Shown here: piece by piece, positions 1-64,000 of the stretch
How positions within the stretch are numbered: the first letter of the stretch is position 1
How the letters are laid out: each line of letters starts with the position of its first letter
Source: Perkinsus chesapeaki
Taxonomy: Eukaryota > Perkinsozoa > Perkinsida > Perkinsidae
Length of the DNA stretch: 64,000 bases
Assembly (NCBI GenBank): GCA_013115145.1
Contig: JAAPAO010000072.1
Span: 26,962-90,961, forward strand
Direction of reading: 5' to 3'
Program-made: the position numbers and the translations under genes
The notes under the pieces: model-generated
What the model saw: the letters and a program-made list of their open reading frames with translations, nothing else
Told to the model about the DNA's origin: nothing
Database searches by the model: none

Positions 1-67
1 AACCCCACAAATGATATATCTGATCACGTCAAGTGGGTGGTGGATATAAATATAGTTTAACCTATCA

Positions 68-2423
68 TCAGCTGTCCAAGAGAATGTTCGTATGGCATGT
101 TGGCCCCATACACCTTTCACTGATGAGCATGCCTGTCAAAATGAACAATACACATTGGCTGTTGCTGCTGACCAGTGGTGTTGCTGGAGGAGGGCCCACC
201 TGAGAGAGGGGACTCCTCGAAACCTTCCCGTTCACAATTGTCCGGACCAACGAGTCTCCCGTTGGTATTATTGGATGAATCAATTCAACATACTCAGGCA
301 AGGGATGCATCGGAGTAGACAATCTCTGAAAGAGGGAAAAGATACGCAAGCGCACTGCGAAGATTTCTCACCATAGCCTCAATCCACTTCCCATTTGGCC
401 GGGTGTACACATCAGTGGAGGCCAGTTTCCAGAGCACAAGTCCACCATGGTCATCAGAGCTAGCACAGTCACCGGTAATGTTATTAAAGCATACGTGTGA
501 TACAACTTGATTGTGAACACCACTGAGCTCAAATCTGATAAGGACCACCAACATTCATCGTCACTTCTGATGAGTATCTTTGTCTTACTCTAAATGATGG
601 TATTTAACAAGCTCTGGAACCCTCGGATAAGACTTCACTGGTCGCTCGCCATGCGGTTGCACGGAGAACACCCTTACACATTTATCACTGCAGCCAACTG
701 CAAACCAGAAGTTTAACGGCCGTCGTTTGGTGTCTTCTGAATAGCAATGGTGGATGAGCGATATGATGGTAGTAAAGCAGCAGCAGCATCACTACCATCG
801 ATTGCATTATCTAACCCAGGAAAGACATGAAAGCCTCTTATTAAAGTGTTATCAACATCCAGGTAGTATCTGTATAATAGATCATGAATAAGCATTGGAT
901 GATAGAATAATAGTTTAACTTGCAATAGCCCACTAATACTTCTCCACCATTGTCTCTCGTTACTGTACTCAGATCCCATATAAATATACCACCATCACAG
1001 GTAACGGTTATGAACACCTGAAAGGGGATCATGAATCGAACACGGGGACAGAAGTTGTGCTACTTGTTCGTGGTTTTTGGATGGAGTAAAAGCCATGAAG
1101 TGGACCTCTGCTGTGAACTCAAGCGCAGTTAAAGGCCGGCTCTGCTGGTCTTCATCGCTGACCTCCCATAATCGTACCTTAAATTGAGTGCTATGGGGAT
1201 CGAACCTACGCGGAACATGTCCAGTGAACCATAAGTCCACCCCCTTAACCACTCGGGCAAACACTCCAACGCTTTCGACGGTACGAAAACAATCGAGTAT
1301 AAAAATGAGAGCCCCTCATTATACATCCCTACCGTCTTATCTGTGGCCGAAGATGCAATGATCGTATCGCAATAATTAACAACCATTTCCATCACCTAGA
1401 AACCACAAATGCCTCAACCGGGGATCGAACCCCCGCGCATACCTCTCCAGTATGACCAGCTAATGTCGAGTTCAATATACCTGTCTTTGCATTCCACACT
1501 CTTAGGCGGTAGTCATCTCCACCAGTCACTATCACTCGAGATCCACACGCGAAATGTACACAATATCTGTGGACCATAGATATGGCATCTACAAGGTAGA
1601 GAGTCCCTCCCTTACACTGGCACTGGTGGCTGCTGCTGCTGTTGAGCTGCTGCTGCTGCTGATGATGATGGTTGCTCATGACCACTCTCATCCTCAGTCG
1701 TGGGAGGAGGGGGTTGAGCCTCGGCTGGTGCACGATGCCCAAGTACAGACCAGATACGTTGGAGTTTACGAGAATGCAATACCGATGTAACAGCAGGAGA
1801 TGGTCGATTGTTTGAGCCACCATGAATCTACACATTAACATCATCAGGAATACACCACCTTTGGTCATTATACATACCGACACTGCCGCCCTCCTCGTTA
1901 TAGACCTGTAAGTTGATGCCCACGTAGCTGCTCTACGCTCCGATGCGTATTCACCTGCATCAGGCTCCGAGTGCAGTATCGGGCTAAATAACGATTAATC
2001 GAAATTGACGACTGGTCCGAGTAATACCGTCCAGAGCAAAGTTGAAGCAGTCTATCCTTTGGCACACTATGGAGGTCTAAGTTCTTTATGGTAGAGTATG
2101 ACCTCGACCTAAATACCATCATCCTTTATAACTGGCAATCTACCAATTATACCCAAACAACCCCGATGCTTCGGCTTCCTCTTTTAAAACGTCTGCTGCC
2201 GAACTCAATGCCTGAAGGACAAGACAATTCGATCATTCATATACACCATTAATAACAATCTTTGTCAGACTCTGCCCTCTCCCACCAGTATTACCCCACT
2301 ACTCTGTAGATCTTCCAACATACTAGTAACAAGCAATAATAAATCCCTTGAGTTACCGTCCCAGTTGGCCCTCGATAAGGTATTACTGCTGCTATTGCTG
2401 CTGCTCCGTTGTTGACTACTCAT
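68..2423 (-). CDS. BRWD/PHIP-like WD40-repeat protein (multi-exon)
   Basis: WD40 protein resembling the N-terminal half of the bromodomain/WD-repeat family (BRWD/PHIP), which bind chromatin or act as ubiquitin-ligase adaptors. The start at 2423 opens a Ser/Gln-rich leader, then a LisH-like helical segment, then WD repeats. Repeat motifs seen are IVTGGDDYRLRVWNAKTG, the joined strand IIASSATDKT/VRLWEV, and GGIFIWDL. GT-AG introns of 47 nt (1396-1442) and 155 nt (1178-1332) are needed to restore the repeats, and both carry tRNA-like sequence. No bromodomain is visible. The 3' end near 68 is uncertain and the gene may run off the window. Family call is by order of motifs only. Confidence 0.6.
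1186..1266 (-). tRNA. Class II tRNA-like gene nested in an intron
   Basis: A full cloverleaf can be drawn in sense inside the 155 nt intron of the BRWD-like gene. The acceptor stem has 7 pairs, GAGTGTT with AGCACTC, one of them G-U. The D arm is CCC-GAGTGGTTAA-GGG, as in Ser/Leu tRNAs. The anticodon stem has 5 pairs, the variable arm is GGA-TCC, and the T arm has the B-box GGTTCGATCC with one stem mismatch. The loop CTTATGG would read UAU, which does not fit a Ser or Leu identity. It may be a recent pseudogene, a tRNA-derived intron, or a functional odd tRNA. Confidence 0.55.
1396..1442 (-). other. 47 nt intron containing a tRNA T-arm/B-box
   Basis: GT-AG intron joining LAGHTGE to the downstream strand VVNYCDTIIASS. 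More than half its length is T-arm-like sequence with the B-box core GGTTCGATCCCCG, followed by an acceptor-like 3' part ending GAGGCA. No 5' tRNA half is present. Confidence 0.7.
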
Positions 2424-2753
2424 TATAGTGATACATCCCTATATCAGGGAGAAATACTAACAGTTATTATTTACACTATTTACGCAATATATAATAAAAC
2501 GAGGGAAATGTTAATCACAGCAAGATGGGTGATAAAAATAAGCCGCCGCTTAACCTTACATAACCACACCAGAGTTGCCTGACAATCACACTGTCATCGC
2601 CGCCGCCGTGTCACCACCTGTATCATCACCTATTCTCTGTAAGCCTTTAGGAGCCTGTTTAGCACATTGCTTTGTTACTTCATCATCCAACATTTCTGTA
2701 TGTAACCAATTAAACCTATATCACATCTACACTAATAATACCACACGCACTAG

Positions 2754-3045
2754 TCACCTATCATTAATAACCTCCCTAGCATTAAGCTTTCTTAATTCTT
2801 TAGTCCAATAAACAGCTGAACCAGCTCGATACAGGAATGGTAAAGATAACACAGCAAGGAAGGTAGTACCCATCACTGTGGGAGAGTTCCAGAAGGTCGA
2901 CTGAGATAATAAATAGTATTATGATTATTATGATGTTTAATACCTCCCTAAAAGCGGACTTGAATCCACCAGCAGCCTTGAGGCCTTGTAATACACCAGA
3001 TGATTGTTGAGCAGTGGCTAGGCGACCAAAGGCAACTCGAAACAT
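2754..3045 (-). CDS. Small mitochondrial membrane protein, unknown
   Basis: About 82 residues in two exons joined by a 43 nt intron (2901-2943). The N-terminus MFRVAFGRLATAQQSS is Arg/Ser-rich, lacks acid residues and looks like a mitochondrial presequence. The second exon begins STFWNSPTV and holds one membrane segment (GTTFLAVLSLPFLYRAG) followed by a charged tail ending AREVINDR. The size and layout fit a small inner-membrane subunit of a respiratory complex, but no family is recognised. Antisense ORFs over this stretch are shadows. Confidence 0.45.
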
Positions 3046-3352
3046 GGTTAAAACCCAAACTAAAAATGCATAATGGTCAGTCGGATGTTGGTATATACGC
3101 ATCGGTGATGAGATTCACACAGCTAGTTAGCGCTTTCCAAGATATGGTGAGGGGCTGATTTTCAAAACCGCTTCCAGAAACTGTTCCAGAATAGCACGAA
3201 GCCTTGTCTATTGAACGGGCGGTGAGAGAGCTTGATTCCTGATTACTGTGAAGACGAGTTCCTCTGTATAATATGCTTCGCTCCGCTAACAAAACTGCAC
3301 GTTGAGTAGCGCACGCCCACTTACGTGTACCTTCTAATTAAATGACGTCAAG

Positions 3353-3523
3353 ATGTTATCTTATATGACTATAATATTAATGACAGCTGCAGGTAGGGAA
3401 TGCCCTCCTAATGCTAATACACACTGTTTTGATAATGAAGATTTTACATGTGAAAGATGCTGTACAACGGCACCCAATCAACCTCGAGGGAATCCTGAAT
3501 GTTGGATTGAATATCTCCAGTAA
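3353..3523 (+). CDS. Small secreted cysteine-rich peptide candidate
   Basis: Single open frame of 56 residues. It starts MLSYMTIILMTAAG, a plausible short signal peptide, and is followed by about 42 residues with six cysteines in the pattern C-x7-C-x7-C-x2-CC-x12-C. The spacing matches no family I can name with confidence. No intron is needed. It lies alone between a minus-strand gene and the kinase. The main doubt is whether so short a frame is real, as there is no homologue in the window. Confidence 0.35.
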   Translation: MLSYMTIILMTAAGRECPPNANTHCFDNEDFTCERCCTTAPNQPRGNPECWIEYLQ

Positions 3524-3787
3524 CTATAGCCTCTTAGAATAGGCACTTTTGGGAATTACTTTAATAATTGCATTAATATGCCGATAGGTATGAGCCGTGT
3601 TGCGGTACCGCAGCATTTGAAGCATCAGGGAAGTCCCTACCATTACCATCTTCACTTAACCTCAGTAACCTGCCTGATGTCCCGCCATAGACCGTACCAT
3701 GCTAATACACCTATTGTTGAGTTTCTGATAGACTAATATAATAGTTTTTCGTCCTTTTATAATTTCGGACGTCCAGTCTGGTGACCT

Positions 3788-5365
3788 ATGCAACAACAGA
3801 AGCCTAATACTCGATTACTGGCACAAAGCACTAATCTAACCAAGCGGTAGGACCAAAGAGGAGGTATATGGGGAAATTATCTGCATCGTCAGGTTCGAGG
3901 AGTCTGATAAAATAATTTATAACAGCGGTTTTACATGTACTGTGGTCCAAGGCCGTGACCGCGTCACTGATAATGTAGTATAGGACTGTTAGTCAACCTA
4001 AAAGGAATCTTTGTTAGAAAGTGGCTATCAAACTAGTCCAGAAAAAGAAGCTCGTCACCGATGCTGAGATAGAACGTGCCAGGTGATGATAGTAATATTA
4101 ATATGAACCAACTTAACATTAGATACGAGTTAAAGTATCATTCTTCATTGTCCCATCCTAATATAGTACCATTGGTGGCTTGTGAAGAGACTAATGAAGG
4201 TTTTATAGCAATAACGCCTTATGGTAGGAGCATAGCAACACTCCTTTCGAAGATGGTATCTATTAGCATGCGATGGAGACCTTTATGAGCTTACACATTG
4301 CACAACATTAACTGAGGAAGCAACAAGGAACTGCATTAGTCAAGTATGGCTCTTAAATGTGGCTCACATTGTGAAAAGAGTGTTGATAGATCCTTGCTGC
4401 TATCAATTATATGCATACTCAGAAGAGGCTCGTTCATGGTGATATTAAACCGGTAATAGGAGTGTAGAGTGGTTTATGATGATTACAGGAGGGGGGTTTG
4501 TTATTTAGCATAATATGTTATTGCGTAAAATAGAAGGTAAATTTATATTATTACTCTGTGACTTTGGATTCACAGAGGAGCTTCGACCACATACCAATGA
4601 TGTCTTATTCACTCAGCTTAGAGGTAGGCAACAACAACAACCTCTATGAGCTTGGATACTACTCTATAGGCACTTCCGGGTACTTCGCTCCCGAACAACT
4701 TGCTGGTCGAAATTACGATGGTAAAGTTGACGTATTTGCTGCTGGGGTTATAACATTCACTCTTATCGGGGTAATAATAATATCCCTTGCTCTGTTTTAC
4801 GCTGCCTGTTAGGGCTATGAGCCATTCTATCCTCCGGACAACATGTCGGAGCCGGTAGAGTTCGAACCACGTTATTGGCAACATGTGAGTGATGAAGCTA
4901 AGGATTTTATGAGGCGGTAAGTAACGTAATTTAGCCACTACTTTGACAGACTGAGGTCAGATGTCTCGCCATTGATCCTCGGCAACGAATGTCCTGTGAA
5001 GAGGCATTGGCCCATCCATGGCTATCGATGGGCATACCAAAGCATGTCAGTCGATATGTAAATGGATTGAAAGATTATCACTCGGGCTTTCAGACATCAC
5101 CTCGTGGTTCGGCGGAAGGGGACTATAGCATGAACCCTCCACCTGATGAAAGTATTGACTTTTGGAATGCAAAGGATGTTATTATAAAGGAGTTCGAGGC
5201 CTGTATATCGAATAGGAGTAATGATGTCCCATCTAAGTCGGAAAGGTAATATCACCTTCAGTAGTGTTGCTAGCAGCAATCATTGACAGTTTCATCGATC
5301 ACGACATTGATCTCTTCACATGTGCTGATGTTGCAGCTGGTCCACAGGCCGCTAAGGGATCTTAA
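3788..5365 (+). CDS. Divergent serine/threonine protein kinase (HGD variant)
   Basis: Multi-exon kinase. From N to C: a modified nucleotide loop NSGFTCTVVQG, the ATP-binding lysine in VAIKLVQKKK, SHPNIVPLV, the catalytic loop LVHGDIKPHNMLL, the metal-binding CDFGF, the activation-segment end GTSGYFAPEQ, DVFAAGVITF, and DPRQRMSCEEALAHPWL. HGD replaces the usual HRD arginine, and the glycine loop has lost most glycines. Catalytic Asp, Lys and DFG are all present, so activity is plausible. The C-terminal exon ends in a Pro/Ala tail at 5365. Introns are roughly 40-80 nt. The start was chosen because the MQQQKP exon splices in frame into the nucleotide loop. Confidence 0.75.
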
Positions 5366-5653
5366 TGAAGGATGGGGGACGAGGAGGAGGAGGAGGCATC
5401 AACATTGTTGTTATTGCATGTTTTCGGTCTATTTTAATTTCTTACACTACTATTAGAACCCACTGTTTGTTGTATGCTGCTGCTGATGGATGGAGAGGGT
5501 GTTGTTGATACCACCATGGATTTATATACAAGATAAGGAAATATAGAGAGGGAAATTCTGCTGCATTTTTATCATCAGAGGAGGTATCCCTCCCAAGAAT
5601 CATAACTGTTGTGTTAAGTAAGTATCGATGGGTGGTGCCGATTTAGGTGATCT

Positions 5654-7031
5654 ATGGATGGCAAAGGGGAAAGATATATATCTCTGCTGAAGGCAAGGAT
5701 TGGTGACGTTGAGATAAGTGAAGCATTAAATGATGAAGAGGTAAAGGATTCCTACACGAATGGAGTTGATGGGGAATTCAGATGGTGTATGCTTGGAAGA
5801 GGATAGCTCAACAAGGCTGTATAACAAGAGGGAGGCTTCAACACTTTATTAATATATTTATAGGATCTCCTGAGGGGGGAGGTTGCTCATTGTCTGTATT
5901 AAGATAACATTAGTATCATTAAATAGTAATGCTGCTAGGCATTGGAGATAGCAGACTTATATAAGTATATGAACGGAGGCAATGAAGATGGGGGCGATGT
6001 AACACAGAAGGGCTTTAAGGTGTACTAGTTATGTGATAACGGTGAGATATCATAGGCCCATAGGATTTCTTGACAAGTCAGCCTACCAAAGAGATGCTGG
6101 GTGATGTGATACCAGGCAGGCCTAGTAGGCTATCTGCATGTGGGATAACACATCCTCGACATTATCTTTCATAGTGGATATTTAGTTAGTGCGGCTGGAA
6201 AGCTGCCATTTAGTGGGGATGAGGATCAGAAGTGGAATAAGGCATTTTATGAAGGTTCGAACGACTTACATGAAGAGAACAAACGAAAGTATTGTGGGCT
6301 CGTAAAGATACTCAACATCTCAACCCTCATTTACTTTCGAAGACTTCACTTGATAAATGTTAATTGTTGTATACCGCAGTGTCATGCGTGGAGCTCGGAT
6401 ACCATCACTGGTGGTAGAGAATGTCGTCAGGTTTTTAGCGAGTGAAGAGGCCGGTATGAAGGAAATTGAGAGGCAATGCCTCATCGAACTGTTTACCAAT
6501 CTCGACACTAAACGCCGAGGTAAGGCCCCAAGGCGGCGTTGCCACCTTCTACATCCTATTAAGGTTGTTTGGATGCTGATGACATCGCCAATAAGATTGT
6601 AAGAAATCATGTCGGCTTCACACGGAAGGAGGGCAAGAAGGCGGATCGGTCAATAGAGTCGTTGGCTTTGTCACAAGATGTAGGTTAAGCTGTGGATGGT
6701 ATGGATGATAATGATGCCTAATAGATATTGTTTGAGCTACGGTATCGCGCTGCTATGAAAGGGTTGATACGTCGCAGTGCAAGAGATAGATGGGGTACAA
6801 TTAGGGAACGATTCATGCGTGCTTCAGTCCATGATGATGCTGCTAAGAGAGAAGAAACATTTATAACCGATCTTGGTAAATAACACTCCAAGTGAATAGT
6901 CAACATGTTTCGTAGGTAGAAGAAAGCTCTCAATAGAAGGATATGATGATGATGCCACCAATGGTGACTCATCCGTCCTTCCATTTCAGGTGAACCAATG
7001 TCCACATTGTGGCGGCAATCCAATATTATAA
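5654..7031 (+). CDS. EF-hand domain protein, multi-exon
   Basis: Exons from 5654 (MDGKGERYISLLKARIG) through 7031. One clear EF-hand-like unit lies around 6480-6590 (LFTNLDTKRRG joined to CLDADDIANK). Weaker helices surround it, including LYKYMNGGNEDGGD near 5950. The C-terminus carries a CPHCGG knuckle-like motif just before the stop. At least four introns of about 40-90 nt are needed, and some internal joins are uncertain. It probably acts in calcium signalling, but the family is not recognised. It follows the kinase in the same direction, with a 290 bp spacer that holds no evident gene. Confidence 0.5.
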
Positions 7032-7201
7032 AGCCTACACTATTGTTAGGTTTGGTTAGCTGCTGTTGGTGGAGGGTTGGCGAGAAAGAAGGATGATGAG
7101 TTGTGAAGGGCGACAAGTCTTCACTTGTCATGGAACATGTTAATTTACAGTGTCTATTAATGAAAGGAGTAACCAGTTTTGAGTTGAATACTACATTCAG
7201 A

Positions 7202-7273
7202 ACGGCGCGCCCGGATTTGAACCGAGGACCTGCTGATCTGCAGTCAGCCGCTCTACCACTGAGCTACACACCC
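7202..7273 (-). tRNA. tRNA-Cys (GCA)
   Basis: Canonical 72 nt tRNA. D arm GCTC-AGTGGTA-GAGC, anticodon stem GCTGA/TCAGC with loop CTGCAGA giving GCA, T loop TTCAAAT, and U at position 73 as expected for tRNA-Cys. The sequence is close to the eukaryotic tRNA-Cys consensus. Position 1 to 72 is a G-G mismatch and there are two G-U pairs in the acceptor stem. It is intergenic, upstream of the Rab GDI gene. Confidence 0.8.
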
Positions 7274-7505
7274 TTGGCGTACTTATTGGCGAGCCAAGGC
7301 GTCGAATTTCTCAACTCTGATCGTTCAGCCGTAGCTTTCCTTGTCGTAGTACTAGCCTTATACTGAATGTAATAACCCAACATTACGTCCATCATCCCTC
7401 TCTTCATCCCATTCGCACTCACTCTTGTCGCGCACGCCATCTCGATCGATACCCACAATCTTAAATAATATATCCTCCTTTAAAGGTTGTTGAATCTTTA
7501 CCACT

Positions 7506-9566
7506 ATGGATGAGCAATACGACGTCATCGTTTGTGGCACTGGACTTAAGGAATGCATTCTATCCGGTTTGTTCTCTGTACTAAATCTTTCACCATACCT
7601 ATATACTATATACCATTATTTAGTGCTACGGTAAGAAGGTCCTCCATTTGGATCGGAATGGTTATTATGGTGGTGACTGTGCCTCATTGAATCTTACCAC
7701 ATTATGGGATAAGTTCAGGCCAGGTAATGTAATAGTCACTTGTAATAGTAATGGAGTAACTCAGTAGGAGAGAAGCCACCAGCGGATTATGGATCTAATA
7801 GGGATTGGAATGTTGATCTCATCCCAAAGTTCGTTATGGCATCTGGTCAACTTGTTAAAATACTTTTAAAGACTAAAGTTACCAGGTGAGGCATTAGTGG
7901 CGGTGACGTTGCTAGAATGTATGGCAGATATCTCGAATGGAAATCTGTTGAAGGAACATACGTCTATCAGTATCAGGCTGCTGGCCTATTCTCTAACGAG
8001 AAGTTCATTCACAAGGTATAAGGGTGCAGCCGTCACTGAGTGGGGTGATGCTTGGTTTAGGTGCCAGCGACAGAGATGGAGATTGTTAAGTCACCTTTGA
8101 TGGGTATAATGGAAAAGAAAAGATGTACTAGTTTTTTCATGTTTATTGCGAGGTGGGTCGGTCGTGTGGCATTATTAACGTCTATGCTTCATTTAGGTGG
8201 AAGGATGATGATGTATCGACTCATGATGGTATCGATGGTAACAGGCATACGATGATGCAAGTAGGAGTAGTTAGCATCACATACCGACTTAACCATACCT
8301 ATAGGTTTATGAGAAATATGGCCTTCAACCTGACACTATAGACTTCTTTGGTCATGCCGTTGCTTTGTATCCTGACGACAGTTATTTATTCAAGCCATGT
8401 GGACCAACTATTCAAAAGATGAAATTGTAATAGTAAATGGTTGTCTTTTTTATTTCATAACCTTTTTAATAGGTATCTTGATTCTATCACAAGATACGGT
8501 CAGAGTCCATTCATCTATCCTATCTATGGATTAGGTAGCAGTAAAAGTGAATAGTCAATAAGGAGGCTTACTCTGGATAGGTGGGATACCGGAAGGCTTC
8601 AGTCGTTTAAGTGCCATCCATGGTGGTACCTATATGCTTAATAAGCCTGTTGGTAAGTATTCAACTACTCTTACTTATCATTAATCATCCCTACAGATGG
8701 ATTCGAGTTCGATACCGATGGTAAGATCTGCGGTGTTAAGTCGGAGGGGGAGGTAGTAATATTATTACACAATCGTTGTAGACGACAACTTGTCGTCGTC
8801 ATCGGCCGCTACCACACCGCTACAGGTTGCTCATGCCCCTTTGGTTGTATGTGACCCTTCATATGTTAAAGATACTCTCCCTCAAAAAGTCAGATGCACT
8901 GGCCGTACCATCAGAGCTATTTGCGTAGGTTTATCCGCTCCACCAACCATTCAAGTGTTATTAGATTCTCGGTCATCCTATTCCGAACACTAATGATGCA
9001 ACCTCTTGTCAAATCATTATCCCACAAAAACAGCTCAATAGGAGGTAATGAACAGCAAGGGGGTTATGCATGTCATCATTTCTTCAAGGTCTGATGTCTA
9101 CGTTATGATGGTCTCTTGGGCGCATAATATCGCGTATAAAGGAAAGTAGTATCATTCAAGATTTAGCTCTTTCCATTGGTGAGGTGTAGGTATGTAGCAT
9201 TGGTCTCCACCACTGTTGAAACTAACGATCCTGAGAGAGAGATAATGCCAGCACTTCAACTATTAGGCAACATTGAGAACAAGTTCGTTACGATATCGGA
9301 GAAGTAAGCACACTGAATGGTTACATTGTGAGGATCTATGCTACAGTTATGAACCAACCGATGATGGCAAAGAGGATCAGTTGTTCGTGTCAAAGTCTTA
9401 TGATGCTACCAGCCACTTCGAGTCGGCAACACAGGATGTAATATTATCCTTCATTTGTGTATTGAATATCGTATCATTATAGGTGTTGGAGATGTGGGAA
9501 AGGATTACTGGTAAGCCTTTGGATTTAACACTTACACCTGAAGACACTGCTGAAGATGAACAATAG
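7506..9566 (+). CDS. GDI: Rab GDP-dissociation inhibitor (GDI)
   Basis: Extracts prenylated Rab GTPases from membranes and recycles them in vesicle traffic. Multi-exon frame with the N-terminal signature [19 protein letters not shown], then [14 protein letters not shown]. The Rab-binding platform region [11 protein letters not shown] is followed by [18 protein letters not shown], and the C-terminal part includes [16 protein letters not shown]. The length of about 450 residues after removing roughly ten 40-60 nt introns matches the family. MDEQYDVIV at 7506 is the conserved start. No lesion was seen. Confidence 0.93.
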
Positions 9567-9672
9567 GAATAATAACACACAATATCCCTTTTAATGATGA
9601 CTATGCTTCTATTATTTACATCTGTTGAGTTTAACTAAGTCCAAAGTACAGCGCAAGTGTTAACGTGATTGA

Positions 9673-11465
9673 ATGGCGCCAGCAGCAGCAGCAGCCATTG
9701 AAGAGAGTGGTAGAGTGTGCAGTGGATGCAACAGACGATTAAATCACGAACACTATTCTAATAAACAATGGCAGGCTAAAGCTAAAGTTAGGAAATGCTT
9801 GAAATGTAGCGGTTACTGGATTATTAATGGAACAGCACTCTCATCATCGATCAGGCACATCAACACACAACGGCAACGAAACAACCAAGAGCCATGGAGG
9901 TATCGAAGTTGTTACTGTCGAGCCGTATGGTAGAGTATTGCGGACAACTGCGGCTGTGAAGAAAGGGGATGTTATATGGCAAGAGGAACCTATTGTACAT
10001 TCGGCAAGAGTGGCGGACTTAACTCGACGGGAGGAAGTCTTTGTATCGGTTTTAAGCAGCAAGCTGAACGGTTTGAGTGTTATTGAAGATTTCCTCTTTA
10101 TCAAGGCATATGTCGCCCTACCTTTGAGGGACAGGAATACAGTGCTTGACTGTTATTATCCAACCAAAGCGGAGGTGTCTAGGTCACCGTTGCTGTCAGC
10201 ACTCATAAAGATATGCCCACCCATTTTTGAAGAGCTCTTCAAAGGCTCTGATGGAGCCTTACGAAATTGGACAGGCGCCCCGGTGAATGATTCCGATGAG
10301 CTCGAGAAAGTTGTCCTGATTAAAGCCACGAATGCTCATGCTTACTACGTTCAGTCTGAGGTCACCGCATGCGCCCTGTACGAACTTGGCAGCAAAATGC
10401 GGCATTCGTGTGCTCCTAATGTGGTGTATTCAAGCCGACGTGGCAGCGGCGGTAGCAGCGTCGAGTCCAGCCAGGGCAGTTTCGTGGCACTTATCGATCT
10501 GCCGGCCAATACCGAGCTGCGATTCTCCTACATAGAACCTGTTGCACCAGCGTGTATGAGACGGCAACTGCTGTTGAATAATTATGTGTTTTATTGTGAC
10601 TGTCCACTGTGTGAATCAATTGACTATTATCGCGGCATACCTTGCCCGAAGTGTTCCCCGAGACGAGGGGATTGGGTTGAAGCCGCTGAGACTAAACTCA
10701 TCCATCCTGATGATCTGAAAATGCCACAGGTGTTAAGTCAAGGAACGATCTACCATGTTGATAAGGAAGACTATCAGTGGGTGTGCAACGTGTGTGGTGC
10801 CAAGGTATCTGAGGATGAATGTGGTCTACCGGAGGACCTTGAAGACTCTCTCATAGACACTGCTCGAAACTGTGATGATCTCGATGAATATGAGCTATCT
10901 CAACACCTCCGATCGATGCCACTCATCCTAGGTGTTAATCATTCCGCTGTATGGTTGGTTCGTAAAGCATATATCAATCGGCTGATAGAGAACAACGGCG
11001 CATTGGAAAGAATAAAAAACGAAACGGCTCAGTTGCTGGCAGCTGTTGATCATGCCGGAGAGCTATTCGAGAAGGAGCTTGGCCCGCATTACTATATCGA
11101 GTCCGGTGCAGCATTTATGGAGTCTTTGTTAAATAAGGTTGCTGGGCGATTAACCAGAGATAGGCAGTGGGAGTTGGCAGAAGAATACCTTCAGAAGTCT
11201 AAGGCGTCGATGTTGTTACTCATGGCGCCCAATGATGATCCGATTGTTACCATCGATAAAGCTCTAGCTGCCTGTCAGCTTGGAGATGTTTCAATGTTAC
11301 CACAAGTGTTCCGTGGTTAAGGGTAAAAGTGTCGTGTTTAAAGTCAGCATGTGGTTTACAGAAGAGGAGGCCCTTAATGATAGCATTACTTTGGGAAAGA
11401 GACTCGATATCGAGAAACATCTTTCGAGGCTCTCGCGGGAGTTAGAGTCAAACAGTGCATCATAA
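9673..11465 (+). CDS. SET-domain protein with N-terminal Cys-pair finger
   Basis: Probable protein methyltransferase of the SMYD-like group. Exon 1 (MAPAAAAAIEE) has a Cys-pair finger, VCSGCNRR and CLKCSG, that resembles an Stc1-type zinc module more than a MYND finger. A 44 nt intron leads to a 490-residue frame with the SET motifs MRHSCAPNVVY and LRFSYIEP and a post-SET cysteine cluster YCDCPLCE. The helical C-terminal half is TPR-like, as in SMYD proteins. The large frame stops at 11320. A coding-like exon ending NSAS at 11465 can be joined by a very short intron, so the true end is one of these. Confidence 0.75.
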
Positions 11466-11721
11466 AACACGCGTTTTTGCAATCATCAATAAACAGGATG
11501 TAGCTGGGAACCTTGTAAGCAGCCTACCTTGTCACCCTTTATGAATGTCGGCCTATTGATATTGTTGCTCACTTCACGGAATGCCGATGTAAAAGAGATA
11601 AGTAAGCCGCCGACATGCGTGATGTAGCAAAATAACCGTTAATGTAAGGTAATGAGTTTTACGAGGACCAATACATTCTGACAATGGAGGAAGTCTGGAA
11701 CACACGATCAAGCAATTTCTT

Positions 11722-13517
11722 ATGGATGGAATATCCGCAAGTCGTGACTCCTCATCATCACGCTTGCATTATCTCCAGCAAGTCATACATGCTACCGATA
11801 CTACTGCACGATTCGGGAGCGCGTTCAGGCTCAACGAGGTCATCTCACCACCGTCATCTTGGGGCATTCCAAGAGGCACACCCATGCCTATATTCAACCC
11901 ATCGATAGTCTCAACAACTGTACCCCACTTTGGAGAGGTCTTCATTACAACGGCACGAATCTCCAATGGACCTGGATGCCCTCATTTCCAAAATGCCGAG
12001 TTTAACTCGCTTAAATCCGGCGTGCTCCGCAATGAGCTCATCATCGCCCTCATCGATTCCGAGTGCAATGTGATGGACACAACGCTGGTTGATTTCCCTG
12101 ATCGCTTTGTGGCTTCCTATGATGGGTCCACAGACGTTCACCGAGTAGAAGGCCCGATGGATGTCAGGATATTCAACGGCAAAGGAAATGATTCCTGGTG
12201 GATCTCGTTCTTTGCCGAATACACTGAAGGAAAGGAAAGTGGCCACAGAGCGGTGCACTTCGCCCCGCTGCATTTGAGTTTAACGGCATGCAATGGTGAA
12301 AGCCATTCATGGAGACCTAATGCCACCTCAACGTGTATGATACTCCACGCAGGCGAACACTCCGACGATTGCTTAGAGCACTGTACCTCTCTCGGAGGGG
12401 ATGATTGTGAGATATCAAAGGATTACTGCATCTGTCGTAGATGCCAAAATATAACAAACTCAGGACTTACCACGAGATACACTCGTACCCAATCGAAAGC
12501 ACGATCCTTGTGCATTCAGCGAGCATACATTCATAACGATGAGGTTGTGTCAGTAGGTGATACTGGTCGCACAGAGAAGAACTGGCAGCTGATTGAAGTC
12601 GGAAACATCTGAGGAAGCATGGCAAGTGTGGTGCTACTCTAGTAGGTATCGACGGACCTTGAAGAACTCTGGGTGCACTACAGCGTACAGCCGAGCATAA
12701 AGATGCGTATTTCACTAGACTGGCCTGAAGGGGTCACGAGGAATGGTCATGTGAGTTAACACACTTGCTTCAATGAATAGGATGACCCCTCAGCCCCGGC
12801 CAGTCCGTGTGGCTTCAGTTGCACTAGATTCTGCTACTGCAACATGGTGGGACCCAAATGTGATTCATAGGATATCCAACGTGAGAGGTGAACACTAACC
12901 GATGTAACACTTCAGCCAATTCCTCGCACAGGTGGTTATTGTTGTGTGGCTGTTGATTTAGAGTGGCTTCCTTTTGATATGAAGCAATTTATGGCATTGA
13001 ATCATCCAAAACATACTAAACTTCTGCTTGGCGTTGGACATATGCAACGCATAAGGCAGCTCGGAGACCAAATGAAAGGGAACCGAACTCGGTACGCTAG
13101 AAAGCTATCGCTCCAAACGACTTGCCTTCTTCTCAGATTGGAAGGCATTCGTAATACCAGAGCTTACAAACAATTCTTCTTCCTTCTCGCGGCTGACTAT
13201 CCATTCACTATGGTAGCCCAGAAGGATGCAATACATTCTAACAGGTTGTTCAGTTGGGTGCATCACCAGAGTTTTGTTTCGAAAGTGGCGGAAGGTACAG
13301 TCCCTCAGCACAAGGGCCAACGTGTGAAGCTATTCAATTTATTTCCGGGCTCACACTGGCTTCGTCGCTTGTCGATGGTGATAAAGTAGACCTGGTTATT
13401 TCTTATGGCATCAACGACTGTGAAGCGATTATCACACGGCTTGATATGTACAGTGTCCTCGGGAAATTAAGACCGACAGCTAATGACTTGGTGGATTGGG
13501 TGAATGATGAAGTCTAG
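11722..13517 (+). CDS. Beta-propeller sugar-enzyme-like protein (GH130/GT-like)
   Basis: Multi-exon gene. The first long exon (11722-12612) contains PMPIFNPSIV and the run PMDVRIFNGK, typical of beta-propeller mannoside-processing folds. C-terminal exons read HMQRIRQLG, FLLAADYPF, then GASPEFCF and LVISYGINDCEA, which resemble the last blades of such proteins. A Cys-rich stretch (HCTSLGGDDCE, CICRRCQN) sits in the middle. A role in glycan synthesis or breakdown in the secretory pathway is inference. The start may lie upstream, since no clear signal peptide is seen. At least three short introns are required, including one of 32 nt. Confidence 0.5.
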
Positions 13518-13899
13518 ATGGTATCATGCGAAATAGTAGTGAATTATCGCCTCTCTCAGCCGCATATTAACTTGAGTTCTATATTTTCTGCCCTTGCCGG
13601 CGTGGCGTTGCCATGATCGTGTATCGGCACGGTACATGAGACATTGTGTGGATACCGTAGAGCGTGACGGTCATGTATCCTACCGGCGATTGCGTTATTA
13701 TATGCGCAGCCTGTTAACGCCCTTCGATATCGGTCTTACCGCAGTGTTCGGCTTGGTAACTCAACACCTGGCGTTTGAATGTTATACACCGTAACAAACG
13801 AATAATCATGTTGTACGGGAAGCTAATGAAGTGGTACTCTTCTTATAAAACAGACTCTGTTCAAGTCGAGCTTCCTCTAAGGCTTTCTTTTTTATCTGA
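13518..13899 (+). other. Spacer with no supported gene
   Basis: 382 bp between convergent genes. A 66-residue open frame at 13594-13794 has no recognisable feature and no splice context, and I regard it as chance. Confidence 0.5.
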
Positions 13900-16555
13900 T
13901 TAACAAATAATAATCGCCAAGCAGCCCTTAACAGAGCTTAGCGATGTCGGATTGGGAACAAGTGGACCTACACTTCTTGACACCTCTTTTCCTAACGCAT
14001 GATCAGACTCAATCCATTTGATGTGCCACTCTTCATCTTCAACATCTATCGATTCGTCGAATCCCTGCGATGCACTTTCGCCTTTGGCCTCGGTTGTTGC
14101 CCTTTGAAGTGGGGGACGTTGTAAGTCGGGAAGCATGCCATTGCCCGAGGGCCCGCCAACAAGTAGAAGGCCCGGAACAGACACGATCTCATCAGCAGGC
14201 GAAACTCTGAGTAAATAATGAAGGGCTAACAACTCTTCGAATACTTACGGTGCGCATATAACCACATTGTGACTTGATAGCCATACAACATCAGCGATGA
14301 TACCAGGTACAACAACCTACGATCCTCTACCATTCACAAAACTGCAAAGTATGTCACCTTTAAGCGGCCATCGTCACCGACAAGGGTACCATCTTCGCTG
14401 ATATCCCACAAGTTCAATTCACCATTGGAGCTTCCACAAACCACAAACCTACACATCCTTATCACTTGGTGATAGCAGCTTTGACGAACCTTCCATCTGG
14501 GCTGATGTCTGGCCTTGGCAGAGAGTTCTCGATAAGAGCTCCTCTAAGACTGATAATGATATCTAGTGACCCCCTGCTGTCATCAGCGGTCAATTCTCGA
14601 GGCACTAGAGCAATGCGGATCTATGAAAAGAGCATTATGCTGCTGCTGATGATGATAGCAAAACTCTACCGTTGAATCCGCCATAGTGAGCATGAGCACA
14701 TCGTGGCTGTTCTTCGGTCTGAAGCCTCTCGCCGCCTTTTTAATAACTCGGGCTGGAGTGGCGCTGATAGGAGCGATAACTTCATCGGTTATAACACGGA
14801 TATGCCACACGGGTATCTTCAGGGACACAAGAAGACAGTGAACCATTTCATAGGTGATTAACTCCTATCAGATCCTGGTGATCATACAGCCCAATGATTG
14901 ATGGGATGTTCTCGGCTGTATCGAAGGCTATAACTTCCCCTGCAGATGTTCCAACATAGAGTAACTGATAGGATTGTGCTTCTCAAGCATGAACAGTGCG
15001 CAAGACTAACTGAGCTGAAAGAGCTTCTGTCCATCGATGTTGTGCGGTCTGATGGTCCGGGTGGTGTGTAGAGCATCTTATTGTGAATGTGGTCATCCAT
15101 CATCCACATCCTGACTCCAGAGTCTCCACAGCTGACTATACATCTAGATGAGCCTCTGACCCAAGTGGATAGAGAGAATGCCTGGGTGAGGTATCATGGT
15201 GAGAATAAGGGGAGTTATAACCGATCCAGGTTGGGAGAACTCGACAGTTGCATAGAGGCGGACATGGTCAGCCTCATTGGATAACCCTTCTAAGCTCCAC
15301 ACCAGGATGCGTCCATCAGCACTTGTGCTAATAAGACTATCTGGAGTTGGCCATAGTAAGGCAAGTGTCTATTTGGAAAGTGCTGTTAGGTCGTTATTAA
15401 TCTCTACCTGCCCGGAAATGCACTGGTCAGCCTCTACGACTGGTTGGCTCGACTCTTCCATGGAGTAAATTGATATCCTGCTTGACTCGGTAGCGTGATA
15501 AATCTCTTGCCGGGCGACCGCTATGCATCTGTTTATATGTTGTGCCTTGCCAAAAGTCGTTCAATAATGCTACTCATTATTTGGTGATAACGTGATTCTA
15601 AACGCTCCTCTGTCATCATTATCAAGATCGATCGTACCAACATAAGCGTTGTATGGCAGACATGGGTGTCCAGGATGTCTCGTGTAAATCCCTGGGGCAC
15701 TTTCTATCAGACACACATTTAGACTGTCCAGCAATTCTACCCAAATCAGATCTGCCGCCGCTACTTCGCTCGATTACGACACTTTGCGACTTTGACGCAG
15801 AGGTTAGCGCCTTCTTTTTTCGATAATCATCCTGGATAACTTTCACTGGATCGAAGCATACAACCAGTAGGAGGCCAGGGATGGGGTACTTAGCAGGCAT
15901 GGCAACGTCGTATCTTGGTGATACTGTCATTATAATGTCATCAGGGATCTTTACACTCTATCAGGGCACTCAAGGGTCTCCTCAGAACCGCTGGCCCGAG
16001 AAGGGCCTCGATACCGTGGGTGATACATCGATAGTCTGAGGTTGACTACTAGGCTCATGTTAGACAAGTAATCGACCTTAGCGGGCCTTTTTGGGAGCCA
16101 TCTTGAAGAATGGGTGCGTAGCTTGCCCACGCTAACACTTCGCCTTTATCGTTGGTACCGTTGTTATCCGCAATTAGCTCAAATATGAAGAACAACCCAG
16201 CGGCTAAAGAAAGGCATCATCAACCATGAGCGTAAGTAATCGGTCCGAGGCTACCTCGAGAGATATCAGGGTCGGGTATGACAAGTGTTTGATTGATCGG
16301 TAAGCTCCTGTAAGGTGTCTCAATACATTCACTGCAGTTGGTGCACGACAACGCAACGGGTTTGGTGATGAGGGTTGGTATCGTTGAGTGTAAGCCTGCC
16401 ATCTGAAGTGAACAATGTTTAATTTCAGTAATTGGTATAAAGTGTGTGACCTTTCCTGTGGGGATTCTTGTACCAGTGCGCATGTACCGAAGGCCCCTGA
16501 ACAGTGAAACTAATTCCAAGTCGGGTAGGCTTATGTCGATAGAGTGCCGATTCAA
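13900..16555 (-). CDS. WD-repeat protein, multi-exon, unknown class
   Basis: Read from high to low coordinates. The N-terminal part (16555-16060) includes GLFFIFELIADNNG and VLAWASYAP, reminiscent of the C2-like domain before WD repeats in cilia-associated proteins such as Jouberin. WD strands follow: LISTSADGRILVWSLEG, RCIVSCGDSGVRMWMM, LLYVGTSAGEVIAFD, and GELNLWDISEDG. The C-terminal exon (13900-14232) is acidic and ends AIIIC. Many introns of 25-50 nt are needed. The start is not fixed. A flagellar or centriolar role is a guess from the architecture. Confidence 0.5.
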
Positions 16556-16724
16556 TTCTTTAGTGTTGTTGATGCAAACTTCCTTGTCACGCTATATATT
16601 TAGTTTCCCCTACAGTGTTGTTCGAAAGTCACTAATCGGGTTACCACACGCGTCGCAGGTAGGCTACCGTTTAGTAAAGCCATGTCTCCCTGACGTCGCT
16701 ACAGCCGAAGGTGTTTACTCGAGA

Positions 16725-16796
16725 GGCTGTGTGGTCTAGTGGTATGATTCTCGCTTAGGGTGCGAGAGGTCCCGAGTTCAATTCTCGGCACAGCCC
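16725..16796 (+). tRNA. tRNA-Pro (AGG)
   Basis: Fully paired 72 nt cloverleaf with acceptor GGCTGTG/CACAGCC. Anticodon stem CTCGC/GCGAG with loop TTAGGGT gives AGG, and the T loop is TTCAATT. It is nearly identical to the eukaryotic tRNA-Pro consensus. Its 3' end is 1 nt from the stop codon of the convergent gene at 16798. Confidence 0.95.
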
Positions 16797-16797
16797 T

Positions 16798-17372
16798 TTA
16801 CCTCTCAAGGTCAAGTGTATACATCTTTACTGTGAAACTTGTCGTCATGCCTTCTGCAGCACTCTTGCCTCCCCGTCTTCGCACCGGTGGTGGAATATTC
16901 AGCGTCACTAGAGCTTCAGGATGCCACTCGATACTAGAGATGAGAACACTCGATAGTTTACCTGAACCACGATTGCTCATCAGGCTCATCAGGCTGCTGC
17001 TGGCCCACTCAGTAAAGGGAGTTGCCCCACGGCTGCCCATTCTTTAGCAGCAGCCTGCAGCCCGTCAAGGTTAATGACTGCTTTGCTCGGTCTACGTCTT
17101 TTTATAGTCTCCAACAACACCATCTTGATTCTGTCGGCAAGTGGGAACTTTCCACGGCAAGGAGGCAGACGTCCCTCCTCATTTGACACCGAAAATGTTG
17201 CGAAACTCGTGTGTTTGACTGTGGTGGAATTTGGGTGATTGTCAGCCGAGATTGTCTGAAATACGTCAGGGTGGCAGATGCCCAGTCATGGTCAGGAAGG
17301 TACTTGTTGGTTGGTTGCTACAGCGACACTGTCGTCTCCCAACGTGGATGATCCTATTCGCCTCGCAGCCAT
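16798..17372 (-). CDS. Unknown basic protein, about 150 residues
   Basis: Starts MAARRIGSSTLGDD at 17372. A 48 nt intron follows NQQ, then an exon with FPLADRIKMVLLETIKRR and INLDGLQAAAKEWAA. After a second short intron the C-terminus reads LISSIEWHPEALVTLN and ends YTLDLER. The helical Lys/Arg-rich centre followed by beta-like strands is not a family I recognise. It overlaps nothing on its strand and lies between the WD-repeat gene and the methyltransferase. Confidence 0.5.
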
Positions 17373-17466
17373 TACTCAACCCTGCTCGGGTTCAGTATTC
17401 GGGAATCGATATTTACTAACACAAGACTTGATGCTGTCAGAAACAATGATGGAAACAAATGAGAGA

Positions 17467-18852
17467 TTAATTATATGACGGTTCAACCATGACTACGAGG
17501 CCTCTAAGATGTTTACTATTAGCATGATAAGGTGAATACATATGGTCCACACTTGCCCCCAACTCTTCAACTACTTTAACTCTTCTACCGGACCTCACTG
17601 CTGCCGCACCGACAACGTCCTCCAACACACCCTCCCTTGATAGTTCATGCGAGCAGCTGAACACCCACAAGCATCCACCATTCATCTTGTTCACTTTAAT
17701 CAAACTGAGTTCCGTAAACCTTCGAAGTCGTCGTTTTGGTAGCTTATTATCTCCACATTCCTTCACTATATTTGGCGGGTCCAAAATAATCAAGTCGAAT
17801 TCATCTTTGGTATTCCGTAAAAAGTCCCCAACATCCGAGACCATCCAGTCTATCCTCGATTCGATATCTTTACCATTCAACTTTGAGTTAGCCTTGGCGA
17901 CCTCGATACTCTTTTCTTGCATATCCACACCAATAACCCTCCCCTCTCTCCCCGCCACAGCAGCAGCAGCAGCGTGAATGGCGAATCCTCCGGTGTAACA
18001 GCAAAGATCAGCTATCTTCATCGGCTGGACACGTTTCACATATTCCATAACTTTCCGCCGATTGTCCGTCTGATCCAAAAACCATCCAGTTTTCTTGCCA
18101 CCACAAACGTCCACTGCAAACTTCAATGAGTTTTCAGATATGATCAAATCATCAACCTTTGCTTTCTCCTCACCCTTCTCGACAGGCTCTTCCATCCTGC
18201 CATCCGCGAGCAGCAAATCCTTACGGAACTTCCAAAGAACCCGATTAACTTGAACAACTTGAGTAATAATAATGTCATCTAGAAGTTCTCGAAGCCCATC
18301 CATACAAACCCATTGAGCGCTGACATAAACAACAGCTATATTGTCATAGACGTCAACAGCGACACCAGTAACACCATCACCTTCATAATTCAATAACCGA
18401 TAGCATCGACGAAATGATAGATCGAACATGCGCATGCGTGCACTTAACGCTGCTGCCAGCCTTTTGCTGAACCATTGGGCAATAGCCTTCAACGGGTCAT
18501 TAAATACATCATCATTAATCGGGCCGTCCACAGTTTTGTCATGCATTACTCGAAGTGCGAATGACTTTGCAGTTCTGCCAGTTGTCAACATACCCCATCC
18601 GCACACCTCCGATTGCCTCCCAGCAACCCCTATGCCGCACATTCTCGGTAACGCATCATCATCATCGGTGGAAGCATTCGATAATTTATCCCAGTTGAGT
18701 ATAAGATTCTTATGTACATAATGTTTTTGATGGTTGGCAGTGGCGTCGGATATCCTAACCACAGGGAAACCCTCCCTCTCGAGTGATGCTACTGTAAGCT
18801 GCTTTACAGTCGATAAAAGGCATCGACGACGATGAAGCAATGCTTGCAACAT
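17467..18852 (-). CDS. RlmI-type class I SAM methyltransferase
   Basis: A 461-residue single-exon frame, unusual here because most neighbours have introns. The N-terminal Arg-rich segment MLQALLHRRR may be an organelle presequence. The central region VYDNIAVVYVSAQW resembles the RlmI EEHEE domain, followed by GGKKTGWFLDQTDNRR. The Rossmann methyltransferase core has IADLCCYTGGFAIHAA (SAM motif I), VIGVDMQEKSIEVAK, and LIILDPPNIVKE (NPP-like catalytic loop). This matches enzymes that methylate a cytosine in large-subunit rRNA. Absence of introns and the bacterial-like family are compatible with organellar or transferred origin, which is inference. Confidence 0.88.
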   Translation of the reverse strand: MLQALLHRRRCLLSTVKQLTVASLEREGFPVVRISDATANHQKHYVHKNLILNWDKLSNASTDDDDALPRMCGIGVAGRQSEVCGWGMLTTGRTAKSFALRVMHDKTVDGPINDDVFNDPLKAIAQWFSKRLAAALSARMRMFDLSFRRCYRLLNYEGDGVTGVAVDVYDNIAVVYVSAQWVCMDGLRELLDDIIITQVVQVNRVLWKFRKDLLLADGRMEEPVEKGEEKAKVDDLIISENSLKFAVDVCGGKKTGWFLDQTDNRRKVMEYVKRVQPMKIADLCCYTGGFAIHAAAAAVAGREGRVIGVDMQEKSIEVAKANSKLNGKDIESRIDWMVSDVGDFLRNTKDEFDLIILDPPNIVKECGDNKLPKRRLRRFTELSLIKVNKMNGGCLWVFSCSHELSREGVLEDVVGAAAVRSGRRVKVVEELGASVDHMYSPYHANSKHLRGLVVMVEPSYN

Positions 18853-18878
18853 AAACTGACAACATTGTTAGTCTTGCA

Positions 18879-18950
18879 TTCCTACGCAACAGGATAGTTA
18901 TTTTGTTGTTGAATTGTAAAATGGTCGCGGGTTCGATCCCTGCAGTTTGC
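18879..18950 (+). pseudogene. Degraded tRNA relic
   Basis: The T arm GCGGG-TTCGATC-CCTGC at 18927-18943 is well paired, and the sequence ends AGTTTGCA like a tRNA 3' strand. The upstream half gives at best 4 of 7 acceptor pairs, and the anticodon loop is 13 nt. It sits antisense in the 100 bp between the methyltransferase start and the LON-RING stop. Confidence 0.4.
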
Positions 18951-18954
18951 ATTA

Positions 18955-20571
18955 TCATCCTATAAGATACCCCCCGTAGCGATTATCCAACCAACCGCTG
19001 TACTTTAAAAATAATGCCAGAAAAATGGCCAGTAACTGCACAACTCCGTCGGTTGTTAAATTCCCCTCTGATACCTTACCAAGGCGAAGCTCCAGCTAAT
19101 CCCTCGGAAGAGCCCGGGAGAGCCACCAGCTGCATCTTCCTCTAAATTGATAATCTGACTTGCACCGGCGTTATCTAAGAATACCTCTACCGGGGTTCGA
19201 ACCCACGACCTATTACCTATATAATCCTTGATTGACTGTACTCTAGTGAATGTATCCCTACTTCGTAGCCACTCCAATCTTAAAGTGTTCGGGGCTCTTA
19301 AACAGGAGCACAACCAAAATGAAAGCTTTTCCAACTCCAACGGTGTCATAGCCCCCCTAAAGGCTCGGCATCCCTCTCAATTAACCATTCCCACCTACAG
19401 TTGAGCCCTACTAGGCCTTCGCCTGTCACCATGTAGCTGATGAAACTTACGCAACCCCATCTCACCGACTCTTGGTAATCGATTATCGTATAGGAGAGAT
19501 AGGCATGTATTCGCTATTGGAGGGTTTATATGAGGTAAGTTTAATAATAATGACTTACCAAGCTCCATAGTGTTATTCTGCTGCTGCTGTTCTTCGATGG
19601 TGTCCTTAATCGGTGATGCGGCGTACTTTTTAACCCTTATACCCGAAGTATTGGTATCTACACCAAATAGAAATATAATGTAGTAAATGATGATATTGAA
19701 CTATCCAAATGATAGGTAACATAGTAGCAGCCAAGTTGCTCCACCTTCAACCTCATTTTCCTATTACATATCTCATTATTCCCAACAGCATTAACTCTTC
19801 CACGTCCAATAACAACTATACGATTCCCTCTAATCTGCGCTATCTCTCCCAATACTGCAAGACTATGCTGTTCACTGGCATCTATACCATAACATTCTGA
19901 CACCTCTAGCCATAAGTATCATTATACCTTCCATTTCAATAACAACACTTCTTGCTGCCCCTCCTCTCCATATCCCCCTAGCAGCCTCAGCTTCTATTGC
20001 CTCTACATTAACAGCTAACCTATTGCCATAAGGATACAGCACAGCACCCTCTGGCAACCTAACAGATCCGCCTGACCCCAACCACCTCGAATGAACGTAC
20101 TTAATAAATGGGAAGAAAACACCGTGGTCAGCAGCAGCAGCCGATGCATCGGTAGAGCTCGAAGATTCCTCTTGAGCCTCGAGCTCCTTGACCTCATCAA
20201 GCCTAGTCGCGTATTCTTGAGGGAATCTATGCAGTTGTTGGTCGTGACGGTGATAGGTGGTAAGGTTACTTATGTTGAATTAAATTGGCTATCATAACAT
20301 TAGTGTTCCCTATAAATGGACATGGTGCTCGACAGGTCTGAAGGTTAGGGCTTAATTGAGCTAATTATCAGTCTACTACTGGGCATAGCTGACGATGGTC
20401 CATGCTCTTTCTGATACAATATTTGCAAAAAGTGTGACCACATGCAGTCGTTACCGGCCTGCATTCGACATCGATAAATATCTTTAAGCGCACACCCTAC
20501 TCCACTAGAAGCCTCAGACAAATTGGGCATTCAAAGCAGCTACCAGCTGTAGTGGGCTCTGATGACTCCAT
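18955..20571 (-). CDS. RING-LON-TM protein (LONRF-like)
   Basis: Exon 1 encodes MESSEPTTAGSCFECPIC. 42 nt introns join the RING finger as RLLVE/PVTTACGHTFCKYC, then QLCP/TCRAPC and NTNVMIANLIQHK. A polar linker leads to a LON substrate-binding domain: GAVLYPYGNRLAVN, GIDASEQHSLAVLGEIAQIRG, VVIGRGRVNAVG and LSFWLCSCLRAP. The last exon adds a membrane segment, ALLLAIFLALFLKYSG, before the stop at 18955. RING plus LON-sub is the LONRF/CRBN-like ubiquitin-ligase layout. A C-terminal anchor is not usual for LONRF. One intron (19175-19216) carries a tRNA T-arm. Confidence 0.8.
19175..19216 (-). other. 42 nt intron made largely of a tRNA T-arm
   Basis: GT-AG intron restoring DYI/DNAGASQI in the LON protein. 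It contains AGGTCGTGGGTTCGAACCCC, a tRNA variable-loop plus T-arm consensus, in the sense orientation. Confidence 0.75.
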
Positions 20572-20679
20572 TATTTATAAGGCTATTAAATAGCTATACT
20601 TTATAAACACAAAACGTAAGTTGAAGAATCACTGAAAGCGGGCCAGTCAAAACCAAACAGCTAAGACGTTTATCGCTTC

Positions 20680-21088
20680 TTACCGTACATGGCGGCCTCA
20701 GCCTGAAAGAAATATTATAACATAATTGTTAATAGTTCGATCATTACCTTCTTCTTGGAGCTATCACCAAGCTCGAAATGCTTGCAACGCTTAATAGGCA
20801 TCATACGCTTGCACTTGCACTTAGTGCACTCCAACTTAAGGACAATCTTCTTAGTTGTCTTTGCCTTCTTACGGAAGACAGGCTTAGTTTGACCACCGAA
20901 ACCAGCCTGCTTGCTATCGTAACGTCTCTTACCCTGGGCAACCAAGGAAGCCTTACCGGTCTTGTACTGAGTAACCTAATATATATTATCATTAAACAAC
21001 ACTTAATAAACCTCCATAATACCTTTTGACCGGTATGCTTCTTGCAGCGCTTGCAATAGGTCTTGCGAGTCTTAGGAACGGTAACCAT
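20680..21088 (-). CDS. RPL36A: Ribosomal protein eL42 (L36a/L44)
   Basis: Cytosolic 60S subunit protein of about 105 residues. The start [18 protein letters not shown] has the first CxxC pair. The second exon reads [18 protein letters not shown], and the second zinc pair is in [12 protein letters not shown] followed by KRCKHFELG. Two short introns are needed, and the last mini-exon encodes [10 protein letters not shown]. Length and all four zinc cysteines match the family. Confidence 0.95.
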
Positions 21089-21719
21089 GGCGGGCCCTTC
21101 AGCGACTGTTGGGATCGTCACCACAGAACACCTCAGCACTTGTAGCTATTATCGATCACTCGGGCGAGCGAGATCGACAAAAGTGAGCTTTTCGGGTATC
21201 TTGGTGTAGATCGGTGGCACTGTTATAACCTCGATGTGAGCGATCCTTTTGATAACAAGCTTACAAAGGCTCGATTGAGTCGTACAAGTTGTGATGGATT
21301 TATTTTGCTAAATCCACCAAGATCGTTCTATAGGGATCTGCCTTTCGACACCTGGTGATCCTCGGCGAGGATTCAAACAGTTCTAGAAGGGTATCCTCGC
21401 TATCATAGCAGGACAGATACCAGCGTCTTAGAGAACTTTTGTTGAAGAGATGAATCCTTCTTGTGGTACTACTTGTAATCTCTTGACAAGTACTCTTCAC
21501 CATTTACCGATAAACATTGTGATCCAGCGTAGTTACATTTGGTCAAATAATATTCATCGACTCAATGACATAGTATACGTAACGCATATCCAGTAGTATA
21601 TCCGAAATATCGAGATACGTCTGGATGCTGTGGATTGGGCAGCCTATTTCTCGAAACTATTCTGTCACGTGCGAATGTCAAGGTGTGGATACTGCAATAT
21701 CGAAGCTCTCTTCAGGAAG

Positions 21720-22409
21720 TCACACTATATAGGGGAGAGTTATATCTGCCCGTTGGCAAAACCCTGTTACATTCTCCGGGTTAACCCTTTCAACCCGCCA
21801 GACCAGCCCGAGGTGACCCATTGATGATAGCGTTAACCTCCTGTGGCTCTTTCGTGCATCACACTGATGAACTAATACTGTAGACGATGAAAATGTTCGA
21901 GGACACCATAGAAGTGATATGTCCTCTTCTACTACATCCACATAATAAGTGTACATTATGCAGTACCTAGCGGTGCTTTTTGTCGCTGAAGGCTTCTCCG
22001 AGGCCAGCTCAGGCTTACACATATTCAGCAATGTAGCATTAAGCACTCCATGAATATACTCCTCGACTTCGACAAGGTACTCGAAAGAACACCAATCATG
22101 CGGCATGCTTCGAGCACAAATGTGTCCAAAAAAGAGTTCGAACGATAGGAAACTTGAATAAAAACTTTCTTTAAGTAGGCAGAAAGACGTGTGCAGGATG
22201 AAGGGCCGAAAAAAGCTTTTCCCAACCCTTGGACGTGAACTAAAATGTTCACCCTTAGCATACGCCATTCCCCTGCGTCGCTGTGGGGGTTTCGTGTTTA
22301 AAGTGTTGCAGACCTCCATCAAGACAAAGAAGCGCCACAACGCTTGATGACCGAATTTGGTGAGCTGAAGTATGGAACGGAACCCATGGAATCGGCGTAC
22401 ATGAATCAC
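21720..22409 (-). CDS. Long uncharacterised open frame
   Basis: 229-residue uninterrupted frame (MIHVRRFHGFRS to ITLPYIV). It includes the coding-like acidic stretch EYLVEVEEYIHGVLNATLL. A second overlapping frame on the same strand (22025-22261) is also coding-like, so the real model may use exons from both. No domain is recognised. The rest of 21089-23044 shows only short frames, and one of 67 residues at 21300-21503 on the minus strand may be an exon of the same gene. Confidence 0.3.
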   Translation of the reverse strand: MIHVRRFHGFRSILQLTKFGHQALWRFFVLMEVCNTLNTKPPQRRRGMAYAKGEHFSSRPRVGKSFFRPFILHTSFCLLKESFYSSFLSFELFFGHICARSMPHDWCSFEYLVEVEEYIHGVLNATLLNMCKPELASEKPSATKSTARYCIMYTYYVDVVEEDISLLWCPRTFSSSTVLVHQCDARKSHRRLTLSSMGHLGLVWRVERVNPENVTGFCQRADITLPYIV

Positions 22410-23044
22410 CAGTGGTGTCTTTTGCAGAGGATACGGAAGTGATTTTCGTAACCCAGGCGATCAATCTTGTCGAGGGGTCTTTAATGTAGAGGTGGCCACG
22501 GTTCACTCGTGAACTTCACAGCGTGTAGAACTGAGTGTTCGGAGCGGATGAGAGCCCAAAAGCAGCATTTGAAGCTTCGATTGTTGATCAGCGCCTCTGA
22601 TCTTTCATTTCTGCATTGGTCGACTTAATAACATACATACGTGTTTTCCGCGACGACCGACTAAATGGGGTCCATGGATCGGGCGGTCCACTTTCCGCTA
22701 CTAACCTAGCTGCTATTGAGAAACCACGATAACGTGCAATAGCCAGTCTTAGCTGAGGATACTGGCTTTCTGTATCAGGTTGAATATTAAGTATTACATT
22801 TAGGAATCTGTTACTGAGTCGCTAAAGTGACAGGGTGAATGCTGCCCCCGAAGTTGATGCTAGACTGCTAACCTTCATTGACAATACTGTGTGTTATAAC
22901 CCAATAAGTGAGTTGTCGCTGGAGGTAGAAAAATTCTCAACTATCGGCAGCATGAAATTGTTCAAGTACATAGCAAAGAAGAGAGTAATGTTAATGTTGG
23001 GAGAGAGTAGAAAGACGTCCACCAGATAGATGAACACATCCCGG

Positions 23045-23431
23045 TTACTGTCTCTGGTAACATACACCCCCCGCAGCCGTCTGGAATAAGATATGCGTTT
23101 GATTAAGATTCATATCAAAACTCTTTGACGTAATATCTAGTACACCACCGGAGTCTTTCACCATTTTCTTAAATTGTTCATCATACAGAGTGAAACGAAA
23201 TTCGTCCGACTCAATCACTACCAAATATTTGCAGACATAGATGATACGGCCTTCAGGCGGGGGCGCAAGATGACTGAACCTCACTCGACGACCTTGACCT
23301 TGACCTATGAAGGTTATGCGGCTGATATAATAGCTGGGCCTCTTGGGAGATACAGGATAGTATATGCCATCGAATCCTTGGCCAACCACCATGGCAAGAA
23401 CACCCAAGGTGAGAACGAGCATGAGTCTCAT
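23045..23431 (-). CDS. Secreted intronless family protein, member 1
   Basis: 128 residues without intron. Signal peptide MRLMLVLTLGVLAMVVG, then FDGIYYPVSPK. The family signatures are the opening (F/L)xG(I/T)YYP or TYLP, a Cys in the middle (YVCKYL here), the segment KKMVKDSGG, and the end ILFQTAAGG. Three relatives occur in this window at 36505, 40446 and 60791. No known domain is recognised. It may be a lineage-specific extracellular or surface protein, and a host-interaction role would be speculation. Confidence 0.75.
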   Translation of the reverse strand: MRLMLVLTLGVLAMVVGQGFDGIYYPVSPKRPSYYISRITFIGQGQGRRVRFSHLAPPPEGRIIYVCKYLVVIESDEFRFTLYDEQFKKMVKDSGGVLDITSKSFDMNLNQTHILFQTAAGGVCYQRQ

Positions 23432-24975
23432 CAGACAGAGATGAAGTTCTTAAGTACAACCTTGCAAGGCTTGCAGCGCCACTTTCCGATCGGAAATGAT
23501 TCGTGTGGAGCGGCGCTGGTTACTTACTCCACCAGTCGGTGCTTACTGGTAACTTCCACCATCTAAACGTAGATGAAATTAATCATTTTGGCTCTTGTGG
23601 ATGATAATAAGTTTAAGCATCTCATAGCATAGTCTTTAGGACCTCTTACATTTGATGTTGAGGTAGAGCCGGATCATCTTTGGTTCCAGAGATAAACTTC
23701 GCGAGGTTGGCACTATGCTCCACCGAACTACTGTCCATGCGAAGCTACTTGACCCCACCTGAGGTTACCACAGGGCCGTCGATCGAGACTTGCAGGCTGC
23801 AAGCTGCAAGTAGCAGCTCACTTGACTCCACACAGAGCTTTGCAGCCTGCAAATCGCAGAAACCGTTTGCCAGAGTTTTTGGTAGGACGGAGAGTCTTCG
23901 TCGGAGACAAACGGTGCTGGGAGCCACAGAATAGATGCGTGACATGCTACCATGGGAACTGCGACTGAATTTCGCAGCAAATTGGGCTGAATCATTCAGC
24001 CTGAATGAGTTCACCTAGCTGACTGAATCGGCTAGATTACCGTCTGCATTCTGCCGACCAAACCCTGGACTGTCTCATCCATGGACATCACATGTCATCT
24101 GAAAATTCAGCTAAACCTGACCCTTTTTTATACATCGGCGTCACGGCTAGCATTAATGGACTGTTAACTCAAGTCATTAGTTAATATGAGAGATGCCAAC
24201 ACCTTACTAACACCAAGGGGTGACTGTTCACCGTGCTAATGAACGATGGTCAGTGTGACCGGCTACCTTCGCCGGCTTAGGTAACCTACGTGAGTCGTAT
24301 CTTCGTAGTTGTAGTGACTGCTTGACGTGGCGCTTGTTCGAAGAATATTTGACTTGTGCAACTTGTATGTAACAATAACAGAGAATGTCCGGTAAAGACT
24401 GAGCTTTCTAGATAGGCAATCATGGCGGTTCAACCGCCGTAATTTGCAACTCACATTAATTAACTGATGTGGTGGGCTATACCATATAATATGGTTCATA
24501 TCATTAGTACACACATTGCTACTTGAATGAAAGAACTATCAGAAAGGTGTTTACGAGGATATTTACCCGTTAATAACTGGTCAATACATGGTCAAGTTCT
24601 ACGGGCAATCTTAGCGTGACTTGCAAACAATTGGCTCATTTTCTCCCTCGCCTCAGTTGAACGCAGCGATGTGCTAAGCTCGGTGCGGTTCGTAAGCTGC
24701 AAGGAGCCCAGACATGATAGAAAGGCTTATCTCGTCGGACGATCGTCGCCCGAGTCGCAGGTATGTGATTTACCTCTTATACAGGCAGCCAGTAGGCCTC
24801 GAGCGTTGGGCATCGCTTGAAACAGAGTTACGCGTAACAAGTCTACAATAACGGTTTAGCTGACCGATAAGTTTGGTTGAACGTATGATACGTTACGTAT
24901 CAACATGAACGAGTCCATCTTAATTGACAGTAATCAATAGCACAATGCATCAGCTCCATACAACTATAATAATCT
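23432..24975 (+). other. Palindrome-rich spacer without supported gene
   Basis: 1.5 kb with only short frames on both strands. It holds several single-base-centred perfect palindromes: 23789-23803, 23839-23853, 23985-24007 and 24424-24438. No splice-consistent protein could be assembled. Confidence 0.5.
23985..24007. repeat. Overlapping single-base-centred palindromes
   Basis: GGCTGAAT-C-ATTCAGCC overlaps CATTCAG-C-CTGAATG, so the same 6-mer alternates with its complement three times. Sister sites at 23789-23803 and 23839-23853 use CTTGCAG and TTTGCAG arms. Confidence 0.8.
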
Positions 24976-25880
24976 TTAATCGCCGTCGTCGTCATCATCA
25001 TCGGAAAACTCCAAACCCTTGGTTCGTTTTCGCGAGCTCGACAATCTTCTATTCGGATTAACAACGCTCATGTGGTGCCTTCTCTTTGACGGTGGTCGAC
25101 TGCTAGGGGTGGGTGTTGATGGGCTCAACGGAATCCCAGAGCTGGAGCTGAAGGAAAGGACAGTTGCTGGCACGGAGTAAACCAATACTGGTGTAGATAG
25201 GAGTAAACCAATACTGGTGTAGATATTATCTACTAGATAAGGTAAGACATTACGCATATACACTCTAACAAATGGGAATAATCTACTTTTGGACTTACCC
25301 AGTAGCTTCTAGATCCTTCATGTCGGCCTTCATTTTATCGATATCATTTTTAAGTCGGTTAATTTCTGTTGCAAGTGCTGCAATGAGTTCACCCTGCCGT
25401 TGGGTTTTACGGAGATCCAAACGACCACTGATACGTCCCAGATTAGTAATAGTGTAAAAGTAGTGGACGAGGGCGATGTCAGAATCTAAGGGAGGAGCGG
25501 TATCATCAATCACAACGACAATGGAAGCTCCACATCGTGAGGGAGTGTTTACCTGACGCGTCACATTCAATGGAACATCCTTCAGAGTCGGCCAAAGCAG
25601 GGAGGAGCATTTCAGTTGCGAAATTCTCGGCCGCTTTTCGCATCTCCTCTGAGGTCTGTTCTGCACCAGTGATGCCTATCAAAGGTTACACTCTACAGTC
25701 TTTTGCATTTTTACCAATAGCTTCCCGTAGCCGTAGAATGTCCGAGACTTCAAAGTCTTTCACAAACTCCACCGCTGATACACTTGCGGCTACTCGAAGT
25801 ATGATTTCTTGTTCGCCATCGAAGCAGGCCAAAACCGAGGTGTGATCAGGCAGCGTTATAACACTTTTCAGAGAGAGCAT
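24976..25880 (-). CDS. Head plus coiled-coil protein, paralogue A
   Basis: Starts MLSLKSVITLPDHTSVLACF. A globular head of about 120 residues includes SDILRLREAIGKNA and the last strand IALVHYFYTITNLG. It is followed by a coiled coil, INRLKNDIDKMKADMKDLEA, and a Ser/Pro and acidic tail ending in six Asp then GD. Introns interrupt the head and precede the tail. The tail intron (about 190 nt) contains a 26 bp tandem duplication. The layout of beta head, coiled coil and low-complexity tail resembles the XRCC4/XLF/PAXX/SAS-6 superfamily. That is inference from architecture only. Confidence 0.5.
25174..25225. repeat. 26 bp exact tandem duplication in an intron
   Basis: Two exact copies beginning GGAGTAAACCAATACTGG at 25174 and 25200, inside the last intron of paralogue A, 15-20 nt from its 3' splice site. 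Confidence 0.9.
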
Positions 25881-26145
25881 TTACGAGAAAGCTTCATTTC
25901 CTGTGCAATTAATAGCATCATATACTTTATTTCATACAAAACTCGCCATCTCAGCGAGCTCATACAATTTAGACTGTTCGAACTTTAGAGTATGCAGGTT
26001 TTCACCCACGGACCGTGGGCCATGATGAATGCGAAAGTGAGGTACCTCCTACGTCGTGTAGGCTGACTGTCTCTCGACTCGGCAACCTGCGTACTATTCA
26101 ACACAACTGCATGTAATTCACAATATAGGAAACCGCACAATAAAC

Positions 26146-27240
26146 TCATTCATGTTTCAACTTTTTGTCCGATGATTCTTCCAACGGTGTCCCTCCCGAG
26201 TCGGCAATCGCTGCTCGCTTTGTTCCACTGTTGGCCTTGATACTATCACACAGTGCTGCCTTAACCTTCTCGCTGAAAGAAAGACAAACCTCTTGTGAGC
26301 GTCAAAGTCTCACCAGATGTTGCAAGAATAACTACAATGAGCTTACTCGAAACAATACATTCCCACTATACGCTCAGAAACGTGCAACTATCAACTTATA
26401 TGACCATATAATATCATAATATATGTTGATGACTATCAACATATAATCTTTCTAATACTTATTAACCTTCTATGATAGACTGGAACGGCTGAATGAAATA
26501 TCGTACAGGCTATACAACTGCTCGCTTACCACTCGGTTTTAGAAGCGTCCAATAGCTCTTCAGTCTCTTTTAACTTCTTGCCTAACTCAGCTACTTTCCC
26601 GTTTAACCGGATAACCTCTTCTGATAACGCATCATTCAAAGTTTCATAATTAGACATCCGCTCATTCAGCTTAAACTGTCCTTTCATTTCGCCATAGTCT
26701 TGTACAGGAAAGCGAAAGGTTACAACACATTCCTCTGACATAAGACAACTGTTGAATTAATCCGTTTGGTAATAACCACCGTTTGGTAAATTAGTTTCCG
26801 GCGAACATAGAGAGTATAGATCATACTTCAGCGTAACAGAGTTAACATTGTTCTGTGTATTAGTGGATTAGGCTTCCTTTCAAGACAGCCTACCATTTTC
26901 TAATTCGACTTTACATTTTGATCTTTGGGCAAGGGCCGGTAACAACGACTTTGTTGCGCATTCGCATGCTGATCGTTTCCGCGCGGCCACACTAGTGTCC
27001 ATATCGTTGAAGGTGATCCCTAATCACAATGGAAATGACTTTACCGAGGTTCGCTGACTTACCAAGGGCAAGTCGAAGCTTTATTAGCTCGTCTGGATCA
27101 AAGTACTTTACGTATTCTTTCCCTTTAACCGTCGCGTAAATAGTTATTCTGATGCCTCTTCGTGGGTCACGGTGAACTAGGCTTACAAGAAGGGTAAGGC
27201 CGTCGAAGTAACCCTTTACCACAGATTCAACAGATGTCAT
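26146..27240 (-). CDS. Head plus coiled-coil protein, paralogue B
   Basis: Starts MTSVESVVKGYFDGLTLLVS. It aligns by eye with paralogue A through the head, for example PDELIKLRLALGKSANLGK against SDILRLREAIGKNAKD. The later head strand is CVVTFRFPVQDYGEMKG, then a coiled coil VIRLNGKVAELGKKLKETEE. The tail is Lys/Ser-rich and ends DKKLKHE. Introns lie between head halves and after the coil. Tandem arrangement and matching exon order indicate local duplication. The function is unknown, with the XRCC4-like fold as a hypothesis. Confidence 0.5.
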
Positions 27241-27368
27241 ACAAAAAGGCAAGTCGGCAGGACAGGATTCACTGTTGAACACAAACCACAAGTAGAATCT
27301 CTCAAACACTACTGATAACGATGATTTCAATACCACCTCCGATTGACGGGAAAAGTTAAAAAATGATA

Positions 27369-28323
27369 CTAGTCGCTGGGACAGCCCCACATTTGCTTAA
27401 ATCTTGGCACTAACACAGCCAAGAAGGCACCAGAGCCTCCAAGGTAGCAAGACTTCACCAAAAAGCCAGCATAGAGTCCAGCCAGCCCACGCTTGGATGC
27501 GATATCGGCAGCGGTCTTGAACATATCAGTGACGCCTGAAACAAAGTAGGCCGGAGATAGAGGGGCGCGAACGATCTCTGGATTGAAGGTGTCGGCTATT
27601 GCTTGCTTTTGGATGACGGTACGAACAACATCACACCAACAGTTAATTGCTGTGCCAAACACACCAGCACAGAAACCTCCAGCTGTATCGGACATCGTAC
27701 CACGACCAAATATCTTATCGGTTTGTTCGCGGAAGATATCCAAGGAGAAGAAGTAACCACCAGTCCAAAGCATTTGGCGGAGCTGCATTCCGGTGTACCC
27801 GATATATAGCCCAACCACGCCACGTGTACGGATGAGGTGCCTGAAGATGTTATGTATTGTCATTATCAAAGGTACCATGACCTTACCTCATAGTGTCGGC
27901 AGTCCCTTTGAATTTACCTTCAGCATCCAGCTGTTGCGCTAACTTGGCGTTCTCGAAAGGTGAGATTGCAATGACTTCCGGGATGGTGGCGAGCGAGCCG
28001 GCAATGCCCTTCGAGAATGGCGTGCCGTCCTTCTGTTTGGTACCGAAAACCCTCTGATGGAAGATCGGTTGCAACCAAAACTTGATAACTCTCGAAAAGG
28101 TTGCACGAACCATTTCAGCTCCCAACCCTTTCGATACAAACCCGCCAGCGCCGTGGGTCTGGTAGAAATTTTTCACAAGTGTTGGCACGGACGAGCGTTG
28201 GCCGGAGGCTTGAGCCATCACCAATGCACGAACGATGTCAACTGGGTACATCGCAAAAGCGGTCACAACGGCGGCACCGGTCACAGGGGGAAGGGTGTCC
28301 AAGGCAGATGGGGGATTAGGCAT
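27369..28323 (-). CDS. Mitochondrial carrier family protein
   Basis: Inner-membrane solute carrier of about 300 residues in two exons with one intron of about 45 nt. Signature-like sites are YPVDIVRALVMAQ in the first repeat, ISPFENAKLAQQLDAEGK in the second and CWCDVVRTVIQKQA in the third. GGFVSKGLGAEMVRATFSRV and GLYIGYTGMQLRQMLW are the matrix-side segments of repeats one and two. The signatures are degenerate compared with PxDxxK/R, which fits a divergent member. The substrate cannot be set from sequence. Start MPNPPSALDTLPPV at 28323. Confidence 0.82.
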
Positions 28324-28444
28324 GGTAGAAAAAAGGAGACGACACTTACAGATGGCACAAAGTAATCAGAATCTTGCTCCACTTGCTCTCCCTAGGCAGT
28401 TCCTCAACGCAAGATGGGCTACATGGAGGGACACAATAAGGTAT

Positions 28445-29615
28445 CTAAATTTCAGTGGACTCTAGGAGCTCAGGAACGCTCGGAGGGGGTGGGATGAATA
28501 AATCAAGCGCGCCAGGATATAGCGAGTCTAACTTATTGGCTCTGTCTTCACCAATACGGTCCACGTATCTAGCGGAGCGAAGCGATTCATATATCACTTT
28601 TTGGAATGGGCGACCTGCTTACCCTTTCCATGCACGTTCACCTTCCCCTTCCCTCTTCTCCCACATTTTCAATAAATCAGAATATGACACCACAGCGCCA
28701 AACTCAGAGATATCTCTCATCCGAATGAACTTACCGGTCGACGCACTCGACGAAGATACTCTAATAAAACGAACAATGCAAAAAGCGCTCGCCCAGATGA
28801 TCGATTTCTATCGGGCCTACTCTTCGACGGCGGCCTTGAACATTGCCTCTGCCATCACTGCATTGCCTTCAACCTCAAAATTGATGCCTTTTGTGACCAA
28901 AGCACGGGCGACGTACCTGAACCATAGTTAGAGAAATACCCGCGTTGTAAGGACACACGTCTTTTTGATCTCCTCGTTCGGGATTGTCTCGCACAACTTC
29001 AGCGCGGTATCGTCCTTCTCGACCAACTTACCGTGAGCCTCTTTACATTGCTGGACGAGGGGAGCATCAAACCAACTAGATAACAAAAGATACAAAAGAG
29101 CTCAGATTGATGGTAACTTACTGATCCTTCAGCACGGCAGTCGCCACAGGTACACCATCCTTCAATGCAGCCTCAGCCTTAGACGCCACAGCACCTCTCA
29201 AGGCGAGTTGGGTAAATCCTTCACCGAGCAGACTAACACTATTGGCAGCCGAGAAGGATTGAGCAGCGGCATCCAAGAACCCTTCATGCCTAAGAAAAAA
29301 TGAAGTCGTATAAGCACGTCGACACTTACCATTGCGCAATGCCAGCTAGCATATCACACAGTGCGGTCTCCGCCTCCATACGCGCCGGGCTGAAGACGTC
29401 GTGACCTGAAGGAAGACCAGTCCGCCAGAGACACAAGGCGACGGCTTACAGCGCTGAATGAGAACTCTTGCGGGCTGCCATTTGCCGGCCTCTGCAAGCT
29501 TCAATGCTTCATTGAAATCAGGCAACTGTCGGGCACTGGTTGAGAGGGATCGAATGCCGCTGCCGAGGATCGAACTTGCGCCTGATTTACTCGCTATAGA
29601 TAATGGTGACATCAT
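28445..29615 (-). CDS. Mitochondrion-targeted helical repeat protein
   Basis: Starts MMSPLSIASKSGASSILG with an Arg/Ser presequence (IRSLSTSARQ). An alanine-rich helical part follows with TPR-like pairs: FNEALKLAEAGKWQPARVL, HEGFLDAAAQSFSAANS, YVARALVTKGINFEVEGNA. The last exon (YVDRIGEDRANKLDS) ends in a Pro-rich tail. Five or more short introns are needed. The final one ends exactly in the motif CGCTTCGCTCCGCTAG that recurs in other introns. No family is recognised beyond helical repeats. Confidence 0.55.
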
Positions 29616-30176
29616 TTTATCAAAAATATAACAACTGAGCGTGTGCATTCTTGCACGCCACAAAATTGCAACACAACAACTACAGCGAGTGAAAATCTAT
29701 TAATCCCACTTAGACGTTCTTCCACGTTTATCACTCGCGTGGCTTCTATCATCTCGATCTGATAAAACCACATTTCTAGCGGAGCGATGCAGCTGTAGTT
29801 GATTCACCTCTTTTCCCCAACGAAGGGAACTGTGCTAAGCCCACTGTTTTTGCCGCCACGTTACGGTCACCGAATGCTCGCTTAACTCCAGGAGCGTAGA
29901 TGTCATCATCGGCACATTCTGAGGGGGGGCAACTTATCGTATTGAATCACACACATGAGAATATATTATTATGAGACATATTCATAAGTTGTATTTATTG
30001 TGCTCCAGTGGAGCACAATAAATACAACTTATGAATATGTGGAGCAGCTCCACATCGCTGCTACTACTGTAATTACTATCCCTACTAGTTAATACAATCA
30101 TTGCTGACTTACGAATTTCATCACGGTAGGTGAGAAATGTGAATCGATAACTTGATGATAGAACATTATTTCCTAT
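29616..30176 (+). other. Spacer with hairpin, no supported gene
   Basis: 560 bp between the matrix protein start and the helicase stop. It contains the long perfect inverted repeat at 29976-30040 and a copy of the GCGGAGCGATGC motif at about 29779. Confidence 0.6.
29976..30040. repeat. Perfect 31 bp inverted repeat, 3 nt loop
   Basis: Left arm begins ACATATTCATAAGTTGTATT and the right arm is its exact complement, with loop AGT. It is immediately followed by a second palindrome GTGGAGC-A-GCTCCAC at 30039-30053. It could be a foldback mobile element remnant or an extruded hairpin. Confidence 0.95.
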
Positions 30177-33100
30177 CTATCGAGAATACCCCCGCGAACC
30201 TCTGTCGATGTCTACACCCTTCAGGGGTAACTCGACGAGCAAATCTTACGGCGTAACTCAGCCGATGACGTAGTCCAATATGATTCGGTCTTAAATGACG
30301 ATGCTTACCATTAAGATCGACATCACCTCCGATCACAACAGCCTTCTTGGTGGTATCTTCTTGAGAATGCGACGACACCTAAAAACCTTCTAACATACAC
30401 ATCGTTCGAGCAGCTTACAAATTTCTGCCCAAATCTGGCCGAGCTTGCTGTCGCCGGCTTTCCCTCAGAGTAGCCAAGTCCGTGCCGTTGCTGCGGTCCT
30501 CCACCAAGTGTTGCTCTCTTGAAACCTTTGGCAGTTTTGTGGCCGAGCTCACGGGCGGCTAAAAGTGAATAACTGGAGAAATGCACTTCCACGGAGACCG
30601 ACCTGCAAACGGAGGGAACTCCAAAGCATAGTCCATCAATTGCGATGGAACCTCCTGGAAGACAATATTGTGGCGCGTGAAGCATTCCCCCAGCTGATCT
30701 ACCTGTTGTGATTTTTCCATATACTCAACCAATTCAGCAGCCATCTTCGCCGAATTCTCCCTCTTGACCAGTAAGGTGGTAGCATGACCGCTATGACCAG
30801 CCCTACCAGTACGGCCCAATCGATGGGTATGTGTAGTGAGATTGCCTTGTGGAGAACGACCAATACGGAGTCGACCATCATCCTGCTATACCTGTTACTT
30901 ACCCGACATATCGTAACATATGACTTCTTTAACTGTTGGTATATCGAGGCCTCTACTCGCTACATCAGTCGCTACCAACACCTTCGTCTTGCGTGAGCGG
31001 AAGTCCGACATTATCTGCTTGAGTTGTAAATGCGTAAAAGTAAACATCAAATTGTTAAGTACACATTAATACAGTGAAATAAACAAAATTTAATATCGCT
31101 AACTGATTTCAATGTCGACACATATCTGCCATTATTCACCAAGTTGCTGATTGAGCGGAGCCATGGAGATTTGGGCTAAAAACTTATTAAATACCAATTG
31201 AAAAGCATTGTTCGTTCTGTTGTGATATTCCTTTAATATCGGCGGCATAAAGTACGGTATCAGACTTATAAAAATAGTGTGACCCAAAGGGCTGAAAAGC
31301 CCTGGTCCTATCAGCTTGATGGGACTTTGAGCCATCGCGAATTTTTCTCGGTTACTATTTCCATTTCTGGTGAACCACAAGGAATAGAAACCAACAATGT
31401 GCAAGCAAACTATTTCTCTTACCAAGTCATGCCCAAGCACAGATGACAGCATTCCTATCTACACCGCCTCGCCGCCTCCGCCGCTGTCACTCACCTTCAT
31501 TCGCTCATTCTGATCCGAGTCACCATGCAAAGCCTCACACGGTATCGACATGAACTCCTTGATCGCCACTGCAAGTTCTGATGCCGCCGACTTCTGGTTC
31601 ACAAATATCAACACTTGACCATCCTGAGACATAATCTGCACGCATGCACAAGGTAATATGATTCTTCCTAACCTCTTCTTGAGCTTCGTCTAAGATTCGT
31701 GGAAGGTTCTCAGATAACCAATTGAACTTGTCGTCCTTTTCATCAAGAACCACCACTTCCTGTGCAACGGCGTGAGCGGCTCCACCGGTGGTGGCGCTCG
31801 CACCGACAAATAGTCTCACAGGGTTCCTGAATTCGACCTATATCGTATGTTACTCGCTTAACCTTAAGATACCTCATGATATCACGTGCTAGCCTTTCAA
31901 TCTTCGGCGGCATAGTCGCCGAGAACAACATCGTTTGTCGATCAGGTCGTACTCTTTGCACCAAACAACGTACCTTCATCAAAACGTAATTCCTGAAGCG
32001 CTCCGCTCCGCCGTACTTGTTTCTCAAAGCCCATATTAAGCATCCGATCTGCCTCATCTAACACCACCCACGCAGTGTCTCCAGTAAGAGACATTCCGTG
32101 CTCCTTGACAATGTCAATGCATCTACGAAATCGCCACATTTCGACAGCGAAGCGAAGCACAGGGATTATTCTCCTCACCGGCCTGGGTTCGCCACGACTA
32201 TATCGCAATTGCCTTTCCTCAAATCTTTAAACTGTTCATATTTTGATAAGCCTCCGGCCAACGTAGTGCCTGAGATAATGTGTATCTTTCGACCTTCAAC
32301 CTCAAGATACGATTGTGTGCAGCTGTCCCCTTTTTTGTGTGCTCACTTGTGATTCCAATATGCCTTCCCAATTTATAAATCGTTTTTTCTATCTGCACCG
32401 CCAGCTCCCTCGTCGGGCACAAAATCTGTCAAAAAGTGACAATTCGAGCGGCGGAGCGAAGCAGATGGATCTCACAAGGGCAAAAGGGCTAGCAGGATGC
32501 TCCTTGGTGACAACTGATCGACTGGATGTATCGGCCTGCTCCTTATGATACATGATGTGCATCACAACCGGCATTAAATAGGCAAGTGTCTTCCCGCTGC
32601 CTGAAACGAGCTCAGATGTCCCAGCCCGGTTTCGAACCATAGGCTTTTAGAATGCGAAACATACACCCTAACCGTTCCGCCACTCAGTCTCTACCTGTAT
32701 CAGCGATAGCCATGACATCCCTTCCTGCCAATACCGATGGTATTGCAGCACACTGAATCGGAGTCGGTTTCTGCCAGACCAAAATACTAAATCGATCACG
32801 TGTTCGATTTCTTCACCTCAAACTTAGCATGCTTTAAAGCCTCTGCAACAGCCAGCGGAGGGCAACACTGTTCGAATGTCGACACTGCCCGAGGGACCTG
32901 GAGCGATTATCGAAAAGTCCGGGAATTAGCTAAATTGCGGCGGCCTTACCGATTGGCCCGTTGCCGATATGCATTTTTCTTTATTAAACTTCCTAACCTC
33001 CACATCGGACATTCCGCTAACTTCCGGATCCGCTTTGTACGGCCATCTAACGTACATACCCAAAAATGCCAAAACAAAAATCGCTTCGCTCCGCTGTCGT

Positions 33101-33843
33101 TACCTGTGAACTGTAGGATATTCCTTTCCCTCATGGTCCATCGGTGGCAATACTTCCATTGCTTTCTTCCGACGATCGAGTATCTCATCTTCCGGTGTCA
33201 TCTCCGAGTCATCATCATTATCTTCCTCAGTGACCCCTGTACTGCTGCCACCAAGGCTCATGCCAGCCTCCTGACAAACCAGCACCGTATCCAGTAAGAT
33301 GTAGTATTTACAAACCACTCAAGGAATGCTCAAAGGCCCCTCCCGCGACTTGGGCAGTTCCGCCACAATCATGAACAACTATACCGTAAAAATACGGAGT
33401 TTTAGGCAATCAAAAAAGTCTTGAAAGCCGCGCAAAGGCCTCTCACCTTTTTTCTCCTCTCAAAAGCCTCAATTGCAGTTTCTTCATCATCATTACCCAT
33501 TATCTCACCTTCATTCCGATACTGAAAACGATAAAACAAGTACATCGCTCCGCTGTAAAAACGTGCCATGTATTACATTTTTGGTAACAGTTTTCTCATT
33601 AGCTATCTCAGTCTCAATACCAGCCATGAAGGCATCTAACGGGTCCACTTCGCCTTTGCCCTGCCCCCCAGCAGCGACGCCTGTGAATGGTAACAAAGAC
33701 ATTATTGGACGATCTATTGCCGGATCGAATCTGTCCGTATTGCCAGAGTACTACTACTACAACTACACTGCGCAACGCATTCCTGGAAATCAGAGTTATG
33801 CGCCATATTTCCTCAAAGACTGATTTCTTCCATCATATAACAT
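30177..33843 (-). CDS. DDX42: DEAD-box RNA helicase, DDX42-like
   Basis: ATP-dependent RNA helicase of the spliceosome-associated DDX42 group. The N-terminal acidic region has [18 protein letters not shown] and [13 protein letters not shown], matching the DDX42 pre-core. The core follows: [13 protein letters not shown] (Q motif), [14 protein letters not shown] (I), [12 protein letters not shown] (Ia), [16 protein letters not shown] (II), [16 protein letters not shown] (III), [15 protein letters not shown] (IV), [15 protein letters not shown] (V) and [15 protein letters not shown] (VI). The tail contains HGLGYSEGK and ends GSRGYSR. Many introns of 24-100 nt are present, plus one of 480 nt (31015-31494). 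The first intron junction near 33760 is unclear. Confidence 0.85.
32601..32694 (-). other. 94 nt helicase intron holding a whole tRNA-like sequence
   Basis: GT-AG intron between IADTG and SGKTL of the helicase. Positions 32618-32691 read like a class II tRNA. An A-box-like D arm contains GAGTGGCGGAACGGTTAGGG, and the B-box is GGTTCGAAACC. The acceptor strands no longer pair and the T stem is degenerate. Confidence 0.65.
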
Positions 33844-33856
33844 CACAGTCTCCCCT

Positions 33857-34144
33857 TTAACCGGGTTTTTGGAAAACCCGAAACCCGCTTGAATTTATAG
33901 TACTATCACCTCCTTCCCCTCCTCCTCCTATTGTCGTATCCTTCTTTGACTCTGCCTTATTCTTCTTATCCTGCTCTTCATCAATCTGATCGAATATATT
34001 TTTTTTAGCCGCTGATCGATTAGAGGACGCTTTAGCCTTGAAGAACATGATGAGAAATAAGAACACTGAAACAGTAAGGAAATCCTCCGCCTTTAGACCT
34101 ACTCGTCGAGGACCGGGGAGCATTCCTAGTGCCGAGGAGATCAT
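33857..34144 (-). CDS. Small single-span membrane protein
   Basis: 95-residue frame starting MISSALGMLPGPRRVG. One hydrophobic segment (FLTVSVFLFLIMFFK) lies near residues 23-37. A basic and acidic tail (DQIDEEQDKKNKAESKK) and a Gly-rich stretch end in GFRVFQKPG. It is probably a cytosol-facing tail of an ER or other membrane protein. The family is not recognised. Its stop is only 13 nt from the start codon of the helicase downstream on the same strand. Confidence 0.5.
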   Translation of the reverse strand: MISSALGMLPGPRRVGLKAEDFLTVSVFLFLIMFFKAKASSNRSAAKKNIFDQIDEEQDKKNKAESKKDTTIGGGGEGGDSTINSSGFRVFQKPG

Positions 34145-34320
34145 ACCATCAAGTCGGACTTCTTACGGACTGGATAATCTTACGCTATCCACGAAACAAC
34201 AATACAGGGAAATAATGATTTGGAATTTATGGACACCACGGTTACCAAGCGACGAATAGTTGATAATTGGATATTAATCAGGCGTATAACCAAAATCTTT
34301 ATAGTGCGCAAAGATACTTT

Positions 34321-34670
34321 CTAGTCCAAGCTCATAATAGATACATCATCGTCATCATCGTCTTCCTCTTGCACCTCCTAAACAATAGATTGCAGCCCAA
34401 GCTGAATGACTTCCTACCACAACAGGTGCGTTGAATTGGCTTCGCCGACCCTCCTCTGGCATACCAACTTTCCGCGAAATCTCGGCCCCAGATACCCCCA
34501 CGGGCTTCTACAAATCAAGACAATAATGTGGCGCGCGGTCAGGGGGTAAGATGTACCTCTACACGCTCCCAGCCAGCGTTTAAATTCTCCCTCTTCAACG
34601 CTGGCACGTTCCTGAATAATGGTCTGTCGATAATAATATTTTGGAGTCCTGCAGTGTATTGATTATCACA
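34321..34670 (-). CDS. Small protein with acidic C-terminus, unknown
   Basis: Exons give IIIDRPLFRNVPALKREN and NAGWERVE, then after a 49 nt intron KPVGVSGAEISRKVGMPEEG. After a 40 nt intron comes a run of aspartates ending VSIMSLD at 34321. The upstream exon and the start are not resolved. The intron at about 34500-34550 contains the recurrent GTGGCGCG motif in antisense. The function is unknown. Confidence 0.4.
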
Positions 34671-34941
34671 GTACTACTCTAGGTAGTCCACGGAGTCTCT
34701 GGCAGAGATTGATGATATAGAAATGACACCCAATACTATCATTTCTATCGTGTGGTCATTCCTTTGACCAGATATTTGATCGTGCTGGTGTACGAGTACA
34801 ACTGCTCGGCTGCTGCTCCACCCCCACTATCACTAGTAGATACTAAAGCCCTTTACACATAGACTATCACAGTATTATACACGGCCTCATGCCACGTTAT
34901 AATCAATATATAATATTATTAAGTCATTATAAACCCCTCCC

Positions 34942-35691
34942 TTACTTTTCCGGTATAACATTATTGCCAATTAAATCCACCCTAGCAACCAAAGGCTGTC
35001 CTCCATCAGTCAGTCTAATCTCTGCCGTCAGTATCCTTCCACTTGGTCGTTCATTCAATGTCCTCTGTAATCGTTTACGATGGTCATCTCCGACAACATG
35101 TCCAGCGAATACGCGGACGTTGTCGAGTAGGGAGCAACAGAGGGGGCAGTAAATCGGAGCCACTTCCCCAAAATCTGCAGAAGCCGCTAAGATATCTTTT
35201 TCGATTCCATCACGCCAATCGTCGATCTCAGAAGTTCGTAAGGTAGGAAACAGCCTCCTCTCTTTCCGCTGAACCTTCACGCGCCTCGAAATTGTTGCTC
35301 CGGTCCTAACCCCAAGATAGCCTCCAATTTTAGGGTCCCTTCTCGCGCGTGCTGCATGGTCGACGCAATTCGATATTGTGAGTTCGCTCGACAAGTACAC
35401 CAAAATATTTTCCATGGCTTCCCGTTCGATCGGTCCTTCGCAGTCCCGAGCACATAACTGCACCGATCGCATTTTCTGATAATTATCCTTTTCAGGGCGC
35501 GCAAGAATCACTAATTTTCCTCGACATTCATCTGAGGCTTTCCACTCCAAAAAGGTATTTTCTTTGGTCGACCTGAAGAAGCCTTCATCAGTGAGTGCTG
35601 TTAGGAACATGTGAACAGCTGGCAGAGGGACCGTTGATAGAGTCATAGTCGACGACGAGGACGACGAGGTACCGTTACGTTTAAGCATCAA
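34942..35691 (-). CDS. Zinc-finger-containing protein, single exon
   Basis: 249 residues, intronless, starting MMLKRNGTSSSSSS. The C-terminal third has a finger-like motif YCPLCCSLL followed by HVVGDDHRKRL, giving C-x2-C and two histidines, similar to RNA-binding U1C/C2H2-type fingers. The rest is helical with RREAMENILVYL-like segments and no recognisable catalytic motif. It may be nuclear. Identity unknown. Confidence 0.55.
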   Translation of the reverse strand: MMLKRNGTSSSSSSTMTLSTVPLPAVHMFLTALTDEGFFRSTKENTFLEWKASDECRGKLVILARPEKDNYQKMRSVQLCARDCEGPIEREAMENILVYLSSELTISNCVDHAARARRDPKIGGYLGVRTGATISRRVKVQRKERRLFPTLRTSEIDDWRDGIEKDILAASADFGEVAPIYCPLCCSLLDNVRVFAGHVVGDDHRKRLQRTLNERPSGRILTAEIRLTDGGQPLVARVDLIGNNVIPEK

Positions 35692-36504
35692 TCATAAAAC
35701 AAATAAAAGCACTGATATTAAAGTATAACATTACAAACCTATGCTTCTCTGTAGAGGAGAACCATAGTTGGCAGAGCTGGAATGTCAATTACTCATCCCT
35801 TATAAAGGACTACTAGCGAAGTAACATTCCTAAATCCGGCAAGGTAATTGAAGAGCAATTCGCTCTGACTGGTTTTGCGAGGGCAACATTATCCGCCGGC
35901 CTCTGGTGGATAACATTTGCCGGGTATATGGGAACCTGGAATATCTAAACGAGATGGCAGTAAGACTACGGTCGACTCTTGCCATCCCCAGTCATCAGTA
36001 TGCATGCCTACAATCACTTACGAAGCCGCAACACATCGTCCGATGTAGTCGGGCAATAGGATGGGATGATTTCTATCATCACGTATTAAAGCTTCAAATA
36101 TGATCCCTGTAACGAAAATCTACGGACGTCATAAATCGATCCGCAGTCTCATGGTTCAGCATTCCTATCTTGCCAAGTACCAAATAGAATTCCGCCCACT
36201 TCTCAGTCATCAGCACGAACTGTACTACAGTGCACCGGCAAAACCCAAAATAGTGTAGAGTCAATTCCATGGGAGGAGTCGCAGGTGCCTTTTACGCAAC
36301 GGCAATACGTCTGATCCGTGTTGTTCCCGTATAGAGCCAGAAAATTGCGTACTGATGTTGCTTAAGTCTTTGTTAAAAAGACACTTTCATGTGTCGATAA
36401 ATGACCGATAAGATTAGAAATAATCATTATGTATCCCGAGTAACGCAACATGACTAAATTGATGATGAAGTGTATTAACGATGAAGTTGATAAAATGTAA
36501 TATA
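35692..36504 (+). other. Spacer, nothing supported
   Basis: About 810 bp with only short frames and no splice-consistent protein or RNA gene. Confidence 0.5.
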
Positions 36505-36906
36505 TCAATTCACTGTATCCTTCCTGACATAAGTAATATACCCCTTGTTGATGGTGGGCAGATATAGAAATTGATAATGACTCATACCAGTCATTTTCCA
36601 AGTTAAAGAGTCTCTTGTCAAGGCCCCAGCAGATTCCTCGACCATTCGATCACACTCCTCATTGAACACGTCAATCGTCCACTCTCCTTGAGTATAAGTA
36701 CTGTTGTAGTTACAATAATAGGTTTCAACTTCCGTTCCTCCTTTACGATGAGTCAGATCGGCAGATTGATCGTTGTGAAAGACGATCTTATTCAGATAGT
36801 AGCCGGACCACTTGGGGTACATAGGTAAATAGGTACCATCTAATGCAGTAGCATTATCGCCAAACATAACAGCGATTCCCACATAAAAGATAAGGCAAGC
36901 TTTCAT
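36505..36906 (-). CDS. Secreted intronless family protein, member 2
   Basis: 133 residues without intron. Signal peptide MKACLIFYVGIAVMFGD, then the family opening LDGTYLPMYPKWSGYYLNK. It shares the central YYCNYNSTY, the segment CDRMVEESAGALT and the closing YQFLYLPTINKG with members 1 and 3. N-glycosylation sequons occur (NAT, NST). Function unknown. Confidence 0.75.
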   Translation of the reverse strand: MKACLIFYVGIAVMFGDNATALDGTYLPMYPKWSGYYLNKIVFHNDQSADLTHRKGGTEVETYYCNYNSTYTQGEWTIDVFNEECDRMVEESAGALTRDSLTWKMTGMSHYQFLYLPTINKGYITYVRKDTVN

Positions 36907-37937
36907 GTCGATTAGGATGGAGCAGCTCGAATACGAAACAACATCAAGCCTCCCCGTGACGCCTCCTTAGCATTTACTGTGGAGCGGCGCTGCGGTGACT
37001 TGGATCACATTTTTGAAAATTTTAGGAACAAATATTCCAGCCCGAAATATTTGTTTGCTTTCCTGACAAAAGAAATATCTTCTACGCATGGGTATGATAA
37101 TTACCCTATCTGTCAGGCTCAAAGAACAACAGAATTAAGGTTAAGTTCCTTTGTAGCTTTTCTCCTCCACAGAAAGGCACAAGTACTACAAGCTTTTCCT
37201 TCTACTCGACAGAATGCCAATATTCCAGCACTGCTCAATCGTATTGCCCCTTCCAAATATCCAATCTACCGCCACCACCCGTAGCAACAGCGTCGAGTTT
37301 GAACAAGTGTCAAATACATCACGCGAAGGATGATCCAGCCGTGACCAGGAAAGTAGTAGGAACACCAAAACAAGCTTTGAACCGGCTGTCCCTTCCCATC
37401 CATCATCTTGCCCTCTCTTGCTGCCTCTAACGCGCAGGCATACCCTATGAAGGGACATGGATAGTCACCGCGTAAGATCGCCGAGCATACACACCAGGCT
37501 GTTGGTTCGCCTTCGCGCCGTAGCAATCACTGAAGCCGTAACGTTTCAATAGGGAAGGCACGAGAAGCCTGCTCCATCTGCTTGGAGGAGCGGAGTCGAG
37601 GAGGGTCACTTCAGGTAAGCGCTGTGTTGTACGTTTTCAGTGTAAGTTATGAGCCTTTACCAGCGAGCCAAGTTACGCGGAGTTCGATGTGAACAAGAAG
37701 CTCATTCGAGAGAAGTGGTTAAAAAAGGCATCATCAGCTCCATAGCTACTCAACAGCAGCTGCTGCCAATTAGTGGCGCACATAAAATCAAGGTGTGCTC
37801 TTCACTGCAAATACAAACATGAAGTGTATCCCTTCCGAGACCCAAAATACCTCATCATGTCTCTTACATCTATCAACCTTATACCACTCCTTCCCCCCAA
37901 ATACACAACTAATAAGAGTTGGTAAGATACGTCAACA
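36907..37937 (-). other. Region with weak coding signal only
   Basis: Minus-strand frames at 37266-37526 (PCPFIGYACALEAAREGK) and 37186-37458 look partly coding. No start, domain or unambiguous splice chain could be fixed. They may be exons of an unrecognised gene. A 9 bp inverted repeat around ACAAATATT lies at about 37027-37053. Confidence 0.3.
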
Positions 37938-38763
37938 TTAAGTCACTTCACTAGAGTTCATCTCATCCCCTTCGGTAACACTGCTATCCGATGGGCTACT
38001 CGGTGAAACGCTCTTTCTCTCCTCCATAATCTTCTTCCATCTATCAAACTGTTCCTGTGATAAAACCTTCGGGAACATCACCAAGCACCCCGATACTGGA
38101 CACGGCTTATCCACCCGATGATGAGGTCGACGCCGCCCTCCACCCTGAGCAGAAGAGCGATGCAATCTAAATGCGCTACACAACGCCGAAACGGTGCGAT
38201 TACGAGTGACTATACAAGATGAAGAACGTCGTCCACAGCTTGGAATGAATGAAGACTAAATAATATCTTCATATACGTAAGGAGTAGTGTTATTATTAAA
38301 TAACCTATCGAAGTAAGATGCCTGTGATGCCAGCCTCATCAAAGTGAAAATATGTTCCCTGAATGATTCAAGAATATCCCGGAAGTGATTATATGATAGA
38401 CAATGTGGCCCACTGAAAGACGACCTGGCAGCAGCAGCAAATACATTCCCACTGAAAACCCCGCTCGATGTCGACCTATGAACACGCCAGTGTGAGCATA
38501 TCATAAATGCAGATATATCATTTCCATGTATTATACGAAAATACTGAATATCAGTTGTGATACTAAATACCATCATATTCTTCTCGACTGTCCGCCAATG
38601 CTCATCATCATCTTCATCTTTCATTTCCTCTTTCTTCTCCATCTTTACTTTCTCCTTTTTTATCAAGTCAACTGTGGGCCGATATTTACGAGCTTTCCTG
38701 GAAAATGATAAAAATTCTCTCTTACTAGCCAGCAATAAAGCTGACACCTCTAGCTGTTGAATG
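37938..38763 (-). CDS. Unknown protein or 3' exons of the RBBP6-like gene
   Basis: After an acceptor at about 38763 the frame reads LEVSALLLASKREFLSFSRK, a Lys/Glu/Asp-rich stretch, then SYNHFRDILESFREHIFTL. The 3' exon reads SFIPSCGRRSSSC and DKPCPVSGCLVMFPKVLSQ before an acidic Ser-rich end at 37938. It is open over a long distance and uses the same strand as the DWNN-RING gene, whose last visible exon ends in a GTAAGT donor 280 nt upstream. It may therefore be the C-terminus of that gene. Confidence 0.4.
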
Positions 38764-38919
38764 ATACAATAATCGACCCTCTGAAAACAACTGCATATTC
38801 GAACTCTACTCCGCTACCAGTTTAAATCGTACAAAAAGCGGAACGTGTGGTAGCCCCCGTAGAGGTAGATATTTGCTATACTAATAATCATTCAACGGCA
38901 TGGGGTGTTGGAAGGTAGA

Positions 38920-38996
38920 ATAATACATGCTTTGATATTAACAAAGGATAATACATGCTTTGATATTAACAAAGGCTAATGCGCTTTAATATTAAC
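38920..38996. repeat. 28 bp tandem repeat in intron
   Basis: Two exact copies beginning ATAATACATGCTTTGATATT at 38920 and 38948, plus a degenerate third copy, between the RBBP6-like exon and the next coding stretch. Confidence 0.85.
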
Positions 38997-39045
38997 TGAG
39001 ACCTAATGGCATTTCATCATTGCTATGAGCTAAACTTACTTTTGT

Positions 39046-42000
39046 AAAGCCTCATCATCATCTAAATCCACAACAGCATCATCACCTTCATCATCTGTAA
39101 TATCTATAATATCATCATCGTCATCATCATCGCCTAAGAATAATAAACCAACATATATAACGATTCATCCCATTTTATACTCTTTTTGATTGGAGATCCT
39201 CTACCACTAACTAACACACCGAAATTAAGCCAGTAAGTACCCTGGCAACCAAATGGGCAATTATCTACGAAATACGCTCACTACGATCACATACCGTATA
39301 GTACAAATCCATACGTGCGAGAGGACAACCCTTCTATATGTTGTAAAATGAAGAGATAGAATATTAAGCATATCAGTAAAAGATAAAGCAAGATTCCATA
39401 TCATTATAAGAAGAGTAAAAACAATATCTTCCTATCTGACATCGATTCACCTCTCTTTTTCCTTTTCTTTTTGCCTTCTTCTTTTTCCATCATCTCCCTT
39501 ACAGTCTCCTCCTTACGTGCCTATCAACACACTTCATATAAACCAAGACACGCCGCCACCTCCGCCGCCACCCACCTCAGCTTTATCGAGGAGTCCTTCG
39601 GGATAATCAAAACCGCAGGTACTCCTGTTGAAATCATATGATGAGTAAGAATGCAATATACTAGCCAATTGGGCGGCAACCTAAAGGTCATTTTGTGGCG
39701 CGCGAGAATGACGTCCGAAAAGAGTGTTATTACTATTTTATGTTCAACAGGTTTCTTTTTATCATCACCTTCACCGTATTTAGTAAGTCTACATGCCTCT
39801 ACATAGTTCAACGGACATGCATCCGTGAGACATGCCTTACACACCGTACCACCGCAGCATGGCAGCAGAAGTGGGGAATGCTCTGGTGCCTGACAGAAGT
39901 ATATCAACCATACATCGTTCAACAGCAGCAGCAGCAACAAGCAGATTAGTCGATTGTGGGTATGGCAAGAAGAAACACCATCTTATCATTCCAAGAGCTC
40001 CAGTATGACATTCGAGATGTCCCCCGTTGAGTAGCCTTTGTTGGCCGACCAACTCAGGCCCAAACTTCAGACTCATCACACTTCCGCGTCTACCATGTGG
40101 ATCTCATCGGTCTGTCCGATAGACTCTACCTCGAAACCTATAAAAAGGTCCAAACTCAATGCCTACAGACCCTGCACATCTGGAGCTCATCGCAGACCTG
40201 GCGCTGAATCGAAGGCCCGAAGGCGACGAAGCCAAGATGGAGCATCGGCCAAAGAACGAAGAAAATATCCCTTCCCGTGAGCAGGTTACGGTATGAGCAT
40301 GTGAGTGTATAAACGATGGCATCTCATGTTGGACACTCAAGCCTACGACAGACTAATATCACACACACTTCCTTCTGCTGCGTATACGTACACTGGAGAC
40401 CGCGTCACAGGCCTGCCCTTTGGCGTTTCGGAAAGTTGTTATTAAATGATGACCTATCATCCCTCCCTAATGAGAAACATCATTTGTCTGATCATGATTT
40501 CTGTTATGGTAGCTAACAGCCGGCAGTTTACTGGCACATACTATCCTGTCAACCCGGACGCCGCCGATGTCTACATAAACAAGATAAGCTTCGACCATTT
40601 CCGCTTTCACATCTATCTGACTCATGGGCAAGATCTTGCTCAAGCCGAGGTCTATGACTGCGCCTACTCGTATAACCTCACTAAAATAGAGTATCGTATC
40701 AGCATCTACAACATGGACTGTAATCGTATGGTACGTGAGTCTGGTGGCCTACTAACTAACGATTCCTTGCTTATGGATATGACCCAGGATGAAGAATATA
40801 TCTTATTCACCGCCGCTGGAGGGAAACGTATACCTTATGGAAGAGTGTTGTGAGGAATGATGTAAAAGTGTTTGAGCCTCCAATTGAGTTATCAATTTCT
40901 ATCGGTAAGTCGGTTAGTCAGTTTGAGGTTCATCGTGTGGTGATCTTATCTTTACGAACAACACCAGACAACCAGAAAAGGTCGAAAAAGAAGAGGTTGA
41001 GTGTGCAACTCGTCACCCACACTCCTCTGATGTTAAGTCTTCCTGTCAAAGCTAAGTGGCTTGAGTTAAGTCTTGCTCTCGAGTTGACACCATAAACCTG
41101 ATACTAGTTTAACCATTCGCTATTGGTAACTTTCAGGTCAGAACGGTAAGGATTGAAAGAGGAGTACAGACTGTATTGTTTTATTCTTCATTGTACTTTC
41201 GACTGTATTATTATGCAGCAATCTCGTTTGGACTTGCCCATCCGTAGACCTTACTAGCCTTGCCTGTCTGAGCCTTTGGCAACAAGACTATACCGACCTT
41301 CCCAGACAAAACGAAGCAGCGAATATAGGTACGTTATGATAGCTGTTCAAAAGTGACTTCTCAAACAACCTGTGAGATTTCTCGGCAGAATTTCTATGAA
41401 TTTTCGTATCACCTCAGACTCGGAAATGCTGCGTTGCAATCCCGAAGAGACTTTCTCCACAGTTCTACGATATTCATGATCGAGCTACACAAACTTCGTA
41501 CATGTATTGCAGCATTCTTACCAGCATAAGATTATTGCAAATCGGGCACACACACGTCTCTGGCACCTTTGCTATCCTCTCCCTACTCTTTCCTTCCTTA
41601 TTATCTGACACCTCTAGCCATGCTTGAGAAGGCACCACTTTAACAAACCTTGTGAAGGTGAACTGCTGCCATCTTCTCCATCTGCACTTTTAAAGTATCG
41701 TGCGTGTTCCACTACGATATTCCCTTTTACTTTAACTCCTCGACTTTGCCGCTGATCGAAAGATACATGCCATATTATTCAACTTCATCCAACTTAAGTG
41801 CCTTCTTTCCCCAATTGCGTTTCCATTTTCCCCAAGTAAGGTACTAAGCTACGGCTTTTATTTCCCACTACTTCCCTTTCAGCGTTCGTATATGTCAATA
41901 GTCTAATTTCACTACTCCAGCACAATTGAAATGAGCAATTAACCATATAATAGAGTATAATAATAATATTCTAGGATCGCTGTCTAGTATATTATCAGGT

Positions 42001-42714
42001 TTTCAAGATAAAGCGCCACGATAAAGAGCTTTGATAAACTATATAACCCCTCCTGCTTACCCCAACGCTTGGCTTCCTTGTAACCAATAATGTAGCATTC
42101 GCCGGTATGAGCTCACCATCATAATCATACAGCCTACCGGGCTCACCTGGGAAAATAAAGGGATGATTATAGTAGATCACAGAGATGGAGCACTAACCTG
42201 CAGCCGCGTTCTCAGTAGTAGATTCATCCATCTCATAAAGCTGCAAATCACGGGCATCACATTCCTTCTTTTCAGCGATTAATAACTGATTCAAAAACTA
42301 CAGTAATATCGTGGCGTGTGGTCATAGTATTTCCTTATTTCCGCACACTAGTGAACTTCCGCTTCTTCACGTGAAAGAACAAACGATGCATCCAGCAGCT
42401 ACTCGAAAACCCAAAAACTGCGGTAAATAAATCGAGTTGATTTCATTTTCTTAATTCTAATAAACTAAAAATTAAATCCCGAAAAATAAAGCCATAAGGA
42501 GCTACGAGGTGCGAGAAAAACGATTTATTTTGAACGAAGCAGAATTTCGGCAGGTGAAACGGCTGAAAGATTCTCTCACCTTAAGTTCACCAACTGCTAT
42601 ATCAGCAGCATTAAATGCTATCTTGTCAAGTGTGTTCTGATGCTTGAATTTGAAATAGACAACATTTTGTAGTTTCCCTTGTGCCACCAACTCTGCCTCT
42701 GATACCATCGCCAT
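39046..42714 (-). CDS. RBBP6: RBBP6/Mpe1-like protein (DWNN + split RING)
   Basis: Family role: ubiquitin ligase-like factor in mRNA 3' processing. The first exon (42714) gives the DWNN ubiquitin-like domain: VVYFKFKHQNTLDKIAF, then LLIAEKKECDARDLQLYE and RLYDYDGELIPANATLLV. The RING is split by an intron, KVPETCVCPICNNLML joined to APEHSPLLLPCCGGTVCKAC. The joint is in phase and matches the family's CxxC...PCCGxxxCxxC pattern. That intron spans 39900-41521 (1,622 nt) and holds an antisense gene. Basic (GKKKRKKR) and acidic (DDDDDIIDITDDEG) exons follow. The last RING Cys pair is unclear and the 3' end is open. Confidence 0.65.
40446..40853 (+). CDS. Secreted intronless family protein, member 3 (nested antisense)
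   Basis: About 127-135 residues, intronless. The inner ATG at 40470 gives the better signal peptide, MRNIICLIMISVMVANS, followed by the family opening FTGTYYPVNPD. It shares YDCAYSYN, CNRMVRESGGLL and the end YILFTAAGGK with members 1 and 2. It lies within the 1,622 nt intron of the RBBP6-like gene on the opposite strand. A coding-like minus stretch at 41220-41480 in the same intron (ending WASPNEIAA) is unassigned. Confidence 0.75.
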   Translation: MMTYHPSLMRNIICLIMISVMVANSRQFTGTYYPVNPDAADVYINKISFDHFRFHIYLTHGQDLAQAEVYDCAYSYNLTKIEYRISIYNMDCNRMVRESGGLLTNDSLLMDMTQDEEYILFTAAGGKRIPYGRVL

Positions 42715-42932
42715 TATAACAAAAAAGGAGGAGGACTACCCAAGATAACGACCGAAAATGGAACATCACTAACACAATCTTATCCATAAGGCTCAAAGAT
42801 ACGTCGACCGAGAAAATAGGCAGCAGCTCTTAGATCTTTCCGCACTTCAATTTTTCATCAACTCAATGTGGATGGTGGATATTTGGTAGAAACTTTATTA
42901 TTTTTATTTCTTGTTGGCCACAGTTGAACTTC

Positions 42933-43584
42933 TATTGTGGTATGTCCCTCTTTAAGCATTCAATCTTAACAGCGTCTTTACCGGCAATCATAACCATACC
43001 AATGCTACGGATCGACTTCTCTCCTACAAACAGACAACCAATTTAGTGGCGCGTGAAGCTACCATAGTCGAATAACTCCTCAACTTTCTACGGTCTATCG
43101 GTTCATCGATCCATCGTTTACTAAACTTAGTCATAAAAAATGGAGTAATTGACCGCATAAGCCCTAAGCAGTGATATGGACTAGCTCAGCAGCACTGATA
43201 TGATAGCGAACTCTAGACCGTCTCATTCATGCCAGATTTTAAAACTTTATAAATATTTGTAAGTCTTCCCATTTCCGCCATATCTTCATTCGCAATACGA
43301 AATTGTATCACCAACGTCGTGTAATTCTTTCAAGACTATTTCTCGCCAACACATGCCGATGGTTAATGATGCATAAACTTACGTTTAGTTGGTATCCCCC
43401 ACTGACCTTTATCTCGCCTTTCAATTGCATTCTGTAATATAATATTCTTCTTATCATCTATACAGTAAAGTCTACCAGTAATATCACGACCATCTGGCAG
43501 ACTGACACGCAATGATTTATGCAAGAGTGAAGGGAGAAAATTCGAAGTGGGAACAGCAGCAGCAACAACGGTAGAGACCGACAT
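42933..43584 (-). CDS. NAA38: NAA38/LSMD1-like Sm-fold protein
   Basis: Auxiliary subunit of the NatC N-terminal acetyltransferase (family knowledge). Exon 1 reads MSVSTVVAAAV then LLHKSLRVSLPDGRDITGRL and CIDDKKNIILQNA, the Sm1 motif. After an intron region of about 330 nt the last exon EKSIRSIGMVMIAGKDAV with IECLKRDIPQ gives Sm2. The size of about 100 residues fits. The long intron carries GTGGCGCGTGA at about 43046, and two more copies lie just upstream of the start (43620, 43697). The start is 172 nt from the stop of the calpain gene. Confidence 0.75.
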
Positions 43585-43756
43585 TTCCAAGGGAATAAAT
43601 AACAGCTGAACTGAGATCATTTCAGGGCGCGTGACGAAAGAAGACACTTTCGAGGAAAAACCACTGTTGATGCTATACTGTATATACCACCATTTCGTGG
43701 CGCGTGAAACCAACCCAGCTCGAGTTCATGTACAAAAAGTGTAACAGTAAGACGGA

Positions 43757-46700
43757 TCAATTATCATTTTTCTTTTCTTTAACTGCGGCCAAGGCGGCGA
43801 GCAGCGCCTCATTTGGGCTCAAACCAGCAGCGACGTATCTGACATGCATACCTTCGCTGCAACCGGGCAAAGGATGATGGAAATACTCATCGAAAAGGCT
43901 CTTGATTCTGTCTTGGGTTGAGTTCGCCGTGACTGAGGATGGCTGGGACGGCGGCGGCGGAGGGGGCTGCTGTTGGGTAGATTTGATAGGAAGGAACACC
44001 TATGTGAGGTAGAGTAAGCCATGTCCCCAGCGCTGCCTATGGAACTGGTTCAAAATTGGACCGCCATAGGAGCAAACAAATGCTTAAAAAATCTAAGGTT
44101 CTTTTTGTTCATTTACGATGGCAATACCTCACTTCGCTCGTAAATCTCACGCGCCACAAAATTATGAGGTATGAGCCCTTTTTTCGCACCACCCTGTCTT
44201 AGCTTACATGCATTGTAACATCAGCAGGGGGAGGAAAGAGGACACCACCAGCGCCATCGCCAGACTGAACTCCATGTGCCATAGCCAAGGACAATTGAAA
44301 CCTAAAAATGACATCTGTCGGATTCGAACCCGGGAGTGTTCCTGCTGCTGCTGCTCACTTCGTAGCATTCTTCTCTGGACTTAATGTCATCAAAACGGCT
44401 CTGGTCATCGGCGGTATAGTGTCCTGTGTAGTCAGACTTCCCCGAGATGATACGACGTTTTTGGACTCACTGGCGTCGAGCTCGATAACAAAGGAACTGA
44501 GCAATGATGCCACATTAATTCAACTGGCAGCCCGCCGACCATTTAGCCGATCATCGAGCTGTAAAATATTTTCATATAATCTTTACAATATGTTCTCGTT
44601 TAAAAACCAATAAGCGCTGACAATTGATCGAAATCTCAACCTCACTTTTTCGTCCTATATTCCAACATAGATGCTAACATAACAATTTTCCAAGTTCCTC
44701 CAAAACAGCTTTAGATTTGTGTGCAACATGGCCTCCTTACCAATCCTGTCGTGTGTTCTCTGCACATACTATTGTCCCTGAGCTGTCTTGGCATATATAT
44801 ACTCCGATCCCTGGAGCTACATCCCTTCGTTTACCGTATACTGTAGCGTAGGCAAACCTGAAAGATACAAGGATAACAAAGTGAGCTAGAAGGAAGCTTG
44901 GTTGGACATCTGAGGACATGAAAAACAGTTGTCCTTTACTCCATGTTTCAAACAGCTCTAGTGAGCGGTGGATGTGAGATTCGTCAAAACCGATTGAGCA
45001 TATTTTCAAGAGTTTAATCGGTGTACATTAGCCTTACGTAGCCGAGCCTGACTCTATCCCATTCATCCTCTTAGACGGCGTGATAGCCTTCAACTTCTGT
45101 GATGAATGGATCGCCACTGTACCTGGGAATATGGAAATTGGAACTTGGCAGAGGATGACCGACTTTACTCTTTCTGTGGCCCAACTCCATCGAGTGAGAA
45201 AACGACAAAGGAACTATACGGTAGGTCTCTCCGCGCTTGAGGAATATCTCCGTGCTAACCTGTGACTAGATGCACCACGAGAATGCCAACATCGTTTACC
45301 TCAGGCATCATGTCCCTCTTGGCCGTACCGGCACATTCGAGCAGCTCACCAGTAGAAGGATCGAGCCGAAGGATAACCAGACCGATGTCCACCAGCGTGC
45401 TGGCCATACCAACCGCGCTCTCACGCGTCTTGTTGCTCTCCTGGTATACTGTAATGTCGACCGAGGCATCTAATCGACGTGTTGAGCAGCTCACATGCAA
45501 AGGCGGACACACCTTCATCATCGGGCGCAGTAACGGTAAACATCTCGCCGAGACCTGTTAAAGCTGGCAGCCAGCATCGCTGCCTTACAATGGCTTCAGG
45601 GGGATAATCCTCGTGGACCTGTGATGGCAGTCGGACGAGGGGACGTGAGAAGTTTGCATTACCCGACAGATCTCAAGGCTTGCAAAGTATTCAACTACAT
45701 CTTCCCAGGACATCCAAAACAGGCCGTTGGAATCGTACCTGTTATGATACACCATTACCACCCTATCAGCGTTACTCCCTACATAGATACTCCAGCGCTG
45801 TTCACAACACCGAGCTCCCGTTTAAGCTCGTCAGTCCATTTGGCAGAGTCTCGTGACCAATCACCATTCCACGACCCTACAGGAGACATTTAATGGATTA
45901 GCAAACGTGTGCTTAGGATTACTCGGGCTCTGAGCTCCCCATGGGTTCCGCAATAGAAGAAGACGATTCTCACCAACCTCTCTCACATCCATTATGGAAT
46001 AAGCATGAGGCGCCTAAAGTGGAAAGGGAGTGCAAACCACAGTCTTATTCGAATACCCAACTACGACAAGGATATCCCCTCAGGTGTATCTTACCTGAAG
46101 ACCTTTGTCTTTTAACTCAGCTCTACTATGCTTGAACGTCGGTGCACATGCTACACCAAGTAAGTACCTGTTGTGTAAAGCTCCTACGCTTCTACGAGAA
46201 GCATTTTGACTTAAAATTTTCAAGCCCTAAGAACTAGGTTTTCTAGAGAAGAAGTTGAACGGCGGCTTCACCCACTATAGTGGTGCATCTTTGGCATCTT
46301 TGCATAGGTACTGAGTGACTCAGTACCTACCTATAGACTCAGTCTGAGTCTACCTCGCTACTGGGTCATCGATATTGCCGATGACACATCGGTCACAATA
46401 GCGATTCGGTAACAACAGCAGTAGTGCCGCAGCGGCACTGCCGCTGCCAAGTGCGACAAGGAGGTAGATGGATGCACCAACACAACCCGCTGATGAGATA
46501 ACTTAACGGTCGAGTTTCAACGGAACGGCCATAGCAGTAAGTACTGTATCTGGGTTCCTGGCAGGCACCAGCCTGGTTCCTGCTTGGCACATCCGTCACT
46601 AAGTGTTACTCATTGTGGGCACCATTGATGCTTATCTGTGGAGCCTGATATCAACTACAACCATTGTTTACTCTCCACGATAGTCACACGATAACAACAA

Positions 46701-49700
46701 GCTCATATGCAGGATGAGTACTATTCAATAATCAACACGCCACAGGCGTGAAAGTTACCTGTAAGCGGCTGAGGTTGATGTCATATTTTCTAGATACAAT
46801 ATTGCTCACTATTTTGAGTTTCTCTATGTAGGATCGCAACTTTACAGTATCATAGAGCACTCGTCCAGCATAACGAGATCTGTTTTTGTTAACGCCCATG
46901 TATACTAACTTCGGTGTATTTATAGAAACTTGCGTTGTTGCGAAACTAGACTCCAGCTACCACACCAGCCATGTCCCTTACTCGTATATATTGCGCACGC
47001 CCTCCACAAAACTACAATAGCGGATATGCTTTTAAAACAGAGCCACCTGGGAGAATGTCCTGCTCCTGGTGTCCGCTCACGTCACATCAAGAAGCAAAGA
47101 AAACGGTGTAGTAGCAGTCACTATGCTGTGTAACAATGTGGCTGCCATATTGGCTCTCAGGAAACTCAGGTTATATGCGGACAAGTGCCGCAACAACGGA
47201 CAAAGCTCATCCTGCCCACTAAGTAAGCGGTATTATTACAAAAGGCCATGAAAATACTTGCTGGGAGCTGCTCATGAGTGGTTCTTGAAGCTGCCGCGCA
47301 CCGTGTACTGTATATCCCGGCTATATCGTAGTTCTGCCACCAAACTATGTTCACGCTGCGTGAATCACACAACTTTTGCCTGAGGCATCTTGTCTCATAC
47401 GATATTACGATAATGCTAAAGTCGTATTATGGCTCAAGATAGCATTAGATTGAGGAGTAGAAACTGAGGTCATGTAGCGAGTAAGGCAACACTAAAAATT
47501 TTAGTGACTCCGTCACGAGAGTCTCGTGGGCCCGGCCCTTTCATAGGGAACTCATTTACAAATTTGCGCGAAGTGATACTAAATTTGGGGGAGTTTCATA
47601 CCCAGCTTCATGGCTTGTGAGCAATCTAGCCCACAGCACTTCCAGTTCTGATTTCCATTCCTCCTCGGCTGTCATATCTGCTCCGCTAGCTCTTAATTCT
47701 TCGTTTTTCCGAGCTAGCCATTCCGGAGACCTGCAGCGGATACTCCCGAAATTGAGATAGTTGCCTATTGGGCAATGCCCAAGCTGTTACCTGAATAGAA
47801 TTTCTCTCGTAGTTGGATATCCCGTAAACAGGGACATCGCCTCTGAGATTGTGCCCGAATTCAATGCTTCATAACAACCAAACAACTTCGCCGCAGCCTT
47901 CTCAATTATCGGCACCTACCAAACCCTGCAATTTCTCTCTACCAGACACTAGCCGATGAAACCCGTGTAATCTACGTTAATAAATAAATCGTCTCACCCA
48001 CAGCTGTCTCCTTGCTGCTTTGGTGTATGCTAGAGTTCCAAGCTTAGTACATGGGAATGTATCATCAACTATTACATTATGCCATATACCATCTCGGCAC
48101 AGCTTGACGACGTACCTTAAAATGATAGACTATCACTCCCCCGATTCGGCGCGTCTTTATAGATCTTACGCGCCAACAGGGTTGTACTGCTTAGAAGCAG
48201 CCAGGATCTTCTCAACCAGCTGAGGTTTCTGCGCCAGTAAACTCAAAGCACCAACAAACCAGCAGTTGCCCAGCGCGCCTGACCACCACGCATTTTCAAT
48301 AGCTTTCTAAACAGATATGATTCCCACCTTGCCGTATGTCGTCAGGAGACGGCTCGCCACGTATAACTTCCCAAGGAGTCCCTCCAATCTACCCAATAAC
48401 CCTTACAAATCTACCCAACTGGAAGGATGACTACCTCCATAGTAACATCGTCTCTGATATCAACAGGCCGTAGCCATTGGCTTGGCCGCGCCTGCAGCAC
48501 TACGAACCCAGCCTCAGCCTTACACCGTCCGCAGACAAGCTTCTTTCCCTCACTAGACTCCGATGATGCCGGTGGCGGATGTCCATGTTTCTGTTCATAC
48601 CTACCGACTCAAGCATGCCCACTAGAGCCTATTGTTGATTGCCATTACACTGTATTATACATTATCTGCAACGTTCCAGGATTCTGCCTCATCTGTTCAG
48701 CCATAACAGGATTGGTAAGCTCTATGTATCTAAAGTTACCAGTAGCCCCCTCCATGGTCCCCCATACCCTACTGAAAGAATGCTCGCATCTCCCTCCTCA
48801 TATCATCCCTCTCCGCCTCTTTTTGAGGATCCTCCGTTGGCAATGGATTGCCATTAAAATGACATTCTTGGCAAGTCCAATGGTTCGCAGAAGCTTCGTC
48901 GAAGTATCTGAGTTCCCCATCACCACATTGCATCCGACGACTGTTGCCATCAGTACTTAATGCACGAATGATACGAATGAAAAAGACCCGAGGCGGCATT
49001 CGACATTTAGAGGCACCCACATTATTAGTAATAATAACCGTCATCAGAGAAGCCGTTCGACTCTCGAGGAATATACCGTTTCTGACGTAATGAGAGATGG
49101 ACTATGGCCAAGACAAAACGAGGGACTATAGGGTGAAAGCTTCTCCCTAGGTCCTTTGAATTTATATTGCTCAATTTCCAAGGTACAGCTAGGCTATCAC
49201 AAATTAACCATAACTGGTATACCGAGTTGAGAAGGACCTTGCTAAATTACAAACCGAGCTGCAAGACTCTAGAAGTCGTACGGTTCAAGCGGAACAAGCA
49301 CCACCTCCCGGCTCCTCTCCCGACTTATTACAAGCTTTTATCCAACGGTGGGAATGAGGGGTCTACAAAATTAGTGCCCATCTCATTACAATACTCATTT
49401 ATATTCTTTAATCCCTCCTCATCAACCTGATCACCAACTCCTTACCACTACTTCAGACCCTAGCCTACCTCCTCTACAGCTGTGAATCTATCGAATTCCG
49501 CTGGTTTAACATCATCGGCATCATCCTTCTCTTTACTACAACCTACCATTTCACATACACCATAACACTTTCCAAACACTACCGACTGCTTTGGTCCTTT
49601 TTCCCCCCTTCACAATCTTCCATCGATTCCCGTAAAGCCTGTAACGTCGCCATACCGATCCACTGTTCATCCCATCCTACCTTAGCTATCTCAGGATCCT

Positions 49701-50302
49701 CTTCAGCTGCCGCTGCCGTGTCAGGATCGGACATGATATACCTGTCAGCAGATAATCATTTTAAACCATAGCAGTAAATAAACGATCTCACACGCACATC
49801 AACGTTGACAAAGTATACTGGAGCTGGGAGCAACACTTTGCATCCTCCCCAATGTGGAACAGCGCTTAAACTATAGCGCTTTAAATGCACCCAGTGCATC
49901 ATCATCAAAGTCGGCCAGAGTCAGCGTTTTACTATAATCTTATTCGTATCATTATCAACATGAATCTTGATGAATTTTTTTCTCAATTAAAATCAGCATA
50001 TTGTTTCCATATCGCCGTTCTCTTACTCCATAGCTTCATCCTTTTCATTGCTCGGTGATACACCCATATCAACATCGTCCCCAAATGCCCCTTCAGCCCA
50101 ATACTCATCAGGGAAATCCTGACCGGTGATATCCCTTCTCTTCCTCCTCCTCTGCTATTACCATAAACTCCATCAGATAGGCCGCTGCAGCTTCCATATT
50201 ACCATTACATCTCCTCAAAGCCACCATACACCTATCCAACGGCTGACCTAATGATGCTGAAAGATACTCCGCCGATGACGAGTCATCCGAGGAACTAGGC
50301 AT
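43757..50302 (-). CDS. CAPN15: Calpain-15-like cysteine protease with N-terminal UBA
   Basis: Calcium-protease family member. Start MPSSSDDSSSAEYL, then a UBA-like segment (PLDRCMVALRRCNGNMEAAA). Next are a FVDPSFPPL calpain-domain opening, a RanBP2-type finger (HWTCQECHFNGN) and SQWLRPVDI. The catalytic Cys is in GALGNCWFVGALSLL. Further motifs are SGTISEAMSLFTGYP and SHEAG/YLLGVACAP, the catalytic His in APHAYSIMDVRE and Asn in LLLRNPWG, and WNGDWSRDS. C-terminal calpain-15 motifs are ASVDITVYQES, VVSSRGSLTTQDTIPP and a tail ending EKKNDN. The full triad is present. Introns are mostly short, but one is 1,434 nt (46168-47601). Confidence 0.85.
44302..44358 (-). other. 57 nt calpain intron with T-arm/B-box
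   Basis: GT-AG intron between SPEKNAT(K) and FQLSLAMAHG. It contains CCCGGGTTCGAATCCGACAG, a B-box and partial T stem, preceded by a short GCA repeat. Confidence 0.7.
46305..46352. repeat. Two adjacent single-base-centred palindromes
   Basis: TAGGTACTGAGT-G-ACTCAGTACCTA (12/1/12) at 46305-46329 and TAGACTCAG-T-CTGAGTCTA (9/1/9) at 46334-46352. Both lie inside the long calpain intron. Confidence 0.95.
47491..47532. repeat. Chain of four small palindromes
   Basis: ACTAAAA-A-TTTTAGT, GTGAC-TCC-GTCAC, CACGAGA-G-TCTCGTG and GGGCCC follow one another with 1-3 nt overlaps, near the 5' end of the long calpain intron. Confidence 0.9.
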
Positions 50303-50387
50303 CTTAAAGAAAAAAACTGATAGCGCTAGCCAAAGATACGGTCCATTTGTCATCCATCCTTCTTGGAAATTCCTATAGAATTGTTAA

Positions 50388-50409
50388 GAGTCCAGTGGAC
50401 TCAGTCCAC
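50388..50409. repeat. Overlapping palindromes between calpain and ENDOV
   Basis: GAGTCCA-G-TGGACTC overlaps GTGGACT-C-AGTCCAC, an alternation of AGTCCA and its complement three times. Confidence 0.95.
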
Positions 50410-50548
50410 TTTCCGTCCAGATTTTCGACCCCCAACAAAACCGCTTGCTTGGCCGCATCACCGGCCAGACCTGAGCCATTCGATGAAGCTGAACTCCCGC
50501 TCATATTAGCCACTCCAACACAAGATGGTTCGCAGCAACAACATGAAT

Positions 50549-51816
50549 TTATTTTTGTGAGGATTCTGATTTTTCTAAATGTTTCCGCATTAGCTCTCTG
50601 GTGGCATGATCGGCTCGTCGGACTGGTTCGGGGACTCTAGAATTGTTACTGCAACATTCAAGACAGATATCAATGGCTGATGGTAGGGATATTTTATGCC
50701 CAATAGAAACGTATCTAATAAGTAACGCACTGTAAAGATCCTGATAACGTTGGGATTTTAGAAAAAGTGAATCTAATGGATATCGCACTATAAAGAAAAA
50801 AGGTATCTAATGGATAGCGCACTATGAAGAAAAAGGGTGTCTAATGGATAGCGCACTATGAAGAAAAAGGGTGTCTAATGGATAGCGCACTATAAATGTT
50901 TTATCCAGAAGAACAAGCCTATGGTTTATTACACTGGATTAATTGCATCATCTGACGACCGCACTGCAGCACCGTGAATAAAACCTGACCACTGAAATCA
51001 CCCAGGCCTGCACGATGGCATACCATCCTCCGAATCTTCAATATAGAAATGATCCCCCATTTGATGAAGCTCCCTATGAGCTCGAGACCTGGCATCATCT
51101 CTTGATGGTAAAGTTGGCATTGAGTAGTAATTCTTAGCCACTCCGATGGAAGGGACCTGATAGAGATGATCAAGGCGAACAAGGAAAACATAGAAAAAGG
51201 TTATGTTGTGTGGGAGCTCCGCCTTAGTCAAGTTTATTGGAGAGGTATGGTATGGACTAATCCAATGCTGAATTTACCAGTGTAAACGAAATACTGTATT
51301 CCAGCAAGTGGCGGTATCCTTCTTACATTAGCAATAACTCCAAGATGGCATGCAGCACCGCATCGTCGGGGATGAAAGATACCATTACCATCCACCATGA
51401 TGAGATCCAATCGTTGAGTACTTGGAACACGGTTTAAGAGTTTAATCATTGGTTGGAACTCTCGAAATGCGAGAAACCCTGGCACATATGGCTGGGTGAG
51501 ATCGACTGTTATATAGTCCTCATAAACGGTTGATAGGGTAGATACTTCAATGATTACTAGACCCTGAGAAAGATACAAAGCTAGGTCGAGTGGGGGCAAC
51601 TGGGAAAAGTGCTACCGCCACGCAGAAATCTTCATGGAAAGTCGGGTCAGATGTTATATCGAGGCCGCCAACGAACTCGCACTGAAAAGATTTCTTTGAG
51701 GTTAGAAAGTCGACCCCCGCAGTTAGCACTTGGAAATCATCGTCTTCATGTGTTATTATTTTATTGCGAATCTCCTCTTGCTCTTCAACCCAATGAGAAG
51801 GAACATTCATATTCAA
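50549..51816 (-). CDS. ENDOV: Endonuclease V
   Basis: Nuclease for inosine-containing nucleic acids (family role). The start region MNMNVPSHWVEEQEEIRNK is followed by FVGGLDITSDP, the first catalytic Asp region. Then come ITVDLTQPYVPGFLAFRE, DLIMVDGNGIFHPRRCG and HLGVIAN/VPSIGVAKNYY. After these, AVRSSDDAINP joins to YVSIGHKISLPSAIDICLE, and RVPEPVRRADHATRELMRK ends the protein. All family blocks are in order and the length is typical. The intron at 50715-50932 contains tandem copies of the downstream splice-acceptor region. The 5' leader carries a tRNA T-arm (51860-51881). Confidence 0.9.
50761..50895. repeat. 34 bp minisatellite of decoy splice acceptors
   Basis: About four tandem copies, with core (plus strand) TCTAATGGATAGCGCACTAT, inside the endonuclease V intron 50715-50932. 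Read in the gene's direction each copy holds CCATTAG followed by A-C/T, matching the true acceptor TTATTAG|ATACG with its exon start. Confidence 0.9.
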
Positions 51817-51859
51817 ATAAGGATAACGAATCCGATAATAACGAGAATAATTACTCTAA

Positions 51860-51881
51860 CCTCGGATCGAACACACGACCT
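51860..51881 (-). other. T-arm/B-box in the endonuclease V leader
   Basis: Sense-strand AGGTCGTGTGTTCGATCCGA, preceded by an anticodon-arm-like TGATACGAAAGG. This closely matches the tRNA-like part of the CDPK intron at 54327-54419. It may lie in a 5' UTR intron. Confidence 0.5.
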
Positions 51882-51960
51882 TTCGTATCACAGTCCGCTG
51901 TCTCCCTCGCTGGACTGCACGCATGTGATTTAAGTATTTCACAATTTTGGTCCCTCTTGT

Positions 51961-53130
51961 AATCTTTTTCCTTCCCCGGATATATTCCGACACTCACTTC
52001 ATAGACTACTCAAATACAAACAGTCGATTCCAGAATAAACATTTTGTAGACTCGGCTGCCTGCTTCATTCACCACCTTAACCTTGCCAGGTATGTTGTAT
52101 TTACCATTAACATTTAGGGAAATCTTAGGCGAGCTTTTCGCTGTCAATAATTTCGCGTTCCCCAAAAACCTCCATCAGGAGTCTATATCGTCTGAGTCAT
52201 AGAAGGGAACTATTCCCGAGAGGAGGGTATCTGATGTTTTCTTTTGCTCTATGAGCATGTTTCCTATCAATATCTACTCGCTTCATCGGATGAAGCGTCA
52301 CAGAAATGTGTTTCTTAGAGGATGAAGTTCACCCCCTAAACCGATTAGCATATTTTCTACTCGTAAAGGAGATCTGGTTATGAATGTTCTATTTGTATAT
52401 AGTTTTATGAAGCCATTCTCATTTGTATACCGTAAATCCAGTTATCGTCCATTAGACCAAAGAGTGAGCTTTGGCAGCACCAGTGAAGGGTCCACTAGAG
52501 CTGGTAGAGATCATTGCAAGTAAGCCTACCGTCATATCTATTGGAGCAAGTGATCTATTTAGGTTCGGATGTGGTAGGCCATGTGCTCAGGGATTCACAG
52601 CCAGTCTCGAAAGGTAGCAGCAATAACAGCGGATACTTCACATACTTCCCCTGTAGACTTCCTACGGGCATTCATTTTCCCCTTTTCATTATTTTTATGG
52701 GTTCGTTATTTCCTGCATTAAACGTTTCTCCCTTGCTTTCCCTTGGCACCATAAGGACGTTGTATTATTTAGTATTTTATAATACTCTTATTAACAATAT
52801 TAATTATGACGTTCAAACATTTATAATACTTTACCTACCTCTCACTATTCTACACCACATCAGGACGTCCCCATCCGAAAATACCTGTTATTCCGTACAA
52901 TTGTCCTTAAAGGCCAATTTCAACAAAATCCCTTAGTCGTACCGAAAAACCGTCTTTGCTGGAAAAATCGGCCGGAATTTTCCGATTTCTCGCCCACTTG
53001 TGAAGGTTGACATATACAAACCGTATACCGGTTCTTACGTTCGATTACACTTCATGGCCGATTGATAGATCTGTTGAACGATAAAAGTATAGTACTACGA
53101 CGTTACTCCTTGTTATTGTAGATACGATGT
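51961..53130 (+). other. Mostly AT-rich spacer
   Basis: A 140-residue plus frame (52514-52936) is hydrophobic and AT-driven. A short coding-like plus stretch (ALAAPVKGPLELVEIIASK near 52470) ends in a donor-like site. No gene model could be completed. Confidence 0.35.
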
Positions 53131-53139
53131 GTGTTGTTG

Positions 53140-53593
53140 GGGGTGTGCTCAGACCAACGGGAAGGGTCCGCATGATCCTCTGTGTAATGTTGTAGAAAAT
53201 ACGATAGAAGTAGGTCTCCGGTTCGGACCCTGGCTGGGGTATTTTTAAACAGGCACCGTCTGTTTCCACAGCCCTTGGTGGCCCTAGTGGATCGGCCTTG
53301 GAGATTGAGGAACGTCTTAAGGAGTTGGCTCGGGAACCTCCTATGGGAGTCGAGGCTCTTCCACAGGAAGGGGGTCTCAATGAGAATGATATGCGCAAAT
53401 TGGTGAGGCTTGACGGAGAGAGTGGTATGAGGTTAAGGTGCAGGTTGACAGGATCTCCGAAGCGGTGGCGGTTAACAATATATCCGATAAGAATCTTCTC
53501 ATCTTGTTTACTCGTTTTTGTGACCAACAGACCGGTGAGTTTCGCACTATGAAGATTTTTAAAAGCGTATCTTTTAGGTTTGATAACCCGTAA
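53140..53593 (+). CDS. Unknown protein, partial model
   Basis: Exon ending GKGPHDPLCNVVENTIE, a 43 nt intron with tRNA T-arm (53210-53252), then APSVSTALGGPSGSALEIEE and LKELAREPPMGVEALPQEG. After a probable 48 nt intron follows EWYEVKVQVDRISEAVAVNN, ending FKSVSFRFDNP. The charged helix and the final beta-rich part are coding-like, but no domain is recognised. The start is not found. A 220-residue antisense frame over the same DNA is taken as a shadow. Confidence 0.45.
53210..53252 (+). other. 43 nt intron with tRNA T-arm
   Basis: GT-AG intron containing GGTCTCCGGTTCGGACCCTG, followed by GGGGTA and a T5 run before the acceptor. The T5 run after the tRNA-like end also resembles a polymerase III terminator. 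Confidence 0.65.
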
Positions 53594-53731
53594 TGAGTAT
53601 CCTTCATTTTGGCGAGCATTGTTAAGGTTCCTGCGTAAATCGCTTAAACGGCACACACCGAAACTTCGGGTTAAAAATGCCGCTCGTGGGGATCGAACTC
53701 GCGTCATATTCCCAGGTCCACCGTGCCTTTC

Positions 53732-56627
53732 ATGTCCTTCGTAACAACTCCTCTGGAGGTGTCAGAAAAGTAAAGGCCATGGGTTCAATCCCGAGCGTCG
53801 GGAATTCTTCAGGTATATAATTTCTTAGAGACAGTCGGCCGAGGAAGCTTCGGTGTAGTTCATAAAGTAGTACACAGAAAAAGTGAACAGGTATAAATCT
53901 TGCAAATCTTGCATTTCCTCAACGCTATTCCAGCTCCGGGTGTGCAAAAGTGTTGACAAAGCGAAGTCGTCGGTGCCGCTGTCCCAACTCGAGGAGGAGA
54001 TTAAAATAATATCGCAATTGGATCATCCAAATGTTATTAAAATATACGAATATTTTGAGGATCCAAAGTAGGGTATACCCCAATTTTGAGAGAGTTTGCG
54101 GAGAGAGCGGTATAGGCATATCCATTTGATAATGGAAGCCTGTTGGGGTGGCGAGCTCTTGTCGGTTATACAGAAAGCAGTTAACAAGGGAGTGTGCCCT
54201 CCTGCGGCTTTTATTGCAGATGTAGGGTGAGGGGGAATTTCGTGGCGCGGTGACTATTTGGTATAGGTTACGAGGGAAGTACTTACAGCGTTGTCATTTA
54301 TGCATAATCAGGGAGTAGTTCATAAGGTGAGACTTTCATGCGAAAGGTCGTGGGTTCGAATCCCATGCCTGTCATCTCTCGATGGAGACAGTTTTTGTGT
54401 CGAATGCAGCAGCTTGTAGGATTTAAAGCCCGAAAATATATTATTTGTCGACATGTCAGCGGAGCGATGTATGTATCCTGGAGGTCCCCCCAGAGCCTCA
54501 GGTTTGGAGGAAGTGTCGGTATGAGATTTACGCTCCTCCTTCATAGGCAACGTTAAAGTTATCGATTTTGGTCTGGCTGAGTTGTTTGCCAGAGACAGTG
54601 ATAAAAGCATGAATGTGAGGAGAGAGAGAGAGAGAGAGCGGTATGCACGCATGCGCATGTATCTTAGGTCGCCGGTACCGCCTTCTATATGGCACCTGAG
54701 ATCTTTAGGCCGCCATTTGATTACAAATGTGACATTTGGAGTCTTGGTATTGTCGTGTAAGATGGAGGTTGATTCGATGACATCTATCACTGAGAAGGTA
54801 TCTTATGCTCACTGGATATCTGCCATTTTTCGGGTCTAGTGTGAGTGAGGTTAAATCTAATGTAATATAAGGGAAGGGCTATTCCTATTACACATCGAAC
54901 ACATCTCCTCCCGTTTAGTACGTCTAGTGTCTGCATCATGTCCAATGCTGAGTTACCCTACCTACTACGTTGGAGAGAAACCTTTCAACCACTTCCACAA
55001 ACTGCCCTTTATCAAGCCTCATCAGTAAAGACCATCCCTGGCTTATCCTTGTTGGTGTGGCAATCTCTGCGGGGTTACCCTCAACAGTAGAGCCCGATGG
55101 ACACTTGAACCTCGAATACCCGTACACTGTCATTCCGTACACTTTGCTGAAATGAGTCGAGTAGACTGCGTTAGCCGTAGACGTGATAGAAGTGATTGAA
55201 AGAAGTATGTCAGGTTTTATATAAGAGGGTTCAATGGCCCGATTATATTTGTAACTCCACGCGGCGGCTTCGGGTTCCAAAAGCGGCTAAGGATTTGGTA
55301 TCCTGTGAAGTTGATTTGAGATTTACTCACATAATAGGTGGAGAGAATGCTGGTTAAAGATCCTGAGCTTAGAGAGGGGGCATCGGAGCTGTTGAAGCAT
55401 CCATGGTTCGATAAAGCATCCTCGAATGGGTCGGGTGGATGGAAGAGTGTAAGGCTGGATGGGCGTCATAGGCCGCCGACATCAGGCGGGCCAGGAGGAT
55501 CTCATACGGTATCTTATTGGGTAGAGAGACGTAGTCCTTATTAGACTCTCCATTGAGCATCTTCATATGAGTGTGTGCAGAAGATGAGGGTGTTGGTTAG
55601 GTTATTAAACTACTATCGGGTGGAGTGGTGGATTGTATGTGCTATTATGCCAGACAAGATGAACTTAAGAAGGCTGTTGTTAACTTAATAGCACATCAAT
55701 GGTCATTTGAAGAACAGGAAAATGTAGTAGGAGTTGGGGGGAATATAGGAGCTGCCTTGTTCATTCGGGATACGCAACCCATGACCGGTTTTACTGACCT
55801 GGAAAGAAGGTCTATAAATGTGGTCGAGTCGAATTAAGTACTGAAGCGGGACCAGACTCCATAGTCAGAGGGACTCCTTCTTTTAGTCATTATTGATGCT
55901 TAGATGTGGGCAAACTGTGGTATGGCAGGTCAGGAATCTCTTTACTGGTCTGGATTTGGATTCGGAAGGTTGTCTACCGGTAACAAGAATGGCTGAAGCG
56001 CTGCAGCAATGCCAAGTTAAAATGAATCCCTCGGATGCGCGGAGAATAGCCTCTGCCATGGATAGAACCGGGGATGGTTGGTGAATGAACTAAAGTCTTA
56101 TCCAGCTCCGCTATTTTAGGGTATATTGGATACACAGAGTTTGTAGCAGCTTGCATTATCCGTGAGTATGAAGTAGCATTTGAATCTGCCAGACTGCCCA
56201 TCCAGGGCGGCTTCAACGTGAAGAGGGTGTCATCAAAGCAGCGTATCGTTCCTTCACTCCATCCAAGCCGACTATTGGGATGAGTAATGCACTGAAGGCC
56301 CCAACTGTACAGGAAGTCGCTGAGGCTCTTTGGGAAGTGCTCGCTGGGGAAAGGTAGATAGGAGCCCAGTGATGGAAGAGGGCACACTACGGTTTGCTCA
56401 GATGTGCATTGACTGACTATTCGGATGAGCCAGATGACAGGCGAGCGAGTAGGGTTAGCTTTATGGTGGGGTAGCGAGAGGAGCCTTCAGGAGCGGTGCC
56501 TGCTCGACCACGAATGTTGGATGTTTCAATGGAAAGGTTTAAAGGATGGATTGAAGAGATGGACGCTAATAATGATGGCTATATCAGCTTTGAGGACTTT
56601 AGACTATGGCTGGCTGGTCAGCAATGA
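53732..56627 (+). CDS. Calcium-dependent protein kinase (CDPK)
   Basis: Start MSFVTTPLE, spliced to [18 protein letters not shown] (glycine loop). Next come [48 protein letters not shown] (HKD variant of the HRD loop), [26 protein letters not shown] and [20 protein letters not shown]. The domain end is [19 protein letters not shown] with LLKHPWF. The junction helix starts [15 protein letters not shown]-hands include [32 protein letters not shown] and [14 protein letters not shown]. The expected activating lysine exon (VAIK) is weak, with CKSVDKAKS at that place. Around 13 introns are needed, including two with tRNA T-arms. Confidence 0.85.
53759..53812 (+). other. 54 nt CDPK intron with T-arm
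   Basis: First CDPK intron, between codons for PLE and VYN. It contains GGCCATGGGTTCAATCCCGA, a B-box with tRNA variable-loop sequence upstream. Confidence 0.7.
54327..54419 (+). other. 93 nt CDPK intron with tRNA 3' half
   Basis: Splits VVHK/DLKPEN. It contains an anticodon-stem-like CATGCG, then AAGGTCGTGGGTTCGAATCC and CATGCCTGTCA, i.e. the 3' half of a tRNA up to an acceptor-like end. Confidence 0.8.
54619..54638. repeat. (GA)n microsatellite in a CDPK intron
   Basis: About ten dinucleotide units immediately after the donor of the intron preceding [11 protein letters not shown]. Confidence 0.9.
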
Positions 56628-56784
56628 GAATCTTTAGCTCAGCCATGCATGATACATAATAGCTTCCTACTATGAATGCGACTCTTAATGCATGTGGCAC
56701 GTATGGTTTCCTTCCATTTATATATTGTGTTTTTCTATCAGTTCACTTAACTCTTTCCAAGTTTTTCCGTTTCTACGTCTATTC

Positions 56785-58168
56785 ATGTCCGAGAGGCAGT
56801 TGTCGTCCCCCCTGGATGTGGCATCGACTACGTCAACCTCATCAACCTCAACACCTCCATCCACCAAAACAACAACACCACACTCGCTCGAGCTCGATAT
56901 CGATCGGCTCAGTCTTTGGGAGCGCTTTGCTATCGATGTAAGGCTTCTTCTGCCACGTATCTTCATTAATCTATTTCAATATTCTTTTACTTCACTATCA
57001 CCTTTTGCTTCTCATCTGCCCTCTCTGAGGTGAGACAAGTTTAGGTATTGCTCACAATGTTTCCCTTATTCCCTCTCTCTTTTTCTATCAGATTCTTCGT
57101 CGAGGCAATGTGCCGGAGCATGTTGCATTTATCATGGATGGTAACAGAAGATACGCAACATCACATCACCTTCCTAAAGTACAGGGTCATCGATATGGAT
57201 ATGAAAAGCTCATACAGGTTCTTTGAAATAGGTATCTTTTCGCACTGTGAAGATTTTGTTAGGTTTTGAAATGGTGTCTGCATCTTGGTGTTAAATACGT
57301 GTCGGCATATACCTTTAGTGTTGATAATTTCAATCGTTCTCGAGAAGAAGTCACCTATTTGATGGACTTGGCCAGCAGCAAGTTTGCTGAGTTAGGCCAG
57401 CATAACGGCTTTTTGGTAGGGTATCTGAGCTTCATGCGTGCACGATACGGCGTAAGTCAATATAAGACCCATATTTTTAGGAGCGGCATGGTATATGCGT
57501 AAAGTTTTGGGGCGACTTGTCCTTACTACCAGCGGATATCCATGAAAAGTGTATCGCTCTAGAGGCGAAGTCGAGCAAGTATCCTGCCAAAGGTGAGCAT
57601 CTGCTTCGCTCCGCCTGATGTGTTGTCATTTTTAGCAACGTTGAATTTGCTATTCTCCTATTCGAGTAAGTTAGAGATTTCACAGGCTGTTGACAAAGCC
57701 GTAGCGGCCAAGAAGGAACAACAACGACAAGAAGAAGAGTGCACACAAAGTAGACAGCATGTGCATGCGTGCAATATTCCATTTCTAGGTGATGCCATAA
57801 CGTGGAGTGATATCTCAAAACACCTCTACAGCGCCGGAACCCCTCCACCTGATTTAATACTCCGTACGAGGACAATGCCAAACCTTTGTTTCGTATTATT
57901 ATTATTTTAGGTACATCTGGTGAAACTCGACTGTCTGATTTTTTGCTTTGGCAGATTACAGAAGATACTCTCATTTGCTTTACGAAACCAAACTGGCCGG
58001 ACATGACACTCCTCGATTTCGCACGGTAGGGCCTCGGCGGTGGAGGCGGTGGAGCAGCTATCCAGCACGCGTCTCGGGCTACGCCACATACTGTCTATCA
58101 GGTGTCTGATGGAATACAACACGTTCAAGTCGTCGTCACGTTTGCGGCTGCATCATCATCGAGATTGA
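56785..58168 (+). CDS. DHDDS: cis-Prenyltransferase (dehydrodolichyl diphosphate synthase)
   Basis: Makes the dolichol backbone for protein glycosylation. Start MSERQLSSPLDVAS with a Ser/Thr-rich leader, then LWERFAID joined to ILRRGNVPEHVAFIMDGNRR (catalytic Asp). QGHRYGYEKLIQVLEWCLHL, YVSAYTFSVDNFNRS, and DLILRTSGETRLSDFLLWQ follow (substrate-binding Arg and Ser). Introns of 40-60 nt are frequent, and one (57594 on) contains the recurrent GCTTCGCTCCGC motif. The frame can stop at 58029 or continue by splicing to a His-rich end at 58168. Length of about 290 residues fits the family. Confidence 0.9.
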
Positions 58169-58334
58169 CTTCTCCTGTGGCTGGTGTTAATACTATCATT
58201 ATACGATTCAACATTGCCGTTTCTTCTACGAAAACTGAACTATTTGTGTTGTTATGATGTGACACGGGCGCGCGCCATCAGTGTGACGTCACCGGTCTCC
58301 TTGGCTCTTCCGTCTCGTTCATTGTTCAATAGTA

Positions 58335-58795
58335 ATGTCTATCCCTCCCGAGAACCCGCATGCCTATCCCACTGCCCCACCACCTGTGGTGATGGGACAA
58401 CCTTATCAAGCCCAACAACAACCACCACCACAACAGCAGCAGCAGCAAGCCAGCAGCCCAAAGCCAGCAGTGTATACTCAGCCACCACCGGCAATGATAT
58501 ACATGCCTTGTTTTGGGGACGATCCTGTACGGTTAACATGTCCATCTTGCCGTGCCACTGTTATTACCAATGTTCAACATAACATGTCATGCGGTAGGCT
58601 GCTTGCTGCTGCTGTGGGTATCATCCCCTCTTTGTATTCTTCATGTCAGGTACATGGTTATGTGTTCTTTTGGTATTCCTCATCTTCTGGCCACTTGCAT
58701 GGCTGCCGTGTTGTATTGATTCTTGTAAGCAGGCCGATCACAGTTGTCCGAATTGCGGGTGTAGAGTCGGCCGAAAAGTCTTTATTACTAGCTAA
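58335..58795 (+). CDS. LITAF-domain protein 1
   Basis: Start MSIPPENPHAYPTAPPPV. A Pro/Gln-rich leader with a short polyQ run (CAG repeat) precedes the LITAF zinc domain. First Cys pair LTCPSCRATVITNV, membrane-inserting hydrophobic helix TWLCVLLVFLIFWPLAW, and second pair HSCPNCGCRVGRKVFITS at the end. One intron of about 57 nt splits the domain after MSCG. LITAF proteins are monotopic endosomal membrane proteins. First of three tandem copies with the same intron position. Confidence 0.88.
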
Positions 58796-59008
58796 TACTT
58801 AAGATTCCTACATTTGGAACACTCCTATTATCGTTATTACCGGCCGAGGCTGGTATCGTCATCGGTGAATGTACGACTTTTTTGTACCCTTCCCTCAATC
58901 TCATTAAACATCCATTACAGCAGGCATTGCGTTGTGATGCAGTTCACGCAAGGATCATGCGCATGCGTGCAGAATGTTGTTTGGCGTTGTAGTGATATCC
59001 TATTTTTA

Positions 59009-59367
59009 ATGTCCGAAGCTACTAGAGTTGTCGTGGGTCAGCCTGTTGTATTCCACAACTCCCCGCCAGTGGTAGTGGTAACCCACGAGTTCGGCCACGA
59101 TCCGATGGTCGTCACATGTCCGAGGTGTCATTGTAAGGTCATCACCAGTGTTAGCCACGACATCACCTGCGGTAAGGTTCGATTACTATCTCTTCCAATA
59201 TTAAAATGTCCGTATCGTCAGGCACATGGATTTGCAGCGGTATTATATGTGTCTTTTGCATTTTCCTTTTCTGGTTGCCATTCCTCATAAAACAATGCCA
59301 AGAGGCTCGTCACACATGCCCCAATTGTGGCTTCGAGATCGGCAAGAAAGTTTTTATTACTTCATAA
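59009..59367 (+). CDS. LITAF-domain protein 2
   Basis: Start MSEATRVVVGQPVVFHN, with a shorter leader than copy 1. Domain: VVTCPRCHCKVITSVSHD, intron after ITCG at the same place as copy 1, hydrophobic segment SGIICVFCIFLFWLPFLI, and HTCPNCGFEIGKKVFITS at the end. Tandem duplicate. Confidence 0.88.
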
Positions 59368-59466
59368 GGTTCCTGACGTATTTTAATCAACCATAGAGTA
59401 ATTTCAGTTGTCTGAGTTTGGTGTTGGAGATCTGAGAATGCATTCTAATAGCTTTTGTGAATCCAA

Positions 59467-59851
59467 ATGGACAAGGAAGATACTAAACCAGCCACTGCGC
59501 AGCCAGCTGTGATCGGTCACCCTGTGGAGGCCAGGGCTGGGCCTCCTCCCCCGGCAGCTGTTGTCTTCATGCCGGATTTCGGTGATGATCCGGTCACTTT
59601 AGACTGCCCAAATTGCAGGCATAAGATTATATCTAATGTATCGCATGAATCCAAATGTGGTAAGTATACCCTGTTTACGTAATTCTTATTAGATCACATC
59701 ATCAGGTACATACATCTGCTGCGGGCTCCTCTGTCTGCTATTCTGGCCGCTCTTTTGGTTACCATTCTGCTGTGATGGATGCCAAGAGGCGCGTCATACC
59801 TGCCCAAGTTGTGGATATCAACTAGGGAAGAAAGTTTTCATCACCTCGTAG
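59467..59851 (+). CDS. LITAF-domain protein 3
   Basis: Start MDKEDTKPATAQPAVIG. Pro-rich leader, then LDCPNCRHKIISNVSHE, intron after SKCG, hydrophobic segment CGLLCLLFWPLFWLPFC, and HTCPNCGYQLGKKVFITS at the end. Same exon structure as copies 1 and 2. Copies 2 and 3 share the QEARHTCPNCG region most closely, which suggests the more recent duplication. Confidence 0.88.
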
Positions 59852-60790
59852 CTCGGCTTTCAGCCATAAAGAGATTTATAGTTTTTATTATCGTCTCACA
59901 GCAGCTCGTTGGCCTTGCGTTACCAAAAGTAACCTTTGAACATTAACGTATCAATAGAGTACATTAAAGTGATAAAACAACCATCCAAGTTTATAATCAG
60001 AAAGGTTGGCTCTGTCATCTTACGTGGCCATAGTATGCCTTGGCGAACACTAGCATAGAGGTAGCAGGAATACTTTAACATGTGTCGATTGGAAAGATTC
60101 CTCTGTAAACCTCGGTGTCGCTGACCTCTACGGACGCTAAGAGCGGCAAATTATGAGTCATTATCATCTAGCCAGTTAGAGTTGTAGAATCTAGCCTACA
60201 ACTGATGGAGATTAGGCCATGGAACGAGTTAAACCAACATGATAAAACTCTTCGCCATGTTATAGAGAAGATTTAACAGGTTGTTTGACCCATTCCCTAA
60301 CTAGGCACGACGTCGTTGTCAGTCTGGCTCTATTCGGCCGTTTGCGGTGTTGAGGATCACGCGCCGAGACATGCCATTGCTCTCTTTAAGAGCAATGGCA
60401 TGTCATGGCATTATCTCATGGTAAACGCTCAAACCGTTAACGGGAAGACGGTTTATGATAGGGCTAAGGCCGATCACATTCTGTGAGTTATATCCATCAT
60501 ATCGATGATGCCCGATTAGCTTGATGGCTGAAGCCCAATCCACTGGGTTTTATGAATGTGTCGTGAGCCATCACCTGCGGCCGGTAGAGCTTTTAGTAGC
60601 TTGATACCTTTCAGACTGATTGAGTTCCGTACTGAGCTAAAGCATCGTTCAGATCTGGATAAGAGTAATAATGTATAACCAACAAACGGGAGCTTCCTAT
60701 TGAGAAGATGTGACAACCGACAGATCACCCAATTTGCAAACCTCAAGAGTAAAAAGAAAAAATCAATGTGCTGCAGTGAGCAGTACTGAC
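59852..60790 (+). other. Spacer with a 15 bp hairpin
   Basis: No supported gene in 940 bp. A perfect inverted repeat ACATGCCATTGCTCT-cttta-AGAGCAATGGCATGT lies at about 60371-60405. Confidence 0.6.
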
Positions 60791-61565
60791 TCAGTACGGA
60801 CCAGGGGTCATCCTAAGAGTCGGGATCGACTTATTCTTTGGAGTGAAGTACACCAAATTCTGCGCGCTGTCGTAGACATACTTGGCAGTAATATTGAAAT
60901 AGATATCCGAGAAATGACTGATATCATTCTTCAACACAAACACTAGACCGTCGGGTTCCTTCTCGAGATGATAGCTGTAATCATCAGAGGTATACATTAA
61001 ACTACCACGACTGGAGTCAAATATGTTGAAATATGCCATGTTGGTGGTAGAGTTGATGTAGAGACGATCGGCATGACCATCCCTGCGTCCGTACGCTGAG
61101 TACACATCGTTTGGTGGATTATCGGCAGACATTATTCTTGTGTTAGTGAAGAATGTCGAACATTTATAAAACTTCTTCGGACTTCGACTATCCCGGCAAG
61201 AATCATTTGCGAGCTTGTAATCATACTTGAGGCCGTTTTTACCGACCAAATGCACTTCACCAGCCTTATTGACTTTGAGATCGAAACCAACATCAAAATA
61301 TGGATATAGTTCGGATCCTTCAACATGACCAAGACGCTTAAGGATAACATTATCCTCCTCAAAGCTGATATTGTCGTACTTGATGTGGTACCACTGCTTG
61401 TCGAAATAGTTGTAAGTTATAGAGGCCTTGCTAGGGGAGATGTACTCGAAGGTCACGCAGTCATGAGACTTGAACGGGCCATCGTACCAGTTGCTGGTAG
61501 CAGTATTTTCCCGGCTCTAGACCCACAGCGATGCCTAATAATGCGCTTAACCAAGATGCTGGCAT
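60791..61565 (-). CDS. Secreted-family-like protein, member 4, with possible frameshift
   Basis: A 221-residue body in one frame (YDGPFKSHDCVTFEYISP to the end RMTPGPY) with repeated motifs such as AYFNIFDSSRGS and YFNITAKYVYDS. The ATG at 61565 gives a signal-like MPASWLSALLGIAVG in another frame. The two frames would join if an A4 run at about 61505 had one base fewer. It is longer than members 1-3, and relationship rests on general style (signal, YxG-P opening, Cys and many Tyr/Asn) more than on shared blocks. Function unknown. Confidence 0.5.
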
Positions 61566-62705
61566 ACTACGATAATGAGACCAATAAGTAACTAGTCTAT
61601 TCGGGGCGGGGACTGCTGCAGGCCGCAGTGACGTGGCGCTCCGATCGGGTGCGTGGACCTCTTGGCTCCCTCTTTGGCAACTAGTGCTGCGCGACGGAAT
61701 TGCAACTTTGCATCCATAAGCATATCGCTACTTCGACGTTATTGTGATTCACCATTGGTGACGCTGCCCTAGGCAATTATGAGATGTCGGGAATAGGATT
61801 TAATTGGCTGCTTGCGTGAGGACGTTGGAGAGTTCACTGCCGCCACGCGACAGCAAGACGGATATGACGGGTGTGACACCACGCTGATCAACGCCTCGCG
61901 AGAATCTTAGTGCAGCCATCACGCGTGCATGGTCCTGAGCGCTGCTCAAGAAGATCAATTCGAGGCATTTTCCAGCTTCCTGGTTTGTTGGTAGCATCAT
62001 CACCTGGAATAACGGCGCCATCAGGGCGCATATGAGACTGAAAGTTGGCGGTTCAGGGAGTAGAAATTAGAAACGTGGAGCACGAGTCCCTTCGCTGGAT
62101 TTATCAGGCTGCCTGTTTGCGAGGAAACCTGGTGCCAGTGACCCTGGGGAGCTTGTTGCGAAATGAGGTAAACGATCAAGCTGTGATAAGAATCTTAGCT
62201 CGATGTACGCATGATACAAAAGACTTATCGAACTTGCAGTACCATGGTAAAGTATGTTCTGAGCATAGGCTATGAGGCATACCATCGTACCTCACATACC
62301 TGGTATGAATTTCCTAATATAAAGCTCCTGTTCAAACGAGAGATTCCTCGGTGTGAGGCGAACGTTACTCAAGGGGAGGTGTAAATACTCGAAGTGCACC
62401 TTCCACATTGCAAATGCGCTCGCAACTACACTCTATGATAGGCTGATAGTAGCCACTTTATAAGATGCATGCTGACTAACCACGCAACATCACCCCCCCT
62501 CCCAACTAGCTGGGATCTACACATTGTTGGTTAGTGTGGCGGAGACTTCCCCCTCTTATATTGAGAATCGCAATGGACGCTCCCCCTGGTTCTCTCTCCG
62601 TGTAAATAGATGTGTGTGTTGGCCCCTCAAGACGTGTTTATCGCTTCCGAAAATTCTTTGAACGTTGGCAGTCAGTGTCAGTGTGGAGCTTTGAGGTGCT
62701 TCGAA

Positions 62706-62737
62706 GGGTCGAGGCCCTCGACCCTCGACTCGAGGGT
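62706..62737. repeat. Overlapping single-base-centred palindromes
   Basis: GGGTCGAGG-C-CCTCGACCC overlaps ACCCTCGA-C-TCGAGGGT. Confidence 0.95.
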
Positions 62738-63116
62738 CAGACCGCGCAAGCTGTGAAGAACTGCCGTAAGGAGATGCTTATTAGTACTATGAACTCATTA
62801 ATCGATCGATTTGAGATTGTTAGTCATTGAGACAGTAATAGATGTAGCCATCTTTGCCCAAGATTGTTTCTCTGATTCGATTACCATCGTTGGATTCACT
62901 CCTTTGTTGGTTTAGTTGCCATATCGATCGATTAGATTCTACACCAACTGACTTCGAACTGCCCAAGTGTTAGAAATCGACGCCGGCTAGAACTTTGCAC
63001 ATCGAGAACCACCCCTTGAACCTTTTGCAGTTCTCTTACGGCTACCCTGATACTTAACAAAGCGCACCGCGGCGGCTGTACGTGCTCAAACTCAAACGCG
63101 AGTCAGAAACAGACTC

Positions 63117-63140
63117 GCTCACACTGTGAGCCTCACAGTG
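63117..63140. repeat. Overlapping single-base-centred palindromes
   Basis: GCTCACA-C-TGTGAGC overlaps CACTGTGAG-C-CTCACAGTG, so CTCACA and its complement alternate three times. Confidence 0.95.
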
Positions 63141-64000
63141 GGTTGCTACCAGCAATGAGCTATTAAAGTTTAATGCACGGAGTGCGATCAACCTCTTTGG
63201 AACTTCCAATGGGAGGCTCTTGCACAATCGGCGATGACTCGATCGCATCCAGGAAGGTGGCGTCCTGTGCGCTATTTTGCAAGGGCCTCGCAGCGAGACT
63301 AAACGTTTAGCTTAACGCTTGAGAGGTCCGAGAGCCCAATTACCCTCGCCGAAAAGCAGGTCGCCCGGGCAACACTGTCATCATGGCGGGGTTGGCAAGA
63401 AAAGGACTAACCCTCGGTGGGCAGTAGGCACTACCTGGCCGCTGGCCGGCTGGCTAACCCAGCCCTGGCACTAGTCGGTTGACTACTACCCTGGCTAAAA
63501 AACGTCTCGCTCAAATTGAGCGTTGAAAACATTGAATGTTTTGCCGAAACGGTCGCATCACTTGGGATGTTGAACACAGGGGGCCCGAGAAGATCCCAAC
63601 CATCGGCCTTGAGCCTTCAGACCTTCGTAGGCGGGACAACTTGCCCACGGTGTTGTTTGCTTTAGGAATCGGAAACCTTCCACAGAAAACTTAGCGCTCC
63701 GTTTTTTCGCGTCGGTAGACGACCGTATCAAATGTATTTGGATGTCCATGATAACCATGGCCTCTGTTCGAAAGGATATCGTTTATGCCAGGAGGTGTTT
63801 TTGGAGCTCGTCAAGCTAATCTGAGAGCACGCATCCAGGCTCGACGGGTTGGGTAAATCTCCAAACGACTGTGTAACCGAGCAAGTAACGCGTCACGCCG
63901 AGCTAGAATTCGACGCGCTACTATCTCATTACCCGGCCTTTCCTCCCTGGCGGTGGGGCGCGGGCCGGAGGCCGCCGTAGCGACCTCGGCAAATGGGCCG

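Follow-up and report, generated by a model that had tools for sequence, protein, structure and literature searches.

Short sequences resembling tRNA-gene 3' ends in predicted introns of Perkinsus chesapeaki and a possible route of intron gain

Mass intron gain, as described in the portions of PMC9860276 used here, is mostly the work of DNA-transposon-like introners that were found through high similarity between introns, a family being defined by at least four introns. Known introners form families of highly similar introns, some of them with TSDs or TIRs (PMC9860276; PMC7789003; in the parts drawn on here). The elements that we describe in Perkinsus chesapeaki are like the introners of Micromonas, Aureococcus, Symbiodinium, Amoebophrya and others in that one sequence is common to many introns of a single genome, in that the element apparently supplies splice signals, and in that the host is an aquatic protist close to dinoflagellates. 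Unlike introners, they share only a tRNA-like signature of about 36 nt and show no clear TSD. Amoebophrya, a related alveolate parasite, also has repeated intronic elements, its non-canonical introns carrying repeats, both inverted and direct, together with unusual splice sites (PMC7789003, same parts), whereas the Perkinsus introns are GT-AG, the one type that our gene finder allowed, and contain a tRNA-like motif. The words 'tRNA', 'SINE' and 'Perkinsus' are absent from the main text of PMC9860276, and among the papers listed by searches on tRNA-derived introns, introners and Perkinsus, no title or abstract opening describes the birth of a spliceosomal intron from a Pol III sequence.

Two further kinds of sequence invite comparison. 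With tRNA-derived SINEs and tRNA pseudogenes the Perkinsus elements share an A-box and a B-box at tRNA spacing (in some copies), a terminator-like T-run and the loss of the T-stem; in contrast to both, most of them have neither an A-box nor a common body, and many are whole small sense introns. Extra-TFIIIC (ETC) sites are likewise isolated B-boxes conserved away from tRNA genes, but the Perkinsus elements differ from them in their conserved A73 and terminator spacing and in their sense bias.

The window, that is, the whole stretch of 64,000 nt that was analysed, is part of contig 687 of the P. chesapeaki assembly (35.4 Mb in 884 contigs), to which all genome counts refer. One protein that the window encodes is 100% identical to P. 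chesapeaki FOL47_009885, with 96% of the query covered. Genes were predicted with a hidden-Markov gene finder that is blind to the B-box, was trained on the open reading frames of the window and of twelve stretches of about 10 kb, and was retrained on its own introns, 17 of the 291 training introns carrying a B-box in either orientation. Its initial settings under-called introns (21), and the credit given to splice sites was then adjusted; in the window and the twelve stretches it predicts 289 introns with a median length of 46 nt. The eight introns that the sequence-only reading had proposed in the window, six of which the gene finder recovers exactly, are as follows.

1178..1332, minus strand: GT-AG intron of a WD40-repeat gene; the gene finder gave 1244-1332, with an identical donor
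1396..1442, minus strand: 47-nt intron of the same WD40 gene; exact gene-finder call; WD40 Pfam match across the junction; element 31.9 bits
19175..19216, minus strand: 42-nt intron of a gene whose product resembles a P. olseni LON/RING protein; exact gene-finder call; element 38.2 bits
32601..32694, minus strand: 94-nt intron of a DEAD-box helicase gene; exact gene-finder call; element 18.3 bits; A-box-like, tRNA-like sequence upstream
44302..44358, minus strand: 57-nt putative intron with B-box TGTCATTTTTAG; exact gene-finder call, though in a short two-exon model
53210..53252, plus strand: 43-nt intron with B-box variant GGTTCGGACCC; exact gene-finder call; element 34.0 bits
53759..53812, plus strand: 54-nt putative intron before a kinase N-lobe; missed by the gene finder; the unspliced frame has a stop; element 19.2 bits
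54327..54419, plus strand: 93-nt intron of a protein kinase gene; exact gene-finder call; HK/DLKPEN restored, with a Pkinase Pfam match across the junction

All eight segments run from GT to AG on the strand claimed for them, and each contains a B-box with tRNA-like flanks, although the consensus GGTTCRANNCC that had been ascribed to the whole set is exact in seven and carries one mismatch at 53210-53252. The further proposal that every one of them restores a conserved protein motif holds for four, the two WD40 introns and those of the DEAD helicase and the kinase, where Pfam domains cross the junctions; for the other four it is the gene finder or the reading frame that speaks for splicing. 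A Pfam WD40 repeat thus spans the spliced junction ATDKT/VRLW of intron 1178-1332, and splicing out 32601-32694 restores ADT/GSGKT, with the Pfam DEAD domain running across the junction and a homologous helicase aligned there gap-free. The 19175-19216 segment, left unspliced, is in frame and has no stop, and the sole relative found for its gene, the P. olseni protein P0005, ends before the junction.

Intron 1178-1332 contains a full-length tRNA-like pseudogene in sense at 1185-1266, followed by ATTTAAG as the 3' splice site. ARAGORN reads this pseudogene as tRNA-Ile(TAT) and the Rfam tRNA model scores it at 42.4 bits; across 77 nt it shares 89.6% identity with a tRNA copy at a contig end in locus L128, which reads as Leu(TAA) and has no ARAGORN call, the contig end cutting the copy. 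The same sequence type occurs at several other places.

The exact B-box matches the window 10 times, two of the matches being one palindromic site, against a mean of 0.71 and a maximum of 5 in 100 dinucleotide shuffles. Eight of the matches lie within seven of the claimed introns; a tRNA-Cys gene holds another, and the remaining one is at 18930. Four window elements stand outside the eight introns.

18930..18940, plus strand: B-box of an element outside predicted genes; exact match
29566..29576, minus strand: B-box of a degenerate element within a same-strand predicted exon; 18.7 bits
51863..51873, minus strand: B-box of a degenerate element outside predicted genes; 13.7 bits
53689..53699, minus strand: B-box of an element that runs antisense to the kinase gene, read as exon by the gene finder; 36.5 bits

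Judging by its sequence, the last of these is a candidate antisense intron that may end in TTCCCAG at 53715, with tentative boundaries.

In the genome the exact B-box is found 1,209 + 1,223 = 2,432 times on the two strands, against 299 + 267 = 566 for the reversed pattern. When the B-box is followed by 9 nt and YATTTT, a layout that is that of a tRNA gene 3' end with its Pol III terminator, there are 421 places against 0 reversed, and with at most one mismatch 1,218 against 12. A tRNA-Leu-type A-box pattern occurs at 22 places, and AGTGGT as A-box with a B-box at tRNA-like spacing at 144 places against 7, real tRNA genes counted in; tRNA genes, in unstated number, are likewise included in the B-box and YATTTT counts above, the tRNA family search having scored the best 63 of 3,361 candidates. 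P. chesapeaki hence harbours many hundreds of short sequences that resemble tRNA-gene 3' ends, and probably more than 1,000. For closer study, loci L040-L051 were chosen for listed B-boxes and L052-L131 for B-box plus YATTTT matches, the latter sample comprising 80 stretches out of the first 100 of the 421 places; since these loci were chosen by motif, densities in L040-L131 are not genome averages.

The elements have a common layout of G46, C48, the B-box, 10 variable nucleotides, A73 and a T-run of the Pol III terminator kind. The donor of sense introns precedes the B-box by 3-26 nt in 38 of 42 cases, and the intron ends 6-20 nt past A73 in 41 of 42, with a median distance of 10 nt from A73 to the 3' splice site. 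Typically the T-run and the next AG form the 3' splice site, and the intron is then little more than the element; the description of several introns as a tRNA 3' half plus splice sites was thus often borne out, also among predicted introns elsewhere in the genome. L061 offers a short, clear form of 41 nt, GTAAGT followed by GGTCGTGGGTTCGAATCCCGGCTAGGGCA and TTTTAG. Within the sense introns, G46, C48, the B-box, positions 64-65 and 70-73 and the T-run are rich in information, which in part reflects the way elements were selected; there is almost none at 66-67 and 69, and little upstream of about position 42. An A-box-like sequence stands at tRNA distance in 13 of 122 elements, whereas two control windows gave 1 between them.

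The notion that these introns are built around a T-arm as an RNA structure, on the other hand, found no support: in 122 elements, 11 of 133 having been removed by a flank-score cut ahead of the pairing counts, the pairs 49-65, 50-64 and 51-63 occur at shuffle level, with G-G the commonest combination at 49-65. Of 43 sense elements, 18 retain the full four-pair stem, again the shuffle level, and one of many subset tests, that of Watson-Crick pairs at 50-64 in non-intronic elements, gave p = 0.02. In 24 degenerate elements with both A- and B-box, picked by eye from 100 listed places, T-stem pairing behaves alike, whereas all 13 of 13 listed tRNAs have it paired. Acceptor-stem pairing with upstream sequence was in no excess among the elements, with one 7-bp match, at L108, where a perfect acceptor-like pairing (GTCATCG/CGATGAC) encloses a shortened tRNA-like body. 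With T-stem pairing at shuffle level, conservation seems to concern a linear sequence, a Pol III promoter box plus terminator, rather than an RNA structure.

This result weighs on the idea that fragments of the cell's own tRNA 3' ends, or reverse-transcribed ends of precursor tRNAs, were inserted directly during repair. The 3'-end layout with its terminator-like T-run agrees with such an origin, as does the element of intron 54327-54419, which equals a tRNA-Leu 3' end at 17 of 20 flank positions. Nonetheless, the T-stem pairs of the 122 elements stand at shuffle level and their flanks are overall no closer than shuffles to 30 tRNA ends, an incomplete set, so that we consider direct insertion of this kind improbable. 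Derivation from specific tRNAs was likewise examined and set aside: flanks agreed with the 30 tRNA 3' ends, a set from which many tRNA species are absent, at 12.6 of 20 positions, against 12.0 of 20 for column-shuffled elements, the tRNA-Leu-like cases being exceptions.

A comparison fixed beforehand, that of B-box density in introns with shuffled sequence, came out in favour of enrichment: a sense T-loop with at least two of four flanking pairs is present in 15 of the 289 predicted introns and an antisense one in 8, where shuffled introns average 0.5, while in exons, with five times the intron length, 13 are sense and 7 antisense. Of the 13 loci behind these counts, 12 had been pre-chosen for B-boxes. 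In introns that lack a sense T-loop, the antisense B-box ATCGAAC ranks among the most enriched words (8 against 0.3). A profile of 36 columns, built from 91 elements of other loci, gives 45 matches in 183 kb, 6 of them tRNA genes, against about 0.5 in shuffles. The 39 non-tRNA matches fall in same-strand introns (15), opposite-strand introns (5), same-strand exons (4), opposite-strand exons (3) and outside these (12); predicted introns make up 8% of the 183 kb, yet hold 20 of the 39. Their B-box is exact in 30, has one change in 7 and two in 2, with widely varying flanks, which may mean that the B-box is held by selection or that the insertions came from many sources; this constancy is suggestive only, because exact B-boxes made up the training set and are the ones that detection favours.

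Placement was compared in equal 526-nt windows, L118, L063 and L128 being left out of this control and of some later tests. Of the 115 elements, 43 were put in sense introns, compared with 1 of 38 real tRNA genes and 11 of 400 random sites, positions unscreened for elements (p = 8e-6 against tRNA genes and 1e-21 against random sites); the corresponding figures for antisense introns are 8 of 115, 1 of 38 and 9 of 400 (p = 0.03). The sense excess is decisive and the antisense excess slight, and the ratio of 43 sense to 8 antisense among the 115 elements has p = 7e-7. Elements called exonic number 10 of 115 on the same strand and 11 of 115 on the opposite one, and those outside any predicted gene 33 of the 84 picked outside the big loci (82 with YATTTT plus L002 and L008) and 11 of the 31 in the big loci. 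Exonic-called elements such as L106 and one near window position 1200 look by eye like missed introns. Upstream exons end in AG in 33 of 56 motif introns against 108 of 321 other introns (p = 5e-4), as expected for insertion into proto-splice sites.

The claim that the motif lies in sense with its host gene therefore survives as a genome-wide bias, with 48 sense introns, and fails as a rule, with 13 antisense cases, a tally that counts in L118 and L063, both sites of ARAGORN tRNA genes. The antisense introns at L061, L081 and L082 look convincing. L063 is an ARAGORN tRNA-Arg(CCT) gene whose intron call is doubtful. At L118, an ARAGORN tRNA-Val(TAC) gene, the T-run ends in TTTTAG at the called 3' splice site, and either a tRNA gene lies inside an intron or the intron call is false.

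Might the association be due to chance or to an artefact of gene prediction? The introns are predictions and not based on cDNA, and the tRNA genes L063 and L118 were called intronic too. The controls with real tRNA genes and random sites, the Pfam domains and the homologue aligned across junctions, and the zero reversed matches to B-box, nine nucleotides and YATTTT in the whole genome speak against this explanation, however, and make it very improbable. Selected binding of TFIIIC at the DNA level, with elements being ETC sites that are intronic by chance, would agree with a B-box that is better kept than its flanks and with the 33 of 84 elements outside predicted genes, but DNA-level binding predicts neither the sense bias nor a conserved A73 and T-run, and we hold it to be highly doubtful.

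A recent copy-and-paste introner family did not emerge from a genome search with 54 introns, which among the best 40 of 86 candidates returned one near-copy, in a neighbouring paralogue, together with weak matches to other elements, three in all and 31-37 nt long. The near-copy links L105 and L132 on contig 88, adjacent P-type-ATPase-like paralogues (VFSDKTGTLTC, by eye) with a near-identical element-bearing intron in which one T-run base is changed; the upstream exon is more diverged than the shared intron, which suggests gene conversion, as far as these sequences can tell. Within the motif (49-51, 63-71), 35 pairs among 116 elements agree at 10 or more of 12 positions, against 9.7 in shuffles (38 against 10.5 in a parallel count), so there are subfamilies. 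With tRNA-like and L069-type elements removed, 29 pairs agree at 17 or more of 34 positions upstream of the motif, against 18.7, the largest shuffle reaching 28. Cross-matches between introns, such as that of L045 with L050, cover 28-39 nt at 82-88%.

Two longer dispersed repeats of SINE-like look, about 190 and 100 nt long and with copies 78-94% alike, also carry the B-box motif.

L069-type repeat: L069, L089 and 10 further places
L096-type repeat: L096, L111 and 4 further places

A many-copy consensus with body and tail, by which a SINE is recognised, is absent for the introns, several copies being seen only in these two repeats. The genome has 56 reverse-transcriptase matches, and in a weak test the 11,973 bases downstream of four reverse-transcriptase genes contained no motif such as a LINE partner would have at its 3' end. 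Empty paralogous sites were sought with 19 spliced junctions, which matched only their own loci in the assembly, and flanking repeats that might be target-site duplications were not clearly longer than with swapped flanks.

These observations bear on two rival accounts. According to the first, the introns belong to a copy-and-paste introner or SINE family whose members are more closely related than they appear; the motif in the L069 type (11 places besides L069 itself) and the L096 type (5 besides L096), the excess of pair agreement inside the motif, the cross-matches of the L045/L050 kind and the reverse-transcriptase matches are all in keeping with it. An upstream similarity close to shuffle level after the exclusions made, and a search in which 54 introns yielded a single near-copy in an adjacent paralogue, weigh against it, and we think it improbable, on a par with the direct insertion of tRNA fragments. 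According to the second, the motif was selected within introns that already existed, for splicing or a co-transcriptional function, for instance as a pyrimidine tract with a protein-bound site resembling a T-loop, and did not make introns by insertion. The 43:8 sense bias, the tight spacing between A73 and the 3' splice site as against a broad one on the 5' side, the retention of the B-box amid varying flanks, and searches that found no clear copies, flanking repeats or empty sites all speak for such selection. On the other hand, tRNA 3'-end spacing is kept, A73 and T-run included and sometimes with an A-box at tRNA distance, antisense introns look convincing, a full-length tRNA-like pseudogene is among the cases, and no more than about 5% of predicted introns have the motif in sense, although the loci had partly been picked for it. 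We regard selection within pre-existing introns as unlikely, if not lightly to be dismissed.

Other features of the introns are recorded here in their own right. A second short motif, AGCGGAGCGAWG(C), has 12 of 18 sites in predicted introns, in both orientations, and occurs 277 + 290 times in the genome against 1 + 4 for its reverse. The window introns that contain it are the following.

28569-28622, minus strand: intron with AGCGGAGCGAWG(C)
32426-32475, minus strand: intron with AGCGGAGCGAWG(C)
33047-33103, minus strand: intron with AGCGGAGCGAWG(C)
33522-33576, minus strand: intron with AGCGGAGCGAWG(C)
57593-57635, plus strand: intron with AGCGGAGCGAWG(C)

Three such introns are in the DEAD-box gene that also holds a B-box intron, and the motif is present at L042, L046, L049 and L050 as well, with flanks that look unrelated by eye. 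No strong branch-point consensus for the B-box to mimic is obvious in the other introns. The usual U2 snRNA has AAGTGTAGTATCTGTTCTT at its branch-recognition stretch; the sole U2 match in P. chesapeaki (L039, G000:C487:17856-18062) reads, on one strand, AAGTGTATGTATCTGTTCTT there, and from this sequence branch-site pairing in the species may differ from the usual.

The explanation that we favour, in which we place about as much belief as doubt, is that the elements are old, mostly 5'-truncated tRNA-like Pol III insertions that were retained in sense as introns. The spacing of B-box, ten nucleotides, A73 and T-run, sometimes with an A-box, argues for descent from tRNA-like Pol III sequence, and a splicing motif that resembled all these tRNA features by chance seems implausible. 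The ancestors may have been tRNA genes or tRNA-like SINEs already without a cloverleaf, and from the loss of the T-stem it follows that the source was not simply functional tRNA genes. Four things lead us to infer that insertion made the introns: the elements lie mostly in sense, the exons before them tend to end in AG, the splice sites abut them, and there is a tRNA-like pseudogene among them; intron 1178-1332, with that full-length pseudogene, would be an intermediate. Entry into genes would mostly have been as 5'-truncated pieces, and sense insertions would survive because the Pol III terminator provides a pyrimidine tract, its T-run and the next AG working as a 3' splice site. Presumably, then, a tRNA gene 3' end could act as a ready-made 3' splice region, composed of B-box, about ten nucleotides and terminator T-run. 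The elements would by now be old, with random flanks and a B-box better kept than its surroundings.

In its most specific form, which we advance tentatively and with a little more doubt than belief, this proposal states that hundreds of Perkinsus introns were gained by sense capture of a tRNA-gene 3' end, the Pol III terminator being reused as a polypyrimidine tract and the B-box still being held constant. The origin of introns is a long-standing question, and the present case hints at an unrecognised route of intron gain in a clam parasite. If tRNA-like Pol III sequence does turn directly into introns, gain of this kind would be missed by similarity-based screens, because only a short motif is common to the introns that it produces.
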